Source: Actinomycetales bacterium (GTDB lineage Bacteria > Actinomycetota > Actinomycetes > Actinomycetales > Dermatophilaceae). Taken from it: a stretch of DNA of 56,812 nt. Positions 1 to 56,812 of this stretch are shown here, in pieces; position 1 is the stretch's first letter, and each line of letters begins with the position of its first letter. The stretch spans positions 1-56,812 of the forward strand of contig JAAYCP010000238.1 in the NCBI GenBank assembly GCA_012729695.1, read 5' to 3'. The notes below the pieces were generated by a model. It was not told where the DNA came from and made no database searches. It saw nothing but the letters and a program-made list of their open reading frames with translations. The translations under genes and the position numbers were made by a program.

Positions 1-4
1 CCAC

Positions 5-841
5 ATGAGCGAGCCGAGCCGCGCCCCGAGCCTCCGTGAGGTGATCGAGGTCCTCGAGGCCGCATACCCGGTCTCCACCGCCCAGTCCTGGGACCAGGTG
101 GGGCTCGTCACCGGCGACCCGGAGCAGCCGGTGCACCGGATCCATCTCGCGATCGACCCCACCCTCGCAGTCATCGACGAGGCCAGGGACGCGGGCGCGG
201 ACCTGCTCGTCACGCACCACCCGCTCCTCATGCGCGGGGTGAACAGCGTGGCGGTCACCTCGGCGAAGGGCGCCTCGGTGACGAACCTCATCGTCGCCGA
301 CATCGCGCTGTACGTCGCCCACACCAACGCGGACGTCGCCGCCGAGGGAGTATGCGTCGCGCTGGCAGAGGCCTGCGGACTCACCGACCTCGAGCCGCTG
401 GCAGTCGTCGAGGACCAGTTGCTGGGGCGGGTGGGTCGGCTTCCCGCCGAGATCACGCTGGCGGAGTTCGCCCAGGCTCTGGCCGGCGCCCTTCCCAGCG
501 CACCCGTCGGGATCCGGGTCAGCGGCCCGCCCGAGGCGACCGTCGAGCGGGTGGCCGTGCTCGGAGGCTCGGGGGACGACCTCTTCGACGCGCTGCGCGC
601 GAGCGGTGCCGATGTCTACGTGACGGCCGACCTGCGCCACCATCCCGCGCTCGAGGCGAGGGAGGAGGCCCGGGGGAGCGCTCCATACCTTGTCGACGCC
701 GGCCACTGGGCGAGCGAAGCTGTCTGGCTGCCCCGGGTCGCTGCCCTGCTGAGGGAGGAGCTGGGGGATAGGGTCGAGGTCGAGGTGAGCGACATCGTCA
801 CCGACCCCTGGACCTTCGTCGTCGGCGGGCAGCGGGTCTGA
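5..841 (+). CDS. Nif3-like dinuclear metal center hexameric protein
   Basis: 278-aa ORF; HTNADVAAEGVCVALAEACGL and VTHHPLLMRG motifs typical of the NIF3/YbgI family. Confidence 0.9.
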   Translation: MSEPSRAPSLREVIEVLEAAYPVSTAQSWDQVGLVTGDPEQPVHRIHLAIDPTLAVIDEARDAGADLLVTHHPLLMRGVNSVAVTSAKGASVTNLIVADIALYVAHTNADVAAEGVCVALAEACGLTDLEPLAVVEDQLLGRVGRLPAEITLAEFAQALAGALPSAPVGIRVSGPPEATVERVAVLGGSGDDLFDALRASGADVYVTADLRHHPALEAREEARGSAPYLVDAGHWASEAVWLPRVAALLREELGDRVEVEVSDIVTDPWTFVVGGQRV

Positions 842-912
842 CCCGTCGCGCGCCCTCGCCTCGCCGATCGAGCACCACAAAGACAAGAGACCGAGAGAGA
901 GCGCAAGCACCC

Positions 913-1653
913 GTGAAGGCAGCACCCCACCAGCAGCAGCGGCTCCTCGACCTGCAGGCCATCGATACCCGTCTGGACCAGATCCAGCACGCGCGGACCC
1001 ACTTGCCCCAGCTGGCCGAGCTGGCCGACCTGAACCAGAAGGCCGAGGTCCTGCGCGCGGAGCACATCCGGGTCAAGACCGCCCATGACGACGTCCAGCG
1101 CGAGCTGCGCAAGTCCGAGGCCGACGTCCAGCAGGTCCGCGACCGGGCCGCCCGGGACGAGCAGCGGCTCGCCTCCGGCACGGGAACGGCGAAGGACCTG
1201 CAGGCCCTCCAGCGTGAGCTGGAGTCGCTGGCGCGCCGCCAGAACGAGCTGGAGGAGATCGAGCTCGAGGTGATGGAGCGGGCCGAGGCGATCGAGTCCG
1301 ACCTCGCCGAGCTGCAGGCCGGTCTGGACCGCCTCGACGCGCAGATCGCCGAGGTGGAGGCCGCGCGGGACGAGGCGCTGGCCCGACTCGACGAGGAGGC
1401 CGCGAAGCTCCTTGCGCCGCGGGCCTCGGTCGTCACCCAGGTCGGCGAGGAGCTCGTCGCCCTGTACGAGAAGATCCGCGCGAGCAGCGGTGGGCTCGGT
1501 GCCGCCCCCCTCCGCCAGCGCCGGTGCCACGGTTGTCAGCTCGAGCTCAACGCCGTCGATCTCAACCACATCAAGGCGGCTGCCGAGGACGAGGTGATCC
1601 GCTGCGAGGAGTGCCGCCGCATCCTGGTGCGCACCCCCGAGTCCGGACTCTGA
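913..1653 (+). CDS. C4-type zinc ribbon / coiled-coil protein
   Basis: long coiled coil followed by CHGCQLEL...RCEECRRILV zinc ribbon; next to Nif3 and RNase H as in many actinobacteria. Confidence 0.9.
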   Translation: MKAAPHQQQRLLDLQAIDTRLDQIQHARTHLPQLAELADLNQKAEVLRAEHIRVKTAHDDVQRELRKSEADVQQVRDRAARDEQRLASGTGTAKDLQALQRELESLARRQNELEEIELEVMERAEAIESDLAELQAGLDRLDAQIAEVEAARDEALARLDEEAAKLLAPRASVVTQVGEELVALYEKIRASSGGLGAAPLRQRRCHGCQLELNAVDLNHIKAAAEDEVIRCEECRRILVRTPESGL

Positions 1654-1660
1654 CCTGCCG

Positions 1661-2902
1661 ATGGGTCGTTCGCTCATCGTCTATGCCGACGGCGGCTCCC
1701 GGGGGAACCCGGGCGTCGCGGGGTACGGCGCCGTCGTGCTCGACGGGCGCTCCGGTGCGCTGCTCGCCGAGCGTGCGGAGCCCTTGGGCATCGCGTCCAA
1801 CAACGTCGCGGAGTACTCCGGAGTGATCGCCGGCCTGCGCGCAGCCGCGGAGATCGACCCCGCGGCCTACATCGTGGCGCGGCTGGACTCCAAGCTCGTC
1901 GTCGAGCAGCTCTCCGGGCGCTGGAAGATCAAGCACCCGGACATGCGCCGGTTGGCGCTCGTGGCCCGCGACGTGGCCCAGGAGATCTCGGCCGCTGGTG
2001 GGTCGGTGACCTACGAGTGGGTGCCGCGCGAGGAGAACACCCTCGCCGACCGACTATCCAACGTCGCCATGGACGGGGAGACCATCACCGTCGACCACTG
2101 GCGGGCCAACGCAGAGGCCGACGCCGTACCAGAACGTGACAATAGGAACGTTCTGGTACACCCGCCTGAGGGCTCTGATCCCCGGGAGTCACGGGATGGT
2201 CCAGGGGGTGAGGACGCCGAGGCAACCCCTGAGGTGCAGGAGGTCACCGTCGCCCAGGCGATGGGCACGGGAGTCGGGACGCGACCGGGTCGCGGCGCGG
2301 TCACCCGGCTGGTCCTCGTCCGGCACGGGGTGACGGCCTTCACCGAGGCGGGGCGCCTCGATGGCCGGGGTGGGTACGACCCGCCGCTGTCGGAGCGCGG
2401 TCGGGCCCAGGCGGAGCAGGCCGCCCGCTCGGTCGCCGGACTCCTCAATGGGGCGCCGGCCCGGCTCATCACCTCCTCCCTGGCCCGGGCGGTCCAGACC
2501 GGCGCCGTCATCGCCGAGGCGCTCGGCGTCGAGCCCGAGGTCGACGCCGACTTCGACGAGCAGAACTTCGGTGACTGGGACGGCGCGGCCATCTCAGACC
2601 TCATCGAGACCGCGCCGGACGATCTGCTCCGGTTCCGGCACGACCCGGAGTATGCGCGGCCGGGCGGCGAGACCCACCTGCAGATCCAGGAGCGGGTGAG
2701 CGCCGCATACGAACGGGTCATCGCGGCCGGCGGGACCACCGTCGTCGTCTGCCACCGCAAGCCGATCATGTGCGTCATGGCGCACATCCTCGGCCTCACG
2801 CCGGAGGCGTCCTGGCGGCTCGCCGCCGCACCCGGCTCGCTGCACGCGATCGAGGTGTGGCAGGACGGCACGACGTCCATCGCGTTCACGAACCGGACCT
2901 GA
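1661..2902 (+). CDS. bifunctional RNase HI / histidine (acid) phosphatase
   Basis: N-terminal RNase HI (IVYADGGSRGNPGVAGYG), C-terminal phosphoglycerate-mutase-like domain (LVLVRHGVTAFTEAGRLDG); Rv2228c-like architecture. Confidence 0.92.
   Translation: MGRSLIVYADGGSRGNPGVAGYGAVVLDGRSGALLAERAEPLGIASNNVAEYSGVIAGLRAAAEIDPAAYIVARLDSKLVVEQLSGRWKIKHPDMRRLALVARDVAQEISAAGGSVTYEWVPREENTLADRLSNVAMDGETITVDHWRANAEADAVPERDNRNVLVHPPEGSDPRESRDGPGGEDAEATPEVQEVTVAQAMGTGVGTRPGRGAVTRLVLVRHGVTAFTEAGRLDGRGGYDPPLSERGRAQAEQAARSVAGLLNGAPARLITSSLARAVQTGAVIAEALGVEPEVDADFDEQNFGDWDGAAISDLIETAPDDLLRFRHDPEYARPGGETHLQIQERVSAAYERVIAAGGTTVVVCHRKPIMCVMAHILGLTPEASWRLAAAPGSLHAIEVWQDGTTSIAFTNRT
2126..2159. repeat. perfect 12-bp inverted repeat with 10-nt spacer inside the linker of the RNase H/phosphatase ORF
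   Basis: GTACCAGAACGT-gacaatagga-ACGTTCTGGTAC read directly. Confidence 0.85.
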
Positions 2903-2938
2903 CCGACGCGCCTGACCCGCCACTCCTACCCTGTTGGG

Positions 2939-4123
2939 GTGGACATAACACAGGGTGATGCCTTCCGTCCCGACACCCTCGCCGTGCGGGCCGGGCTCAT
3001 GCGCAGCGGGTTCGACGAGACCGCCGAGGCGGTCTACCTCACCTCCGGCTTCGTCTACTCCTCGGCCGAGGAGGCCGAGGCGGCGTTCAAGGACGAGATC
3101 GAGAAGTTCATCTACTCGCGCTACGGCAATCCCACGGTCGCGATGTTCGAGGAGCGGATGCGGACGATCGAGGGGGCGGAGGCGGCCTTTGCCACGGCGT
3201 CCGGGATGGCCGCCGTCTTCGTCGCTCTCGCGGCGCTGTGCGGTGCCGGTTCGCGACTCGTCGCCTCTCGTGCCTTGTTCGGGTCCTGCTTCGTCATCGT
3301 GGACGAGATCCTGCCCCGCTGGGGGGTCGAGACCGTCCTCGTCGACGGCCCCGACCTGGCCCAGTGGGAGGCGGCTCTGAACCGCGAGACGACCGCTGTC
3401 TTCTTCGAGACGCCGAGCAACCCGATGCAGGAGCTCGTCGACATCGCCGAGGTGTCCCGGCTGGCGCACGCCGTCGGTGCGAAGGTCGTCGTCGACAACG
3501 TCTTCGGGACGCCGGTGTTCTCCAAGCCGCTCGACCACGGCGCCGACATCGTCGTCTACTCCACGACCAAGCACATCGACGGCGGAGGACGCGTACTCGG
3601 TGGTGTCGTCCTGGGGCTGAAGCACTTCATCGAGGGTCCGGTGAAGAACCTCATGAGGCACACCGGTCCGTCGATGTCACCGTTCAACGCGTGGGTCAAC
3701 CTCAAGGGTCTGGAGACACTCCGCCTGCGGGTGGAGCAGCAGGCGCGGTCGGCGCTCGCGCTGGCCGAGTACCTCGAGTCCCACCCTCGGGTCACCGATG
3801 TCCGCTACCCCTGGCTGCCGTCGCACCCGCAGTATGCGCTGGCCCAGCGACAGATGCTCGGCGGCGGCACGGTGGTCACCTTCACCATCGACGGCGGGAA
3901 GGCCGAGGCCTTCAAGGTGATGAATGCCCTTCGCATCGTTGACATCTCGAACAACCTGGGGGATGCCAAGTCGCTGACGACGCACCCAGCCACCACCACG
4001 CACCGGCGGCTCACCCCGGAGGCGCGGGTAGCCGCGGGGATCACGGACGGCACCGTGCGGATCTCTGTGGGGCTCGAGGACACCGAGGACCTGCTCGCAG
4101 ACTTCGAGCAGGCGCTGCGCTAG
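2939..4123 (+). CDS. metZ: O-succinylhomoserine sulfhydrylase
   Basis: Cys/Met metabolism PLP family; VVYSTTKHIDGGGRVLGG lysine motif; GTG start. Confidence 0.9.
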   Translation: MDITQGDAFRPDTLAVRAGLMRSGFDETAEAVYLTSGFVYSSAEEAEAAFKDEIEKFIYSRYGNPTVAMFEERMRTIEGAEAAFATASGMAAVFVALAALCGAGSRLVASRALFGSCFVIVDEILPRWGVETVLVDGPDLAQWEAALNRETTAVFFETPSNPMQELVDIAEVSRLAHAVGAKVVVDNVFGTPVFSKPLDHGADIVVYSTTKHIDGGGRVLGGVVLGLKHFIEGPVKNLMRHTGPSMSPFNAWVNLKGLETLRLRVEQQARSALALAEYLESHPRVTDVRYPWLPSHPQYALAQRQMLGGGTVVTFTIDGGKAEAFKVMNALRIVDISNNLGDAKSLTTHPATTTHRRLTPEARVAAGITDGTVRISVGLEDTEDLLADFEQALR

Positions 4124-4641
4124 GACGTCGGCAGCTCGCCTGTTCCATTGTTCAGGTGTGACCCGGCGACGAGAGTCGTCGGCTCATGGGTGACAGGGAA
4201 GCTCACCGACGCGGCGATGAAGCACGCCTGGCTGGCCTCGTGGTGCAGCCTGGGCATCAGGTCGACCTGAGAGGGGTCGGTGATGGTGACGACCGGCCGC
4301 AGGACGACGCCGGTGAAGCGTCCGCCGATGCCTTCCTGAACCATCGTTCCGGTGGGGGAGTCCTCGTAGGCGACGACGGTGACGCCGTGCATGACGGCGA
4401 CATGGAGGAACGAGAGCAGGTGGCACTCGGAGAGGGCGGCGACGAGGAGCTGCTCAGGATTCCACCGGGTCCGGTCGCCGCGGAAGGTCGGGTCGGAGCT
4501 CAGCTCGAGCGCCGGAGGTCCGCCCTCCGTGTCCGCCCTGGCCACGACATCACGGTCGTAGTCGCGGTACCCGCTCGTGCCGGTGCCGCGGTTCCCCGTC
4601 CAGGTGAGGCTCAGGGCATACGTATGCGTCGTGCCGGCCAT
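4120..4641 (-). CDS. OsmC family protein
   Basis: WNPEQLLVAALSECHLLSFLHVA...HHEASQACFIAASV with conserved OsmC cysteines. Confidence 0.88.
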   Translation of the reverse strand: MAGTTHTYALSLTWTGNRGTGTSGYRDYDRDVVARADTEGGPPALELSSDPTFRGDRTRWNPEQLLVAALSECHLLSFLHVAVMHGVTVVAYEDSPTGTMVQEGIGGRFTGVVLRPVVTITDPSQVDLMPRLHHEASQACFIAASVSFPVTHEPTTLVAGSHLNNGTGELPTS

Positions 4642-4738
4642 GCGAGAACTGTGCCATGGGTGCCGGCCGGGCTCGAGTCGTATTGTCGCTGGCGCCTTGT
4701 CGCGCGCGGACCCGCTGGGCTCGCCGCGCAGCGTCTGG

Positions 4739-5485
4739 TCAAGGCGGGGTGACAGCCAGTGTCCAGGCCCTGCCCTGACCGGCCGGGGGAGTGAGTCGCA
4801 CCTCGAAGCGCTCGCCGACCACGTCCGCCAGCGCGGGCACCGTGCGTGGATCAGCGCCCACCTCGACCAGGTGGCGGGTCACCAGACCTCGCGTGTGCTT
4901 GGCCATGTGCGAGGCCCCAGGGACCGCGATCGCGACCCACCGCTCAGCCCGCTCCGGCCCGGGCTTCCAGGCTGCCGCATACGCAGCGCTGCGGCAGTCG
5001 ACGATGCAACCCTTCCCGGCTGCCTGCGGAAGGACCTGATCCAGGTGGGACCGCCAGGCCCGCCCGAGTGATCCGACGCCCGGCAGGTCGACGCCCATCG
5101 ACAGCCGGTAGGGCGCGACCTCGTCGCTGAGCCGCAGCGCCCCATAGAGGGCCGAGACCACGACGATCCACCGCGTCGCCCGACGCTTCGCAGCCGGCTC
5201 GAGCGAGGCGATGTCCAGCGCGTCGTAGAGGACACCGGTGTACACCTCGCGCGCCGGGGTGGCAGGAGCGGCCTCGAGGTCGAGGTTGCGGGCGATCTCG
5301 TCGAGGAGGTTGGGGCTGACTCCGAGCAGCCTTGGCGCGTCGGGCGATTGGCTCACCTGCGCAAGAGCCGCAGCGACCGTGCGGCGCTGCTCGGTGAGCT
5401 CCGGGAAGGACCAGGAGTTGGGGTCTGCGGGCCGTCCCCGACGCCGACCGGTCTTGGACTCCGACGGGGGCAGCAGGATCAGCAC
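4739..5485 (-). CDS. yaaA: YaaA/DUF328 family peroxide stress protein
   Basis: VLILLPPSESKTG N-terminus; start moved from the ORF-track ATG at 5599 to GTG 5485, which lies 7 nt after a TATGGT -10. Confidence 0.8.
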   Translation of the reverse strand: MLILLPPSESKTGRRRGRPADPNSWSFPELTEQRRTVAAALAQVSQSPDAPRLLGVSPNLLDEIARNLDLEAAPATPAREVYTGVLYDALDIASLEPAAKRRATRWIVVVSALYGALRLSDEVAPYRLSMGVDLPGVGSLGRAWRSHLDQVLPQAAGKGCIVDCRSAAYAAAWKPGPERAERWVAIAVPGASHMAKHTRGLVTRHLVEVGADPRTVPALADVVGERFEVRLTPPAGQGRAWTLAVTPP

Positions 5486-5553
5486 GCGCAACACCATAGG
5501 TGGCAGGGCACGTGATCGGATCATGGGGTCGGCGCAGTGGCTAGCGTGGGAGT

Positions 5554-6051
5554 ATGCCCACCACCCTGCTCGTCGTGCACCACAGTCCCAGCGGGTCACT
5601 CCAACGACTCACCGACGCGGTGATCGCCGGGGCTCGTGATGACGCGATCGAGGGGGTCGACGTGGTCGTCCGGGAGGCACTGAGCCCCGATGCGGAGGAG
5701 CTGCGCCGGGCCGACGCCGTCGTCCTCATCACGCCGGCGAACTTCGGGTACATGAGCGGTGCGCTGAAGCACTACCTCGACACCGTGTTCCTCCAGGTGG
5801 GGGGAGCGCTCGGTGACGACGGCAGCGCGGCCTCCGGGGGCGCGCCCGGCAAGGGGCTGCCGTTCGGGCTGCTCGTCCACGGGCGGTACGACACGACCGG
5901 TGCGGAGCGGTCGGTGCTCTCCATCGTCCAGGCTCTGGGCTGGCGGCAGTCGGCCGACGTCCTCTCCATCCTGGGAGATGTGGAGCAGGAGCACCTCGAC
6001 GCCGCCTACGAGCTCGGGGCAACGCTTGCGGTCCTGACCCTGGAGGACTGA
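5554..6051 (+). CDS. flavodoxin / NADPH-dependent FMN reductase family protein
   Basis: TTLLVVHHSPSGSLQRLTDAV flavin-binding loop; TPANFGYMSGALKHYLDTV. Confidence 0.82.
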   Translation: MPTTLLVVHHSPSGSLQRLTDAVIAGARDDAIEGVDVVVREALSPDAEELRRADAVVLITPANFGYMSGALKHYLDTVFLQVGGALGDDGSAASGGAPGKGLPFGLLVHGRYDTTGAERSVLSIVQALGWRQSADVLSILGDVEQEHLDAAYELGATLAVLTLED

Positions 6052-6108
6052 TCCGCCGCACGGCCCGGTGGCGCTGCGTCAACGCTGTGCGCCGGTAGGT
6101 TCTCCGGT

Positions 6109-7602
6109 ATGCCCAAGCGTCACATCTCAGCCGGGACACGCGCCGACGAGCCCCTCGATGTCAACGACACTCTCCGGCAGCGGTTCGCCCGGATCCGGGA
6201 GGAGCACGAGGTCCCGGGTGCCTTCCCAGAGGAGGTCGTGACCGAGGCACGGGCGGTCAGCGAGTCGGGAGCGATCGGGCTGCCCACGCGGGATGAGACA
6301 TCGATCCCCTTCATCACCATCGACCCACCCGGGGCGATGGACCTGGACCAGGCGCTGCACATCGAGGAAGAGGCCACGGAGCACGGGGTCGGCTTCCGGG
6401 TGAGGTATGCGATCACCGACCTCCCCGCATACGTCCAGCCGAGCGGAGCGATCGACGCCGAGGCCCGCCTGCGGGGGCAGACCATCTATGCGCCGGACCT
6501 GCGCGTACCGTTGCACCCCCCGGAGCTGAGTGAGGGCGCCGCCAGTCTCCTTCCGGGACAAGCCTGCCCAGCATTCGTGTGGGACATGCGCCTGCGCCCC
6601 AATGGCCAGGTCGCCGACGCCACGGTCTACCGGGCCATGGTCCGCTCGGCGGGGCGCACCGACTACCAGACCGTCCAGGACCAGGTCGACAGCGGCACCG
6701 CCGAGGGGACAGTCGCACTGCTGGCGAAGGTCGGCCCTCTGCGGATCGCCCGCGAGCTCGCCCGCGGGGGAGCGAGCCTCCCGATGCCCGAGCAGGTCGT
6801 CATCAAGGACTACGGCGGGTCCTACACCCTCCAGTTCCGTCCGCCGCTGTCCAGCGAGGACTGGAACGCGCAGATCTCCCTGCTCACCGGCATGGTCGCG
6901 GCGGACATCATGCTCAAGCACAAGGTCGGCATCCTGCGGACGCTGCCCAAGCCGAACAAGGAGTCGCTCGCACGTTTCCGGCGCAGCGCCAAGGCTGCGG
7001 GAGTCCGGTGGCGTCCGAAGCAGAGCTACGGCACGTTCCTCCGGACCCTGGACCGGACCAATCCCAGGCACCTCGCCCTCATCTTCGAGGCGACGACGCT
7101 CTTCCGGGGGTCGGGTTACACGGTGATGCTCGGGGAGGTGCCGGAGCAGACCATCCATGCCGCAGTCGCCAGACCGTATGCGCACGTCACCGCTCCCTTG
7201 CGCCGACTCGTCGACCGGTTCGCGCTGACCCTCTGCGCCGCCCTCGAGGCGGGAGAGGAGGTACCTCAATGGGTGACTGAGGCGCTGCCGACTCTGCCGG
7301 GCATCATGGCCTCGTCGACCCAGCGCTCCAACGGTGTCGAGCGGGACAGCGCCGACGCGGTCGAGGCAGCGGTCCTGCGCGACCGGCTCGGTGAGCTCTT
7401 CGAGGTGGCAGTGGTCGACCGCATGAAGCGCAAGAGCGGCTCGGAACTCATCGTCAAGCTCATCGATCCCGCCGTCATCACCAAGGCAGACGGCAGCGCC
7501 CGACTCGGTGCAATGGTCGCCGCCCAGCTCACTCAGGCCGTCGTGGAGACCAGCACGGTGCGGTTCGCCGTCGCGTCAGGCCAGGAGCTGGTCGCCGGCT
7601 GA
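6109..7602 (+). CDS. RNB domain-containing ribonuclease
   Basis: TIDPPGAMDLDQALHIE and AVARPYAHVTAPLRRLVDRF RNB catalytic motifs. Confidence 0.92.
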   Translation: MPKRHISAGTRADEPLDVNDTLRQRFARIREEHEVPGAFPEEVVTEARAVSESGAIGLPTRDETSIPFITIDPPGAMDLDQALHIEEEATEHGVGFRVRYAITDLPAYVQPSGAIDAEARLRGQTIYAPDLRVPLHPPELSEGAASLLPGQACPAFVWDMRLRPNGQVADATVYRAMVRSAGRTDYQTVQDQVDSGTAEGTVALLAKVGPLRIARELARGGASLPMPEQVVIKDYGGSYTLQFRPPLSSEDWNAQISLLTGMVAADIMLKHKVGILRTLPKPNKESLARFRRSAKAAGVRWRPKQSYGTFLRTLDRTNPRHLALIFEATTLFRGSGYTVMLGEVPEQTIHAAVARPYAHVTAPLRRLVDRFALTLCAALEAGEEVPQWVTEALPTLPGIMASSTQRSNGVERDSADAVEAAVLRDRLGELFEVAVVDRMKRKSGSELIVKLIDPAVITKADGSARLGAMVAAQLTQAVVETSTVRFAVASGQELVAG

Positions 7603-7642
7603 CCACGCTGCTCGGAGAGCCCCGGCAGGTACCATGGACGGT

Positions 7643-8010
7643 GGATGAGTCGGCCAGACGGTCGCGTCAGGGTGCGGGTCCTCGGACCCGGATCCTGCCG
7701 AGGAAAGTCCGGGCTCCACAGGGCACGGTGGTGGCTAACGGCCACCCGGGGTGACCCGCGGGACAGTGCCACAGAGAGTAGACAGCCTCAGGTTCGCCTG
7801 GGGTGATGGTGAAAGGGTGGTGTAAGAGACCACCAGCAGTCCTGGTGACAGGACTGGCTAGGTAAACCCCACCGGGAGCAAGCCCGAGCAGTGTGTGTTT
7901 GACGGCGGCCCGCCGGAGCACACGGGTAGGGCGCTGGAGGCGACCAGCAATGGTCGTCCGAGATGGATGACCGTCCACGACAGAACCCGGCTTACCGGCC
8001 GACTCATCCG
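7643..8010 (+). ncRNA. rnpB: RNase P RNA (bacterial class A)
   Basis: GAGGAAAGTCCGGGCTCC (P4 5' half, about 7699) and ACAGAACCCGGCTTA (P4 3' half, about 7980); terminal helix GGATGAGTCGGCC (7643) pairs with GGCCGACTCATCC (ending 8009). Confidence 0.97.
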
Positions 8011-8179
8011 CCGTCCACTGCCGGTCGACCCCAACCGCCGGACCTCGGCTTCTGGGTCGACTCCACTTCTGGGCGACTCCATGAGAAATGCGTGCCACCA
8101 AGACTGGCACCGCCGTGTGCACCGTGAAGTCTGTTGCGTGACGGATCCTGAGGTGTACGTTCGACGGTGGACCCTCTCA

Positions 8180-11100
8180 ATGGCAGGACCAATGGAATGC
8201 TCGCTGTGCACGTCGGTCAATCCGCCTGACGCCAAGTTCTGCGTCGGGTGTGGTGAGCCGCTGCAACCGACCTGTCCGGTGTGTGGCCACAACGTGCCGC
8301 CGGACGCGCGCTTCTGTCCCAACTGCGGTCACCGTCTGCTTGCCGCACCTGAGGTGGACGAGGCGCCCTCGGACCTGACCCGCTACCTTCCGGCGACACT
8401 CCTCGCCAAGATCGAGGCGGCCCGCAGCGGACGCGCGATGGCGGGGGAGCGGCGCCTGGTGACGGCCCTCTTCGCCGACGTCACCGGGTCGACGTCCGCG
8501 GCCGAGCAGCTCGACCCGGAGGACTGGGTGGAGGTGATCAACGGCGCCTTCGAGCGGATGATCCGCCCGGTCTACCGGTACGAGGGAACCCTGGCCACCC
8601 TCCAGGGAGACGGGGTACTCGCCTTCTTCGGGGCCCCGATCGCTCATGAGGACGATCCGGAACGGGCGGTTCTCGCGGCTCTCGAGATGATCGATGCCAT
8701 AGCTCCGTACTCACTGCGCATCGAGAAGAAGTGGGGCTTCCCCATCCGGATCCGGGTGGGTGTGAACACCGGGCTGGTGGTCGTCGGCGACGTCGGCTCG
8801 GACCTGCGGCTCACCTACACGGCCATCGGCGATGCCATCAACGTCGCGGCACGGATGGAGCAGACGGCGGCGCCCAACACGGTCCAGGTCAGCGAGGACA
8901 CCTACCGGCTCATCGCGCCGCTCTTCGAGTTCGAGGACCTGGGCCAGACGACGGTGAAGGGGAAGTCGGCACCGATCCAGACCTACCGCCCGCTGCGCTG
9001 TCAGGTCCGACCCGGGCCGACGCGGGGTCGTGGATTCTCTTCGCCGCTCGTCGGCCGAGAGGCGGAGACCCAGGTGTTGCGCGACCTCACCGATCGTCTC
9101 TCGGAGGGGCGTGGCGGCATCTGCGCGGTCATCGGTGAGGCGGGTCTGGGGAAGTCGCGGCTCATCGCAGAGTTCTCCGAGGAGCTCGAAGCCGAGGGCC
9201 GACGGGGCCCCTGGTGGTCATCGAAGCCCGTGTACGTGGAGGGTCCGGGACCAACCACGATGGGGTGGGCCGTCGGCAGGTCGTTCTCGTACAACAGCTC
9301 GGTTCCCTACGGGGTGGTCGTCGACCTCCTCAGCACGTGTCTCGAGCTGCATCCGGAGGACACCGCGCACGTGCGACGCTCGAAGCTGACCGACACGGTC
9401 GAGACCCTGTTGGGAGAGGACGCGGAGACCCACCTTCCCTATCTCGCACAGCTCCTCGGCATCGACCTCGACACCGAGGAATCCAGGGCCGCCTCGCACA
9501 TGGCGGCGCCCATGCTCCAGCGGCGCACGTTCTCGGCAGTGACGGCACTCATTGAGGCTGCCGCCCTCCGCCGCCCGCTCGTCGTCGTCATCGAGGATCT
9601 CCACTGGTGTGATGCGATCAGCCTCGCGTTGCTCGAGGAGCTGATGGCTGTGACGGAGCGGGCTATGCTCATGCTCCTCGTCACGATGCGTCCGGACCGC
9701 GACCGGCCGTCCTGGCAGTTCCACGAGACCGCCGCTCGAGAGTATGTCCACCGTTATACGCCGGTCTTCATCGAGCCGCTGGAGGCGGCCGCCTCGGCGC
9801 AGATGCTGTCGCAGATGCTCGGTGGTGACTTCGAGCCGGACCTCGCCGACGCACTCATCACCCGGGCGGAGGGCAACCCCTTCTATCTCGAGGAGCTGCT
9901 GGGTTCCCTCCTCGACGCTGGGTCGCTCGTCGAAGAGGACGGTTGCTGGCGGATCACCGATGCGGGGGCCCGGATCGGCCTCTCGCCGACCGTCGCGGGG
10001 CTGCTCATCTCCCGCCTCGACAGTCTCGACGAGGGAGGTAAGACCGTCGCCCAGATCGCATCCGTCATCGGGCGTGAGTTCCGACTGTCGGAGGTGCAGT
10101 ACCTGCTGGATCCCGCGATCGACCTCGAGGTGGCCCTGGCCGATCTGGAGCGCCGGAACCTGCTGGAGGAGCGGGCCAGGCTGCCGGAGCGAAGGTATGC
10201 CTTCAGGCACGTCCTCCTCCAGGAGAGCGCCTACCAGTCGATGCTGAAGCGGGACCGCCGCAACCTGCACGCACGGATAGCGGATCACCTCATCGCAGAG
10301 GGCTCCGACGACGTCTCGAGCATTGCGCGCCACCTGACCGAGGCGGAGGAGCTCGCGCGCGCCATGCCGTACCTCGTCGAGGCCGGCGACCGGGCCGCCC
10401 GGGCGATGTCGCTCGCCGATGCGATCCGCTTCTACACGCAGGCGCTCGACGCCGCGGTTGAGGGAACCGACCCTGAGCTGATCCGGCGGGCGCACGAGGG
10501 GCTGGGCAACGCATACACGCTCATCCCGGACCTCACGAGGGCGGCGTCGAGCTACCAGGAGCTGTTGGAGTTCGGCAAGGAGCGATCGGAACCGACCGTC
10601 CAGGTCACGGCCCTGAACCGACTCGGCTTCACCGCGGCTGCGCTGGGGGGTGACTACGAGCTGGCCACCGACTACCTCGAGCGGGCTCGCAAGCTCGCCG
10701 AAGCGCATAACGACGATCTCGGTCTGGCCGAGTACCACATGAACAGCTGCATGATCGCGACCGGGCAGGGGGACATGGATCGAGCGGCCGCTCACGACGC
10801 CGAGGCCTCGGCGAGCGGAGCGGCCGCGGGATCGATGCGGTTCCGGATGCAGGGGTTGATCCAGCGCGCCATCTCGCTCGCGAGCGCCGGTCGCTACGTC
10901 GAGGGGGAGCTCGCTCTTGCCGAGGCTACCCGGGCGGCCGAGGAGTCCGGGAACGAGGTGTTCCAGGCGGCTGTGAGGGCGGTCGCCTCGCCCGTCTACC
11001 TCCTGAGGCAGGGTCGGACCGCGGAGGCCTATGAGGGGGCACGCTCCGGATTCGCGGCCATGAAGAAGCAGGGGTCGTCGTGGGTGGCGGATGCGGCCAT

Positions 11101-11890
11101 GGTCTCGGCCGACATCGCTCGTCAGCTGGCCCGCTACGAGGAGGCCATCACCTTGGCGCACGAGGGTGTCGAGCTGGCCCAGGAACTGGGTCAGATCTAC
11201 CTCTCGACACCGTGCGCCGCCCAGCTCTCGCGGCTGCACGCCGAGGTTCGCGGCGACGCAGAGGAGGCGGCCCGCTGGCGGGCGGTGGTCCTGGAGCTCA
11301 TCGACCGTCCCTTCGGGGACATGTTCGCCGCGTCGATCTGGGGGCACCTCGGCTGGGCGGAGCTGCGCCTCGGTCACCCCCGGGAGGCGGCTGAGCTCTT
11401 CACTCGCAGCGCCTCGGTCTCATCCGCCTCCACCCATCTGGAGAGGCCGTGGTCCCTCCTGGGCGCGGCGGAGGCCGACCTGCTGCTCGATGACCCGGGA
11501 ACATCTCGGGGACTGTTGTCTCAGGCCCGTCACTTCGGGGAGAGGAACCGAACAGCGACGGTGGCAGTTGGGGTCGGACGCGTCTCCGGCTTGATCGAGG
11601 TCGCCGCAGGCGAGCACGCTGCCGCTCTGGAGATGCTGCGGCCGGCCTCCGAGGCCGCGGCATCGATGAGCCTGCGGGGGGAGCTGTGGCGCATCCTGAC
11701 CACCATGGGTGAGGCCCACCGTGGACTGGGCCAGGAGGCCGAGGCGGCAGAGGCCGTCGCCGCCGCCCGACGGGCCATCGAGTCGATCGCAGCCGACATC
11801 GTCGATGAGGGGCTGCGGTCCGAGTTTCGGCGAACGGTCGCCACGTCCGCGGGCCTGGAGCTCAGCGACGGACGATCGACGGGCACCTGA
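8180..11890 (+). CDS. zinc-ribbon, class III nucleotidyl cyclase, AAA ATPase and TPR-rich signalling protein
   Basis: CSLCTSVNPPDAKFCVGCGEPL...CPVCGHNVPPDARFCPNCGH ribbons; ALFADVTGSTSAAEQLD, GDGVLAFFGAP and TYTAIGDAINVAARM cyclase motifs; GEAGLGKS Walker A; long helical repeat C-terminus. ORF-track start 7895 lies in rnpB; 8180 or 8192 is more plausible. Confidence 0.85.
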   Translation: MAGPMECSLCTSVNPPDAKFCVGCGEPLQPTCPVCGHNVPPDARFCPNCGHRLLAAPEVDEAPSDLTRYLPATLLAKIEAARSGRAMAGERRLVTALFADVTGSTSAAEQLDPEDWVEVINGAFERMIRPVYRYEGTLATLQGDGVLAFFGAPIAHEDDPERAVLAALEMIDAIAPYSLRIEKKWGFPIRIRVGVNTGLVVVGDVGSDLRLTYTAIGDAINVAARMEQTAAPNTVQVSEDTYRLIAPLFEFEDLGQTTVKGKSAPIQTYRPLRCQVRPGPTRGRGFSSPLVGREAETQVLRDLTDRLSEGRGGICAVIGEAGLGKSRLIAEFSEELEAEGRRGPWWSSKPVYVEGPGPTTMGWAVGRSFSYNSSVPYGVVVDLLSTCLELHPEDTAHVRRSKLTDTVETLLGEDAETHLPYLAQLLGIDLDTEESRAASHMAAPMLQRRTFSAVTALIEAAALRRPLVVVIEDLHWCDAISLALLEELMAVTERAMLMLLVTMRPDRDRPSWQFHETAAREYVHRYTPVFIEPLEAAASAQMLSQMLGGDFEPDLADALITRAEGNPFYLEELLGSLLDAGSLVEEDGCWRITDAGARIGLSPTVAGLLISRLDSLDEGGKTVAQIASVIGREFRLSEVQYLLDPAIDLEVALADLERRNLLEERARLPERRYAFRHVLLQESAYQSMLKRDRRNLHARIADHLIAEGSDDVSSIARHLTEAEELARAMPYLVEAGDRAARAMSLADAIRFYTQALDAAVEGTDPELIRRAHEGLGNAYTLIPDLTRAASSYQELLEFGKERSEPTVQVTALNRLGFTAAALGGDYELATDYLERARKLAEAHNDDLGLAEYHMNSCMIATGQGDMDRAAAHDAEASASGAAAGSMRFRMQGLIQRAISLASAGRYVEGELALAEATRAAEESGNEVFQAAVRAVASPVYLLRQGRTAEAYEGARSGFAAMKKQGSSWVADAAMVSADIARQLARYEEAITLAHEGVELAQELGQIYLSTPCAAQLSRLHAEVRGDAEEAARWRAVVLELIDRPFGDMFAASIWGHLGWAELRLGHPREAAELFTRSASVSSASTHLERPWSLLGAAEADLLLDDPGTSRGLLSQARHFGERNRTATVAVGVGRVSGLIEVAAGEHAAALEMLRPASEAAASMSLRGELWRILTTMGEAHRGLGQEAEAAEAVAAARRAIESIAADIVDEGLRSEFRRTVATSAGLELSDGRSTGT

Positions 11891-11923
11891 ACCATCATCC
11901 GCTGGAGCCGAGCGAGGAGTCCG

Positions 11924-13150
11924 CTAGCCGTGCGGGAGACGCATGGCGTAGATGACCGCTCCGAACAGGAGCACCGCTGCCGCTGACAGCACGGTCGCGA
12001 TCGGCTGGAACACGGCGAGCGTCAGGCACCCGACGAGGCCGATCACCGGAAGGATCCGGTGGGTGCGGGTCAGGGCGGGCAGCCGGTATGCGCTGGCGTT
12101 GGCGATCGCGTAGTAGACCAGCACGAGGATGGAGCTGAACGAGATCGCCGTGACGAGCCTGCCGAGCAGGACCAGCAGGATGACGACAACAGCCGCGGCG
12201 AGCTCGGCCCGGTGCGGGACCTGATAGCGGGGATGAACGGCAGCCAGCGGAGGAGGAAGGTGCCGGTCCCGGGCCATGGCGAGCCCGGTGCGTGACACAC
12301 CCAGGAGCATCCCGAGCAGGGCCCCGAAGGCCGCGATTGCGGCCACCACCCGGACCAGACCGTCGGTCCCCGCGAGGCCAGTGGCCCGGAGTGCGCCCGC
12401 GAGCGGGGCAGGGTCGGTGGCGATCACCTCTGCCCCCCGGCTGCGCAACAGAGCGATCGCAACCAGCGCATACAGACCCGTGACGATGGCGAGAGCGATC
12501 GGGATCGCCCTCGGGATGGTCCGCTCCGGCTCGATGACCTCCTCCCCGAGGGTCGCGATCCGGGCGTAGCCCGCGAACGCGAAGAAGAGGAAGCCGGCTC
12601 CTGACAGCACTCCGGCGACGCTGACGTCGATCGCTTGTCCGGCGGTCGTCGCGGTCGGACCGATTCCGATGAGCATCGCTGCTGCCACGACAAGGGCAGT
12701 GACGACGATCGCGACGATGAGACGAGTTACCTTGGCGCTCTTGGTGATTCCGCGGTAGCTGATCGCCGCGACCAGGACGACCGACGCGACGGCGACCCAG
12801 CGCGCGTGGTCGGGTAGCGCATACACACCGATGGTCCACGCCATCGCCGCGCAGCTGCTCAACTTGCCGGCGACGAACGCCCATCCGGCGAGGTAACCCC
12901 AGAACGGGCTGAGCTGTTCGCGTCCGTACACATAGGTGCCTCCGGACTCCGGGTAGACCGCGGCGAGGCGGGCCGAGGCGGTGGCGTTCGCATACGCGAC
13001 GACGGAGGCGAGCAGGAGGGAGAGGAGGAGCCATGAGCCGGCCGCAGCGGCTGCCGGTGCGTAGGCGACGAAGACCCCCGCCCCGAGCATGGATCCGAGC
13101 CCGATGAGGACGGCATCCGAGAGGCCAAGGCGCCGGGCCAGCTGGTCCAC
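11924..13150 (-). CDS. APC family amino acid permease
   Basis: about 12 hydrophobic segments; LIGLGSMLGAGVFVAYAPAAAAAG and YPESGGTYVYGREQLSPFWGYLAGW. Confidence 0.9.
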   Translation of the reverse strand: MDQLARRLGLSDAVLIGLGSMLGAGVFVAYAPAAAAAGSWLLLSLLLASVVAYANATASARLAAVYPESGGTYVYGREQLSPFWGYLAGWAFVAGKLSSCAAMAWTIGVYALPDHARWVAVASVVLVAAISYRGITKSAKVTRLIVAIVVTALVVAAAMLIGIGPTATTAGQAIDVSVAGVLSGAGFLFFAFAGYARIATLGEEVIEPERTIPRAIPIALAIVTGLYALVAIALLRSRGAEVIATDPAPLAGALRATGLAGTDGLVRVVAAIAAFGALLGMLLGVSRTGLAMARDRHLPPPLAAVHPRYQVPHRAELAAAVVVILLVLLGRLVTAISFSSILVLVYYAIANASAYRLPALTRTHRILPVIGLVGCLTLAVFQPIATVLSAAAVLLFGAVIYAMRLPHG

Positions 13151-13274
13151 GACCTCACGTTATCCCTCTGACGGGTGCAGGAACCTGTTCCGCGCTGTCC
13201 ATTCGGGCGGCCCGGCGATGCGACTCTCGGATCGGCTGTTCCGGCGGTGTGCGTACACGGCTACGGTCTGGGGT

Positions 13275-13928
13275 ATGCGGATCACTCACCTCGGTCATGC
13301 CTGCCTGCTCGTGGAGATCGCGGACCAGCGGATCCTCATCGATCCGGGCGCCTTCGCCGGCGACTTCCTCGGCCTGCGCGATCTCGACGCCATCCTGGTG
13401 ACCCACCAGCACGTCGACCACCTCGACCCGGTCCGGCTCCCGGAGCTCGTGCGCGCCAACGGTGAGGTGCCGATCTGGTGCGACCCGCAGAGCGTCTCCA
13501 TCCTCGAGGAGGTCGGTCTGCCGGCCACGGCTCATGACGGATCGACGGTGACACTCGGGGAGGTGCTCATCGAGCCGGTGGGGGAGATACACGCCCTGAT
13601 CCACGAGGACATCCCGCGCATCACCAACGTCGGCGTGCGGATCAGCGCGCCGGGAGAGCCGACCTTCTTCCACCCGGGCGACGCGCTCGATGCCGACCCA
13701 GGAGAGGTCGACGTGCTCGCCTTCCCGCTCAACGCCCCCTGGCAGGCCAGCCGGGACATGACCGGGTTCCTACGACGGCTCGCCGCACCGCACGCGGTCC
13801 CCATCCACGACGCGCTGCTGAGTCTGACCGGACGCAACCTCTACCTGAAGCAGGCCGGCGACCTGGGGAGCAAGGACACCCGCATCCACGACCTCGCCGA
13901 CGGCAGTCCGTGGCGGGTCGAGGCATAG
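13275..13928 (+). CDS. MBL-fold metallo-hydrolase
   Basis: MRITHLGHACLLVEI...VTHQHVDHLDP...FFHPGDAL; start moved to ATG 13275. Confidence 0.88.
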   Translation: MRITHLGHACLLVEIADQRILIDPGAFAGDFLGLRDLDAILVTHQHVDHLDPVRLPELVRANGEVPIWCDPQSVSILEEVGLPATAHDGSTVTLGEVLIEPVGEIHALIHEDIPRITNVGVRISAPGEPTFFHPGDALDADPGEVDVLAFPLNAPWQASRDMTGFLRRLAAPHAVPIHDALLSLTGRNLYLKQAGDLGSKDTRIHDLADGSPWRVEA

Positions 13929-14017
13929 GGCGTTTGCGGCGAGGACCACTCGCACGTGGTGAGCGCCACGTGGTGAGCTGAGCGTTGCCTCCTGGGTCTG
14001 ACCCGTCTTCGCGCCAC

Positions 14018-14205
14018 CCTTGCTCCTGACTTCGACCCTTCCTCACGCCGCCCTTGCTCCTTGATTTGACCCTTGCTCCTGACTTTGACCCTTAGCCCGT
14101 CGTTTGAGCGCAATTGCGCGCAAATGTGGGAGCAGGTGTCACGTGAGGGAGGAAAGGTCGAACGAGGGGGGTACGTGTCAAGTCAGGGAGGAAAGGTCGA
14201 ACGAC
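14018..14205. repeat. converging repeat arrays around a palindrome in a convergent intergenic region
   Basis: CCCTTGCTCCTGACTTYGACCC-like unit x3 (14018, 14052, 14071) and related inverted unit AGGGAGGAAAGGTCGAACGA x2 (14147, 14186), flanking TTTGAGCGCAATTGCGCGCAAA (14104-14125). Confidence 0.75.
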
Positions 14206-14361
14206 GAGTACGTGGGCGACACGGTGTTGAGCCGCGCACAGGGGGCGCCCACCCCGCGAGGGTGCGCTCGCGCGCCCCGTCGTCCAGGACCGCGCGCGGG
14301 ACCGAGCCCGCCTGGGCACGTCGATGGGCGGGCAGGTCGCCGCGGGGCTGCTGCAGGAGTA

Positions 14362-14384
14362 CCCCGTTCTTTGTTGAACAGGGG
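14362..14384. terminator. candidate terminator hairpin downstream of map
   Basis: CCCCGTTC-tttgtt-GAACaGGGG. Confidence 0.45.
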
Positions 14385-14441
14385 CGCTCACCCAGGAAGA
14401 CAGCGGCCGGGCGGGTGCCTGGGCGCGTTCCGGTCGCATCC

Positions 14442-15308
14442 CTACTCAGCCGTGGTGAGGATCTCCGCCCCGGTCTCGGTGACGAGGATGGTGTGCTCGA
14501 ACTGGGCCGAGCGGCGGCGGTCCTTGGTCACCACGGTCCAGCCGTCGTCCCACATCTCCCACTCGTGCGTGCCGAGGTTGAGCATCGGCTCGATCGTGAA
14601 CGTCATGCCGGCCTCGATGACCGTGTTGTAGGCGGGGGCGGCGTCGTAGTGGGGGATGATCAGCCCCGAGTGGAAGCTCTCGCCGATGCCGTGACCGGTG
14701 AAGTCCCGCACGACGCCGTAGCCGAACCGCTTGGCGTAGCTCTCGATGACCCGTCCGATGATGTTGAGCTCGCGCCCGGGACGGACCGCCTTGATGCCGC
14801 GCATCATCGCCTCGCGCGTGCGCTCGATGAGCAGTGCGGACTCCTCGTCGATCTCACCCACGCCGTAGGTCGCGTCGGTGTCGCCGTGCACCCCGTGGAT
14901 GTATGCGGTGATGTCGATGTTGACGATGTCGCCGTCGCGTAGCTCACGGGAGTCGGGGATGCCGTGGCAGATGACCTCGTTGACCGAGGTGCACAGTGAC
15001 TTGGGGAAGCCCTTGTAACCCAGCGTCGAGGGGTAGGCGCCGTGGTCGAGGAGGAACTCATGCCCCACCCGGTCGATCTCGTCGGTCGTGACGCCCGGGG
15101 CGATGGCGGCGGCGGCGGCCTCGAGGGCCTGGGCTGCGATGCGGCCGGCGATGCGCATCTTCTCGATGGTCTCGGCGTCCTTGACCTCGGGCCCGGTGTG
15201 CGGTCGCGGCGCCGGTCGGTCGACGTACTCGGGCGCGACGATGTGGCTCGGGACCCGACGGCGAGGTGAGATGACGCCGGGCTCGACTGACGCATACGCA
15301 ACTGGCAT
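14442..15308 (-). CDS. map: type I methionine aminopeptidase
   Basis: [25 protein letters not shown]...GHGIGESFH...FTIEPM. Confidence 0.95.
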
Positions 15309-15370
15309 ACCGTTGAGTCTAGGTGGACGCGGTGGGCGTCCCTCACACCCGACGTGGCGAGGAGGCCGAC

Positions 15371-15583
15371 GTGCCGTACTGGTACAACATCACGACCGGC
15401 AAGGTCGAGAGCGATGAGGAACGCAGCCCCAACGACCAGGTCATGGGCCCCTACGACACCCGCGAGGCGGCCGAGGCTGCGCTCGAGACCGCCCGCGCCA
15501 GGACTGAGGCCTGGGACGAGGAGGACCGCGAGTGGGAGGACTGGGGCAAGGGCTCCGGCGACTCGCAGGCCGGCTCGGACTGA
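15371..15583 (+). CDS. small acidic SPOR-like hypothetical protein
   Basis: [41 protein letters not shown] start at 15371. Confidence 0.7.
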
Positions 15584-15610
15584 GCTCGACCTCCTGACGC
15601 ACTGCGCAAG

Positions 15611-15661
15611 GGAAGCTCGGTCTTCGCAAGAGAACCTTTGTCCTGCGAAGACCGCTTTTCC
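15611..15661. terminator. candidate bidirectional terminator hairpin between convergent genes
   Basis: CGGTCTTCGCA (15618-15628), 15-nt loop, TGCGAAGACCG (15644-15654) then CTTTTCCC; outer GGGAAGC / GCTTTTCCC pairing. Confidence 0.65.
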
Positions 15662-15696
15662 CGCCGGGGGAGGAAGGTGGGACAGGCGGCGCCGGC

Positions 15697-16383
15697 TCAG
15701 CCCTTGCGGTGCACGCTCACGACGTAGTCGCTGCCGATGTGCCACGGCGCCCGGTCCCACGACGCATACCGCTGCTGGAGCGAGAACCCGGCGCCGCGCA
15801 GCGCCCGGTCGTACTCACTGACCGGGACGAGGTTGGCCGTCTCCGGCAGATCGGCGCGTGTGAGTCCGAAGCCGGCGATGATGTGCCCGCCAGGCACGAG
15901 GTGGGCCGAGATCTGCCGGATGGCCTGGTCGAGGGTGCCGACGGCGAGGTAGGGCACGACGTTCCCGGCCATGACCGCGAGGTTGAACCCCCGGGTCCCG
16001 GTCCACGTGGAGATGCCCCAGGGCGAGAGGTTCTCCTGGGACAGGTCCATGTGCGTGAGGTCGGCGTGGACGTACTCGGTGTGCGGGTCCTCGCGCCGCG
16101 CGATGTCGATGAGGTGCCGGTCGGCGTCGACCCCCACGGCGTCGTACCCCATCTGCGTCAGCACCCGCGTGAGCCGGCCGAAGCCGCACCCCGCGTCGAG
16201 CACCCGCGCCGGCGGTGGGTGGACGGAGGCGATGAACCGGGCTTCGCCGTGCAGGTCCACCCCCTGGGCCTCGAGGGTCGCGAAACGGCGACGGTATGCG
16301 GCGGCCGCCTCCGCACCGCTGCTCACCTCGGACCAGCGGGTCGGAGGAGGTATGCGGTCCGAACCGCTGTTGGTCACCGGCAC
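15697..16383 (-). CDS. class I SAM-dependent methyltransferase
   Basis: VLDAGCGFGRLTRVLTQMGYDAVGVDAD motif I/II. Confidence 0.88.
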   Translation of the reverse strand: MPVTNSGSDRIPPPTRWSEVSSGAEAAAAYRRRFATLEAQGVDLHGEARFIASVHPPPARVLDAGCGFGRLTRVLTQMGYDAVGVDADRHLIDIARREDPHTEYVHADLTHMDLSQENLSPWGISTWTGTRGFNLAVMAGNVVPYLAVGTLDQAIRQISAHLVPGGHIIAGFGLTRADLPETANLVPVSEYDRALRGAGFSLQQRYASWDRAPWHIGSDYVVSVHRKG

Positions 16384-16384
16384 C

Positions 16385-17233
16385 TCACTCCTCGAACGAG
16401 TGCTCCGAGGCGGGGAAGGTGCCGTCCCGGACCTCCGAGGCGTAGGCCTGAGCGGCGCGGCTCAGCTCGCCGCGCAGGTCTGCGTACTTCTTGACGAAGC
16501 GGGGCGCGCGACCGCCGCGGAGACCGGCCATGTCCTGCCAGACGAGCACCTGGGCGTCGCAGTCCGGCCCGGCGCCGATACCGACCGTCGGGATCCGCAG
16601 GGCCTTGGTGACCTCGGCGGCCACGGGGGCGGGAACCATCTCCATGACGATGGCGAAGCAGCCGGCTTCCTGGAGCGCGAGCGCGTCCTCCAGGAGCTTC
16701 GCGGCTCCGGCTCCTCGGCCCTGCACCTTGTAGCCGCCGAGCACGTGCTCACTCTGCGGGGTGAAGCCGATGTGGCCCATGACGGGGATCCCGGCCCGGA
16801 CGAGGAGCTCGATCTCGGGGACCATCGCCTTGCCGCCCTCGAGCTTGACGGCGTGAGCCATCCCCTCCTTCATGAAGCGGGTCGCCGTGTTCAGGGCCTG
16901 CTGCGGGCTCGCCTGGTAGGAGCCGAAGGGGAGGTCGGCGACGACCATCGCATACTTGGCGGCCAGGGTGACCGCCCGGCAGAGCGGCACGAGGTGGTCG
17001 ACCGTCACGGGCACGGTCGTCTCGAAGCCGTAGACGTTGTTGCCGGCGGAGTCGCCCACGAGGAGCACCGGGATGCCGACCTCGTCGAAGATCTCGGCGG
17101 TGTACATGTCGTAGGCGGTGAGCATGGCCCACTTCTCCCCGTCCTCCTTCATCTTCTGAAGGTGCGGGATGCGGACGCGGCGCTGGGGCGCGGCCTGGAC
17201 TCCGGTGCCGTACGGGGCGGTCGTCTCACTCAT
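16385..17233 (-). CDS. panB: 3-methyl-2-oxobutanoate hydroxymethyltransferase
   Basis: [26 protein letters not shown]...[36 protein letters not shown]. Confidence 0.95.
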
Positions 17234-17336
17234 GTTCAGATCCTAGTCGCGCCCCTCTCACCGTCAGTGGGGCGCATGGGCAGCCAGGGCCTCGGGGCGA
17301 CGAAGGGCTCGGTTGGCGAAGGGGTAGGTTACGAGC

Positions 17337-19316
17337 GTGGTCGAGCCCTTGATGATCCGCTTCGTCTCCATGCACACCTCACCGCTCACCATTCCGGGCG
17401 CCGGGGATGCCGGGGGGATGAACGTCGTCGAGCGGCACCAGGCCATGGCTCTCGCAGACCTCGGTCACACCGTCGAGCTCGTCACCCGTCGGGCCGACCC
17501 GGACTCCCCGGACGTCGTCGCCGTTGCGCCGCGGGTCACGTTGCGCCACCTGCCGGCCGGGCCGCCCGCCCCGCTGGCGAAGAGCCGGATCGACGACCAC
17601 CTCGACGAGTTCCGCGACCACCTCACGCGGCTCGATCCTCCGGATGTCGTGCACTCCCACCACTGGATGTCAGGGGTCAGCGCCATCCCGGCCGCACGGG
17701 CCTGGGGCGTGCCGCACGTCCAGAGCTTCCACAGCGTCGCAGCGCTCCCCGACAGCCCGCTCGGGGAGGGTGAGCCTCCGGAGTCGCCGAGGAGGGTGCC
17801 GGGGGAGCGGTTCGCCGCCCAGGAGAGCGACCTCGTCGTGGCGGTGAGCCACGCCGAGGCGCGCACGGTGATCCTGCGGTGCGGGGGCGATCCGGCCAAG
17901 ATCCGCATCGTCTCGCCCGGCGTCGACTCGCAGATGTTCCGGCCGCTGCTCGCGGGTGAGAAGCGGTGGCGCGACGAGCCGTTCCTCCTCTTCGCCGCCC
18001 GCCTGCAGCCGCTCAAGGGTGCAGACCTGGCGATCGCCGCATACGCACTGCTGGGTGACTCCGATGTCGGACCCGTCGGCCGGCCGCGACTCGTCATCGC
18101 CGGCGACGTCTCCGCCGACTTCGCCGACTACCGCCGCGAGCTGGACGCCCTCGTCGCAGAGAACGGGCTGACGGACTGGGTGGACTTCGTCGGACCGAAG
18201 CCGCCGGAGGAGCTCGCGTGGATGCTGCGGTCGGCGACCGCCGTCCTCGTCCCCTCGCACTCGGAGACCTACGGCCTCATCGCGCTCGAGGCCGGCGCCA
18301 GTGGTGTCCCGGTCATCGCCTCGGCCGCGGGCGGCCTCACCGAGGCGGTCGTGCACGGCTGCTCGGGCGTCCTCATCCCCGAGCGTGAGCCGGACCTGTG
18401 GGCCCAGGCGATCTCGCGCGTCCTCACCGATGAGGAGTATGCGCGGCGCCTGGGCCACAACGGCCGCACCCACGCCCTGGGGTTCAGCTGGCAGGAGCAC
18501 GCGGACCACCTCGTCGGTCTCTACCGCAGGCTGCGCGACAGCGAGCAGCAGCAGCCGAACCCATCTGACCAGGCGGGAGAGCTGCTCGACCTGCTGAGGT
18601 GCGCCGGCACGGTGGGCCTGCTGCACGCCCACCCGGACGACGAGTCGCTCGCCACCGGTGCCCTCATCGCCGACCTCGTCGAGCACGGCGTGACGTGCCG
18701 GGTCCTCACCGCGACCCGGGGGGAGCGGGGCGAGGTCGTCGAGGGTCCGCTCAGCCACCTCGTCGGCACCGAGGCACTTCACCACCACCGGGTCAGTGAG
18801 CTGGAGAACGCCCTCGCGGCGCTCGGCGCGGAGCCGCCGGAGCTCCTCGACTACGAGGACTCGGGCATGCGCTGGATCACGGACACCGTCGCCGGTCCGG
18901 CCGAGGACGTCAGCGAGCGGGCTCTCACGAGTGCCCCGCTCGAGGAGGTGGCCGACGCCGTGGCCGACTGGATCCGGCGTGCGGGCGTGGAGGTTCTCGT
19001 CACCTATGACTCGACCGGCGGCTACGGGCACCCCGACCATGTGCACATCCACCACGCCGGCGTGCGCGCGGCGATGACTGCGGGGGTTCCGCTCCTCGAG
19101 GTGCTGCCGACCCGCAAGGGCACCCGATGGCTCGGCGAGTGGACGGAGCTGCCGCACACGCGTGAGCGGGTCCTCGCCGCACTGCGGTCGCACGCCAGCC
19201 AGCTGACCGTGGCCGAGCCCGGTGGCGGAGCGGACGAGCGCGCCATCACGGTCACCCACAGTGGTGGTCAGCAGGAGGTCATCCCGCTGCTCGTGGGACT
19301 GCGTCGGCACCGCTGA
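17337..19316 (+). CDS. fusion of MshA-like GT4 glycosyltransferase with MshB-like PIG-L/LmbE deacetylase
   Basis: N-terminus SMHTSPLTIPGAGDAGGMNVVERH (MshA signature) and GT4 motif SETYGLIALEAGASGVPVIASAAGGL; C-terminus LLHAHPDDESLATGA...TYDSTGGYGHPDHVHIHHAG (MshB-like); one 659-aa reading frame. Confidence 0.9.
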   Translation: MVEPLMIRFVSMHTSPLTIPGAGDAGGMNVVERHQAMALADLGHTVELVTRRADPDSPDVVAVAPRVTLRHLPAGPPAPLAKSRIDDHLDEFRDHLTRLDPPDVVHSHHWMSGVSAIPAARAWGVPHVQSFHSVAALPDSPLGEGEPPESPRRVPGERFAAQESDLVVAVSHAEARTVILRCGGDPAKIRIVSPGVDSQMFRPLLAGEKRWRDEPFLLFAARLQPLKGADLAIAAYALLGDSDVGPVGRPRLVIAGDVSADFADYRRELDALVAENGLTDWVDFVGPKPPEELAWMLRSATAVLVPSHSETYGLIALEAGASGVPVIASAAGGLTEAVVHGCSGVLIPEREPDLWAQAISRVLTDEEYARRLGHNGRTHALGFSWQEHADHLVGLYRRLRDSEQQQPNPSDQAGELLDLLRCAGTVGLLHAHPDDESLATGALIADLVEHGVTCRVLTATRGERGEVVEGPLSHLVGTEALHHHRVSELENALAALGAEPPELLDYEDSGMRWITDTVAGPAEDVSERALTSAPLEEVADAVADWIRRAGVEVLVTYDSTGGYGHPDHVHIHHAGVRAAMTAGVPLLEVLPTRKGTRWLGEWTELPHTRERVLAALRSHASQLTVAEPGGGADERAITVTHSGGQQEVIPLLVGLRRHR

Positions 19317-19455
19317 CGCTGGCCGCTCCCGAGCGCGCGGGGACGGATTGGGCCGACGCGTTCGCGGCCTGCCGACCTGCTCCCGAATTGACTCATCTCC
19401 GCGCGTCACGCAAGGTAGTCGGGTTTGTGAACTCGGCAGGGAAAAGGGGATTCAC

Positions 19456-20589
19456 ATGGCCTGGCCCACGCCAGCCGTTGTCGTCATGTCCGCGCTTCTG
19501 CTCACCGCGCCGCTCGGCGCCGCGACGGCATCGGCTGCTCCGGAGGAGCCAACCGCGCCCTTGACGGAGACGCCGCTCCCTGTCGTCGGAGCGGTGGCGT
19601 CGGAGTCGGGCTCCGGGGGGACGTTGCGGCGCTTCGACCACGTGCTGCACGGTGTGTGGCGCATCGACGGGGGCACGGTCGCCTACTCGTCGGTCCGGCA
19701 CCGGCCCTCGGAGGGTGATGAGCGCAGCCTGACGAGCACCGCCCACAAGATGCGGGCCGGCACCGCGAACCTGACGAGTCCGCCAGGGTTCACCGAGACC
19801 TCGCTGGCGGTCCGCCAGACCGGTGAGCTCTATCCCGTGCTTCTCGACGAGACCACCGAGACCTGCCTGTGCACGAACGTCACGCAGATGGGTCTGAAGG
19901 ACAACGAGGCCGCGAAGATCTCCGACGGCTGGCAGATGGTGTACGCGGTCTTCCCAGAGCTGCCACCAGGGGTGGACACCGTCGACGTCCACCTCGACGG
20001 CTACGGCGGGATCATGCCGGACGTGCCGGTCCGGGAAGAGGCGCTGCCCGAGCCGCAGGTCTCCGCCGAGGAGTGGGTTGCCTCCGGACAGGGCTGGCCC
20101 ACACCACCTCCGGCCGACGTCATCGCCCGGGCCGCCGAGAGCCGCACCCTCGGATCGGTCTGGGTCCTGGCGGAACGATCCGGCGCCGCCGATGGGGCCT
20201 GGGCGCAGCGGGACTCGGGAGAGGTTCGCGAGATCGACCTCGCCGCGGACGTGCTCTTCGAGTTCGACAAGGCAGACGTGACATCCGAGGCGGACTCGGT
20301 CCTCGACCGGATCGCCGCGGAGATCGGCGAGGCCGAGGTGACCTCCGCAACGATCGTCGGACACACCGACGGCCAGGGGACCGAGGCCTACAACCAGCGG
20401 CTCTCCGAGGAGCGCGCGCGGGCCGTCCAGGCGAAGCTGGCCGAACGGCTGCCCGGCATGACCTTCACGGTCGCGGGACGGGGCTGGCACGAGCCGATCG
20501 CGGCGAACGACACCGACGAGGGACGAGCCCTCAACCGACGGGTGACGATCACCCTCGAAGGCGTCGGCGGGACAGGAGACGGCCGATGA
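19456..20589 (+). CDS. secreted OmpA-family C-terminal domain protein
   Basis: signal peptide MAWPTPAVVVMSALLLTAPLGAATASA; OmpA domain ADVLFEFDKADVTSEADSVLDRIA...GHTDGQGTEAYNQRLSEERARAV; start moved to 19456. Confidence 0.88.
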   Translation: MAWPTPAVVVMSALLLTAPLGAATASAAPEEPTAPLTETPLPVVGAVASESGSGGTLRRFDHVLHGVWRIDGGTVAYSSVRHRPSEGDERSLTSTAHKMRAGTANLTSPPGFTETSLAVRQTGELYPVLLDETTETCLCTNVTQMGLKDNEAAKISDGWQMVYAVFPELPPGVDTVDVHLDGYGGIMPDVPVREEALPEPQVSAEEWVASGQGWPTPPPADVIARAAESRTLGSVWVLAERSGAADGAWAQRDSGEVREIDLAADVLFEFDKADVTSEADSVLDRIAAEIGEAEVTSATIVGHTDGQGTEAYNQRLSEERARAVQAKLAERLPGMTFTVAGRGWHEPIAANDTDEGRALNRRVTITLEGVGGTGDGR

Positions 20590-21254
20590 TCCGCCGTCGT
20601 ACGTCTGCGCGCCTCACGCGCTCGCTCGCTGCAGCCGCGGCGGTGGCGATGCTCCTCACCGCCTGCAGTGGTGACCCGGCTCCCGATGCCACGGGGACGC
20701 CCACGGCGCCCGCGACCTCAGAGCAGAGCACCCCGGACGAGCCCGCGACGGCGCCCCTGATCCCCGACGACGTCATCGCCGACCTCGACGCCGCTGTCGA
20801 GTCCGAGAGTGACCCGATCGCGTCGACCGATGCGATGACCGAGGGTCTCCCGCCGGGAGGCACGCTCGAGGTGGTCCAACTCGACCCGACCGAGGCCGGT
20901 GGCTTCGTGCTCCGCGTGCGTATCAGCTGGCCCGAGGACACCCGACTGTCCCCGGACCAGCACCGATCGCTCTCGCTCGATCGCAAGTCCACGTTCGTCG
21001 ACGGGGTCAGGCTGATCGACGCGTCGTCCGAACGGTATGTAGGCCCTACCGTCTACGCACCCAAGGACGAGGAGCAGGTCGACTCCGCAGAGCGGTTCCG
21101 CTGCCTCTGCTCCGACCTGGTCTCGGCCGTGCCCACCAAGGGCCAGATCCTCTCGGCGCTCTTCGGTCCGCTCGGCGGGGACAGCCCGCCCGAGGAGCTG
21201 ACCGTCGAGGTGCCCGGGTTCGAGCCCATCACGGGCGTGCCGGTCGGAGGCTGA
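20586..21254 (+). CDS. putative lipoprotein, related to the N-terminal half of the preceding OmpA protein
   Basis: lipobox AVAMLLTACSG; ATGA overlap with previous gene; shared GGTL... and CLC region (RFRCLCSDL vs ETCLCTNV). Confidence 0.75.
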   Translation: MIRRRTSARLTRSLAAAAAVAMLLTACSGDPAPDATGTPTAPATSEQSTPDEPATAPLIPDDVIADLDAAVESESDPIASTDAMTEGLPPGGTLEVVQLDPTEAGGFVLRVRISWPEDTRLSPDQHRSLSLDRKSTFVDGVRLIDASSERYVGPTVYAPKDEEQVDSAERFRCLCSDLVSAVPTKGQILSALFGPLGGDSPPEELTVEVPGFEPITGVPVGG

Positions 21255-21361
21255 TCGGGGTACGCCGTCCCGGTTTTGCGAGACCGGATGGTTGCGGCTC
21301 CACTGGATCGGTTGAGCAGAGCAGGAACGGGCGGGCCCGGTCTGCGAGGATGGGCGGGCCC

Positions 21362-21377
21362 TTAACCCGTCCGAAAC
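21362..21377 (+). promoter_or_regulatory. candidate GlnR half-site upstream of glnA2
   Basis: TTAAC-ccgtcc-GAAAC fits the published GTNAC-n6-GAAAC spacing. Confidence 0.45.
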
Positions 21378-21399
21378 ATCGCTCTGATTGGATCTGGTC

Positions 21400-22737
21400 A
21401 TGGATCGTCAGCAGGAGTTCGTCCTTCGCACCATCGAGGAGCGCGACATCCGCTTCCTCCGGCTGTGGTTCACCGACGTGGTGGGGACCTTGAAGTCCGT
21501 CGCCATCGCGCCGGCGGAGCTCGAGGGCGCCTTCGCCGAGGGCATCGGCTTCGACGGATCTGTCATCGAGGGATTCGCCCGGGTCTACGAGGCCGACATG
21601 CTCGCCCGGCCCGACCCCTCGACATTCCAGATCCTGCCGTGGCGCGGTGAGAACCCCGGCACGGCCCGTCTGCTCTGCGACATCCTCCTGCCGGACGGCA
21701 CCCCGAGCTTCTCCGACCCCCGCCAGGTGCTCCAGCGCGCGCTGACGAAGGCGTCGGACCTGGGCTTCACCTTCTACACCCACCCGGAGATCGAGTTCTT
21801 CCTCTTCGAGCAGGGGACCAAGCCGGGCCGGAAGCCCAAGCCGGTGGACGAGGCCGGCTACTTCGACCACGTGCCGAAGGGCACCGGACACGACTTCCGT
21901 CGGGCCACGATCACGACGCTGGAGTCGATGGGCATCTCGGTGGAGTTCAGTCACCACGAGGGCGCCCCGGGCCAGAACGAGATCGACCTGCGCTACGCCG
22001 ACGCGCTGACGACCGCGGACAACATCGTCACCTTCCGCACGGTCGTCAAGGAGGTCGCCCTCGAGCAGGGCATCCACGCCTCGTTCATGCCCAAGCCGTT
22101 CGCCAACCACCCGGGGTCGGGGATGCACACCCACATGTCGCTCTTCGAGGGCGACCAGAACGTCTTCTACGAGCCGGGTGCGCCCTACCAGCTCTCCAAG
22201 GTGGGCCGGCAGTTCATCGCCGGGCTGCTCACCCACGGCGCCGAGATCACGGCCGTGACGAACCAGTGGGTCAACTCCTACAAGCGGCTGTGGGGCGGGG
22301 GAGAGGCGCCGGCCTACCTCACCTGGGGGCACAACAACCGCTCCGCCATGGTGCGCGTCCCGATGTACAAGCCCAACAAGGGCCAGAGCAGCCGGGTCGA
22401 GATCCGCAGCATCGACTCGGCCTGCAACCCCTACCTCGCCTTCGCGGTCATCCTCGCGGCCGGTCTCAAGGGCATCGAGGAGGGCTACGAGCTGCCGCCG
22501 GAGACCGAGGACGACGTCTGGAGTCTCACCGACGCCGAGCGGCGGGCCATGGGCATCAGGCCCCTGCCGTCCTCCCTCTACGAGGCCATCCAGGTCATGG
22601 AGGGCAGCGACCTGGTCGCCGAGACGCTCGGCGAGCAGCTGTTCGACTTCTTCCTGCGCAACAAGGCCCAGGAGTGGAACGACTACCGCCAGCAGGTCAC
22701 CCCCTTCGAGCTCAAGCGATACCTGCGCGCCCTCTGA
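21400..22737 (+). CDS. glnA2: type I glutamine synthetase, GlnA2-like
   Basis: MDRQQEFVLRTIEERDIRFLRLWFTDVVGTLKSVAIAPAELEGAFAEGIGFDGS; adjacent to glnE as in mycobacteria. Confidence 0.93.
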   Translation: MDRQQEFVLRTIEERDIRFLRLWFTDVVGTLKSVAIAPAELEGAFAEGIGFDGSVIEGFARVYEADMLARPDPSTFQILPWRGENPGTARLLCDILLPDGTPSFSDPRQVLQRALTKASDLGFTFYTHPEIEFFLFEQGTKPGRKPKPVDEAGYFDHVPKGTGHDFRRATITTLESMGISVEFSHHEGAPGQNEIDLRYADALTTADNIVTFRTVVKEVALEQGIHASFMPKPFANHPGSGMHTHMSLFEGDQNVFYEPGAPYQLSKVGRQFIAGLLTHGAEITAVTNQWVNSYKRLWGGGEAPAYLTWGHNNRSAMVRVPMYKPNKGQSSRVEIRSIDSACNPYLAFAVILAAGLKGIEEGYELPPETEDDVWSLTDAERRAMGIRPLPSSLYEAIQVMEGSDLVAETLGEQLFDFFLRNKAQEWNDYRQQVTPFELKRYLRAL

Positions 22738-22756
22738 GCGGTAGCGAGCGAGTCCG

Positions 22757-25700
22757 ATGACCGAATCCGTTCGCCCGCGCACCGAGAGCCTGCCCGCCGC
22801 CATCGCCCGGCTCGGATTCGACGACCCCAAGCGCGTGCTGGGTCTCCTCTCCGATCCGGCCGTGGCCGACCTCTTCGAGGACAGCGAGCGCATCGAGCCC
22901 GACGGGCTGGCCCAGGCCCTCAGCCGCACGGCCGACCCTGATGACGCCGCTCTCGCCGTCGTCCGCTTCATGGAGGCGGCCGCCCGCGATGACTCCCTGT
23001 ATGCCGCTGTCACCTCCGCCCTCTGCCGGCCGGGGGCGGCACGGGACCGGGTCCTGGGCGTCTTCGGTGCCTCGAGCGCCCTGACCGACCACCTCGTCGC
23101 CCACCCGGAGCACTGGGTGGCGGCCGCCGAGGCCGTCGATCTCGGCCCAGTGGAACGCACGGACCGCCTCGTCGAAGCCGTTCAGGCGGCGATCGACTCA
23201 CGGAACGCCGACTCGACAAGCACTCCATCCAGCAGTGCGGACGCCGCCGGCGGCACCTCGATCGTGGGCGGATCGGCCGTGGGCGCCGCCGGTGACCCGA
23301 TCGACGTCCTGCGCATCGCATACCGGGAGCAGCTGCTGGGCATCGCGGCCCTGGACGTGACCGCGGCGCAGGCGACCGAACGCTTCGAGGTGACCTCCCG
23401 CGCACTCGCCGACCTCGCCGCCGCAGCACTCGAGGCAGCCCTGATCATCGCGCGCTCCGAAGTGGGCGCGGCCGCCGACCAGACCCGTCTGGCCATCATC
23501 GCGATGGGCAAGACCGGAGGTCGTGAGCTCAACTACATCTCCGACGTCGACGTGATCTTCGTGGCCGAGCCCGCGGTGTCGCCGGACGGGACGCTGGTCG
23601 ACGAGGCAACCTCGACAGCCGTGGCCAGCGACCTCGCCACGCGGGTGATGCGGATCTGCTCGACGAAGACCGCCGCCGGCTCGCTGTGGGAGGTCGACCC
23701 GGCCCTGCGCCCCGAGGGCAAGTCCGGGCCGCTCGTGCGCACCGTGGAGTCCCACCGTACGTACTACGAGAAGTGGGCCAAGACCTGGGAGTTCCAGGCG
23801 CTGCTCAAGGCCCGGGCGGTGGCCGGCGATCCCGAGGTGGGCCAGGCATACATCGAGACCATGAGTCCGTTCGTCTGGCAGGCGGCCTCGCGTGAGAACT
23901 TCGTCGACGACGTCCAGGCCATGCGGCGCCGGGTCGAGCAGCACGTGCCCAAGGCGGAGGCTGACCGCCAGCTCAAGCTCGGCCAGGGTGGGCTGCGGGA
24001 TATCGAGTTCTCCGTCCAGCTGCTGCAGCTCGTCCACGGCCGTGCCGACGACACCCTCCGCTCGAGGAACACGCTCGAGGCGCTCGCGGCCCTGTCTGCC
24101 GGCGGCTTCGTCGCGCGCGACGCGGCAGCCAACCTGGCCGAGGCGTACCGCTTCCTTCGGACGCTCGAGCACCGTATTCAGGTGCACCGGCTCCGTCGGA
24201 CTCACGTCCTACCCAGCGCTGAGAAGGACCTGCGACGTCTCGGCCGGGCGCTGGGCTACCGCCAGGCTCCGGCCGAGGAGATCATCCAGGTCTGGCGCGG
24301 CGTGCAGCGGGAGGTGCGCAGGCTGCACGAGCAGATCTTCTACCGCCCCCTCCTTGCGGCGGTCGCGCGACTCACGACGGACGAGACCCGCCTCACTCCC
24401 TCGGCCGCGCGAGAACGACTGACAGCGCTGGGATTCCGTGATCCCGCCGGGGCGTTCCGCCACCTGGAGGCACTGACGGAAGGCTCATCGCGCAGGGCGG
24501 CCCTGCAGCGACAGCTCCTCCCGGTCATGCTCGGCTGGTTCGCGGACGAGGCCGACCCGGACGCCGGGCTGCTCGCCTTCCGCCGGATCTCCGACCAGCT
24601 CGGGTCGACGCCGTGGTACCTGCGGCTCCTGCGCGACGAGGGCCTGGCCGCGGAGCGGTTGGCACACACCCTGGCTCGCTCCCGGTACGCGGCCGATCTG
24701 CTCGAGCAGGCACCCGAGTGCGTCCAGTTCCTCGGCGACCCGAGGGGACTGACGCCCCAGTCCCGCGAGGACATCCTGCGCCGCATGCGGGCCGCCGCCG
24801 GTCGCCGCCCGGACCCTGTCGAGGCGATCACGGCTGCGCGCGGCATCCGTCGCACCGAGCTGTTCCGGATCGCCGTGGCCGACCTCGCCGGCAAGGCCGG
24901 TCTGACCGAGGTCGGGGCAGCCCTCACCGACGTGACCTCAGCGCTCGTCGAGGTGGCCCTGGAGCGGATCACCCAGGCGGTGGCGGACCGCACCGGCGGT
25001 CGGGTGCTCACGAGGCTGCTCGTCGTGGGGATGGGCCGCTTCGGAGGTCGGGAGCAGAGCTACGGCTCCGACGCCGACGTCATGTTCGTGCACGATCCGG
25101 TGCCGGGGGTCGACGCCGGCGCGGCTCAGGAGCAGGCGCTCGAGATCGTCAAGGAGCTCCTCAAGGTGCTCGGTCAGCGCGGGCCTGATCCCGACATCGA
25201 GATCGACCTCGATCTGCGCCCGGAGGGCAAGAACGGCCCGCTCGTGCGGTCCCTGGCCTCCTATGCCGAGTACTACCAGCGGTGGGCCCACCCGTGGGAG
25301 TTCCACGCCCTCGTCCGGGCTGCGGTCGTCGCCGGAGACGAAGACCTGGGCGACCGGTTCCTCACGCTCATCCAGCCGCTGCGCTGGCCCGAAGGCGGCC
25401 TCTCGGCCCAGCAGCTGCGCGAGATCCGCACGCTCAAGGCCCGCATGGAGGCCGAGCGGCTTCCGCGGGGTGCCGACCGCAAGACCCACATCAAGCTCGG
25501 TCACGGAGGTCTGTCCGACGTCGAGTGGGTCGTCCAGCTCACCCAGCTCCAGCAGGCGTACGACCACCCCACCCTGCGCACCACGTCCACCCTCGCGGCG
25601 CTCGATGCCGCGATGGAGGCCGGGCTCATCGATACCGAGCCCGGCACTGACCTGCGCCGGGCCTGGGAGCTGGGCTCGCGCATACGGAATGCGGGGGTGC

Positions 25701-25867
25701 TGTTCCGCGCCCGCCGCATCGACTCGGTCCCCAGCGACGCCCGCGAGGCGGACGGCGTCGCCCGCATCCTCGGGATGCCGCCCGGCTCCGGTGCTGCCCT
25801 GGCCGACATGTACCGGCGGTATGCGCGGCGCGCCCGCCACGCCCACGAGGCGTTGTTCTACGACTGA
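22757..25867 (+). CDS. glnE: bifunctional glutamine synthetase adenylyltransferase/deadenylyltransferase
   Basis: two nucleotidyltransferase halves: MGKTGGRELNYISDVDVIFV and MGRFGGREQSYGSDADVMFVH. Confidence 0.95.
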   Translation: MTESVRPRTESLPAAIARLGFDDPKRVLGLLSDPAVADLFEDSERIEPDGLAQALSRTADPDDAALAVVRFMEAAARDDSLYAAVTSALCRPGAARDRVLGVFGASSALTDHLVAHPEHWVAAAEAVDLGPVERTDRLVEAVQAAIDSRNADSTSTPSSSADAAGGTSIVGGSAVGAAGDPIDVLRIAYREQLLGIAALDVTAAQATERFEVTSRALADLAAAALEAALIIARSEVGAAADQTRLAIIAMGKTGGRELNYISDVDVIFVAEPAVSPDGTLVDEATSTAVASDLATRVMRICSTKTAAGSLWEVDPALRPEGKSGPLVRTVESHRTYYEKWAKTWEFQALLKARAVAGDPEVGQAYIETMSPFVWQAASRENFVDDVQAMRRRVEQHVPKAEADRQLKLGQGGLRDIEFSVQLLQLVHGRADDTLRSRNTLEALAALSAGGFVARDAAANLAEAYRFLRTLEHRIQVHRLRRTHVLPSAEKDLRRLGRALGYRQAPAEEIIQVWRGVQREVRRLHEQIFYRPLLAAVARLTTDETRLTPSAARERLTALGFRDPAGAFRHLEALTEGSSRRAALQRQLLPVMLGWFADEADPDAGLLAFRRISDQLGSTPWYLRLLRDEGLAAERLAHTLARSRYAADLLEQAPECVQFLGDPRGLTPQSREDILRRMRAAAGRRPDPVEAITAARGIRRTELFRIAVADLAGKAGLTEVGAALTDVTSALVEVALERITQAVADRTGGRVLTRLLVVGMGRFGGREQSYGSDADVMFVHDPVPGVDAGAAQEQALEIVKELLKVLGQRGPDPDIEIDLDLRPEGKNGPLVRSLASYAEYYQRWAHPWEFHALVRAAVVAGDEDLGDRFLTLIQPLRWPEGGLSAQQLREIRTLKARMEAERLPRGADRKTHIKLGHGGLSDVEWVVQLTQLQQAYDHPTLRTTSTLAALDAAMEAGLIDTEPGTDLRRAWELGSRIRNAGVLFRARRIDSVPSDAREADGVARILGMPPGSGAALADMYRRYARRARHAHEALFYD

Positions 25868-25970
25868 GGTTGGCTGTGGCGCTCTACGGGTGAGACCGGA
25901 TGCGCCCGGTCACGCGTGTGAGCTGCTGCTCCCTGCGCCGCTTCTGCCGGGTGCTCGCAGCATCCTCGGG

Positions 25971-26081
25971 TGACCGGCTTGTGCCCGCCTGACCGGCTTG
26001 TGCCCCGCGTGACCGGGCAATTTCGCGGTCATCCGTGGGGTAACCCGGTCACTGGATCACAACCCGGTCACTCGTGCGCAA
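25971..26081. repeat. converging arrays of a ~19-bp unit around an AATT-containing dyad
   Basis: TGACCGGCTTGTGCCC x2 (25971, 25990), inverted CCCGGTCACTGGATCACAA / CCCGGTCACTCGTGCGCAA (26044, 26063), centre GACCGggcaatttcgCGGTC (26011-26030). Confidence 0.75.
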
Positions 26082-26185
26082 CCGGGCCAGAGCGCCGTCG
26101 CCACAGGTCCAGCCGACACCGCCCCTCCGACCCCTCTTGAGACGTCGGGACGGTGGATCGCGTCGGCTTCGTAGAATCTTGAGAC

Positions 26186-27523
26186 ATGATGTCCGTCCTC
26201 GATCTGCGCGGTCGCAGCCTCACGCTGCGCGAGCTGCGCGCCGCCCTGCCACGTGCCGAGTTCGACGTGGAGGCGGCCCTGCACCAGGTGCGCCCCATCT
26301 GCGAGGACGTGCGTGACCGGGGTGCCAAGGCGCTGTATGCGGCGGCTGAGCGGTTCGACGGCGTGCGGCCAGAGCGGCTGCGGGTCCCCGCGGAGGTCAT
26401 CGCACGGGCCCTCGAAGGACTGGATCCGCTCGTCCGGGAGGCGCTCGAGGAGTCCATCCGCCGGGCCCGGCTCGTGCACGCCGACCAACGCCGCGAGGAC
26501 ACCACGACCGTGGTCAGCCCCGGCGGCACCGTGACCGAGCGCTGGGTGCCGGTCGATCGCGTCGGCCTCTATGTGCCCGGCGGGCTCGCGGTCTACCCGA
26601 GCAGCGTCGTCATGAACGTCGTCCCCGCCCAGATCGCCGGGGTCGGCAGCCTCGCCGTGGCGAGCCCGCCGCAGCGGGACGCCATCGAGGGCTTCGCCGG
26701 CTGGCCGCACCCGACGATCCTCGCCGCGTGCGCGCTGCTGGGGGTCGACGAGGTGTATGCGATGGGCGGCGCCCAGGCCATCGCCGGCTTCGCCTTCGGG
26801 TTCAGCGACGAGACGGACGGCACGGACTGCGAGCCGGTCTCGCTCGTCACCGGGCCGGGCAACATCTACGTCGCGGCGGCCAAGCGTCTCCTCAAGGGCA
26901 TCATCGGCATCGACGCCGAGGCCGGACCGACCGAGATCGCGATCCTCGCCGACGCCACTGCCGACCCCGACCACGTGGCCGCCGACCTGATCAGCCAGGC
27001 GGAGCACGACCCGATGGCCGCGTCGGTCCTCGTCACCGACAGCGCCGACCTGGCCGCGGCCGTCGAGGAGGCCCTCGCGACCCGGGTCGCCGCCACGAAG
27101 CACCACGAGCGCGTGTCGACCGCCCTGTCGGGTCGGCAGTCCGGAGTCGTCCTCGTCGACGACCTCGAGGCCGGGCTCGACGTGGTCAACGCCTATGCCG
27201 CAGAGCACCTCGAGATCCACACCGAGGATGCCCCCGCGGTGGCCGCCCGGGTCCGCAACGCCGGTGCGATCTTCGTCGGGACCTGGGCGCCGGTCAGCCT
27301 CGGTGACTACTGCGCCGGCTCGAATCACGTTCTCCCGACAGGGGGTTGCGCGTGCCACAGCAGTGGCCTCTCCGTGCAGTCCTTCCTCCGAGGGATCCAC
27401 GTCATCGACTACGACGAGGCGGCCCTGCGCGAGGTCGGGGCCCACGTCGTGACTCTGGCCCGGGCAGAGGACCTGCCCGCCCACGGCGAGGCGGTCACCG
27501 CGCGGCTGCCCGAGCTGGGCTGA
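26186..27523 (+). CDS. hisD: histidinol dehydrogenase
   Basis: [24 protein letters not shown]...[28 protein letters not shown]. Confidence 0.96.
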
Positions 27524-27617
27524 GCGGTCGGTCGTCACCCTCGCCCGACGTTCCCCACCAGACGGGTGGTGAGACGGGAACCAGGCCGGTCACGGTCCAC
27601 TCGTAGACTCGGGAGCC

Positions 27618-28772
27618 ATGACGTCCGAGAGCTCCGCGCGCTCCCAGGTGGAGGCGCTCCTGCGCCCTGACCTGCGTGGACAGGTGGCGTACGGGGCACC
27701 GCAGCTCGCCGTCCCGATCGCGCTCAACACCAACGAGAACTCGTACCCGGTCCCGGACGTCGTGGTGCAGAGCATCACCGCCGCAGTCCGGGAGGTCGCG
27801 CCGACCCTCAACCGCTACCCCGACCGTGAGTTCACCGAGCTGCGCGAACGGCTCGCCGAGTACCTCTCCAGGTCCGGCACCCCGATCACGGCCGACCAGG
27901 TGTGGGCGGGCAACGGCAGCAACGAGGTCCTCCTCCACCTGCTCCAGGCGTTCGGCGGTCCGGGGAGGATCGCGCTCGGCTTTACCCCCGCATACTCCAT
28001 GCACCCGATCATCACCCGCACCACCGGCACGACCTGGGTCGACGGTATGCGCGGGCTGGCCGGGGCCGAACCGTTCGACCTGACCGCGGAGTCGGCTCGG
28101 GCGCAGGTGCTCGAGCACCGACCTGACGTCGTCTTCCTCTGCTCGCCGAACAACCCGACCGGCACGGCGCTGGGGCTCGACGTGGTCGAGGCCGTGTACG
28201 ACGCAGCACCGGGCACCCTCATCGTGGTGGATGAGGCCTATGCCGAGTTCGCCCGTCCCGGAACGCCGTTCGCCCTGACCCTGCTCGAGGGGCGGCCGCG
28301 GCTGGTCGTGACCCGCACGATGAGCAAGGCCTTCGCCCTGGCCGGCGCCCGGCTCGGCTACCTCGCCGCGGACCCGGCCGTCACCGATGCCCTGCGGCTG
28401 GTCCGGATGCCCTACCACCTCGCCACCCAGACCCAGGCCGTCGCGCTCGCCGCTCTCGCGCACACCGACCTCATGCTCGCCACCGTCGGCGTCATCAAGG
28501 ACCAGCGGGACCGGATCGTCGAGACCCTTCCGCGGCTCGGGCTGCAGCCGGTCGCGAGCGATGCCAACTTCGTGCTCTTCGGGCACCTCCCGGACGCGAG
28601 CGCGACCTGGCGCGAGCTACTCGACCGGGGCGTGCTCCTCAGGGATGTCGGCATCCCGCACTACCTTCGGGTCACAGCGGGGACCCCGGAGGAGACCACC
28701 GGGTTCCTCGATGCCCTCGCAGATGTCGTCCACGACAAGATTTCGTCCACCACAGGGAGTCAGCATGAGTGA
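27618..28772 (+). CDS. hisC: histidinol-phosphate aminotransferase
   Basis: [11 protein letters not shown]...[18 protein letters not shown]; in his operon. Confidence 0.95.
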
Positions 28773-29403
28773 GTCGGGTCAGGCAGCAAGTGGGGTCGGC
28801 GCGAGTGATCGCACCGCCTCCCTGGAGCGCACCACCTCGGAGAGCTCGGTGCGCGTGAGCGTGAACCTCGACGGGTCCGGCAAGGGCAGCGTGTCGACGG
28901 GGGTCCGCTTCTACGACCACATGCTGCTGTCGCTGGCGAAGCACTCACTCATCGACCTCGACATCCAGGCGACCGGGGACATCGACGTCGACGCACACCA
29001 CACGGTCGAGGACGTCGCGATCCTCCTGGGTGACGCACTCAAGGAGGCCCTCGGCGACAAGCGCGGCATCAGTCGGTTCGGCGACGCGACCGTCCCGCTC
29101 GACGAGGCGCTCGTCCAGGCCGTCGTGGACGTCGCCGGGCGTCCCTATTGCGTGCACACCGGTGAGCCCGCCGGCCAGGAGTACGTCATCATCGGCGGCC
29201 AGTACGTCGGCTCGCTCACCCGACACGTCATCGAGACCCTCGCCTACCACGCCGGCATCGCTCTGCACGTGCGGGTGCTGTCCGGTCGGGACCCGCACCA
29301 CATCGTCGAGGCGCAGTTCAAGGCGATCGCCCGAGCACTGCGCGCCGCGGTGGCACGGGATCCGCGGGTCCAGGGCGTTCCGAGCGCGAAGGGTGTCCTC
29401 TGA
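28765..29403 (+). CDS. hisB: imidazoleglycerol-phosphate dehydratase
   Basis: [44 protein letters not shown]. Confidence 0.95.
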
Positions 29404-29448
29404 GCGTCGCGTCGCTCGCTGCGAGGCCTCGTCCGTCACAATGGGACC

Positions 29449-30045
29449 GTGACTGTCCACGGCGTCCTTCTCGTCCGGGGCACCCCCGCCGAGATCGAGG
29501 CCTGGGTGCGCCGAGGAGTCGTCGCCGCCCACGTCGTCCCGGTCCAGGGCTGGGTCGGCGTGTGTCCGGCCGAGTCGCAGACCCGCGTGCCTGAGCCGTA
29601 CGACGCCGTCGTCCCTGCCCTCGCGGGCCACCCGCTGCGGCGCAACCAGCGACCGGGCATCGGCTTCTTCGTCACCCGCGACGACTCGGGGGAGCGTGCC
29701 CTCCTCACGCTCCAGGCCGGTCGGGTCCGCGCCCGCACCGAGTGGCTGGCGTGGACGCCCGGGCGAGGGACGCATACCCTCCCGCCGTTGCCCGCCCCGA
29801 GCATCGACGCCCTGGCCGCTGCCGTCGGCCGCCCCGGTGCCAGAGGCCGGATCCTCGAGGCGCTGCGCAGCAAGCGGGCGACCACGCAGGAGTGGCTCAC
29901 CGGGATCATGCTCGCCCTCGAGGTGCCGGCGGTGGACCTCATCCTCGGCCCCCCGCGAGGGGTGCCGGTGACCGAGCCGGAGGAGCAGGCGGTCGAGACC
30001 TTCCTCGCGCTGACCGCCGACGATCTACGTGAGGAGCGCGCATGA
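29449..30045 (+). CDS. conserved hypothetical protein in actinobacterial his operon
   Basis: 199-aa frame coupled to hisH by ATGA overlap; no catalytic motif recognised. Confidence 0.75.
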
Positions 30046-30686
30046 CCCAGCCGTCCGTCGTCGTCCTCGACTACGGCAGCGGCAACGTCCGCTCTGCTGT
30101 GCGAGCGCTCGAGCGGGTTGGAGCATCCGTGCAGCTGACCGCCGACCCGGACGCCGTCCTCGCGGCCGACGGGCTGCTCGTGCCCGGCGTCGGCAACTTC
30201 CACGCCTGTATGCGCGCGCTGGCCGCGGCCCGCGGTCCCGCCCTCATCGGGCGGCGCCTCGCCGGGGGCCGCCCGGTGCTGGGCATCTGCGTCGGCATGC
30301 AGGTTCTCTTCGAGGGGTCCACCGAGCCGAACGAGGAAATGGTCGAGGGGCTGGGGGAGTGGCCCGGGCTGGTCCAGCGGCTGCAGGCCGATGTCGTGCC
30401 CCACATGGGCTGGTCCCCGGTGACCGCGGCACCGGGGTCGAGGCTGTTCGCCGGCATCGAGCACGAGCGGTTCTACTTCCTGCACTCGTATGCGGTGCCC
30501 GAGTGGATCATGCCGACCCCCACCGGGTCCTTCGCGAACCAGGCGCCGCTCGTCACCACCGCTGTCCACGGCGCGCCGTTCGTCGCCGCTGTCGAGAACG
30601 GTCCCCTCAGCGCGACCCAGTTCCACCCCGAGAAGTCCGGCGAGGCAGGATTGACGTTGCTGCGCAACTGGCTCGCGACCTTGTGA
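30042..30686 (+). CDS. hisH: imidazole glycerol phosphate synthase subunit HisH
   Basis: DYGSGNVRS...[16 protein letters not shown]...[12 protein letters not shown] class I glutaminase triad. Confidence 0.95.
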
Positions 30687-30693
30687 CGCCTCA

Positions 30694-30718
30694 CCTTTCT
30701 CTCCCCCGGAGAGAAAGG
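30694..30718. repeat. perfect 11-bp stem, 3-nt loop hairpin between hisH and priA
   Basis: CCTTTCTCTCC-ccc-GGAGAGAAAGG; second hairpin ACTTCGCA/TGCGAAGT at 30722-30752. Confidence 0.85.
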
Positions 30719-30791
30719 CGCACTTCGCATGGTCATGGGCCTCTTGCGAAGTCCGAGCTTCCCGCCCCCGGAGAGAAAGTCGAATCCACCA

Positions 30792-31529
30792 ATGTCTGAA
30801 CTGCCGCGCTTGGAGCTGCTCCCCGCCGTCGACGTCCGAGAGGGGCGCGCCGTCCAGCTGCAGCAGGGCATCGCCGGCAGCGGCTGGGAGTTCGGGGACC
30901 CGATCCAGGCGGCCCTGGCCTGGCAGGAGCAGGGCGCGGAGTGGATCCACCTCGTCGACCTCGACCGGGCGTTCGGCACCGGATCCAACGCCGACCTGCT
31001 CGCCGAGATCGTCGGCCGGCTCGACATCAACGTGGAGATGAGTGGCGGGATCCGCGACACCGAGTCCCTCGAGGCGGCGCTCGCCACCGGGTGCCGCCGG
31101 GTCAACATGGGCACCGCCGCGCTCGAGAACCCGGAGTGGACCGCGCAGGCCATCGCCGAGCACGGCGACCGGATCGCCATCGGGCTCGACGTCCGCGGGA
31201 CCACGCTGGCTGCCCGCGGCTGGACCCGCGAGGGCGGCGACCTGTGGGAGACCCTCGAGCGCCTCGACTCCGAGGGATGCGCGCGCTACGTCGTCACGGA
31301 CGTCGCGAAGGACGGCATGCTCCAGGGTCCCAACCTGCAGCTGCTCCGCGACGTGTGTGCGCGCACCTCGCGGCCCGTGGTCGCCAGCGGTGGTGTCTCC
31401 TCGCTGGCCGACCTCGAGGCGATCCGCGCGCTCGTTCCCCTCGGGGTCGAGGGCGCCATCGTCGGGTCGGCGCTCTACAAGGGTGCGTTCACCCTCCCCG
31501 AGGCCCTCGATGTGGCGGGTCGCCCGTGA
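30792..31529 (+). CDS. priA: phosphoribosyl isomerase A (HisA/TrpF bifunctional type)
   Basis: [18 protein letters not shown]...[16 protein letters not shown]...[14 protein letters not shown]. Confidence 0.92.
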
Positions 31530-32308
31530 GCGAGCGACCGCGTACGCACGGCTCGGGGGAGCACAGCCACAGCTCCGGGCCGCACAGCCACGACTCCGCC
31601 GGCCAGACCTTCAGCGGGCGGGCGCTCGAGCCCACCGGGTTCGAGGCCGATGACGGCACTGCGGACGAGGCGCTGGTCATCGCCAGAGCGAATCCCTCCG
31701 ACGAGCGCGGCTGGGTGGCCGCCGTCGCGCGGGCTCGCTTCCTGGTGCCGGTCGTCGCCATGCCGGGCGAGGTCGAGGAGGTGGACGGGCTCACCGTGGA
31801 CAAGACCAGCGACATGGCGATGGTCTCGCTCATGGCGCCGGACGGGCAACGTGCGCTCCCGGTCTTCACAGGCACGTATGCGCTGAGCGAGTGGGACCCG
31901 CGGGCCCGCCCGATCCCGGTCTCGGCTGCCCGGGCGGCCCAGGCCGCGATCACCGAGGAGTGCGACGTCATCGTCGTCGACGTCGCCGGCGCCGACACCT
32001 TCGTCCTGCGGCCCTCGATGATCTATGCGCTGGCCACCGGGCGGGAGTGGGTGCCCGGACACGAGGACCCGTTCGTCGCCAACTCGGTCGCCCGTGCACT
32101 CGCCGCCGAGGAGGAGGTCGTCGACCACGACCTCGTGCCCGGTGAACCTGCCGGTCAAGGTGTGCTGGGCATCCGGCTCAAGCTGCGTGCGGGCCTCGAG
32201 GTGGAGCAGGTCCAGGCGCTCGCGACGCGGGTGGGGGAGCGGCTGGCCTCAGACGGTGAGCTCAGGGTCCGGGTCGACGGGCTGTCGTTCATCCTCGCGC
32301 CTGCCTGA
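31526..32308 (+). CDS. SseB family protein with His-rich N-terminus
   Basis: GTGA overlap with pri[28 protein letters not shown] SseB-like core. Confidence 0.8.
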
Positions 32309-32332
32309 GTCTGCGCCGCGGCGACGCCAGCC

Positions 32333-32520
32333 GCGCGCTGGAGCACCCGTTGCCGGGGCGTCGGCGTTGTGGGTGGGTCAACGTGCGGTGGAGTGCGCGC
32401 TGGAGCACCCGTTGCCGGGGCGTCGGTGTCGTGGGGTGCACGAGCGCGCGAACGAGTGCGCGCGGGACCACCCAGTGTTGGGGCGTCCCCGTCGTGGGTG
32501 CAGGAACGGGCGGTAATCCA
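32333..32520. repeat. three degenerate copies of a 62-63 bp tandem repeat
   Basis: GCGCGCTGGAGCACCCGTTGCCGGGGCGTCGG at 32333 and 32395; diverged copy GCGCGCGGGACCACCCAGTGTTGGGGCGTC at 32458. Confidence 0.8.
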
Positions 32521-32775
32521 GCGAGACCAGCCGCGCGGACGTGCCAACTTGGGTCCCTGCCGCACCGACTGCTACCCTTGACCAACCGGCTTCGGCTGTG
32601 CGTTTCAGGGTGACCTGGCACGGACGGTCGCAAGCGCAAGAGAAGCTCTCGAGCTTCCACCCGGCACCAGCACAACGGACGTGGCAGCAATCCCCACGCC
32701 GAACGGTGACGAGGTTCCGAGGTCGACCGCCGTACGGCAGGTCCTGACAGGGCCCACCGTCGACAGGTCGTTTCG

Positions 32776-32814
32776 AAGGCTTCTTGCGCGCATGCCAAGA
32801 AGCCTTTTCGCTTT
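32776..32814 (+). terminator. intrinsic terminator / attenuator in infC leader
   Basis: AAGGCTTCTTG-cgcgcatgc-CAAGAAGCCTT followed by TTCGCTTTT; about 60-100 nt before infC. Confidence 0.8.
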
Positions 32815-32872
32815 TCGTGGGCGGACACGCCGTTCACGATGACAACGCTCGACACGATCGAAGGAGCAGCAC

Positions 32873-33583
32873 ATCAGCGAACCCCGCATCAATGAGCGCA
32901 TCCGGGTCCCCGAGGTGCGCCTCGTCGGACCCAACGGCGAGCAGGTCGGCATCGTCCGGGTGGAGGACGCCCTCCGTCTGGCCGCCGAGGCCGATCTCGA
33001 CCTCGTCGAGGTGGCGCCGATGGCCAAGCCGCCCGTCGCCAAGCTCATGGACTTCGGAAAGTACAAGTACGAAGCGGCCATGAAGGCCCGCGAAGCCCGC
33101 AAGAACCAAGTGAACACGATCATCAAGGAGATCAAGCTCCGCCCGAAGATCGACCCGCACGACTACGGCACCAAGAAGGGCCACGTCGAGCGATTCCTCA
33201 AGGGCGGCGACAAGGTCAAGGTGACGATCATGTTCCGCGGTCGCGAGCAGTCGCGCCCGGAGCTGGGTTTCCGTCTCCTGCAGCGTCTCGCCGAGGACAT
33301 CGCCGACCTCGGCGTCGTCGAGAGCCAGCCGAAGCAGGACGGTCGGAACATGGTGATGGTCATCGCTCCGACGAAGAAGAAGTCCGAGGCCAAGGCCGAG
33401 CAGCGCCGCAAGCGCGACCAGGCACGGTCTGACTCACCTCAGTCCGAGTCGACCCAGTCTCAGCCGACCGAGGCCCAGTCGAGCCCGGCGGAGCCGACCC
33501 AGCCCGAGTCGGCAACCGAGTCCCAGCAGGAGGAGCAGAGCACGGGAGCGGAGCAGACCGCCACCGCGCCCACGGCCTCCTGA
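32873..33583 (+). CDS. infC: translation initiation factor IF-3 with ATC start codon and extended C-terminal tail
   Basis: GAAGGAGCAGCAC-ATC-AGC-GAA-CCC-CGC-ATC-AAT-GAG-CGC gives (I)[26 protein letters not shown] track starts later at GTG 32915, losing conserved [10 protein letters not shown]. Confidence 0.9.
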
Positions 33584-33692
33584 CGCAGCCCCGCTGCAGC
33601 CAAGCCCCCAGCCGCTGGCCAGGCAAACCTGACCAGCACACCCCCACGCGTTCGCCCGGCGGGCGCGCGAGAGATGAAGGAGATCGGCAGCC

Positions 33693-33887
33693 ATGCCGAA
33701 GAACAAGACCCACAGCGGCGCCAAGAAGCGCTTCCGTGTCACCGGCTCCGGCAAGATCATGCGCGAGCGTGCCGGCGTGGTCCACAAGTTCCACGAGAAG
33801 ACCCCGCAGAAGGCGCGGCGTCTCTCCAAGGACGTCGTGGTCAGCCCCGCGGACACCAAGGCCGTCAAGAGGATGCTCGGTCTCTGA
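33693..33887 (+). CDS. rpmI: 50S ribosomal protein L35
   Basis: MPKNKTHSGAKKRFRVTGSGKIMRERAG. Confidence 0.97.
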   Translation: MPKNKTHSGAKKRFRVTGSGKIMRERAGVVHKFHEKTPQKARRLSKDVVVSPADTKAVKRMLGL

Positions 33888-33932
33888 CCGGCTGCCCCCA
33901 ATCTCGTTGCATAACCTAGAAGGAGTACTCAC

Positions 33933-34310
33933 GTGGCACGCGTGAAGCGGGCAGTCAACGCCCAGAAGAAGCGCCGTACCGTTCTCGAGCAGGCCAGCGG
34001 CTACCGCGGCCAGCGCTCGCGGCTGTATCGCAAGGCCAAGGAGCAGGTCACCCACTCGCTCACCTACGCCTACCGCGACCGGCGCGCGAAGAAGGGTGAC
34101 TTCCGTCGCCTGTGGATCCAGCGGATCAACGCCGCGGCCCGCGCGAACGGCATGACCTACAACCGGTTCATCCAGGGTCTGAAGGCCGCGGAGGTCGAGG
34201 TCGACCGTCGCATCCTCGCCGACCTCGCCGTCAACGACGCGCCGGCCTTCGCCGCCCTCGTCGAGATCGCCCGGGCCAACGTCCCGGCGACCGCTGACGC
34301 CTCGGCCTGA
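33933..34310 (+). CDS. rplT: 50S ribosomal protein L20
   Basis: [38 protein letters not shown]. Confidence 0.97.
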
Positions 34311-34323
34311 TCCGGCGAAGCCG

Positions 34324-35142
34324 GTGAGCCAGGTGCTCACGAACCCACGGTCCGACCGCGTCAAGGCGGTCCGGTCCCTGGCCAAGCGGTCGGTGCGTTC
34401 GCGCACCGGCCGCTTCGTCGTGGAAGGGCCCCAGGGCGTCCGCGAGGCCGTGCGCTTCGCTCCCGACCGGGTCGTCGACGTGTATGCGACGGCCGGGGCG
34501 ATCTCCCGCTACGCCTCGGACATCATCGGGCCGGCGCGGGCAGCGACGCCCTACGTCCACGAGTGCACCGACGAGGTGCTCGCCGCGATGGCCGACGCCG
34601 AGAGCCCGCAGGGCATCATCGCGGTGGTCGAGGACGTCGCGCCCGACCTCGACACCGTCCTCGCAGCCGAGCCGCGACTCCTCGTGCTGCTCACGCACGT
34701 CCGTGACCCCGGGAACCTCGGCACCGTCATCCGGGCCGCTGACGCCGCGGGTGCTGACGCCGTCCTGGTCAGTGCCGAGTCTGTCGACGTGACCTCGCCG
34801 AAGGTGGTCCGCTCGACGGCCGGATCACTCTTCCACCTGCCCGTCGTGCGCGACCTCCCGATCGAGGCGACCCTGCAGCGGCTCGGTGACCACGGCATAC
34901 GGACTCTGGCGGCCGACGGTCACGGCACCGACCTGCTGCCCGACGTCGATCTCACCGGCCGGCACTGCTGGGTGTTCGGCAACGAGGCCTGGGGCCTTCC
35001 AGAGGCGCTCCGCAACGCGTGCGACCAGGTCGTGCGCGTGCCGATCTACGGTCACGCCGAGTCCCTGAACCTCGCCATGGCGGCCACGATCTGCGTCTAC
35101 GCTTCAGCGTCCGCCGAGCGTGCCAGACCCAATAGCGGTTAG
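34324..35142 (+). CDS. TrmH/SpoU family RNA methyltransferase
   Basis: THVRDPGNLGTVIRAADAAGADAVLVS...VFGNEAWGLPEAL...VPIYGHAESLNLAMAA SpoU motifs; GTG start. Confidence 0.93.
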   Translation: MSQVLTNPRSDRVKAVRSLAKRSVRSRTGRFVVEGPQGVREAVRFAPDRVVDVYATAGAISRYASDIIGPARAATPYVHECTDEVLAAMADAESPQGIIAVVEDVAPDLDTVLAAEPRLLVLLTHVRDPGNLGTVIRAADAAGADAVLVSAESVDVTSPKVVRSTAGSLFHLPVVRDLPIEATLQRLGDHGIRTLAADGHGTDLLPDVDLTGRHCWVFGNEAWGLPEALRNACDQVVRVPIYGHAESLNLAMAATICVYASASAERARPNSG

Positions 35143-35151
35143 TTTCGATCC

Positions 35152-36255
35152 ATGATCATCGGCTGGGACGAGCAGGAAGGCGTCACCGGCGAGGAGAGCC
35201 GCGCGCGGGTGGCCATGCTCGCGCGCCTGCTTCCCGACGGTTTCGTCGCCGTCTCGGCGGACGGCATCGTGCGCAGCGCGAACGCACGGGCCGCCGCGGT
35301 CTGCGGGGTTGCCGAGGACAGCCTGGTCGGGCAGTCGGTCCGCGAGGTGCTCGACTTCCAGGACATGGAGGGCAACAGCTACTGGGAGATGTCCGACCCG
35401 GCGCGGGCCCTGCGCATCACGACCGGGCACCGCGAGCGGATGCTCATGCATCCGAGCGGAAGGGTCGTCCTGCTGACCGCCCGCTACCTCCGCACCCCGG
35501 ACGGGGCGCTCTTCGGCTGCGTCCTCGGTCTGCGGGACGCCGCGGAGCGGATGCGCGCCGAGCGGAAGATGGCGGACCTCGTCGCAACGGTCGCGCACGA
35601 GCTGAAGTCGCCGATCGCGAGCATGACCGGCTTCACGAACAGCCTCCTGCGGCACTGGGACCGCTTCGCGGACGATGACAAGCAGGTCATGCTGCGCACG
35701 ATCCAGAACGACGGGGCGCGGGTGATGCGCCTGGTCGCCGACCTGCTCGACGTGTCCTTCATCGATGCCAGGTCCCTGTCGCTGCGGCCTCAGCTCGTGG
35801 ACCCGGCGGTGCTCTTCGCGGACCAGGTGACCCGCAGGGTGGCGAGGGGAGAGAGCGAGGAGCGATTCGTCGTCGATGTCCCTGACGGCCTCCCCGAGCT
35901 GTGGGCGGACCCGGATCGGGTCGAGCAGATCCTCACCAACCTCGTCGACAACGCGGTACGCCACGGCGCCGGCCGGGTGTTCCTGGAGGCGGCTGCGCAT
36001 CATCTCGACGGCGAGCCGGCCGTCGCAGTGCGGATCGGCGACGAGGGGGACGGCATCCCCGAGGAGCACCGCGAGCTCGTCTTCTCCCGCTACTGGCAGG
36101 GTGGCTCCCGCGCCGGGACCGGGATCGGCCTGTACATCGTGCGCGGCCTCGTCGAAGCCCACGGCGGCACCGTGCAGGTCGGAGAGCACGACGGCGGCGG
36201 AGCGCGGATCGAGGTGCTGCTTCCTGCCGGCGAGCCTGAGCACCTCAGGGACTAG
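35152..36255 (+). CDS. PAS domain-containing sensor histidine kinase, apparently soluble
   Basis: PAS-like N-terminus; HisKA VATVAHELKSPIASMTGF; HATPase N/G boxes (LVDNAVRHGA, GDEGDGIPEEH, GTGIGLYIVRGL); no TM segment seen. Confidence 0.92.
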   Translation: MIIGWDEQEGVTGEESRARVAMLARLLPDGFVAVSADGIVRSANARAAAVCGVAEDSLVGQSVREVLDFQDMEGNSYWEMSDPARALRITTGHRERMLMHPSGRVVLLTARYLRTPDGALFGCVLGLRDAAERMRAERKMADLVATVAHELKSPIASMTGFTNSLLRHWDRFADDDKQVMLRTIQNDGARVMRLVADLLDVSFIDARSLSLRPQLVDPAVLFADQVTRRVARGESEERFVVDVPDGLPELWADPDRVEQILTNLVDNAVRHGAGRVFLEAAAHHLDGEPAVAVRIGDEGDGIPEEHRELVFSRYWQGGSRAGTGIGLYIVRGLVEAHGGTVQVGEHDGGGARIEVLLPAGEPEHLRD

Positions 36256-36265
36256 CCTACAAAGA

Positions 36266-37741
36266 ATGGAGCAGGCGGACGTCGTCGTCGTCGGATCGGG
36301 GCCGAACGGCATGGCCGCCGCCGTCACGATGGCCCGGGGCGGTCTCGAGGTGCTCGTCATCGAGGGTCAGGAGACGATCGGGGGCGGGGCTCGCACGCTG
36401 GACCTGGGCCTCGAGGTGGGGATGCGCCACGACGTGTGCTCCGCCGTGCATCCGATGGCCCTTGCCAGCCCCTTCCTGCGCGACTTCGACCTGCGAGCCC
36501 GCGGGGTGGAGCTGGCCGTCCCGGAGCTGTCGTACGCCCAGCCCCTGGACGGCGGCCGGGTCGGCCTCGCGTGGCACGACCTGGACCGCACGGTCGCCGG
36601 CCTCGGCGTCGACGGGAGTGCCTGGCGCAGCCTCTTCGAGCCGCTGGTCGAGCGCAGCGATGCCGTCGTCGCCCTCTCGATGGGGGACAAGAGGTCGGTC
36701 CCGCGCGAGCTCATGGACGGCGCCAGCGGCCTGCGGGCTGCGCTCGGTCTCGCGCGCGGCATCCTGACCCAGGGTACCCGCGCCTGGAACCGCGCGTTCG
36801 AGGACGACGTGGCACCCGCGTTGCTCACCGGCGTTGCGGCCCATGCCATCGCTCCGGTGCCCGGTCTGGCACCGGCCGGGGCGGCACTGCTGCTCGCCAC
36901 CCTCGCGCACTCCGTCGGGTGGCCCATACCCATCGGCGGCAGCCAGGCGATCATCGACGCGCTCGTGGCCGACCTCCGGGCCCACGGTGGAGGCCTGCGC
37001 ACCGGCGCCCCGGTGAGCTCCTGGCGGGAGCTTCCCGCCGCCCGCGCATACCTGCTGGACACGTCCCCGCGGGCTGCGGCCGAGATCTGGGGTGACCTGC
37101 TGCCGCCACGGGCTGTGAGGTCACTTCGGCGGTTCCGGTACGGCGACGCCGCGGCGAAGGTCGACTTCGTGCTCTCCGGGCCGGTCCCCTGGGAGACGCC
37201 AGAGACCGGCCAGGCCGGCACGGTCCACGTCGGGGGGACCCGAGTGGAGATGGCCGCCGCAGAGTCGTCCGTCGCCGCGGGCCGGCATGCGGAGCAGCCG
37301 ATGGTGCTGCTGAGCGACCCGACGACGGCCGACCCGGGACGTGAGCTGGGCGGTCTGCGGCCGCTGTGGACCTACGCCCATGTGCCGCATGGCTCGGATC
37401 GCGATGTGACCGAGGACGTGACCCGGCAGATCGAGCGCTTCGCTCCCGGGTTCCGAGACCTCGTCGTCGCCTCACGCTGTGTGCCGGCCGCGGAGATGGA
37501 GCGCCACAACGCCAACTACATCGGAGGCGATATCGCAACCGGTGCCGTCACCGTGCCGCGGATGCTGACGGGAGTGCGGCCCGCCTGGAACCCGTACGAG
37601 GTCGGCGTGCCCGGTGTGTATCTGTGCTCATCCTCGGTCCCTCCCGGCCCGGGGGTGCACGGGATGGGCGGGTGGTTCGCCGCCCGTCACGCCCTGCGCC
37701 AGCGGTTCGGAATCAGTCGGCCGCCAGTGCTGGCTCCCTGA
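36266..37741 (+). CDS. phytoene dehydrogenase-like FAD-dependent oxidoreductase
   Basis: VVVVGSGPNGMAAAVTMARGGLEVLVIEGQETIGGGART dinucleotide fold; GPGVHGMGGWFAARHAL C-terminal motif; start moved to 36266. Confidence 0.88.
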   Translation: MEQADVVVVGSGPNGMAAAVTMARGGLEVLVIEGQETIGGGARTLDLGLEVGMRHDVCSAVHPMALASPFLRDFDLRARGVELAVPELSYAQPLDGGRVGLAWHDLDRTVAGLGVDGSAWRSLFEPLVERSDAVVALSMGDKRSVPRELMDGASGLRAALGLARGILTQGTRAWNRAFEDDVAPALLTGVAAHAIAPVPGLAPAGAALLLATLAHSVGWPIPIGGSQAIIDALVADLRAHGGGLRTGAPVSSWRELPAARAYLLDTSPRAAAEIWGDLLPPRAVRSLRRFRYGDAAAKVDFVLSGPVPWETPETGQAGTVHVGGTRVEMAAAESSVAAGRHAEQPMVLLSDPTTADPGRELGGLRPLWTYAHVPHGSDRDVTEDVTRQIERFAPGFRDLVVASRCVPAAEMERHNANYIGGDIATGAVTVPRMLTGVRPAWNPYEVGVPGVYLCSSSVPPGPGVHGMGGWFAARHALRQRFGISRPPVLAP

Positions 37742-38602
37742 CCCCACGTCGAGCGTTCGCCACCGCTCGAGGGGCAGGAAGGCAGCCCAGCAGACCACGG
37801 TCGGCAGGAAGTGGATCCCGAGAGCCGCGAAGGTGAGCAGGTGGAAGCCGCAGAAGGTGGCGATGGCCAGATAGAGCCAGCGCCCTCGCAACCACAGCAC
37901 GGCCGGTGCGGCGAACTCGATCGCGAGCAAGCCCCACTGACCGACCCGCAGCAGCAGCGGAACCTCCAGCGTCCATCGGACGAGGTCTGAACCGCGACGC
38001 ATGATCGCCCACACGAAGACCGCCGAGTTGGCCCAGGCGGCCGGAGACCCGGCGCGCAACGTCTTGAGCACAGCCGAGCCGAAGTAGGTTGCTACGACGG
38101 CGATCTGGACGCAGCGCAGCGCCCATCCGGCGGCCTCGCTGGCCGTGCGGTCGTGGAGGGTCGCGACCCCCGCCGTGGGGAGCACGGTGACCGCGACCAT
38201 CATCGCGAGGTGGTCGTGGCTGACGTAGCCGAACCCCATCGAGTTGAGCATCCATACCCAGAACGTTGCGGCCAGCAGCCACCCCGTCGTGCGCTGCAGC
38301 CGGCCGAGGAAGACCGCGGCGAGGGCTGCGACCACCAGCGCGAGGATCGCCCACTGGAGCGCGGTGGCCACGCCCACACTCAGCGGCGGCAGCTGCACGG
38401 CCCGAGCCAGCCACGTGGGGCGGTACAGCTCAGGGACATAGGAGTGCGGGATGACACTGGCCCTGATCCAGAGCACCTCCAGCGGGATGAAGGCGTAGAC
38501 GAGCAGTCGGAACGCGGCCAGTCTGGCGCGTGGCACCGGCGCGACGAACCATTGCAGGACACCGGCTCCTCTGCCCGCGGCCGCACCTGCGGTCACGCTC
38601 AT
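37628..38602 (-). CDS. HTTM domain (vitamin K carboxylase-like) membrane protein
   Basis: multiple TM segments; AAFRLLVYAFIPLEVLW...GYVSHDHLAMMVAVTVLP; start ATG 38602 overlaps upstream stop. Confidence 0.8.
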   Translation of the reverse strand: MSVTAGAAAGRGAGVLQWFVAPVPRARLAAFRLLVYAFIPLEVLWIRASVIPHSYVPELYRPTWLARAVQLPPLSVGVATALQWAILALVVAALAAVFLGRLQRTTGWLLAATFWVWMLNSMGFGYVSHDHLAMMVAVTVLPTAGVATLHDRTASEAAGWALRCVQIAVVATYFGSAVLKTLRAGSPAAWANSAVFVWAIMRRGSDLVRWTLEVPLLLRVGQWGLLAIEFAAPAVLWLRGRWLYLAIATFCGFHLLTFAALGIHFLPTVVCWAAFLPLERWRTLDVGSGSQHWRPTDSEPLAQGVTGGEPPAHPVHPRAGRDRG

Positions 38603-39069
38603 CGCTGCACGGTCCACTCGGCCAGGGTGAGGATGTGCGGTGCTCCGATAACACGGCCGTCCCGGAGCTGCTGGACCGAGCGGCGTAGGTAGAGGACCTG
38701 CGGCTGTGGGCGGTCCGGGCGCAGCTCGGCATAGGCGTCCGCGATCGCCTGCAGGAGGGACGGGTCGTCGACGAAGCGACCCAGCTGTCCCTCGATCTCG
38801 CCTCGCGCGACGCCGGTCGAGCGGTGCGACAGACCGAGCCCACGCGGCGCGTTCTCCCCGGCGAACCGGGCTTCGAGATAGACCGAGCGCACCGAGCCGT
38901 TGAGATCCTTGGGCGCGCCGTACTGGGACAGCGAACCGAGCGGGAAGTAGTCATCCGTGTCGACGAATTGTGCTGCGATGAGGACTGTCACACACGCGAG
39001 GACGCAGGACAGGCGCCAGGTCAGGCTGCGGCGGCTGAGCCGCTCGGGCAGCGCGCTCGGGGAGGGCAC
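38599..39069 (-). CDS. hypothetical single-TM protein, coupled partner of the HTTM protein
   Basis: one N-terminal TM (LSCVLACVTVLIAAQFV); ATGA overlap with the HTTM gene; GTG start 39069. Confidence 0.65.
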   Translation of the reverse strand: MPSPSALPERLSRRSLTWRLSCVLACVTVLIAAQFVDTDDYFPLGSLSQYGAPKDLNGSVRSVYLEARFAGENAPRGLGLSHRSTGVARGEIEGQLGRFVDDPSLLQAIADAYAELRPDRPQPQVLYLRRSVQQLRDGRVIGAPHILTLAEWTVQR

Positions 39070-39126
39070 ACCCGACGATATCTCGCGACGGCGTCGTCTC
39101 CACCCGCCTTCGCCTACGATGTGCCG

Positions 39127-40332
39127 GTGCTCCGCCAGTACCGCGACGTCGTGGCCATCTCGACGATCCGGACCGCCATCCTCGTCGGCTTCCTGGCTCG
39201 GCTGCCGCTGTTCGGTGCCGGAGTCGTCGTCACCCTCCATGTCGTGCGCAGTCTGGAGCGCTCCTACACCGAGGCCGGAATCGCGGGCGCGGCCCTCGTC
39301 CTCGCCATCGCCGTCGCGGGCCCGTGGCGTGGCCGGCTCCTCGACCGCTACGGCCTGCGCAGAGTCCTCGTCCCCTCGATCGTCGTCCAGAGTGGGTATG
39401 CGCTCGTCGCCCCGTTCCTCGAGTTCGGCACGTTCCTCATCGCCCAGATCGTGGCCGGGCTGTTCTTCATCCCCGTCCAGGCGATCCTGCGCCAGACGGT
39501 CATGGCCGCCGCGGCGCAGAGCCAGCGCCGCACGGTCCTCTCGCTGGACGGCGTCGTGCTCGAGATCAGCGCCGGGCTGGGCCCGGCGATCGCCGTCGCT
39601 GCCGCGACGACGTGGAACACCTCCTACGTGCTGGCCGGGGTCTTCTGGGCGAGCGTGCTCGCCGGCATCATCCTCTATGTCGTCAACCTTCCCCTGCGCC
39701 GCAGCCCCAGCTCATCCGAGGAGCCGGCCCAGGAGCTGGGCGCTCCCCGACCGTCCACACGGACCTGGTTCGGCCTCGCCGTGGGCGCCCTCCTCCTCGG
39801 CGCGGTGACGAGCACCGTCGTCTTCGCCGGGACGGACCTGTCCACCGTCGGCATTCTCAACGAGGTCGGCAAGGCGTCCTCGATCGGCTGGGTGCTGGCG
39901 CTGTGGGCGCTCGGCTCCCTCATCGGTGGACTCGTCTACGGTGGCCTTGCCCGACCGATCAGCCCGTTCCTGCTGCTTGCAGCCCTTGGTGCCGTGACCA
40001 TGCTGCCGGCGCTGAGCACCGGCACGCTCAGCCTCGGCCTGCTGCTGCTCGTCGCGGGGCTGCTCGGTCAGCCGACCATCACCGCGGCCCTGGAGCAGCT
40101 CGTCGATCGGGTGCCCGAGGTGGCCCGGGGTGAGGCGATGGGCTGGCACTCGACGGCGATGACCTCGGGGCTCGCGCTCGGCGCGCCGCTCAGTGGTGCA
40201 GCCATCGACCGGTGGGGCGGTGCCGGAGGGTTCGTGCTCGTCGGGCTCCTCGGGTTCGTTGCCGGCCTGAGCCTGTGGGGGCTATCCCGCCTCAGACCAG
40301 GTCCTCGACCCGCGACTTCGGGCGGCCGATGA
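39127..40332 (+). CDS. MFS transporter
   Basis: 12 TM-like segments, GPWRGRLLDRYGLRRVL loop; start proposed at GTG 39127, 6 nt after TACGAT (39121 also possible). Confidence 0.88.
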   Translation: MLRQYRDVVAISTIRTAILVGFLARLPLFGAGVVVTLHVVRSLERSYTEAGIAGAALVLAIAVAGPWRGRLLDRYGLRRVLVPSIVVQSGYALVAPFLEFGTFLIAQIVAGLFFIPVQAILRQTVMAAAAQSQRRTVLSLDGVVLEISAGLGPAIAVAAATTWNTSYVLAGVFWASVLAGIILYVVNLPLRRSPSSSEEPAQELGAPRPSTRTWFGLAVGALLLGAVTSTVVFAGTDLSTVGILNEVGKASSIGWVLALWALGSLIGGLVYGGLARPISPFLLLAALGAVTMLPALSTGTLSLGLLLLVAGLLGQPTITAALEQLVDRVPEVARGEAMGWHSTAMTSGLALGAPLSGAAIDRWGGAGGFVLVGLLGFVAGLSLWGLSRLRPGPRPATSGGR

Positions 40333-40657
40333 AGGCCCGGTCCGACGTGATGAGGACCGGCCGCTGCATGACCTCGGGATGCGCGAGCAGGGTCCGGATG
40401 ACGCCCTCGGTGTCGGCGACGTCCGCCTCCGTGAGCCCGGCCCTCTCAAAGCCCTGGTCGCGGCGCACGAGCTCGGTCACGGGGTCCTCGAGCTTGGCGA
40501 TGAGCTCGCGCAGGGCCACCTCGTCGAGCGGCTCGTCGAGGTACCGGATCTCGGTATGCGCGACGCCGGCTTCCGCAAGGGTCTCCACCGCATACCTCGA
40601 GGTCGAGCAGCGGGGGTTGTGCAGCACCGTCAGGTCCGGCTCGGGCGACTCGCTCAT
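40292..40657 (-). CDS. arsC: ArsC/Spx-family arsenate reductase-like protein
   Basis: [19 protein letters not shown]...[23 protein letters not shown]. Confidence 0.82.
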
Positions 40658-41991
40658 GCCTGGTCTCCTGCCCGCGCGAGGTAGTCCTGGTAGGCGGGCA
40701 GGTCGAGGACGCCGGTCCCGGAGAGACCGATGAGGATCGACTTCTCCTCGCCGGACTCGGCGCAGGCGCGCGCCTCCCGCAGCGCGGCAGCCACCGCGTG
40801 GGTGGACTCCGGCGCCGGGATGAGCCCCTCGGAGCGGGCGAACTCGACGCCGGCGGCGAAGGCCTCGTCCTGCCCGACCGCCACCGCCTCCATGAGGCCG
40901 AGGTGCACGACGTGGCTGACCATCGGACTCATCGCGTGGTAGCGCAGGCCGCCGGCGTGGATCGGGTCCGGCACGAAGTCACGGCCGAGCGTGTACATCT
41001 TCATGAGCGGCGTCAGCCCCGCCACGTCGCCGTGGTCGTACTCGTAGCGGCCCTGGGTCATCGACGGGCAGGCCTCGGGCTCGACGGCGACGAGTCGGCT
41101 CGTGGTGCGACCGGCGAGGTTCTCGCGCAGGAGCGGGAAGGTCAGGCCGGCGAGGTTGGAACCGCCGCCGGCGCACCCGAAGACGACATCGGCCTGCGGC
41201 TCGCCGAACATCGCGAGCTGCTTGAGGACCTCCTCGCCGATGACCGTCTGGTGCAGCATGACGTGGTTGAGCACCGAGCCGAGCGCATACCGGGCCTCGG
41301 GGTCGGTCGCCGCGGCCTCGACGGCCTCGGAGACCGCCATGCCCAGTGAGCCGGTGGTGTCCGGGAAGTCCTTGCGCATCTGCCGGCCGGACTCGGTGAG
41401 CTCGGAGGGGGAGGAGTGGATCGTCGAGCCGTAGGTCTCGATCATCATCCGCCGGTAGGGCTTGGACTCGTAGGAGGCCGCGACCTGCCACACCTCACAG
41501 GTCATGCCGAAGAGAGCACACGCCATCGACAGTGCACTGCCCCACTGGCCGGCGCCGGTCTCGGTCGTGATCTTCGAGACCCCGTCGACGTGGTTGTAGT
41601 ACGCCTGGGCCACAGCCGTGTTCGGCTTGTGCGAGCCGACCGGGGACACGCCCTCGTACTTGTAGTAGATCCGCGCGGGTGTGCCGAGCGCCCGCTCCAG
41701 GCCGCGGGCCCGGTACAGCGGGGAGGGGCGCCACAGCTTGTAGATGTCCCGCACCGGCTCCGGGATCTCGATGAACCGCTCGGGGCTCACCTCCTGGGCG
41801 ATGAGCCCCATCGGGAAGAGCGGAGCCAGGTCATCCGGTCCGACGGGCTCCTTGGTGCCCGGGTGCAGGTGCGGCGGCAGCGGCTCCGGCAGGTCGGGCA
41901 GGAGGTTGTACCAGTGGGTCGGGATCTCGCTCTCGGGCAGGACTGCCTTGCGCAGCTCCGAAGCGGTCCCGGTGCTCAGGGTGTCGGTCAT
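40654..41991 (-). CDS. trpB2: TrpB2-type tryptophan synthase beta-like PLP enzyme
   Basis: [17 protein letters not shown]-like region [57 protein letters not shown]; 445 aa. Confidence 0.92.
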
Positions 41992-42024
41992 GCCGTCACC
42001 ATAGAGGCGATAGGCTGGCCCGCG

Positions 42025-42048
42025 ATGAGTGGTCGCCGATTTAGCTAG
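42025..42048 (+). CDS. candidate leaderless mini-ORF MSGRRFS* upstream of pheS
   Basis: ATG 8 nt after TAGGCT -10; ATG AGT GGT CGC CGA TTT AGC TAG, followed by hairpins CCTTCGGG/CCCGAGGG and CCCAG-tat-CTGGG. Confidence 0.35.
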
Positions 42049-43302
<1,254 letters not shown>

Positions 43303-43303
43303 C

Positions 43304-45865
43304 ATGCGAGTCCCACTTGACTGGCTGCGGGAGTACGTCGACGTCCCCGCCGACGCGACCGCCGAGTCGGTTGCGGCCGACCTCGTCCGGGTCGGGCTCG
43401 AGGAGGAGGCCTACCACCGTGCCGGGGTGACCGGTCCGCTCGTCGTCGGGCGGGTCCTCACCCTCGAGAAGGAGCCGCAGAAGAACGGCAAGGTCATCAG
43501 CTGGTGCACCGTGGACGTCGGCGACGCGAACGGCACCGGGGAGCCGCAGGGGATCGTCTGCGGTGCCCACAACTTCGAGGTCGGTGACCTCGTGCCCGTC
43601 ATCCTGCCCGGAGGCACGGTGACGACCCCGCAGGGTCCGATGGAGGTGACGGCGCGCAAGACCTACGGCCACGTCTCGGCGGGCATGATCTGCTCCGAGC
43701 GCGAGCTCGGCCTCGGAGACGACCACGAGGGCATCATGGTGCTCACCGAGCGGTTCGCGGACGAACCCGACGTCCTGGCCCGGCTCGAGCCCGGCGCCGA
43801 CGCCATCCCGCTCCTCGGTCTGGACCGGGAGACCGTCGAGGTGAACGTCACCCCGGACCGCGGCTACTGCTTCTCGATCCGCGGTATCGCCCGGGAGTAC
43901 TCGCACTCGACGGGTGCGGCCTTCACCGATCCGGTCCTCGCCCTGTCCGCTGCGGCACCGGCGTCGAACGACAGCGGGTACGGCGTGCGACTGGAGGACG
44001 AGGCGCCTCTCAAGGGTCGCCCGGGGTGCACCCGGTACGTCGCCCGGATCGTGCGGGGCATCGATGTCTCCGCGCAGACCCCGAGCTGGATGCGGATGCG
44101 GCTGACCGAGGCGGGCATGCGCCCGATCTCCCTGCCGGTCGACGTCACCAACTACGTGATGCTCGGGCTCGGGCAGCCGTTGCACGCCTTCGACGCCGGA
44201 AGGCTGCAGGACGACATCGTCGTGCGCCGCGCCCGACCGGGCGAGACGATCACGACGCTCGACAGCGTCGTGCGCTCGCTCAGTACCGAGGACCTCCTCA
44301 TCACCGACGGCGGTCACACCCCGATCGCCATCGCGGGCGTGATGGGAGGTGAGGACACCGAGGTCAGCGACAGTACGACCGACGTCCTCCTCGAGTCCGC
44401 GACCTTCGATGCGGTGTCCATCGCCCGCACGGCCCGCAGGCACAAGCTGCTGAGCGAGGCGTCCAAGCGCTTCGAGCGGGGCGTCGACCCCGAGCTCGCT
44501 CCGGCTGCCGCCGAGCTGGCGATCCAGCTGCTCGTCCAGTACGGCGGCGGCACCGTCGATCCCGGCGTCACCGACGTGGGCACCCCCAGGCCGGTCGTGA
44601 CGATCGACCTGGACCCTGCATACCCGGCCCAGTTCGTCGGGGTGCACTACCCCGGTGACGTCGTGCGTCGGATCCTCACCGAGATCGGGTGCACCGTCGA
44701 GGAGGTGGAGGCACCTCGGGGGACGCGCTTGACCGTGACCCCGCCGTCGTGGCGGCCGGACCTGAGGACCCCGCCCGACCTCGTCGAGGAGATCGCCCGG
44801 ATCGACGGGTACGACAAGATCCCCTCGATCGTGCCGACCCCGCCGAGCGGCAGCGGCCTGACCCGGAGCCAACGTGGCCGACGGATCGCCGCCGAGATAC
44901 TCGCAGGCCAGGGCCTCAGCGAGGTCTGGAGCGCACCCTTCGTCGGAGACGCGCGCCACCAGGCCTTCGGCTGGGACGTCGACGAGGCCCGGGCGCGCAC
45001 AGTTCGCCTCCTCAACCCGCTCTCGGACGAGCAGCCGCTGATGCGGATCTCATTGCTCTCGACGATGGTCGACGCCCTCCTGCGCAACGTCGCCCGCGGC
45101 ACCAAGGACGTCGGGCTCTTCGAGATCGGTCTCGTCACCGCCCTGACCGGACCGCAGCGGGTCGCGCCGACCGAGGAGGTCGGCGTGCTGCCGAGCGCGG
45201 ACACCCTCGCCGCGATCCACGCCGCGATCCCGGAGCAGCCGAGGCACCTCGGCATCCTGCTCGCCGGCGATCGTGACCGCGCCGGGTGGTGGGGGAGCGG
45301 ACGACCCGCCGAGCTCGGAGACATCCTCGAGCTCGTGCGAGCCCTCGCGGAGGGTCTCGGTCCAGCCGTGTCCCTCGAGAGCGCCGCCGACGTCATGCCC
45401 TTCCACCCCGGACGGTGCGCGGCCGTGCATCTCGAGGACGGCCGGCTGCTGGGCCACGCCGGTGAGCTGCACCCGAAGGTCGTCGCAGCGATGGGCCTTC
45501 CCGCCCGGACCCTGGGCGCCGAGCTCGACCTCGACATGCTCATCGAGGCCGGGTCGAAGACCGTGCGTGCCCGCCCGGTCATCACCTCGCCGGTCGCCTA
45601 CAGCGACGTGGCGCTCGTCGTCGACGAGGCCGTCACGGCAGCAGCTGTCGAGGCGGCCCTGCGGGCCGGGGCAGGGGAGACGCTCGAGGACGTGCACCTC
45701 TTCGACCTCTACCGCGGTGACCAGATCGACGAGGGCAAGAAGTCGCTCGGGTACCACCTCACGTTCCGTGCCCCCGGGCGCACGCTGACGACCGAAGAGG
45801 TCTCCGCGCTGCGCGACGCTGCCGTCGCGGCCGCAGCACAGGAGGTCGGCGCGGTCCAGCGCTGA
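43304..45865 (+). CDS. pheT: phenylalanyl-tRNA synthetase beta subunit
   Basis: [35 protein letters not shown]; tRNA-bd, B3/B4, B5 and FDX-ACB regions. Confidence 0.97.
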
Positions 45866-45942
45866 CCCCGTGTTTGGTTCGTTCCCATCAGACCGGAGCG
45901 CTACAGCGCTCCGGTCGAGGGAGGAACGGCCCAAACACGGGG
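45866..45942. terminator. large, near-perfect hairpin between pheT and argC
   Basis: CCCCGTGTTTGG (45866-45877) with CCAAACACGGGG (45931-45942); inner GACCGGAGCGC-taca-GCGCTCCGGTC (45891-45916); no U-tract. Confidence 0.85.
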
Positions 45943-45950
45943 AGGGGGCG

Positions 45951-47435
<1,485 letters not shown>

Positions 47436-47439
<4 letters not shown>

Positions 47440-48587
47440 GCGTCACCGTCCCCGCCGGCTTCCGCGCTGTCGGAGTCACCGCCGGCCTCAAGGCATCGGG
47501 CAAGCCCGACCTGGCGCTGGTCGAGAACCAGGGGCCGGACTTCCACGCCGCCGGCGTCTTCACCTCCAACCGGGTATGCGCGGCTCCCGTCACGTGGTCA
47601 CGGCAGGTCCTCGCAGACGGCCGGGTCGACGCGGTCGTGCTCAACTCCGGTGGCGCGAATGCGTGCACCGGTGCCCAGGGCTTCCAGGACACCCACCGCA
47701 CCGCGGAGCTCGTGGCGGAGGTTCTCGAGGTGAGCGCCGGGGACGTCGCGGTGTGCTCGACGGGCCTCATCGGCGAGCTGCTGCCGATGGACAGGATCGA
47801 GGCGGGCATCCGCCAGGCCGCGCCTGCGCTGAGTGTCGACGGCGGGGAGGACGCCGCCGCGGCGATCATGACGACCGACACGGTCCCCAAGACCGCTGCC
47901 GCGCAGCGCGGGGGATGGTCCGTCGGTGGCATGGCCAAGGGTGCCGGCATGCTCGCCCCGGCGCTGGCCACGATGCTCGTCGTCGTCACGACCGACGCCG
48001 TCAGCACGCCTGAGGAGCTCGACGCGGCTCTGCGGCAGGCGACCGCGGTGACGTTCGACCGGATCGACTCCGACGGCTGCCAGTCGACCAACGACACCGT
48101 GCTGCTTCTCTCCTCAGGTGCGAGCGGCATACGGGCGGATCAGGAGGAGCTCGCGGCTACGGTGACCGAGGTCTGCGCGAGCCTGGCCCGCCAGCTCATT
48201 GCAGACGCCGAGGGCGCCAAGCACGACATCGCCATCGAGGTCGCGGGCGCAGCCTCGGTCGACGATGCGCTCGAGGTGGGCCGCGCGGTGGCCCGCAACA
48301 ACCTCTTCAAGTGCGCCGTCTTCGGCAACGACCCCAACTGGGGCCGGGTGCTCGCGGCAGTCGGGACCACGGGTGCCGCCTTCGAGCCCGACGACCTCGA
48401 CGTGAGCATCAACGGCGTGGAGGTGTGCCGCGGGGGCGGGGTGGGGGAGGACCGCTCGCTCGTCGACCTCTCCGGCAGGGAGGTGCACGTCCGCATCGAT
48501 CTGCATGCCGGCGAGGACACGGCGACGATCTGGACCAACGACCTGACCCACGACTACGTCCACGAGAACAGCGCGTACTCGACATGA
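47436..48587 (+). CDS. argJ: bifunctional ornithine acetyltransferase/N-acetylglutamate synthase
   Basis: [23 protein letters not shown] self-cleavage motif. Confidence 0.96.
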
Positions 48588-49570
48588 CCGGGCCCGAGGG
48601 CAGGACGCCCACCCCTGCCGCCCCCGCCCCTCACGGTCCGGGGGCCGCCACCTCCCGGCACCGCGAGGAGATCGCGGCTGCCCAGGCCAAGGCCGCGACG
48701 CTCATCGAGGCGCTGCCCTGGCTGGAGCGCTTCCACGGCTCGCTCGTCGTCGTCAAGTACGGCGGCAACGCGATGACCGACGACACCCTCAAGGCTGCTT
48801 TCGCCCAGGACGTCGCCTTCCTCCGCTACGCCGGGCTGCGGCCCGTGGTCGTCCACGGGGGCGGTCCGCAGATCGGGTCGATGCTCAAGCGGCTCGGGAT
48901 CGAGAGCGAGTTCCGCGGCGGACTGCGGGTCACCACTCCCGAGGCGATGGATGTGGTGCGCATGGTCCTCGTGGGCCAGGTCGGGCGCGAGCTCGTGGGC
49001 CTGCTCAACCAGCACGGCGCCCTCGCGGTCGGTCTCTCCGGGGAGGACGGCGGACTCTTCGGCGGGACGCGCAAGGGACTCGTCGAGGACGGCGTCGAGG
49101 TGGACCTCGGGCTGGTCGGCGACGTCACCCACGTCGACCCGACCGCGATCGACGACCTGCTCGCCGCGGGCCGGATCCCCGTCGTCTCGACGATCGCACC
49201 CGACCTGGACGACTCCGGCCAGGTCCTCAACGTCAACGCCGATACCGCTGCGGCGGCCCTCGCGGTGGCGCTGGGAGCCGACAAGCTCATCGTCCTCACC
49301 GACGTCGAGGGGGTCTACGGGAACTGGCCCGACCGGGACTCGCTGCTCTCGCAGCTGTCGGTCTCCCGGGCCAAGGAGCTCCTGGAGACCGTCGACTCCG
49401 GCATGATCCCCAAGCTCGAGGCGTGCATCAGGGCCGTCGACGGCGGGGTGCCCGGCGCGCACGTCATCGACGGACGGGTGCCGCACTCGCTCCTGCTCGA
49501 GGTCTTCACCGACACCGGCGTGGGGACGATGATCCTGCCTGACGCCCCGACCGGGGAGGAGCCCCGATGA
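48584..49570 (+). CDS. argB: acetylglutamate kinase
   Basis: [12 protein letters not shown]...[23 protein letters not shown]. Confidence 0.96.
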
Positions 49571-50778
49571 CCCTGTCCGGCGACCTCCTGGAGCGCTACC
49601 AGCGCTCGCTCATCGGCGTCTTCGGCGTGCCGCAGCTCGTGCTGACCCGCGGTGACGGCTGCTACGTCTGGGACACCGAGGGCAAGCGCTACCTCGACCT
49701 GCTCGGTGGCATCGCCGTCAACACCCTGGGCCACAACCACCCCGCTGTCGTCGCGACGGTGTCCAAGCAGGCCAGCGAGATGCTGCACCTGTCGAACTTC
49801 TTCACCTCGCCGAGCCAGATCGCCCTCGCCGAGCGGCTCCTCGCCCTCAGCGGGGCGCCGGAGGGGAGCGGGGTGTTCTTCTGCAACTCCGGCGCCGAGG
49901 CCATCGAGGCGGCCATCAAGATGTCGCGCCGCACGGGCCGCACCCACATCGTCGCCGCGGAGGGCTCCTTCCACGGCCGCACGACAGGCGCGTTGGCCCT
50001 GACGAGCAAGGAGATCTACCGGGCTCCCTTCGAGCCGCTCATCCCCGAGGTCTCCTTCGTCCCCTACAACGACATCGACGCCCTGCGAGCGACCGTGTCG
50101 GACCGGACGGCGGCGATCGTCCTCGAGCCCATCCAGGGTGAGGGGGGCGTCGTGCCGGCCACCAGCGCATACCTGCTCGCTGCGCGGGAGCTGGCCGATG
50201 CCACCGGAGCACTGCTGGTCCTCGACGAGATCCAGACCGGGGTGGCACGCACCGGCGACTGGTTCGCGTTCCAGAGCGTGCCCGGCCTGATGCCCGATGT
50301 CATGACGCTCGCCAAGGGCCTGGGTGGCGGCGTGCCCATCGGTGCCGTCGTGGCCTTCGGCGAGCGGGTCCGGGGTCTGCTCACCCCGGGTCAGCACGGC
50401 ACGACCTTCGGCGGCAACCCGCTCGCGACGGCGACCGGGCTCGCAGTCCTGGACCAGATCGAGATCGAGGGGCTCCTCGAGCAGGCCCGGCTCGTCGGCG
50501 AGCACCTCGTCGACGCCGTTGCGGCACTCGGTGACCCACGCATACGCGAGGTGCGCGGCCGTGGTCTGCTGCGGGCCATCATCCTGGAGCAGGACGTCGC
50601 GCCCGCCGTCGCCGCGGCTGCGCGGGAGGCGGGCTTCATCGTCAATCCCGTGGCCCCCGCCGCCATCCGGCTGGCCCCGCCCCTCATCATCACGACCGAG
50701 CAGATCGACACCTTCGTGGCGGCTCTGCCCGGACTCATCGACGCGGCCACGGCTGCCGCACCCGCCACCGGAGGCTGA
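49567..50778 (+). CDS. argD: acetylornithine aminotransferase
   Basis: [14 protein letters not shown]...[12 protein letters not shown]...[12 protein letters not shown]...GGGVPIGA. Confidence 0.96.
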
Positions 50779-50780
50779 CC

Positions 50781-51730
50781 ATGACGCTGCGCCACTTCCT
50801 TCGCGACGACGACCTCACGCACGAGGAGCAGACCCTCATCCTCGAGCGCGCGACACACCTCAAGTCCGCCCCGTTCGAGAACCGCGCTCTGGCCGGACCC
50901 GAGGTCGTCGCGGTGCTCTTCGACAAGCCGACGCTGCGCACCCAGCTGTCCTTCTCCGCCGCGATCGCCCACCTCGGGGGCTACCCGATGGTCGTCGACG
51001 GCAACCTCGCCCAGGTCGGGGTGCGGGAGACCATCGCTGACGTCGCGAGGGTCCTCGGCAGGCAGGCCGTCGCGGTCGTCTGGCGGACCTACGGCCAGGA
51101 CCGGATCGAGGAGATGGCCGAGTATGCGCAGGTGCCGGTCATCAACGCCCTCACCGACGACTTCCACCCCTGCCAGATCCTCGCCGACCTGCAGACGATC
51201 CAGGAGAACCGGGGCGCGCTCCCTGGCCAGACCCTCGCCTACGTCGGCGACGGGGCCAACAACATGGCGCACTCCTACCTCCTCGGGGGGACGCTCGCCG
51301 GCATGCACGTGCGGATCGGCACGCCGCAGTCCCACCAGCCCAAGCCCGAGATCCTCGCGAGGGCGCAGGAGCTGGCCGCCCAGCACGGCGGGTCGGTGCT
51401 CGTCACCGACGACCCAATGGAGGCGGTGACCGGGGCCGACGCCGTCGCGACGGACACCTGGGTGTCGATGGGTCAGGAGACCGAGAAGGCGCAGCGTCAG
51501 GGCGAGGCGAGTCCCTTCGCGCGGTTCCAGGTGACGTCGGCGCTGATGTCGCACGCCGCCGCCGACGCGCTCTTCCTGCACTGCCTGCCGGCCTACCGGG
51601 GCTTCGAGGTCAGCGCCGAGGTCATCGACGGACCGCAGTCCGTGGTCTTCGAGGAGTCCGAGAACCGGCTGCACGCGCAGAAGGCGGTCCTGTCCTGGCT
51701 CGTCGAGCAGCACCGCGCTGAGGACCGGCC

Positions 51731-51734
<4 letters not shown>
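50781..51734 (+). CDS. argF: ornithine carbamoyltransferase
   Basis: [21 protein letters not shown]...[12 protein letters not shown]...LHCLPAYRG. Confidence 0.95.
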
Positions 51735-53670
<1,936 letters not shown>

Positions 53671-53692
53671 GCAGGGGGAGAGGTCTGGTTCC

Positions 53693-54325
53693 GTGAGCAG
53701 CACAGGCGGGGCGGGCGGGTTGAAGCCGGTCGAGAGGGACTGGCTCGCCCGGCCGGTCCTCGAGGTGGCTCCTGAGCTCCTCGGCTGTCACGTGACCGTG
53801 CGCGGCGTGACCGTCCGGCTCACCGAGGTCGAGGCGTATGCGGGTCAGGTCGACCCTGGATCGCACGCCTTCCGTGGGCCGACACCACGCAACGAGGTGA
53901 TGTTCCGCGAGGCAGGGCACCTGTACGTCTACCTCAGCTACGGCATGCACCTGTGCGCCAACCTCGTCACCGGGACGTCCGGAACCGCGTCGGCTGTGCT
54001 GCTGCGGGCGGGTGAGGTGGTGGACGGGCACGAGATCGTCGCCGCCCGCCGGGCGGGCATCCGGGAGCGGGACTGGGCGAGAGGCCCCGGCCGGCTCGGT
54101 GCCACGCTCGGCCTCACGCGTGCGGACAACGGCATCGACCTGTGCGCCGGCTCTTCTGAGGTCGCGCTGCTGCGACCCGGGAGCCGTCCCGACCCGGCTG
54201 TGATCCGGACCGGGCCGCGGGTCGGGGTGAGCGGCCCGGGTGGGCACGGTGACGCATACCCCTGGCGGTTCTGGCTCGACGGCGAGCCGACGGTGTCGGT
54301 GTACCGCCCCGGCCGTCTGTCGTAG
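53693..54325 (+). CDS. 3-methyladenine DNA glycosylase (AAG/MPG family)
   Basis: LARPVLEVAPELLGCHV...TEVEAYAGQVDPGSHAFRGPTPRNEVMFREAGHLYVYLSYGMHLCANLV. Confidence 0.93.
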   Translation: MSSTGGAGGLKPVERDWLARPVLEVAPELLGCHVTVRGVTVRLTEVEAYAGQVDPGSHAFRGPTPRNEVMFREAGHLYVYLSYGMHLCANLVTGTSGTASAVLLRAGEVVDGHEIVAARRAGIRERDWARGPGRLGATLGLTRADNGIDLCAGSSEVALLRPGSRPDPAVIRTGPRVGVSGPGGHGDAYPWRFWLDGEPTVSVYRPGRLS

Positions 54326-54418
54326 CAGTCATAAGCCTCTGGGCCGCCAGCACATCGTCGCGACGGTCATGTCGCTTTTCCGCTAGTCATCTACCTCGTC
54401 CGGGGTGAGGATGGAGGC

Positions 54419-56056
54419 ATGCATCGCGACCACGCCGCCTGTGTGCGAGCCGTCCGCACCAGGGACGCCCGCTACGACGGCCAGTTCATCACGGGGGTGA
54501 CCTCCACCGGGATCTACTGCCGACCATCCTGTCCAGCACGCACCCCGTCACCAACCAACATGCGCTTCTACCCCACGGCGGCCGCAGCCCACCGCGACGG
54601 GTTTCGCGCCTGCAAGCGCTGTCTGCCGGACGCCAGCCCGGGATCACCGGAGTGGAACGTCCGGGCGGATGTCGCCGCCCGCGCGGTCCGCCTCATCCGC
54701 GACGGACTGCTCGACCGGGCAGGGGTCCCCGAGCTCGCCGCGTCGCTCGGCTACAGCCCGCGGCACCTCGAGCGTGTGATGCGTGCCGAGATCGGCACCG
54801 GCCCCCTCGGACTCGCCCGGGCGCAGCGCGCGCAGACCGCGAGGACCCTCATCGAACGCACCCGGCTGCCGCTCTCGGAGATCGCCTGGGCCTCCGGCTT
54901 CGGGAGCATCCGCACGTTCAACGAGGTCGTCCAAGCGGTCTACGGCGCGAGCCCACGTCAGCTGCGGGCGCGGGCGGAGACCACCGGTCAGGGCACCGGA
55001 GGGGGCGTGAGCACCCGCGTCACCGGTCTCGCGAGCGCCCACACAACGAGTGAGAGCTCGAGCTCCTTCTCCACGGGCGGGCTCCTGTCCGTTCGTGAGC
55101 AACCAGGCGCCCCGGGCTACACGGAAGTGCCCGTGCGCCTGCCCTTCCGGCCGCCGATCGAGCCTCGGCAGCTCTTCGGCCACCTCGTCGCCACCGCCGT
55201 TCCCGGGGTCGAGGAGTGGACGGGGGACGCCTACCGACGCACGCTGCGACTCCCGCACGGTCACGGGATCCTGGCGGTCCACCTGCCGTCACTCGACGGC
55301 CGCCGCGCCGATGCCCGCCATCTCGACGGCACGCTCCACCTCGCCGATCTGCGCGACCTCACCGCCGGGGTCCAGCGAGCCCGCTGGCTCCTCGATCTCG
55401 ACGCCGACCCGCTGAGGATCGACGCGGTTCTGGCCAGTGACCCACTGCTGGAGCCCCTGGTCGCAGGGGCACCCGGGCGCCGCATACCGCGGACGGTCGA
55501 CCCCGACGAGCTGGCGATCCGGATCGTGCTCGGCCAGCAGGTGTCCACGGCCGCTGCGCGGACCGTGACCGGGCGGCTCGTCGCCGCTCTGGGGGAGAAG
55601 ATCGAGGACCCGGAGGGAGGACTGACCCACCTCTTCCCGGGGCCATCCGCGTGGGCCGGGGCGGGCGACGACGTCCTGCGCCTCCCGATGACGAGGGCAC
55701 GTGCGGTCAGGGCACTGGCAGGGGCCTTGGAGGAAGGCCTCGACCTCGGACCCGGGGCGGATTGGGCGGTCGCACGCGAGGCTCTCGCCGGCATCCCGGG
55801 CATCGGAGCGTGGACCGTGGAGGGCATCGTCATGCGTGCCCTCGGTGACCCCGACGCGTTCGTCGCGACCGATCTCGGGGTGGGCAGGGCCGCCACCGGG
55901 CTGGGGATCGCGACACCCCGCGCACTCGCCGATCGCGCGGAGCGCTGGCGCCCCTGGCGCGCGTACGCGGTCCAGCACCTCTGGGCCACCGGAACCCACC
56001 CCATCAACGACCTGCCTGACCCACGGCCACCCCTAGGCTCCGAGGAGATCTCATGA
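54419..56056 (+). CDS. alkA: Ada/AraC-AlkA fusion: methyl-sensing activator plus DNA-3-methyladenine glycosylase II
   Basis: Ada metal-binding GIYCRPSCPARTPSPTNMRFY...ACKRCLPD; AraC HTH; HhH-GPD ALAGIPGIGAWTVEGIVMRAL. Confidence 0.94.
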   Translation: MHRDHAACVRAVRTRDARYDGQFITGVTSTGIYCRPSCPARTPSPTNMRFYPTAAAAHRDGFRACKRCLPDASPGSPEWNVRADVAARAVRLIRDGLLDRAGVPELAASLGYSPRHLERVMRAEIGTGPLGLARAQRAQTARTLIERTRLPLSEIAWASGFGSIRTFNEVVQAVYGASPRQLRARAETTGQGTGGGVSTRVTGLASAHTTSESSSSFSTGGLLSVREQPGAPGYTEVPVRLPFRPPIEPRQLFGHLVATAVPGVEEWTGDAYRRTLRLPHGHGILAVHLPSLDGRRADARHLDGTLHLADLRDLTAGVQRARWLLDLDADPLRIDAVLASDPLLEPLVAGAPGRRIPRTVDPDELAIRIVLGQQVSTAAARTVTGRLVAALGEKIEDPEGGLTHLFPGPSAWAGAGDDVLRLPMTRARAVRALAGALEEGLDLGPGADWAVAREALAGIPGIGAWTVEGIVMRALGDPDAFVATDLGVGRAATGLGIATPRALADRAERWRPWRAYAVQHLWATGTHPINDLPDPRPPLGSEEIS

Positions 56057-56577
56057 CCAGCACCCCGTTCCTCACCGAGCCGGTCGGCGCGCTACGCCAC
56101 ACGCAGGTGCAGACCGCGTTCGGCGAGTTCACGATCGTCGCCGACGATGCCGCCGTCACCGCGGTCTACTTCCCTGGGAACGAGCCGGACGACTCATGGG
56201 GTGAGCCGACCACCCCGGACGACCATCCGGTCCTGGCCCGCGCCGCCTCCGAGCTGCGTGAGTTCCTCGCCGGGGAGCGGACCGAGTTCGACGTCCCACT
56301 GCGGCCCGTGGGGACCGACTTCCAGCGCCAGGCCTGGTCCGCGCTGATCCAGATTCCGTACGGGCAGACGCGCTCCTACGCGCAGCAGGCCGCGGTCATC
56401 GGTCGCCCGAGCGCGGTGCGCGCAGTGGGCGCCGCCAACGGGCGCAACCCCATCCCGGTCATCATCCCGTGCCACCGCGTCATCGGGTCGGGAGGGACCT
56501 TGACCGGGTATGCGGGGGGCACCGAGCTCAAGGCCCGACTGCTCGAGCTGGAGTCGGGCCAGGCGAGCCTCATGTAG
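56053..56577 (+). CDS. ogt: methylated-DNA--protein-cysteine methyltransferase
   Basis: IPYGQTRSYAQQAAVIGRPSAVRAVGAANGRNPIPVIIPCHRVIGSGG. Confidence 0.95.
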   Translation: MTSTPFLTEPVGALRHTQVQTAFGEFTIVADDAAVTAVYFPGNEPDDSWGEPTTPDDHPVLARAASELREFLAGERTEFDVPLRPVGTDFQRQAWSALIQIPYGQTRSYAQQAAVIGRPSAVRAVGAANGRNPIPVIIPCHRVIGSGGTLTGYAGGTELKARLLELESGQASLM

Positions 56578-56812
56578 CACCCGATCGGGGACCGCTGCGT
56601 CTCGGGGAGCCGGGCTCCGGGGAGCCCGCCTGCTGGAAGCCGTAGGCGCCGGCGTCGACGCACATGGCAGGATCGATCGAGCACGTGGGGTGCGGGTCTC
56701 CACACCGCGCGGGCACCCGTCCGACTCGCAGCGAGGGAGGGACCTCGGCTGACGTGGCGGACGACTGACCTGACCTGACGACATCCACTCACGACCCGAG
56801 GACGGCAGAACC

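Follow-up and report, generated by a model that had tools for sequence, protein, structure and literature searches.

The abundant word GTATGCG as a dialect of a family-wide motif and putative DNA uptake sequence in Actinobacteria

According to our analysis, the heptamer GTATGCG is one dialect of a motif that occurs at a density of about 1 copy per kb in genomes across a GTDB family of soil and sludge Actinobacteria, where its spelling is lineage specific. We consider it probable, at about 0.72, that GTATGCG and its long form GTATGCGGTG represent the genus dialect of a family-wide putative DNA uptake sequence, whose ancestral spelling would be GTATGCCG(YG). Strand symmetry, undepleted neighbor words, conservation of sites, loss in relatives, and hairpin pairs are, in our judgment, hallmarks of DNA uptake sequences.

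RESULTS

Abundance of GTATGCG in the window and in the genome

The window, i.e., the whole stretch of 56,812 nt analyzed here, contains 33 GTATGC and 31 GCATAC by exact count, the very numbers that a preliminary description of this DNA had estimated by eye. The same description had judged words of equal composition to be scarce, and the control words CTATGC and GTATGG do occur only 7 and 0 times, respectively. The example positions that it cited are accurate within a few bases, except for 50528, for which the actual position is 50540. The longer form accounts for 54 occurrences (29 GTATGCG and 25 CGCATAC).

Apart from the paired and otherwise distinguished copies, GTATGCG lies on the plus strand at 350-356, 3832-3838, 7176-7182, 12086-12092, 13273-13279, 16294-16300, 16350-16356, 18437-18443, 25819-25825, 26335-26341, 26755-26761, 30208-30214, 31876-31882, 34482-34488, 39396-39402, 42126-42132, 46789-46795, 47574-47580, 51122-51128, 53836-53842, and 56508-56514, and on the minus strand at 61-67, 4976-4982, 10510-10516, 12467-12473, 12818-12824, 12989-12995, 15291-15297, 15763-15769, 16949-16955, 18038-18044, 23317-23323, 25679-25685, 29771-29777, 37045-37051, 41284-41290, 50166-50172, 50539-50545, 53211-53217, 54253-54259, and 55481-55487. 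A further minus-strand copy (42770-42776) falls within pheS (42190-43302). The copies at 14901-14907, 30488-30494, and 51922-51928, all on the plus strand, belong to the long form GTATGCGGTG. The six-base form GTATGC is found on the plus strand at 10195-10200 and 22999-23004 as well as at 5552-5557 and 6107-6112, where it overlaps the predicted starts of genes 5554 and 6109, and on the minus strand at 15305-15310, 23846-23851, 34895-34900, 44618-44623, and 48127-48132.

Inside the predicted genes of the window, GTATGCG occurs 51 times. Synonymous shuffling within each gene yields 6.3±1.9 (maximum, 11), and shuffling that also holds the next-base context yields 5.8±1.9 (maximum, 11). Neither type of shuffle reproduces the observed count, so that the excess withstands the refuting test proposed in the preliminary description, and codon or dipeptide usage is thereby ruled out as the source of the excess, in line with the preliminary claim that the signal lies in the DNA and not in codon choice. 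The excess extends to the whole genome (3.04 Mb), with 1,971 GTATGCG (1036 + 935 by strand) versus 265 reversed controls (132 + 133). In genome G003, the extension GTATGCGGTG is present in 610 copies versus 8 reversed controls. The specificity of the motif spans 8 to 10 bp, with constraint at every position. As an uptake sequence would be, the motif is a short asymmetric word whose copies number from hundreds to thousands, well above chance. A genome-wide DNA motif, with uptake listed first among its possible roles, was one of the two explanations offered in the preliminary description, and it is well supported. The extension to GTATGCGGTG and the place of GTATGCG within a family-wide motif lay beyond the view of that description.

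Dialects across the family and conservation of sites

Three congeners have GTATGCG(GTG) in common. Within the same GTDB family, numerous other genera contain 1,000 to 4,700 copies of GTATGCCG per genome, with an excess over a Markov model that reaches 486-fold, and other members of the family use GTATGACG, GTATGGCG, or GAATGCCG. The cultured, nonpathogenic species Knoellia subterranea, K. locipacati, Phycicoccus elongatus (strain Lp2), and Pedococcus bigeumensis are among those in which the motif is dense, and sister groups with and without it include G027/G071 and Knoellia versus Nostocoides Soil756 plus P. endophyticus. These spellings, GTATGCG(GTG) included, sort by genus, and dialects that follow lineage are what an uptake sequence would show. 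Two dialects co-occur in three genomes (G059, G006, and G007). Within the family, absence of the motif is scattered over the tree, corresponding to 7 to 8 changes; a sample of 395 genomes from across the class showed no comparable enrichment beyond the family.

Between relatives, motif sites were conserved in 103 of 182 comparisons (57%), versus 45 of 257 (18%) for neighbor words, the comparisons being mutually nonindependent, and in motif-less relatives 0 of 180 sites were conserved. Some GTATGCC sites align to GTATGCG in the window, a partial in-place switch of dialect.

Inverted pairs

Close motif pairs are inverted in 1,036 cases and tandem in 226, and the inverted ones form terminator-like hairpins, another feature expected of uptake sequences. 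In the window, inverted hairpin pairs are formed by the copies at 6405-6411 (plus) and 6426-6432 (minus) and by those at 40554-40560 (plus) and 40589-40595 (minus, with the long form GTATGCGGTG). Further inverted pairs join 2650-2656 (plus) with 2704-2710 (minus) and 27989-27995 (minus) with 28045-28051 (plus), while a GTATGC at 4616-4621 (minus) and a GTATGCG at 4622-4628 (plus) are the two halves of the palindrome GCATACGTATGC. A T-tract at the hairpin end was seen in only a few examples.

Competence and tad machinery

ComEA/ComEC were found in 21 of the 21 com loci examined, and an orthologous tad locus is present in every motif-bearing genome where it was located. The carriers examined possess ComEC, ComEA, and pilus genes, which an uptake sequence needs but which are not diagnostic of one. 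Transformation of Micrococcus luteus requires a Flp/Tad pilus together with the ComEA/ComEC machinery, and the family studied here has orthologous ComEA/ComEC and tad sets; an uptake sequence is not mentioned in the report on M. luteus (PMC4322843). The type IVa pilus was rejected as the machinery, PilM being nearly absent across the family.

In the motif-less genome G071, tadC of the tad locus is interrupted by a serine-recombinase element, and the locus is intact in its motif-bearing congener G027, a contrast that favors the uptake reading. In G049, which bears the motif, the tad locus is damaged. Since com and tad genes are also found in many motif-less genomes (G004, G011 to G013, G025, G040, G042, G060, and G076), gene presence does not discriminate: neither ComEC nor TadE nor the prfB-linked tad locus predicts the motif, and among the com and tad loci compared, no gene distinguishes the genomes with the motif from those that lack it. 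The comparison of the prfB-linked locus leaves out G016, G017, G043, G047, G058, and G085, where it was not located. A tad locus other than the prfB-linked one occurs in G010, G034, and G053, and in G010 and G034 the prfB-linked locus is intact or nearly so. The com/tad genes of motif-less genomes, the tad damage in G049, and the nonindependence of the conservation comparisons count against the uptake reading.

DISCUSSION

A model of sequence-specific uptake

We infer sequence-specific uptake, a receptor, and a drive as follows. In cells undergoing natural transformation, some part of the competence machinery that binds DNA would favor fragments with the motif; the likeliest candidates are a minor pilin of the Flp/Tad competence pilus and ComEA. 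Such fragments, when they come from close relatives, would be taken up and recombined preferentially, so that copies would spread and persist at permissive sites, a molecular drive that may operate whether or not kin DNA is also selected for. Upon a shift in receptor specificity, the motif would be rewritten copy by copy into a new dialect, and after loss of competence it would decay.

Alternative explanations

A methyltransferase, either orphan or part of a restriction-modification system, could read the motif as a mark of methylation or self-recognition, the methylated copies being functional and hence kept. Asymmetric recognition sites do occur, in Type III, BREX, and type ISP systems, and lend this explanation some plausibility. 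So does cyanobacterial HIP1 (GCGATCGC), the best known 8-mer at such density, which is linked to orphan methyltransferases and resembles our motif in being a very dense, lineage-wide octamer that is low in some members (PMC4390886). However, HIP1 is a palindromic octamer with methylated cores, whereas the motif is asymmetric, lacks a palindromic core, and has dialects and hairpin pairs. A restriction site would moreover predict avoidance, against the 10- to 480-fold excess seen, and single-base dialect changes, inverted hairpin pairs, and two dialects in one genome are untypical of methylation sites. We deem this explanation unlikely.

Conservation, symmetry, and coevolved dialects would likewise result if the motif were the binding site of a nucleoid or regulatory protein, each site being kept by selection. 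About three quarters of the sites in Phycicoccus elongatus (224/305) are intragenic, though, and such a role leaves unexplained both the hairpin pairs and the repeated loss without other visible change; it is decidedly unlikely.

An asymmetric octamer that is over-represented, conserved in place, and chromosome-wide also recalls a Chi-type or segregation signal, which would modulate RecBCD/AddAB/AdnAB or guide FtsK/SMC. Chi and FtsK/AIMS signals are polar, with strand polarity along the replichores. The motif is strand symmetric without regional skew (chi-square P = 0.95): on the P. elongatus chromosome the two strands carry 152 and 153 copies, and none of 20 stretches shows polarity (heterogeneity P = 0.95). 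An uptake sequence would likewise occur on both strands and show no replication polarity. Because strand skew is wholly absent, Chi-type signals and segregation, which the preliminary description had listed among the possible roles, are disfavored, and dialects and repeated losses are hard to reconcile with an essential segregation signal; we hold this origin to be very improbable.

The second explanation of the preliminary description, a mutational or repair bias (C to T at TACGC, VSP-like, or 5mC deamination at GTACGC), is hardly credible. The suspected shortage of GTACGC does exist in the window (17, versus 31 to 39 in synonymous shuffles, about half of expectation), but one-base neighbors as a group are not depleted in order-3 Markov counts, which excludes such a bias, and motif sites are conserved between relatives. 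One-site mutation, moreover, only redistributes copies within a class, offsetting product excess by precursor loss at a constant class sum, yet for the full 8-mer in P. elongatus each single-position class (motif plus three neighbors) stands at 5- to 44-fold expectation at 8 of 8 positions, so that one-site mutation is refuted as the sole cause. The copies are kept as whole words at all positions, as those of an uptake sequence would be.

Relation to known uptake sequences

Neisseria and Haemophilus use "self" tags to choose the DNA that they take up. To our knowledge, self-specific uptake is established in no more than two families, both of them Gram-negative, and the reason for it is a long-standing question. 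The motif described here probably acts as a tag of this kind, a behavior apparently unreported outside those Gram-negative groups; a search of the open-access literature (subscription journals and preprints aside) found no paper on the motif or on uptake sequences in Actinobacteria. With somewhat less confidence than for the uptake reading itself, we believe that the motif constitutes a candidate system of at least five dialects (in Knoellia, Phycicoccus, Ornithinimicrobium, Flexivirga, Pedococcus, and others), independently evolved in a Gram-positive family, read by a Flp/Tad competence pilus in place of a type IVa pilus, and the first outside Neisseriaceae and Pasteurellaceae.

If true, self-specific uptake would have arisen a third time, independently, in Actinobacteria, and its dialects, rewriting in place, and repeated losses over dozens of genera would open the debate on drive versus selection to comparative tests. 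Natural transformation would then be an old and still operating trait throughout a family of bacteria from soil and activated sludge that includes polyphosphate-accumulating Phycicoccus/Tetrasphaera relatives, and adding GTATGCCG or the matching dialect to transforming DNA might aid their laboratory genetics.

In Neisseria, the dedicated DUS receptor is the minor pilin ComP, and inverted DUS pairs lie in terminators, a terminator-type arrangement also seen in the actinobacterial motif. The DUS dialects of Neisseriaceae, described by Frye et al. 2013 (PMC3630211), share with it an asymmetric motif of 8 to 10 bp at about 1,000 to 6,000 copies per genome on both strands, several lineage-sorted dialects built on a conserved core, the occurrence of two dialects within a single genome, and family members without the motif. 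They differ from it in sequence, in the Gram-positive nature of its hosts, and in the use of a type IVa pilus, the actinobacterial candidate being a Flp/Tad pilus with ComEA/EC. For Pasteurellaceae, a bias of uptake sequences toward gene termini has been reported (PMC2346458), whereas the distribution of the actinobacterial motif relative to gene termini is flat (P = 0.67), which counts against the uptake reading. The two are alike in other respects. The Pasteurellaceae USS has a genome-wide asymmetric core at about 1 per kb, flank constraint, and two clade subtypes, and the motif shares such a core, flank constraint, and subtypes by clade. The sequences differ, and the letters GCGGT common to the USS and the g1 dialect are probably a chance resemblance.

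A family-wide motif with several spellings

The preliminary description had tallied by eye about 33 copies of GTATGC and 31 of GCATAC in the window, and counting confirms both figures exactly; 54 of these copies continue as GTATGCG. It had also attributed the signal to the DNA itself rather than to protein or codon choice, which holds in the predicted window genes, where GTATGCG occurs 51 times compared with 6.3±1.9 (maximum 11 in 100 shuffles) after within-gene synonymous codon shuffling and 5.8±1.9 when the following base is also held. Since the excess goes beyond both shuffles, protein sequence, codon usage, and simple codon context are ruled out as its cause. Across the 3.04-Mb draft genome, GTATGCG is present in 1036+935 copies on the two strands, versus 132+133 for the reversed control. 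At positions 4616 to 4628 of the window, two abutting copies form the palindrome GCATACGTATGC, close to a predicted gene start.

GTATGCG is one dialect of a motif of the family Dermatophilaceae. Its excess is common to three congeners (1,368 to 2,328 copies). The word lengthens to GTATGCGGTG (genome G003, 291+319 versus 3+5 for controls) and is missing from most other genera of the family. Unbiased k-mer counts and whole-genome counts revealed GTATGCCG in many of those genera, at 1,000 to 4,700 copies (e.g., 2376+2348 versus 186+202 for the control in G010 and 1266+1269 versus 49+50 in G020). Further spellings are GTATGACG (987+967 versus 36+51 in G029), GTATGGCG (G007 and G029), and GAATGCCG (1561+1574 versus 19+8 in G015), with G.ATG.CG as the core common to the GTATGNCG/GAATGCCG forms. 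G059 holds both GTATGCCG and GTATGCG, and G006 and G007 have two or three spellings each. A further dialect may exist in Allobranchiibius sp. CTAmp26, where 21 kb contain 16 copies of GTACGCCG (6x). All three Janibacter species, which are without the motif, carry 9 to 13 copies of CCCCCTTC/GAAGGGGG per 20 kb, about 10 to 15 times expectation; this may be a different signal.

Taxonomic distribution and history

A comparable level was found in 0 of 58 genomes from other families of the order and, outside the family, in none of the 395 genomes sampled across the class. The nearest is G434 (family f45), the sole genome beyond the family in which GTATGCCG is mildly enriched (94+76 versus 9+18 for controls). 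According to the pheS region of named genomes, the motif is present in Knoellia, Phycicoccus elongatus, Ornithinimicrobium, Flexivirga, Metallococcus, Pedococcus, Serinicoccus, and Ornithinibacter, and absent from Janibacter, Nostocoides sp. Soil756, Phycicoccus endophyticus, Dermacoccus, Kineosphaera, and Streptomyces. A PheS+PheT tree requires 7 to 8 motif changes, and every major branch of the family includes motif-bearing species. The simplest reading would be a single old origin followed by several losses, label clustering by itself being no proof. P. elongatus and the PHYC1 bin form the sister group of the window's genus in this tree, and because both use GTATGCCG, the GTATGCG spelling is probably derived.

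Maintenance of the word

Under an order-3 Markov model with the motif masked, 3.9 copies of GTATGCCG are expected in 400 kb of P. elongatus and 305 are found (78-fold); the ratio in G010 is 486. A one-base mutational process, the alternative raised earlier for this DNA, moves copies inside a class composed of the motif and its three one-base neighbours at a position, leaving the class total unchanged. In P. elongatus, however, these totals exceed expectation 5- to 44-fold at all eight positions and the neighbours are on average not depleted, which rejects such a process. It is the entire word, then, that is being maintained.

When syntenic regions of 21 kb were aligned between species 75 to 82% identical, GTATGCCG sites were kept in 103 of 182 comparisons and one-base neighbours in 45 of 257, numbers that are descriptive since the comparisons overlap; two Knoellia kept 11 of 13 sites. 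Against motif-less relatives, the figures were 0 of 180 for the motif and 45 of 254 for neighbours. For a few permuted control words, conservation was 38 of 89, with rates differing from word to word. GTATGCC sites align to GTATGCG in the window in 3 of 14 cases for P. elongatus and 3 of 8 for MS_R1_22, far above chance given less than one copy per kilobase; part of the change of dialect thus took place at existing sites.

A candidate DNA uptake sequence

On this sequence evidence, the motif probably belongs to an uptake system like that of the DNA uptake sequences (DUS), a reading to which we assign a probability of roughly 0.7. The sequence-level DUS hallmarks testable here are all present save gene-terminus bias, which is described in Pasteurellaceae and in which this motif differs. 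A search of an open-access library turned up neither the motif nor any uptake sequence described in Actinobacteria. Genes contain 224 of the 305 P. elongatus copies, density is 1.14 per kb in intergenic versus 0.68 in intragenic DNA, and reading frames favour one orientation (138 versus 86), as has been described for known uptake sequences (PMC2346458). Spacing is close to random, and flanking positions -1 and +8/+9 add information (GTATGCCGYG). Close pairs in 22 genomes comprise 1,036 inverted GTATGCCG-N(2-30)-CGGCATAC versus 226 tandem arrangements, where random orientation would give tandem pairs at twice the inverted number; many inverted pairs have long complementary stems resembling intrinsic terminators. 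A stretch of P. elongatus at 1.76 to 1.78 Mb holds 2 copies in 20 kb (mean, 15; P about 3e-5) and encodes a Mutator-type transposase, but also glnA/glnE-like core genes.

That the word instead serves as a methylation site or self-mark is unlikely, and recognition by a generic binding protein is about equally so. Least probable of the three is a Chi-like signal, since the balanced strands of P. elongatus (152 versus 153, with no regional heterogeneity, p = 0.95) argue against Chi, KOPS, and other polar signals.

Competence and tad genes

Candidate machinery for an uptake system is present. ComEC was found in 139 of the 148 genomes searched, and each of the 21 com loci examined has both ComEA and ComEC; type IVa PilM, by contrast, is almost entirely missing from the family. 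A tad locus, mostly adjoining prfB and annotated with TadA-B-C, Flp, TadE, TadF, and TadG, was found in all motif-bearing genomes where it could be located; most have it complete, G049 lacks part of it, and in a few a contig or stretch boundary truncates it. In Micrococcus luteus, the actinobacterial model, transformation uses ComEA/ComEC and Flp/Tad genes (PMC4322843). Since the same com and tad genes occur in many motif-less genomes, the receptor cannot be identified from them.

In a congeneric pair, which is one case, the tad locus is intact in motif-bearing G027 whereas tadC of motif-less G071 is split by an insertion of roughly 37 kb (contig 1, about 271.4 to 308.6 kb) encoding a serine recombinase and an rve-type integrase/transposase. 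Attack of this kind on competence genes is reportedly discussed in the literature. G049 keeps the motif, with 1,624 copies, despite a damaged locus: on its contig 2, most of tadA/B/C of the prfB-linked locus has given way to a region that encodes a type ISP restriction-modification protein together with a SIR2-like protein.
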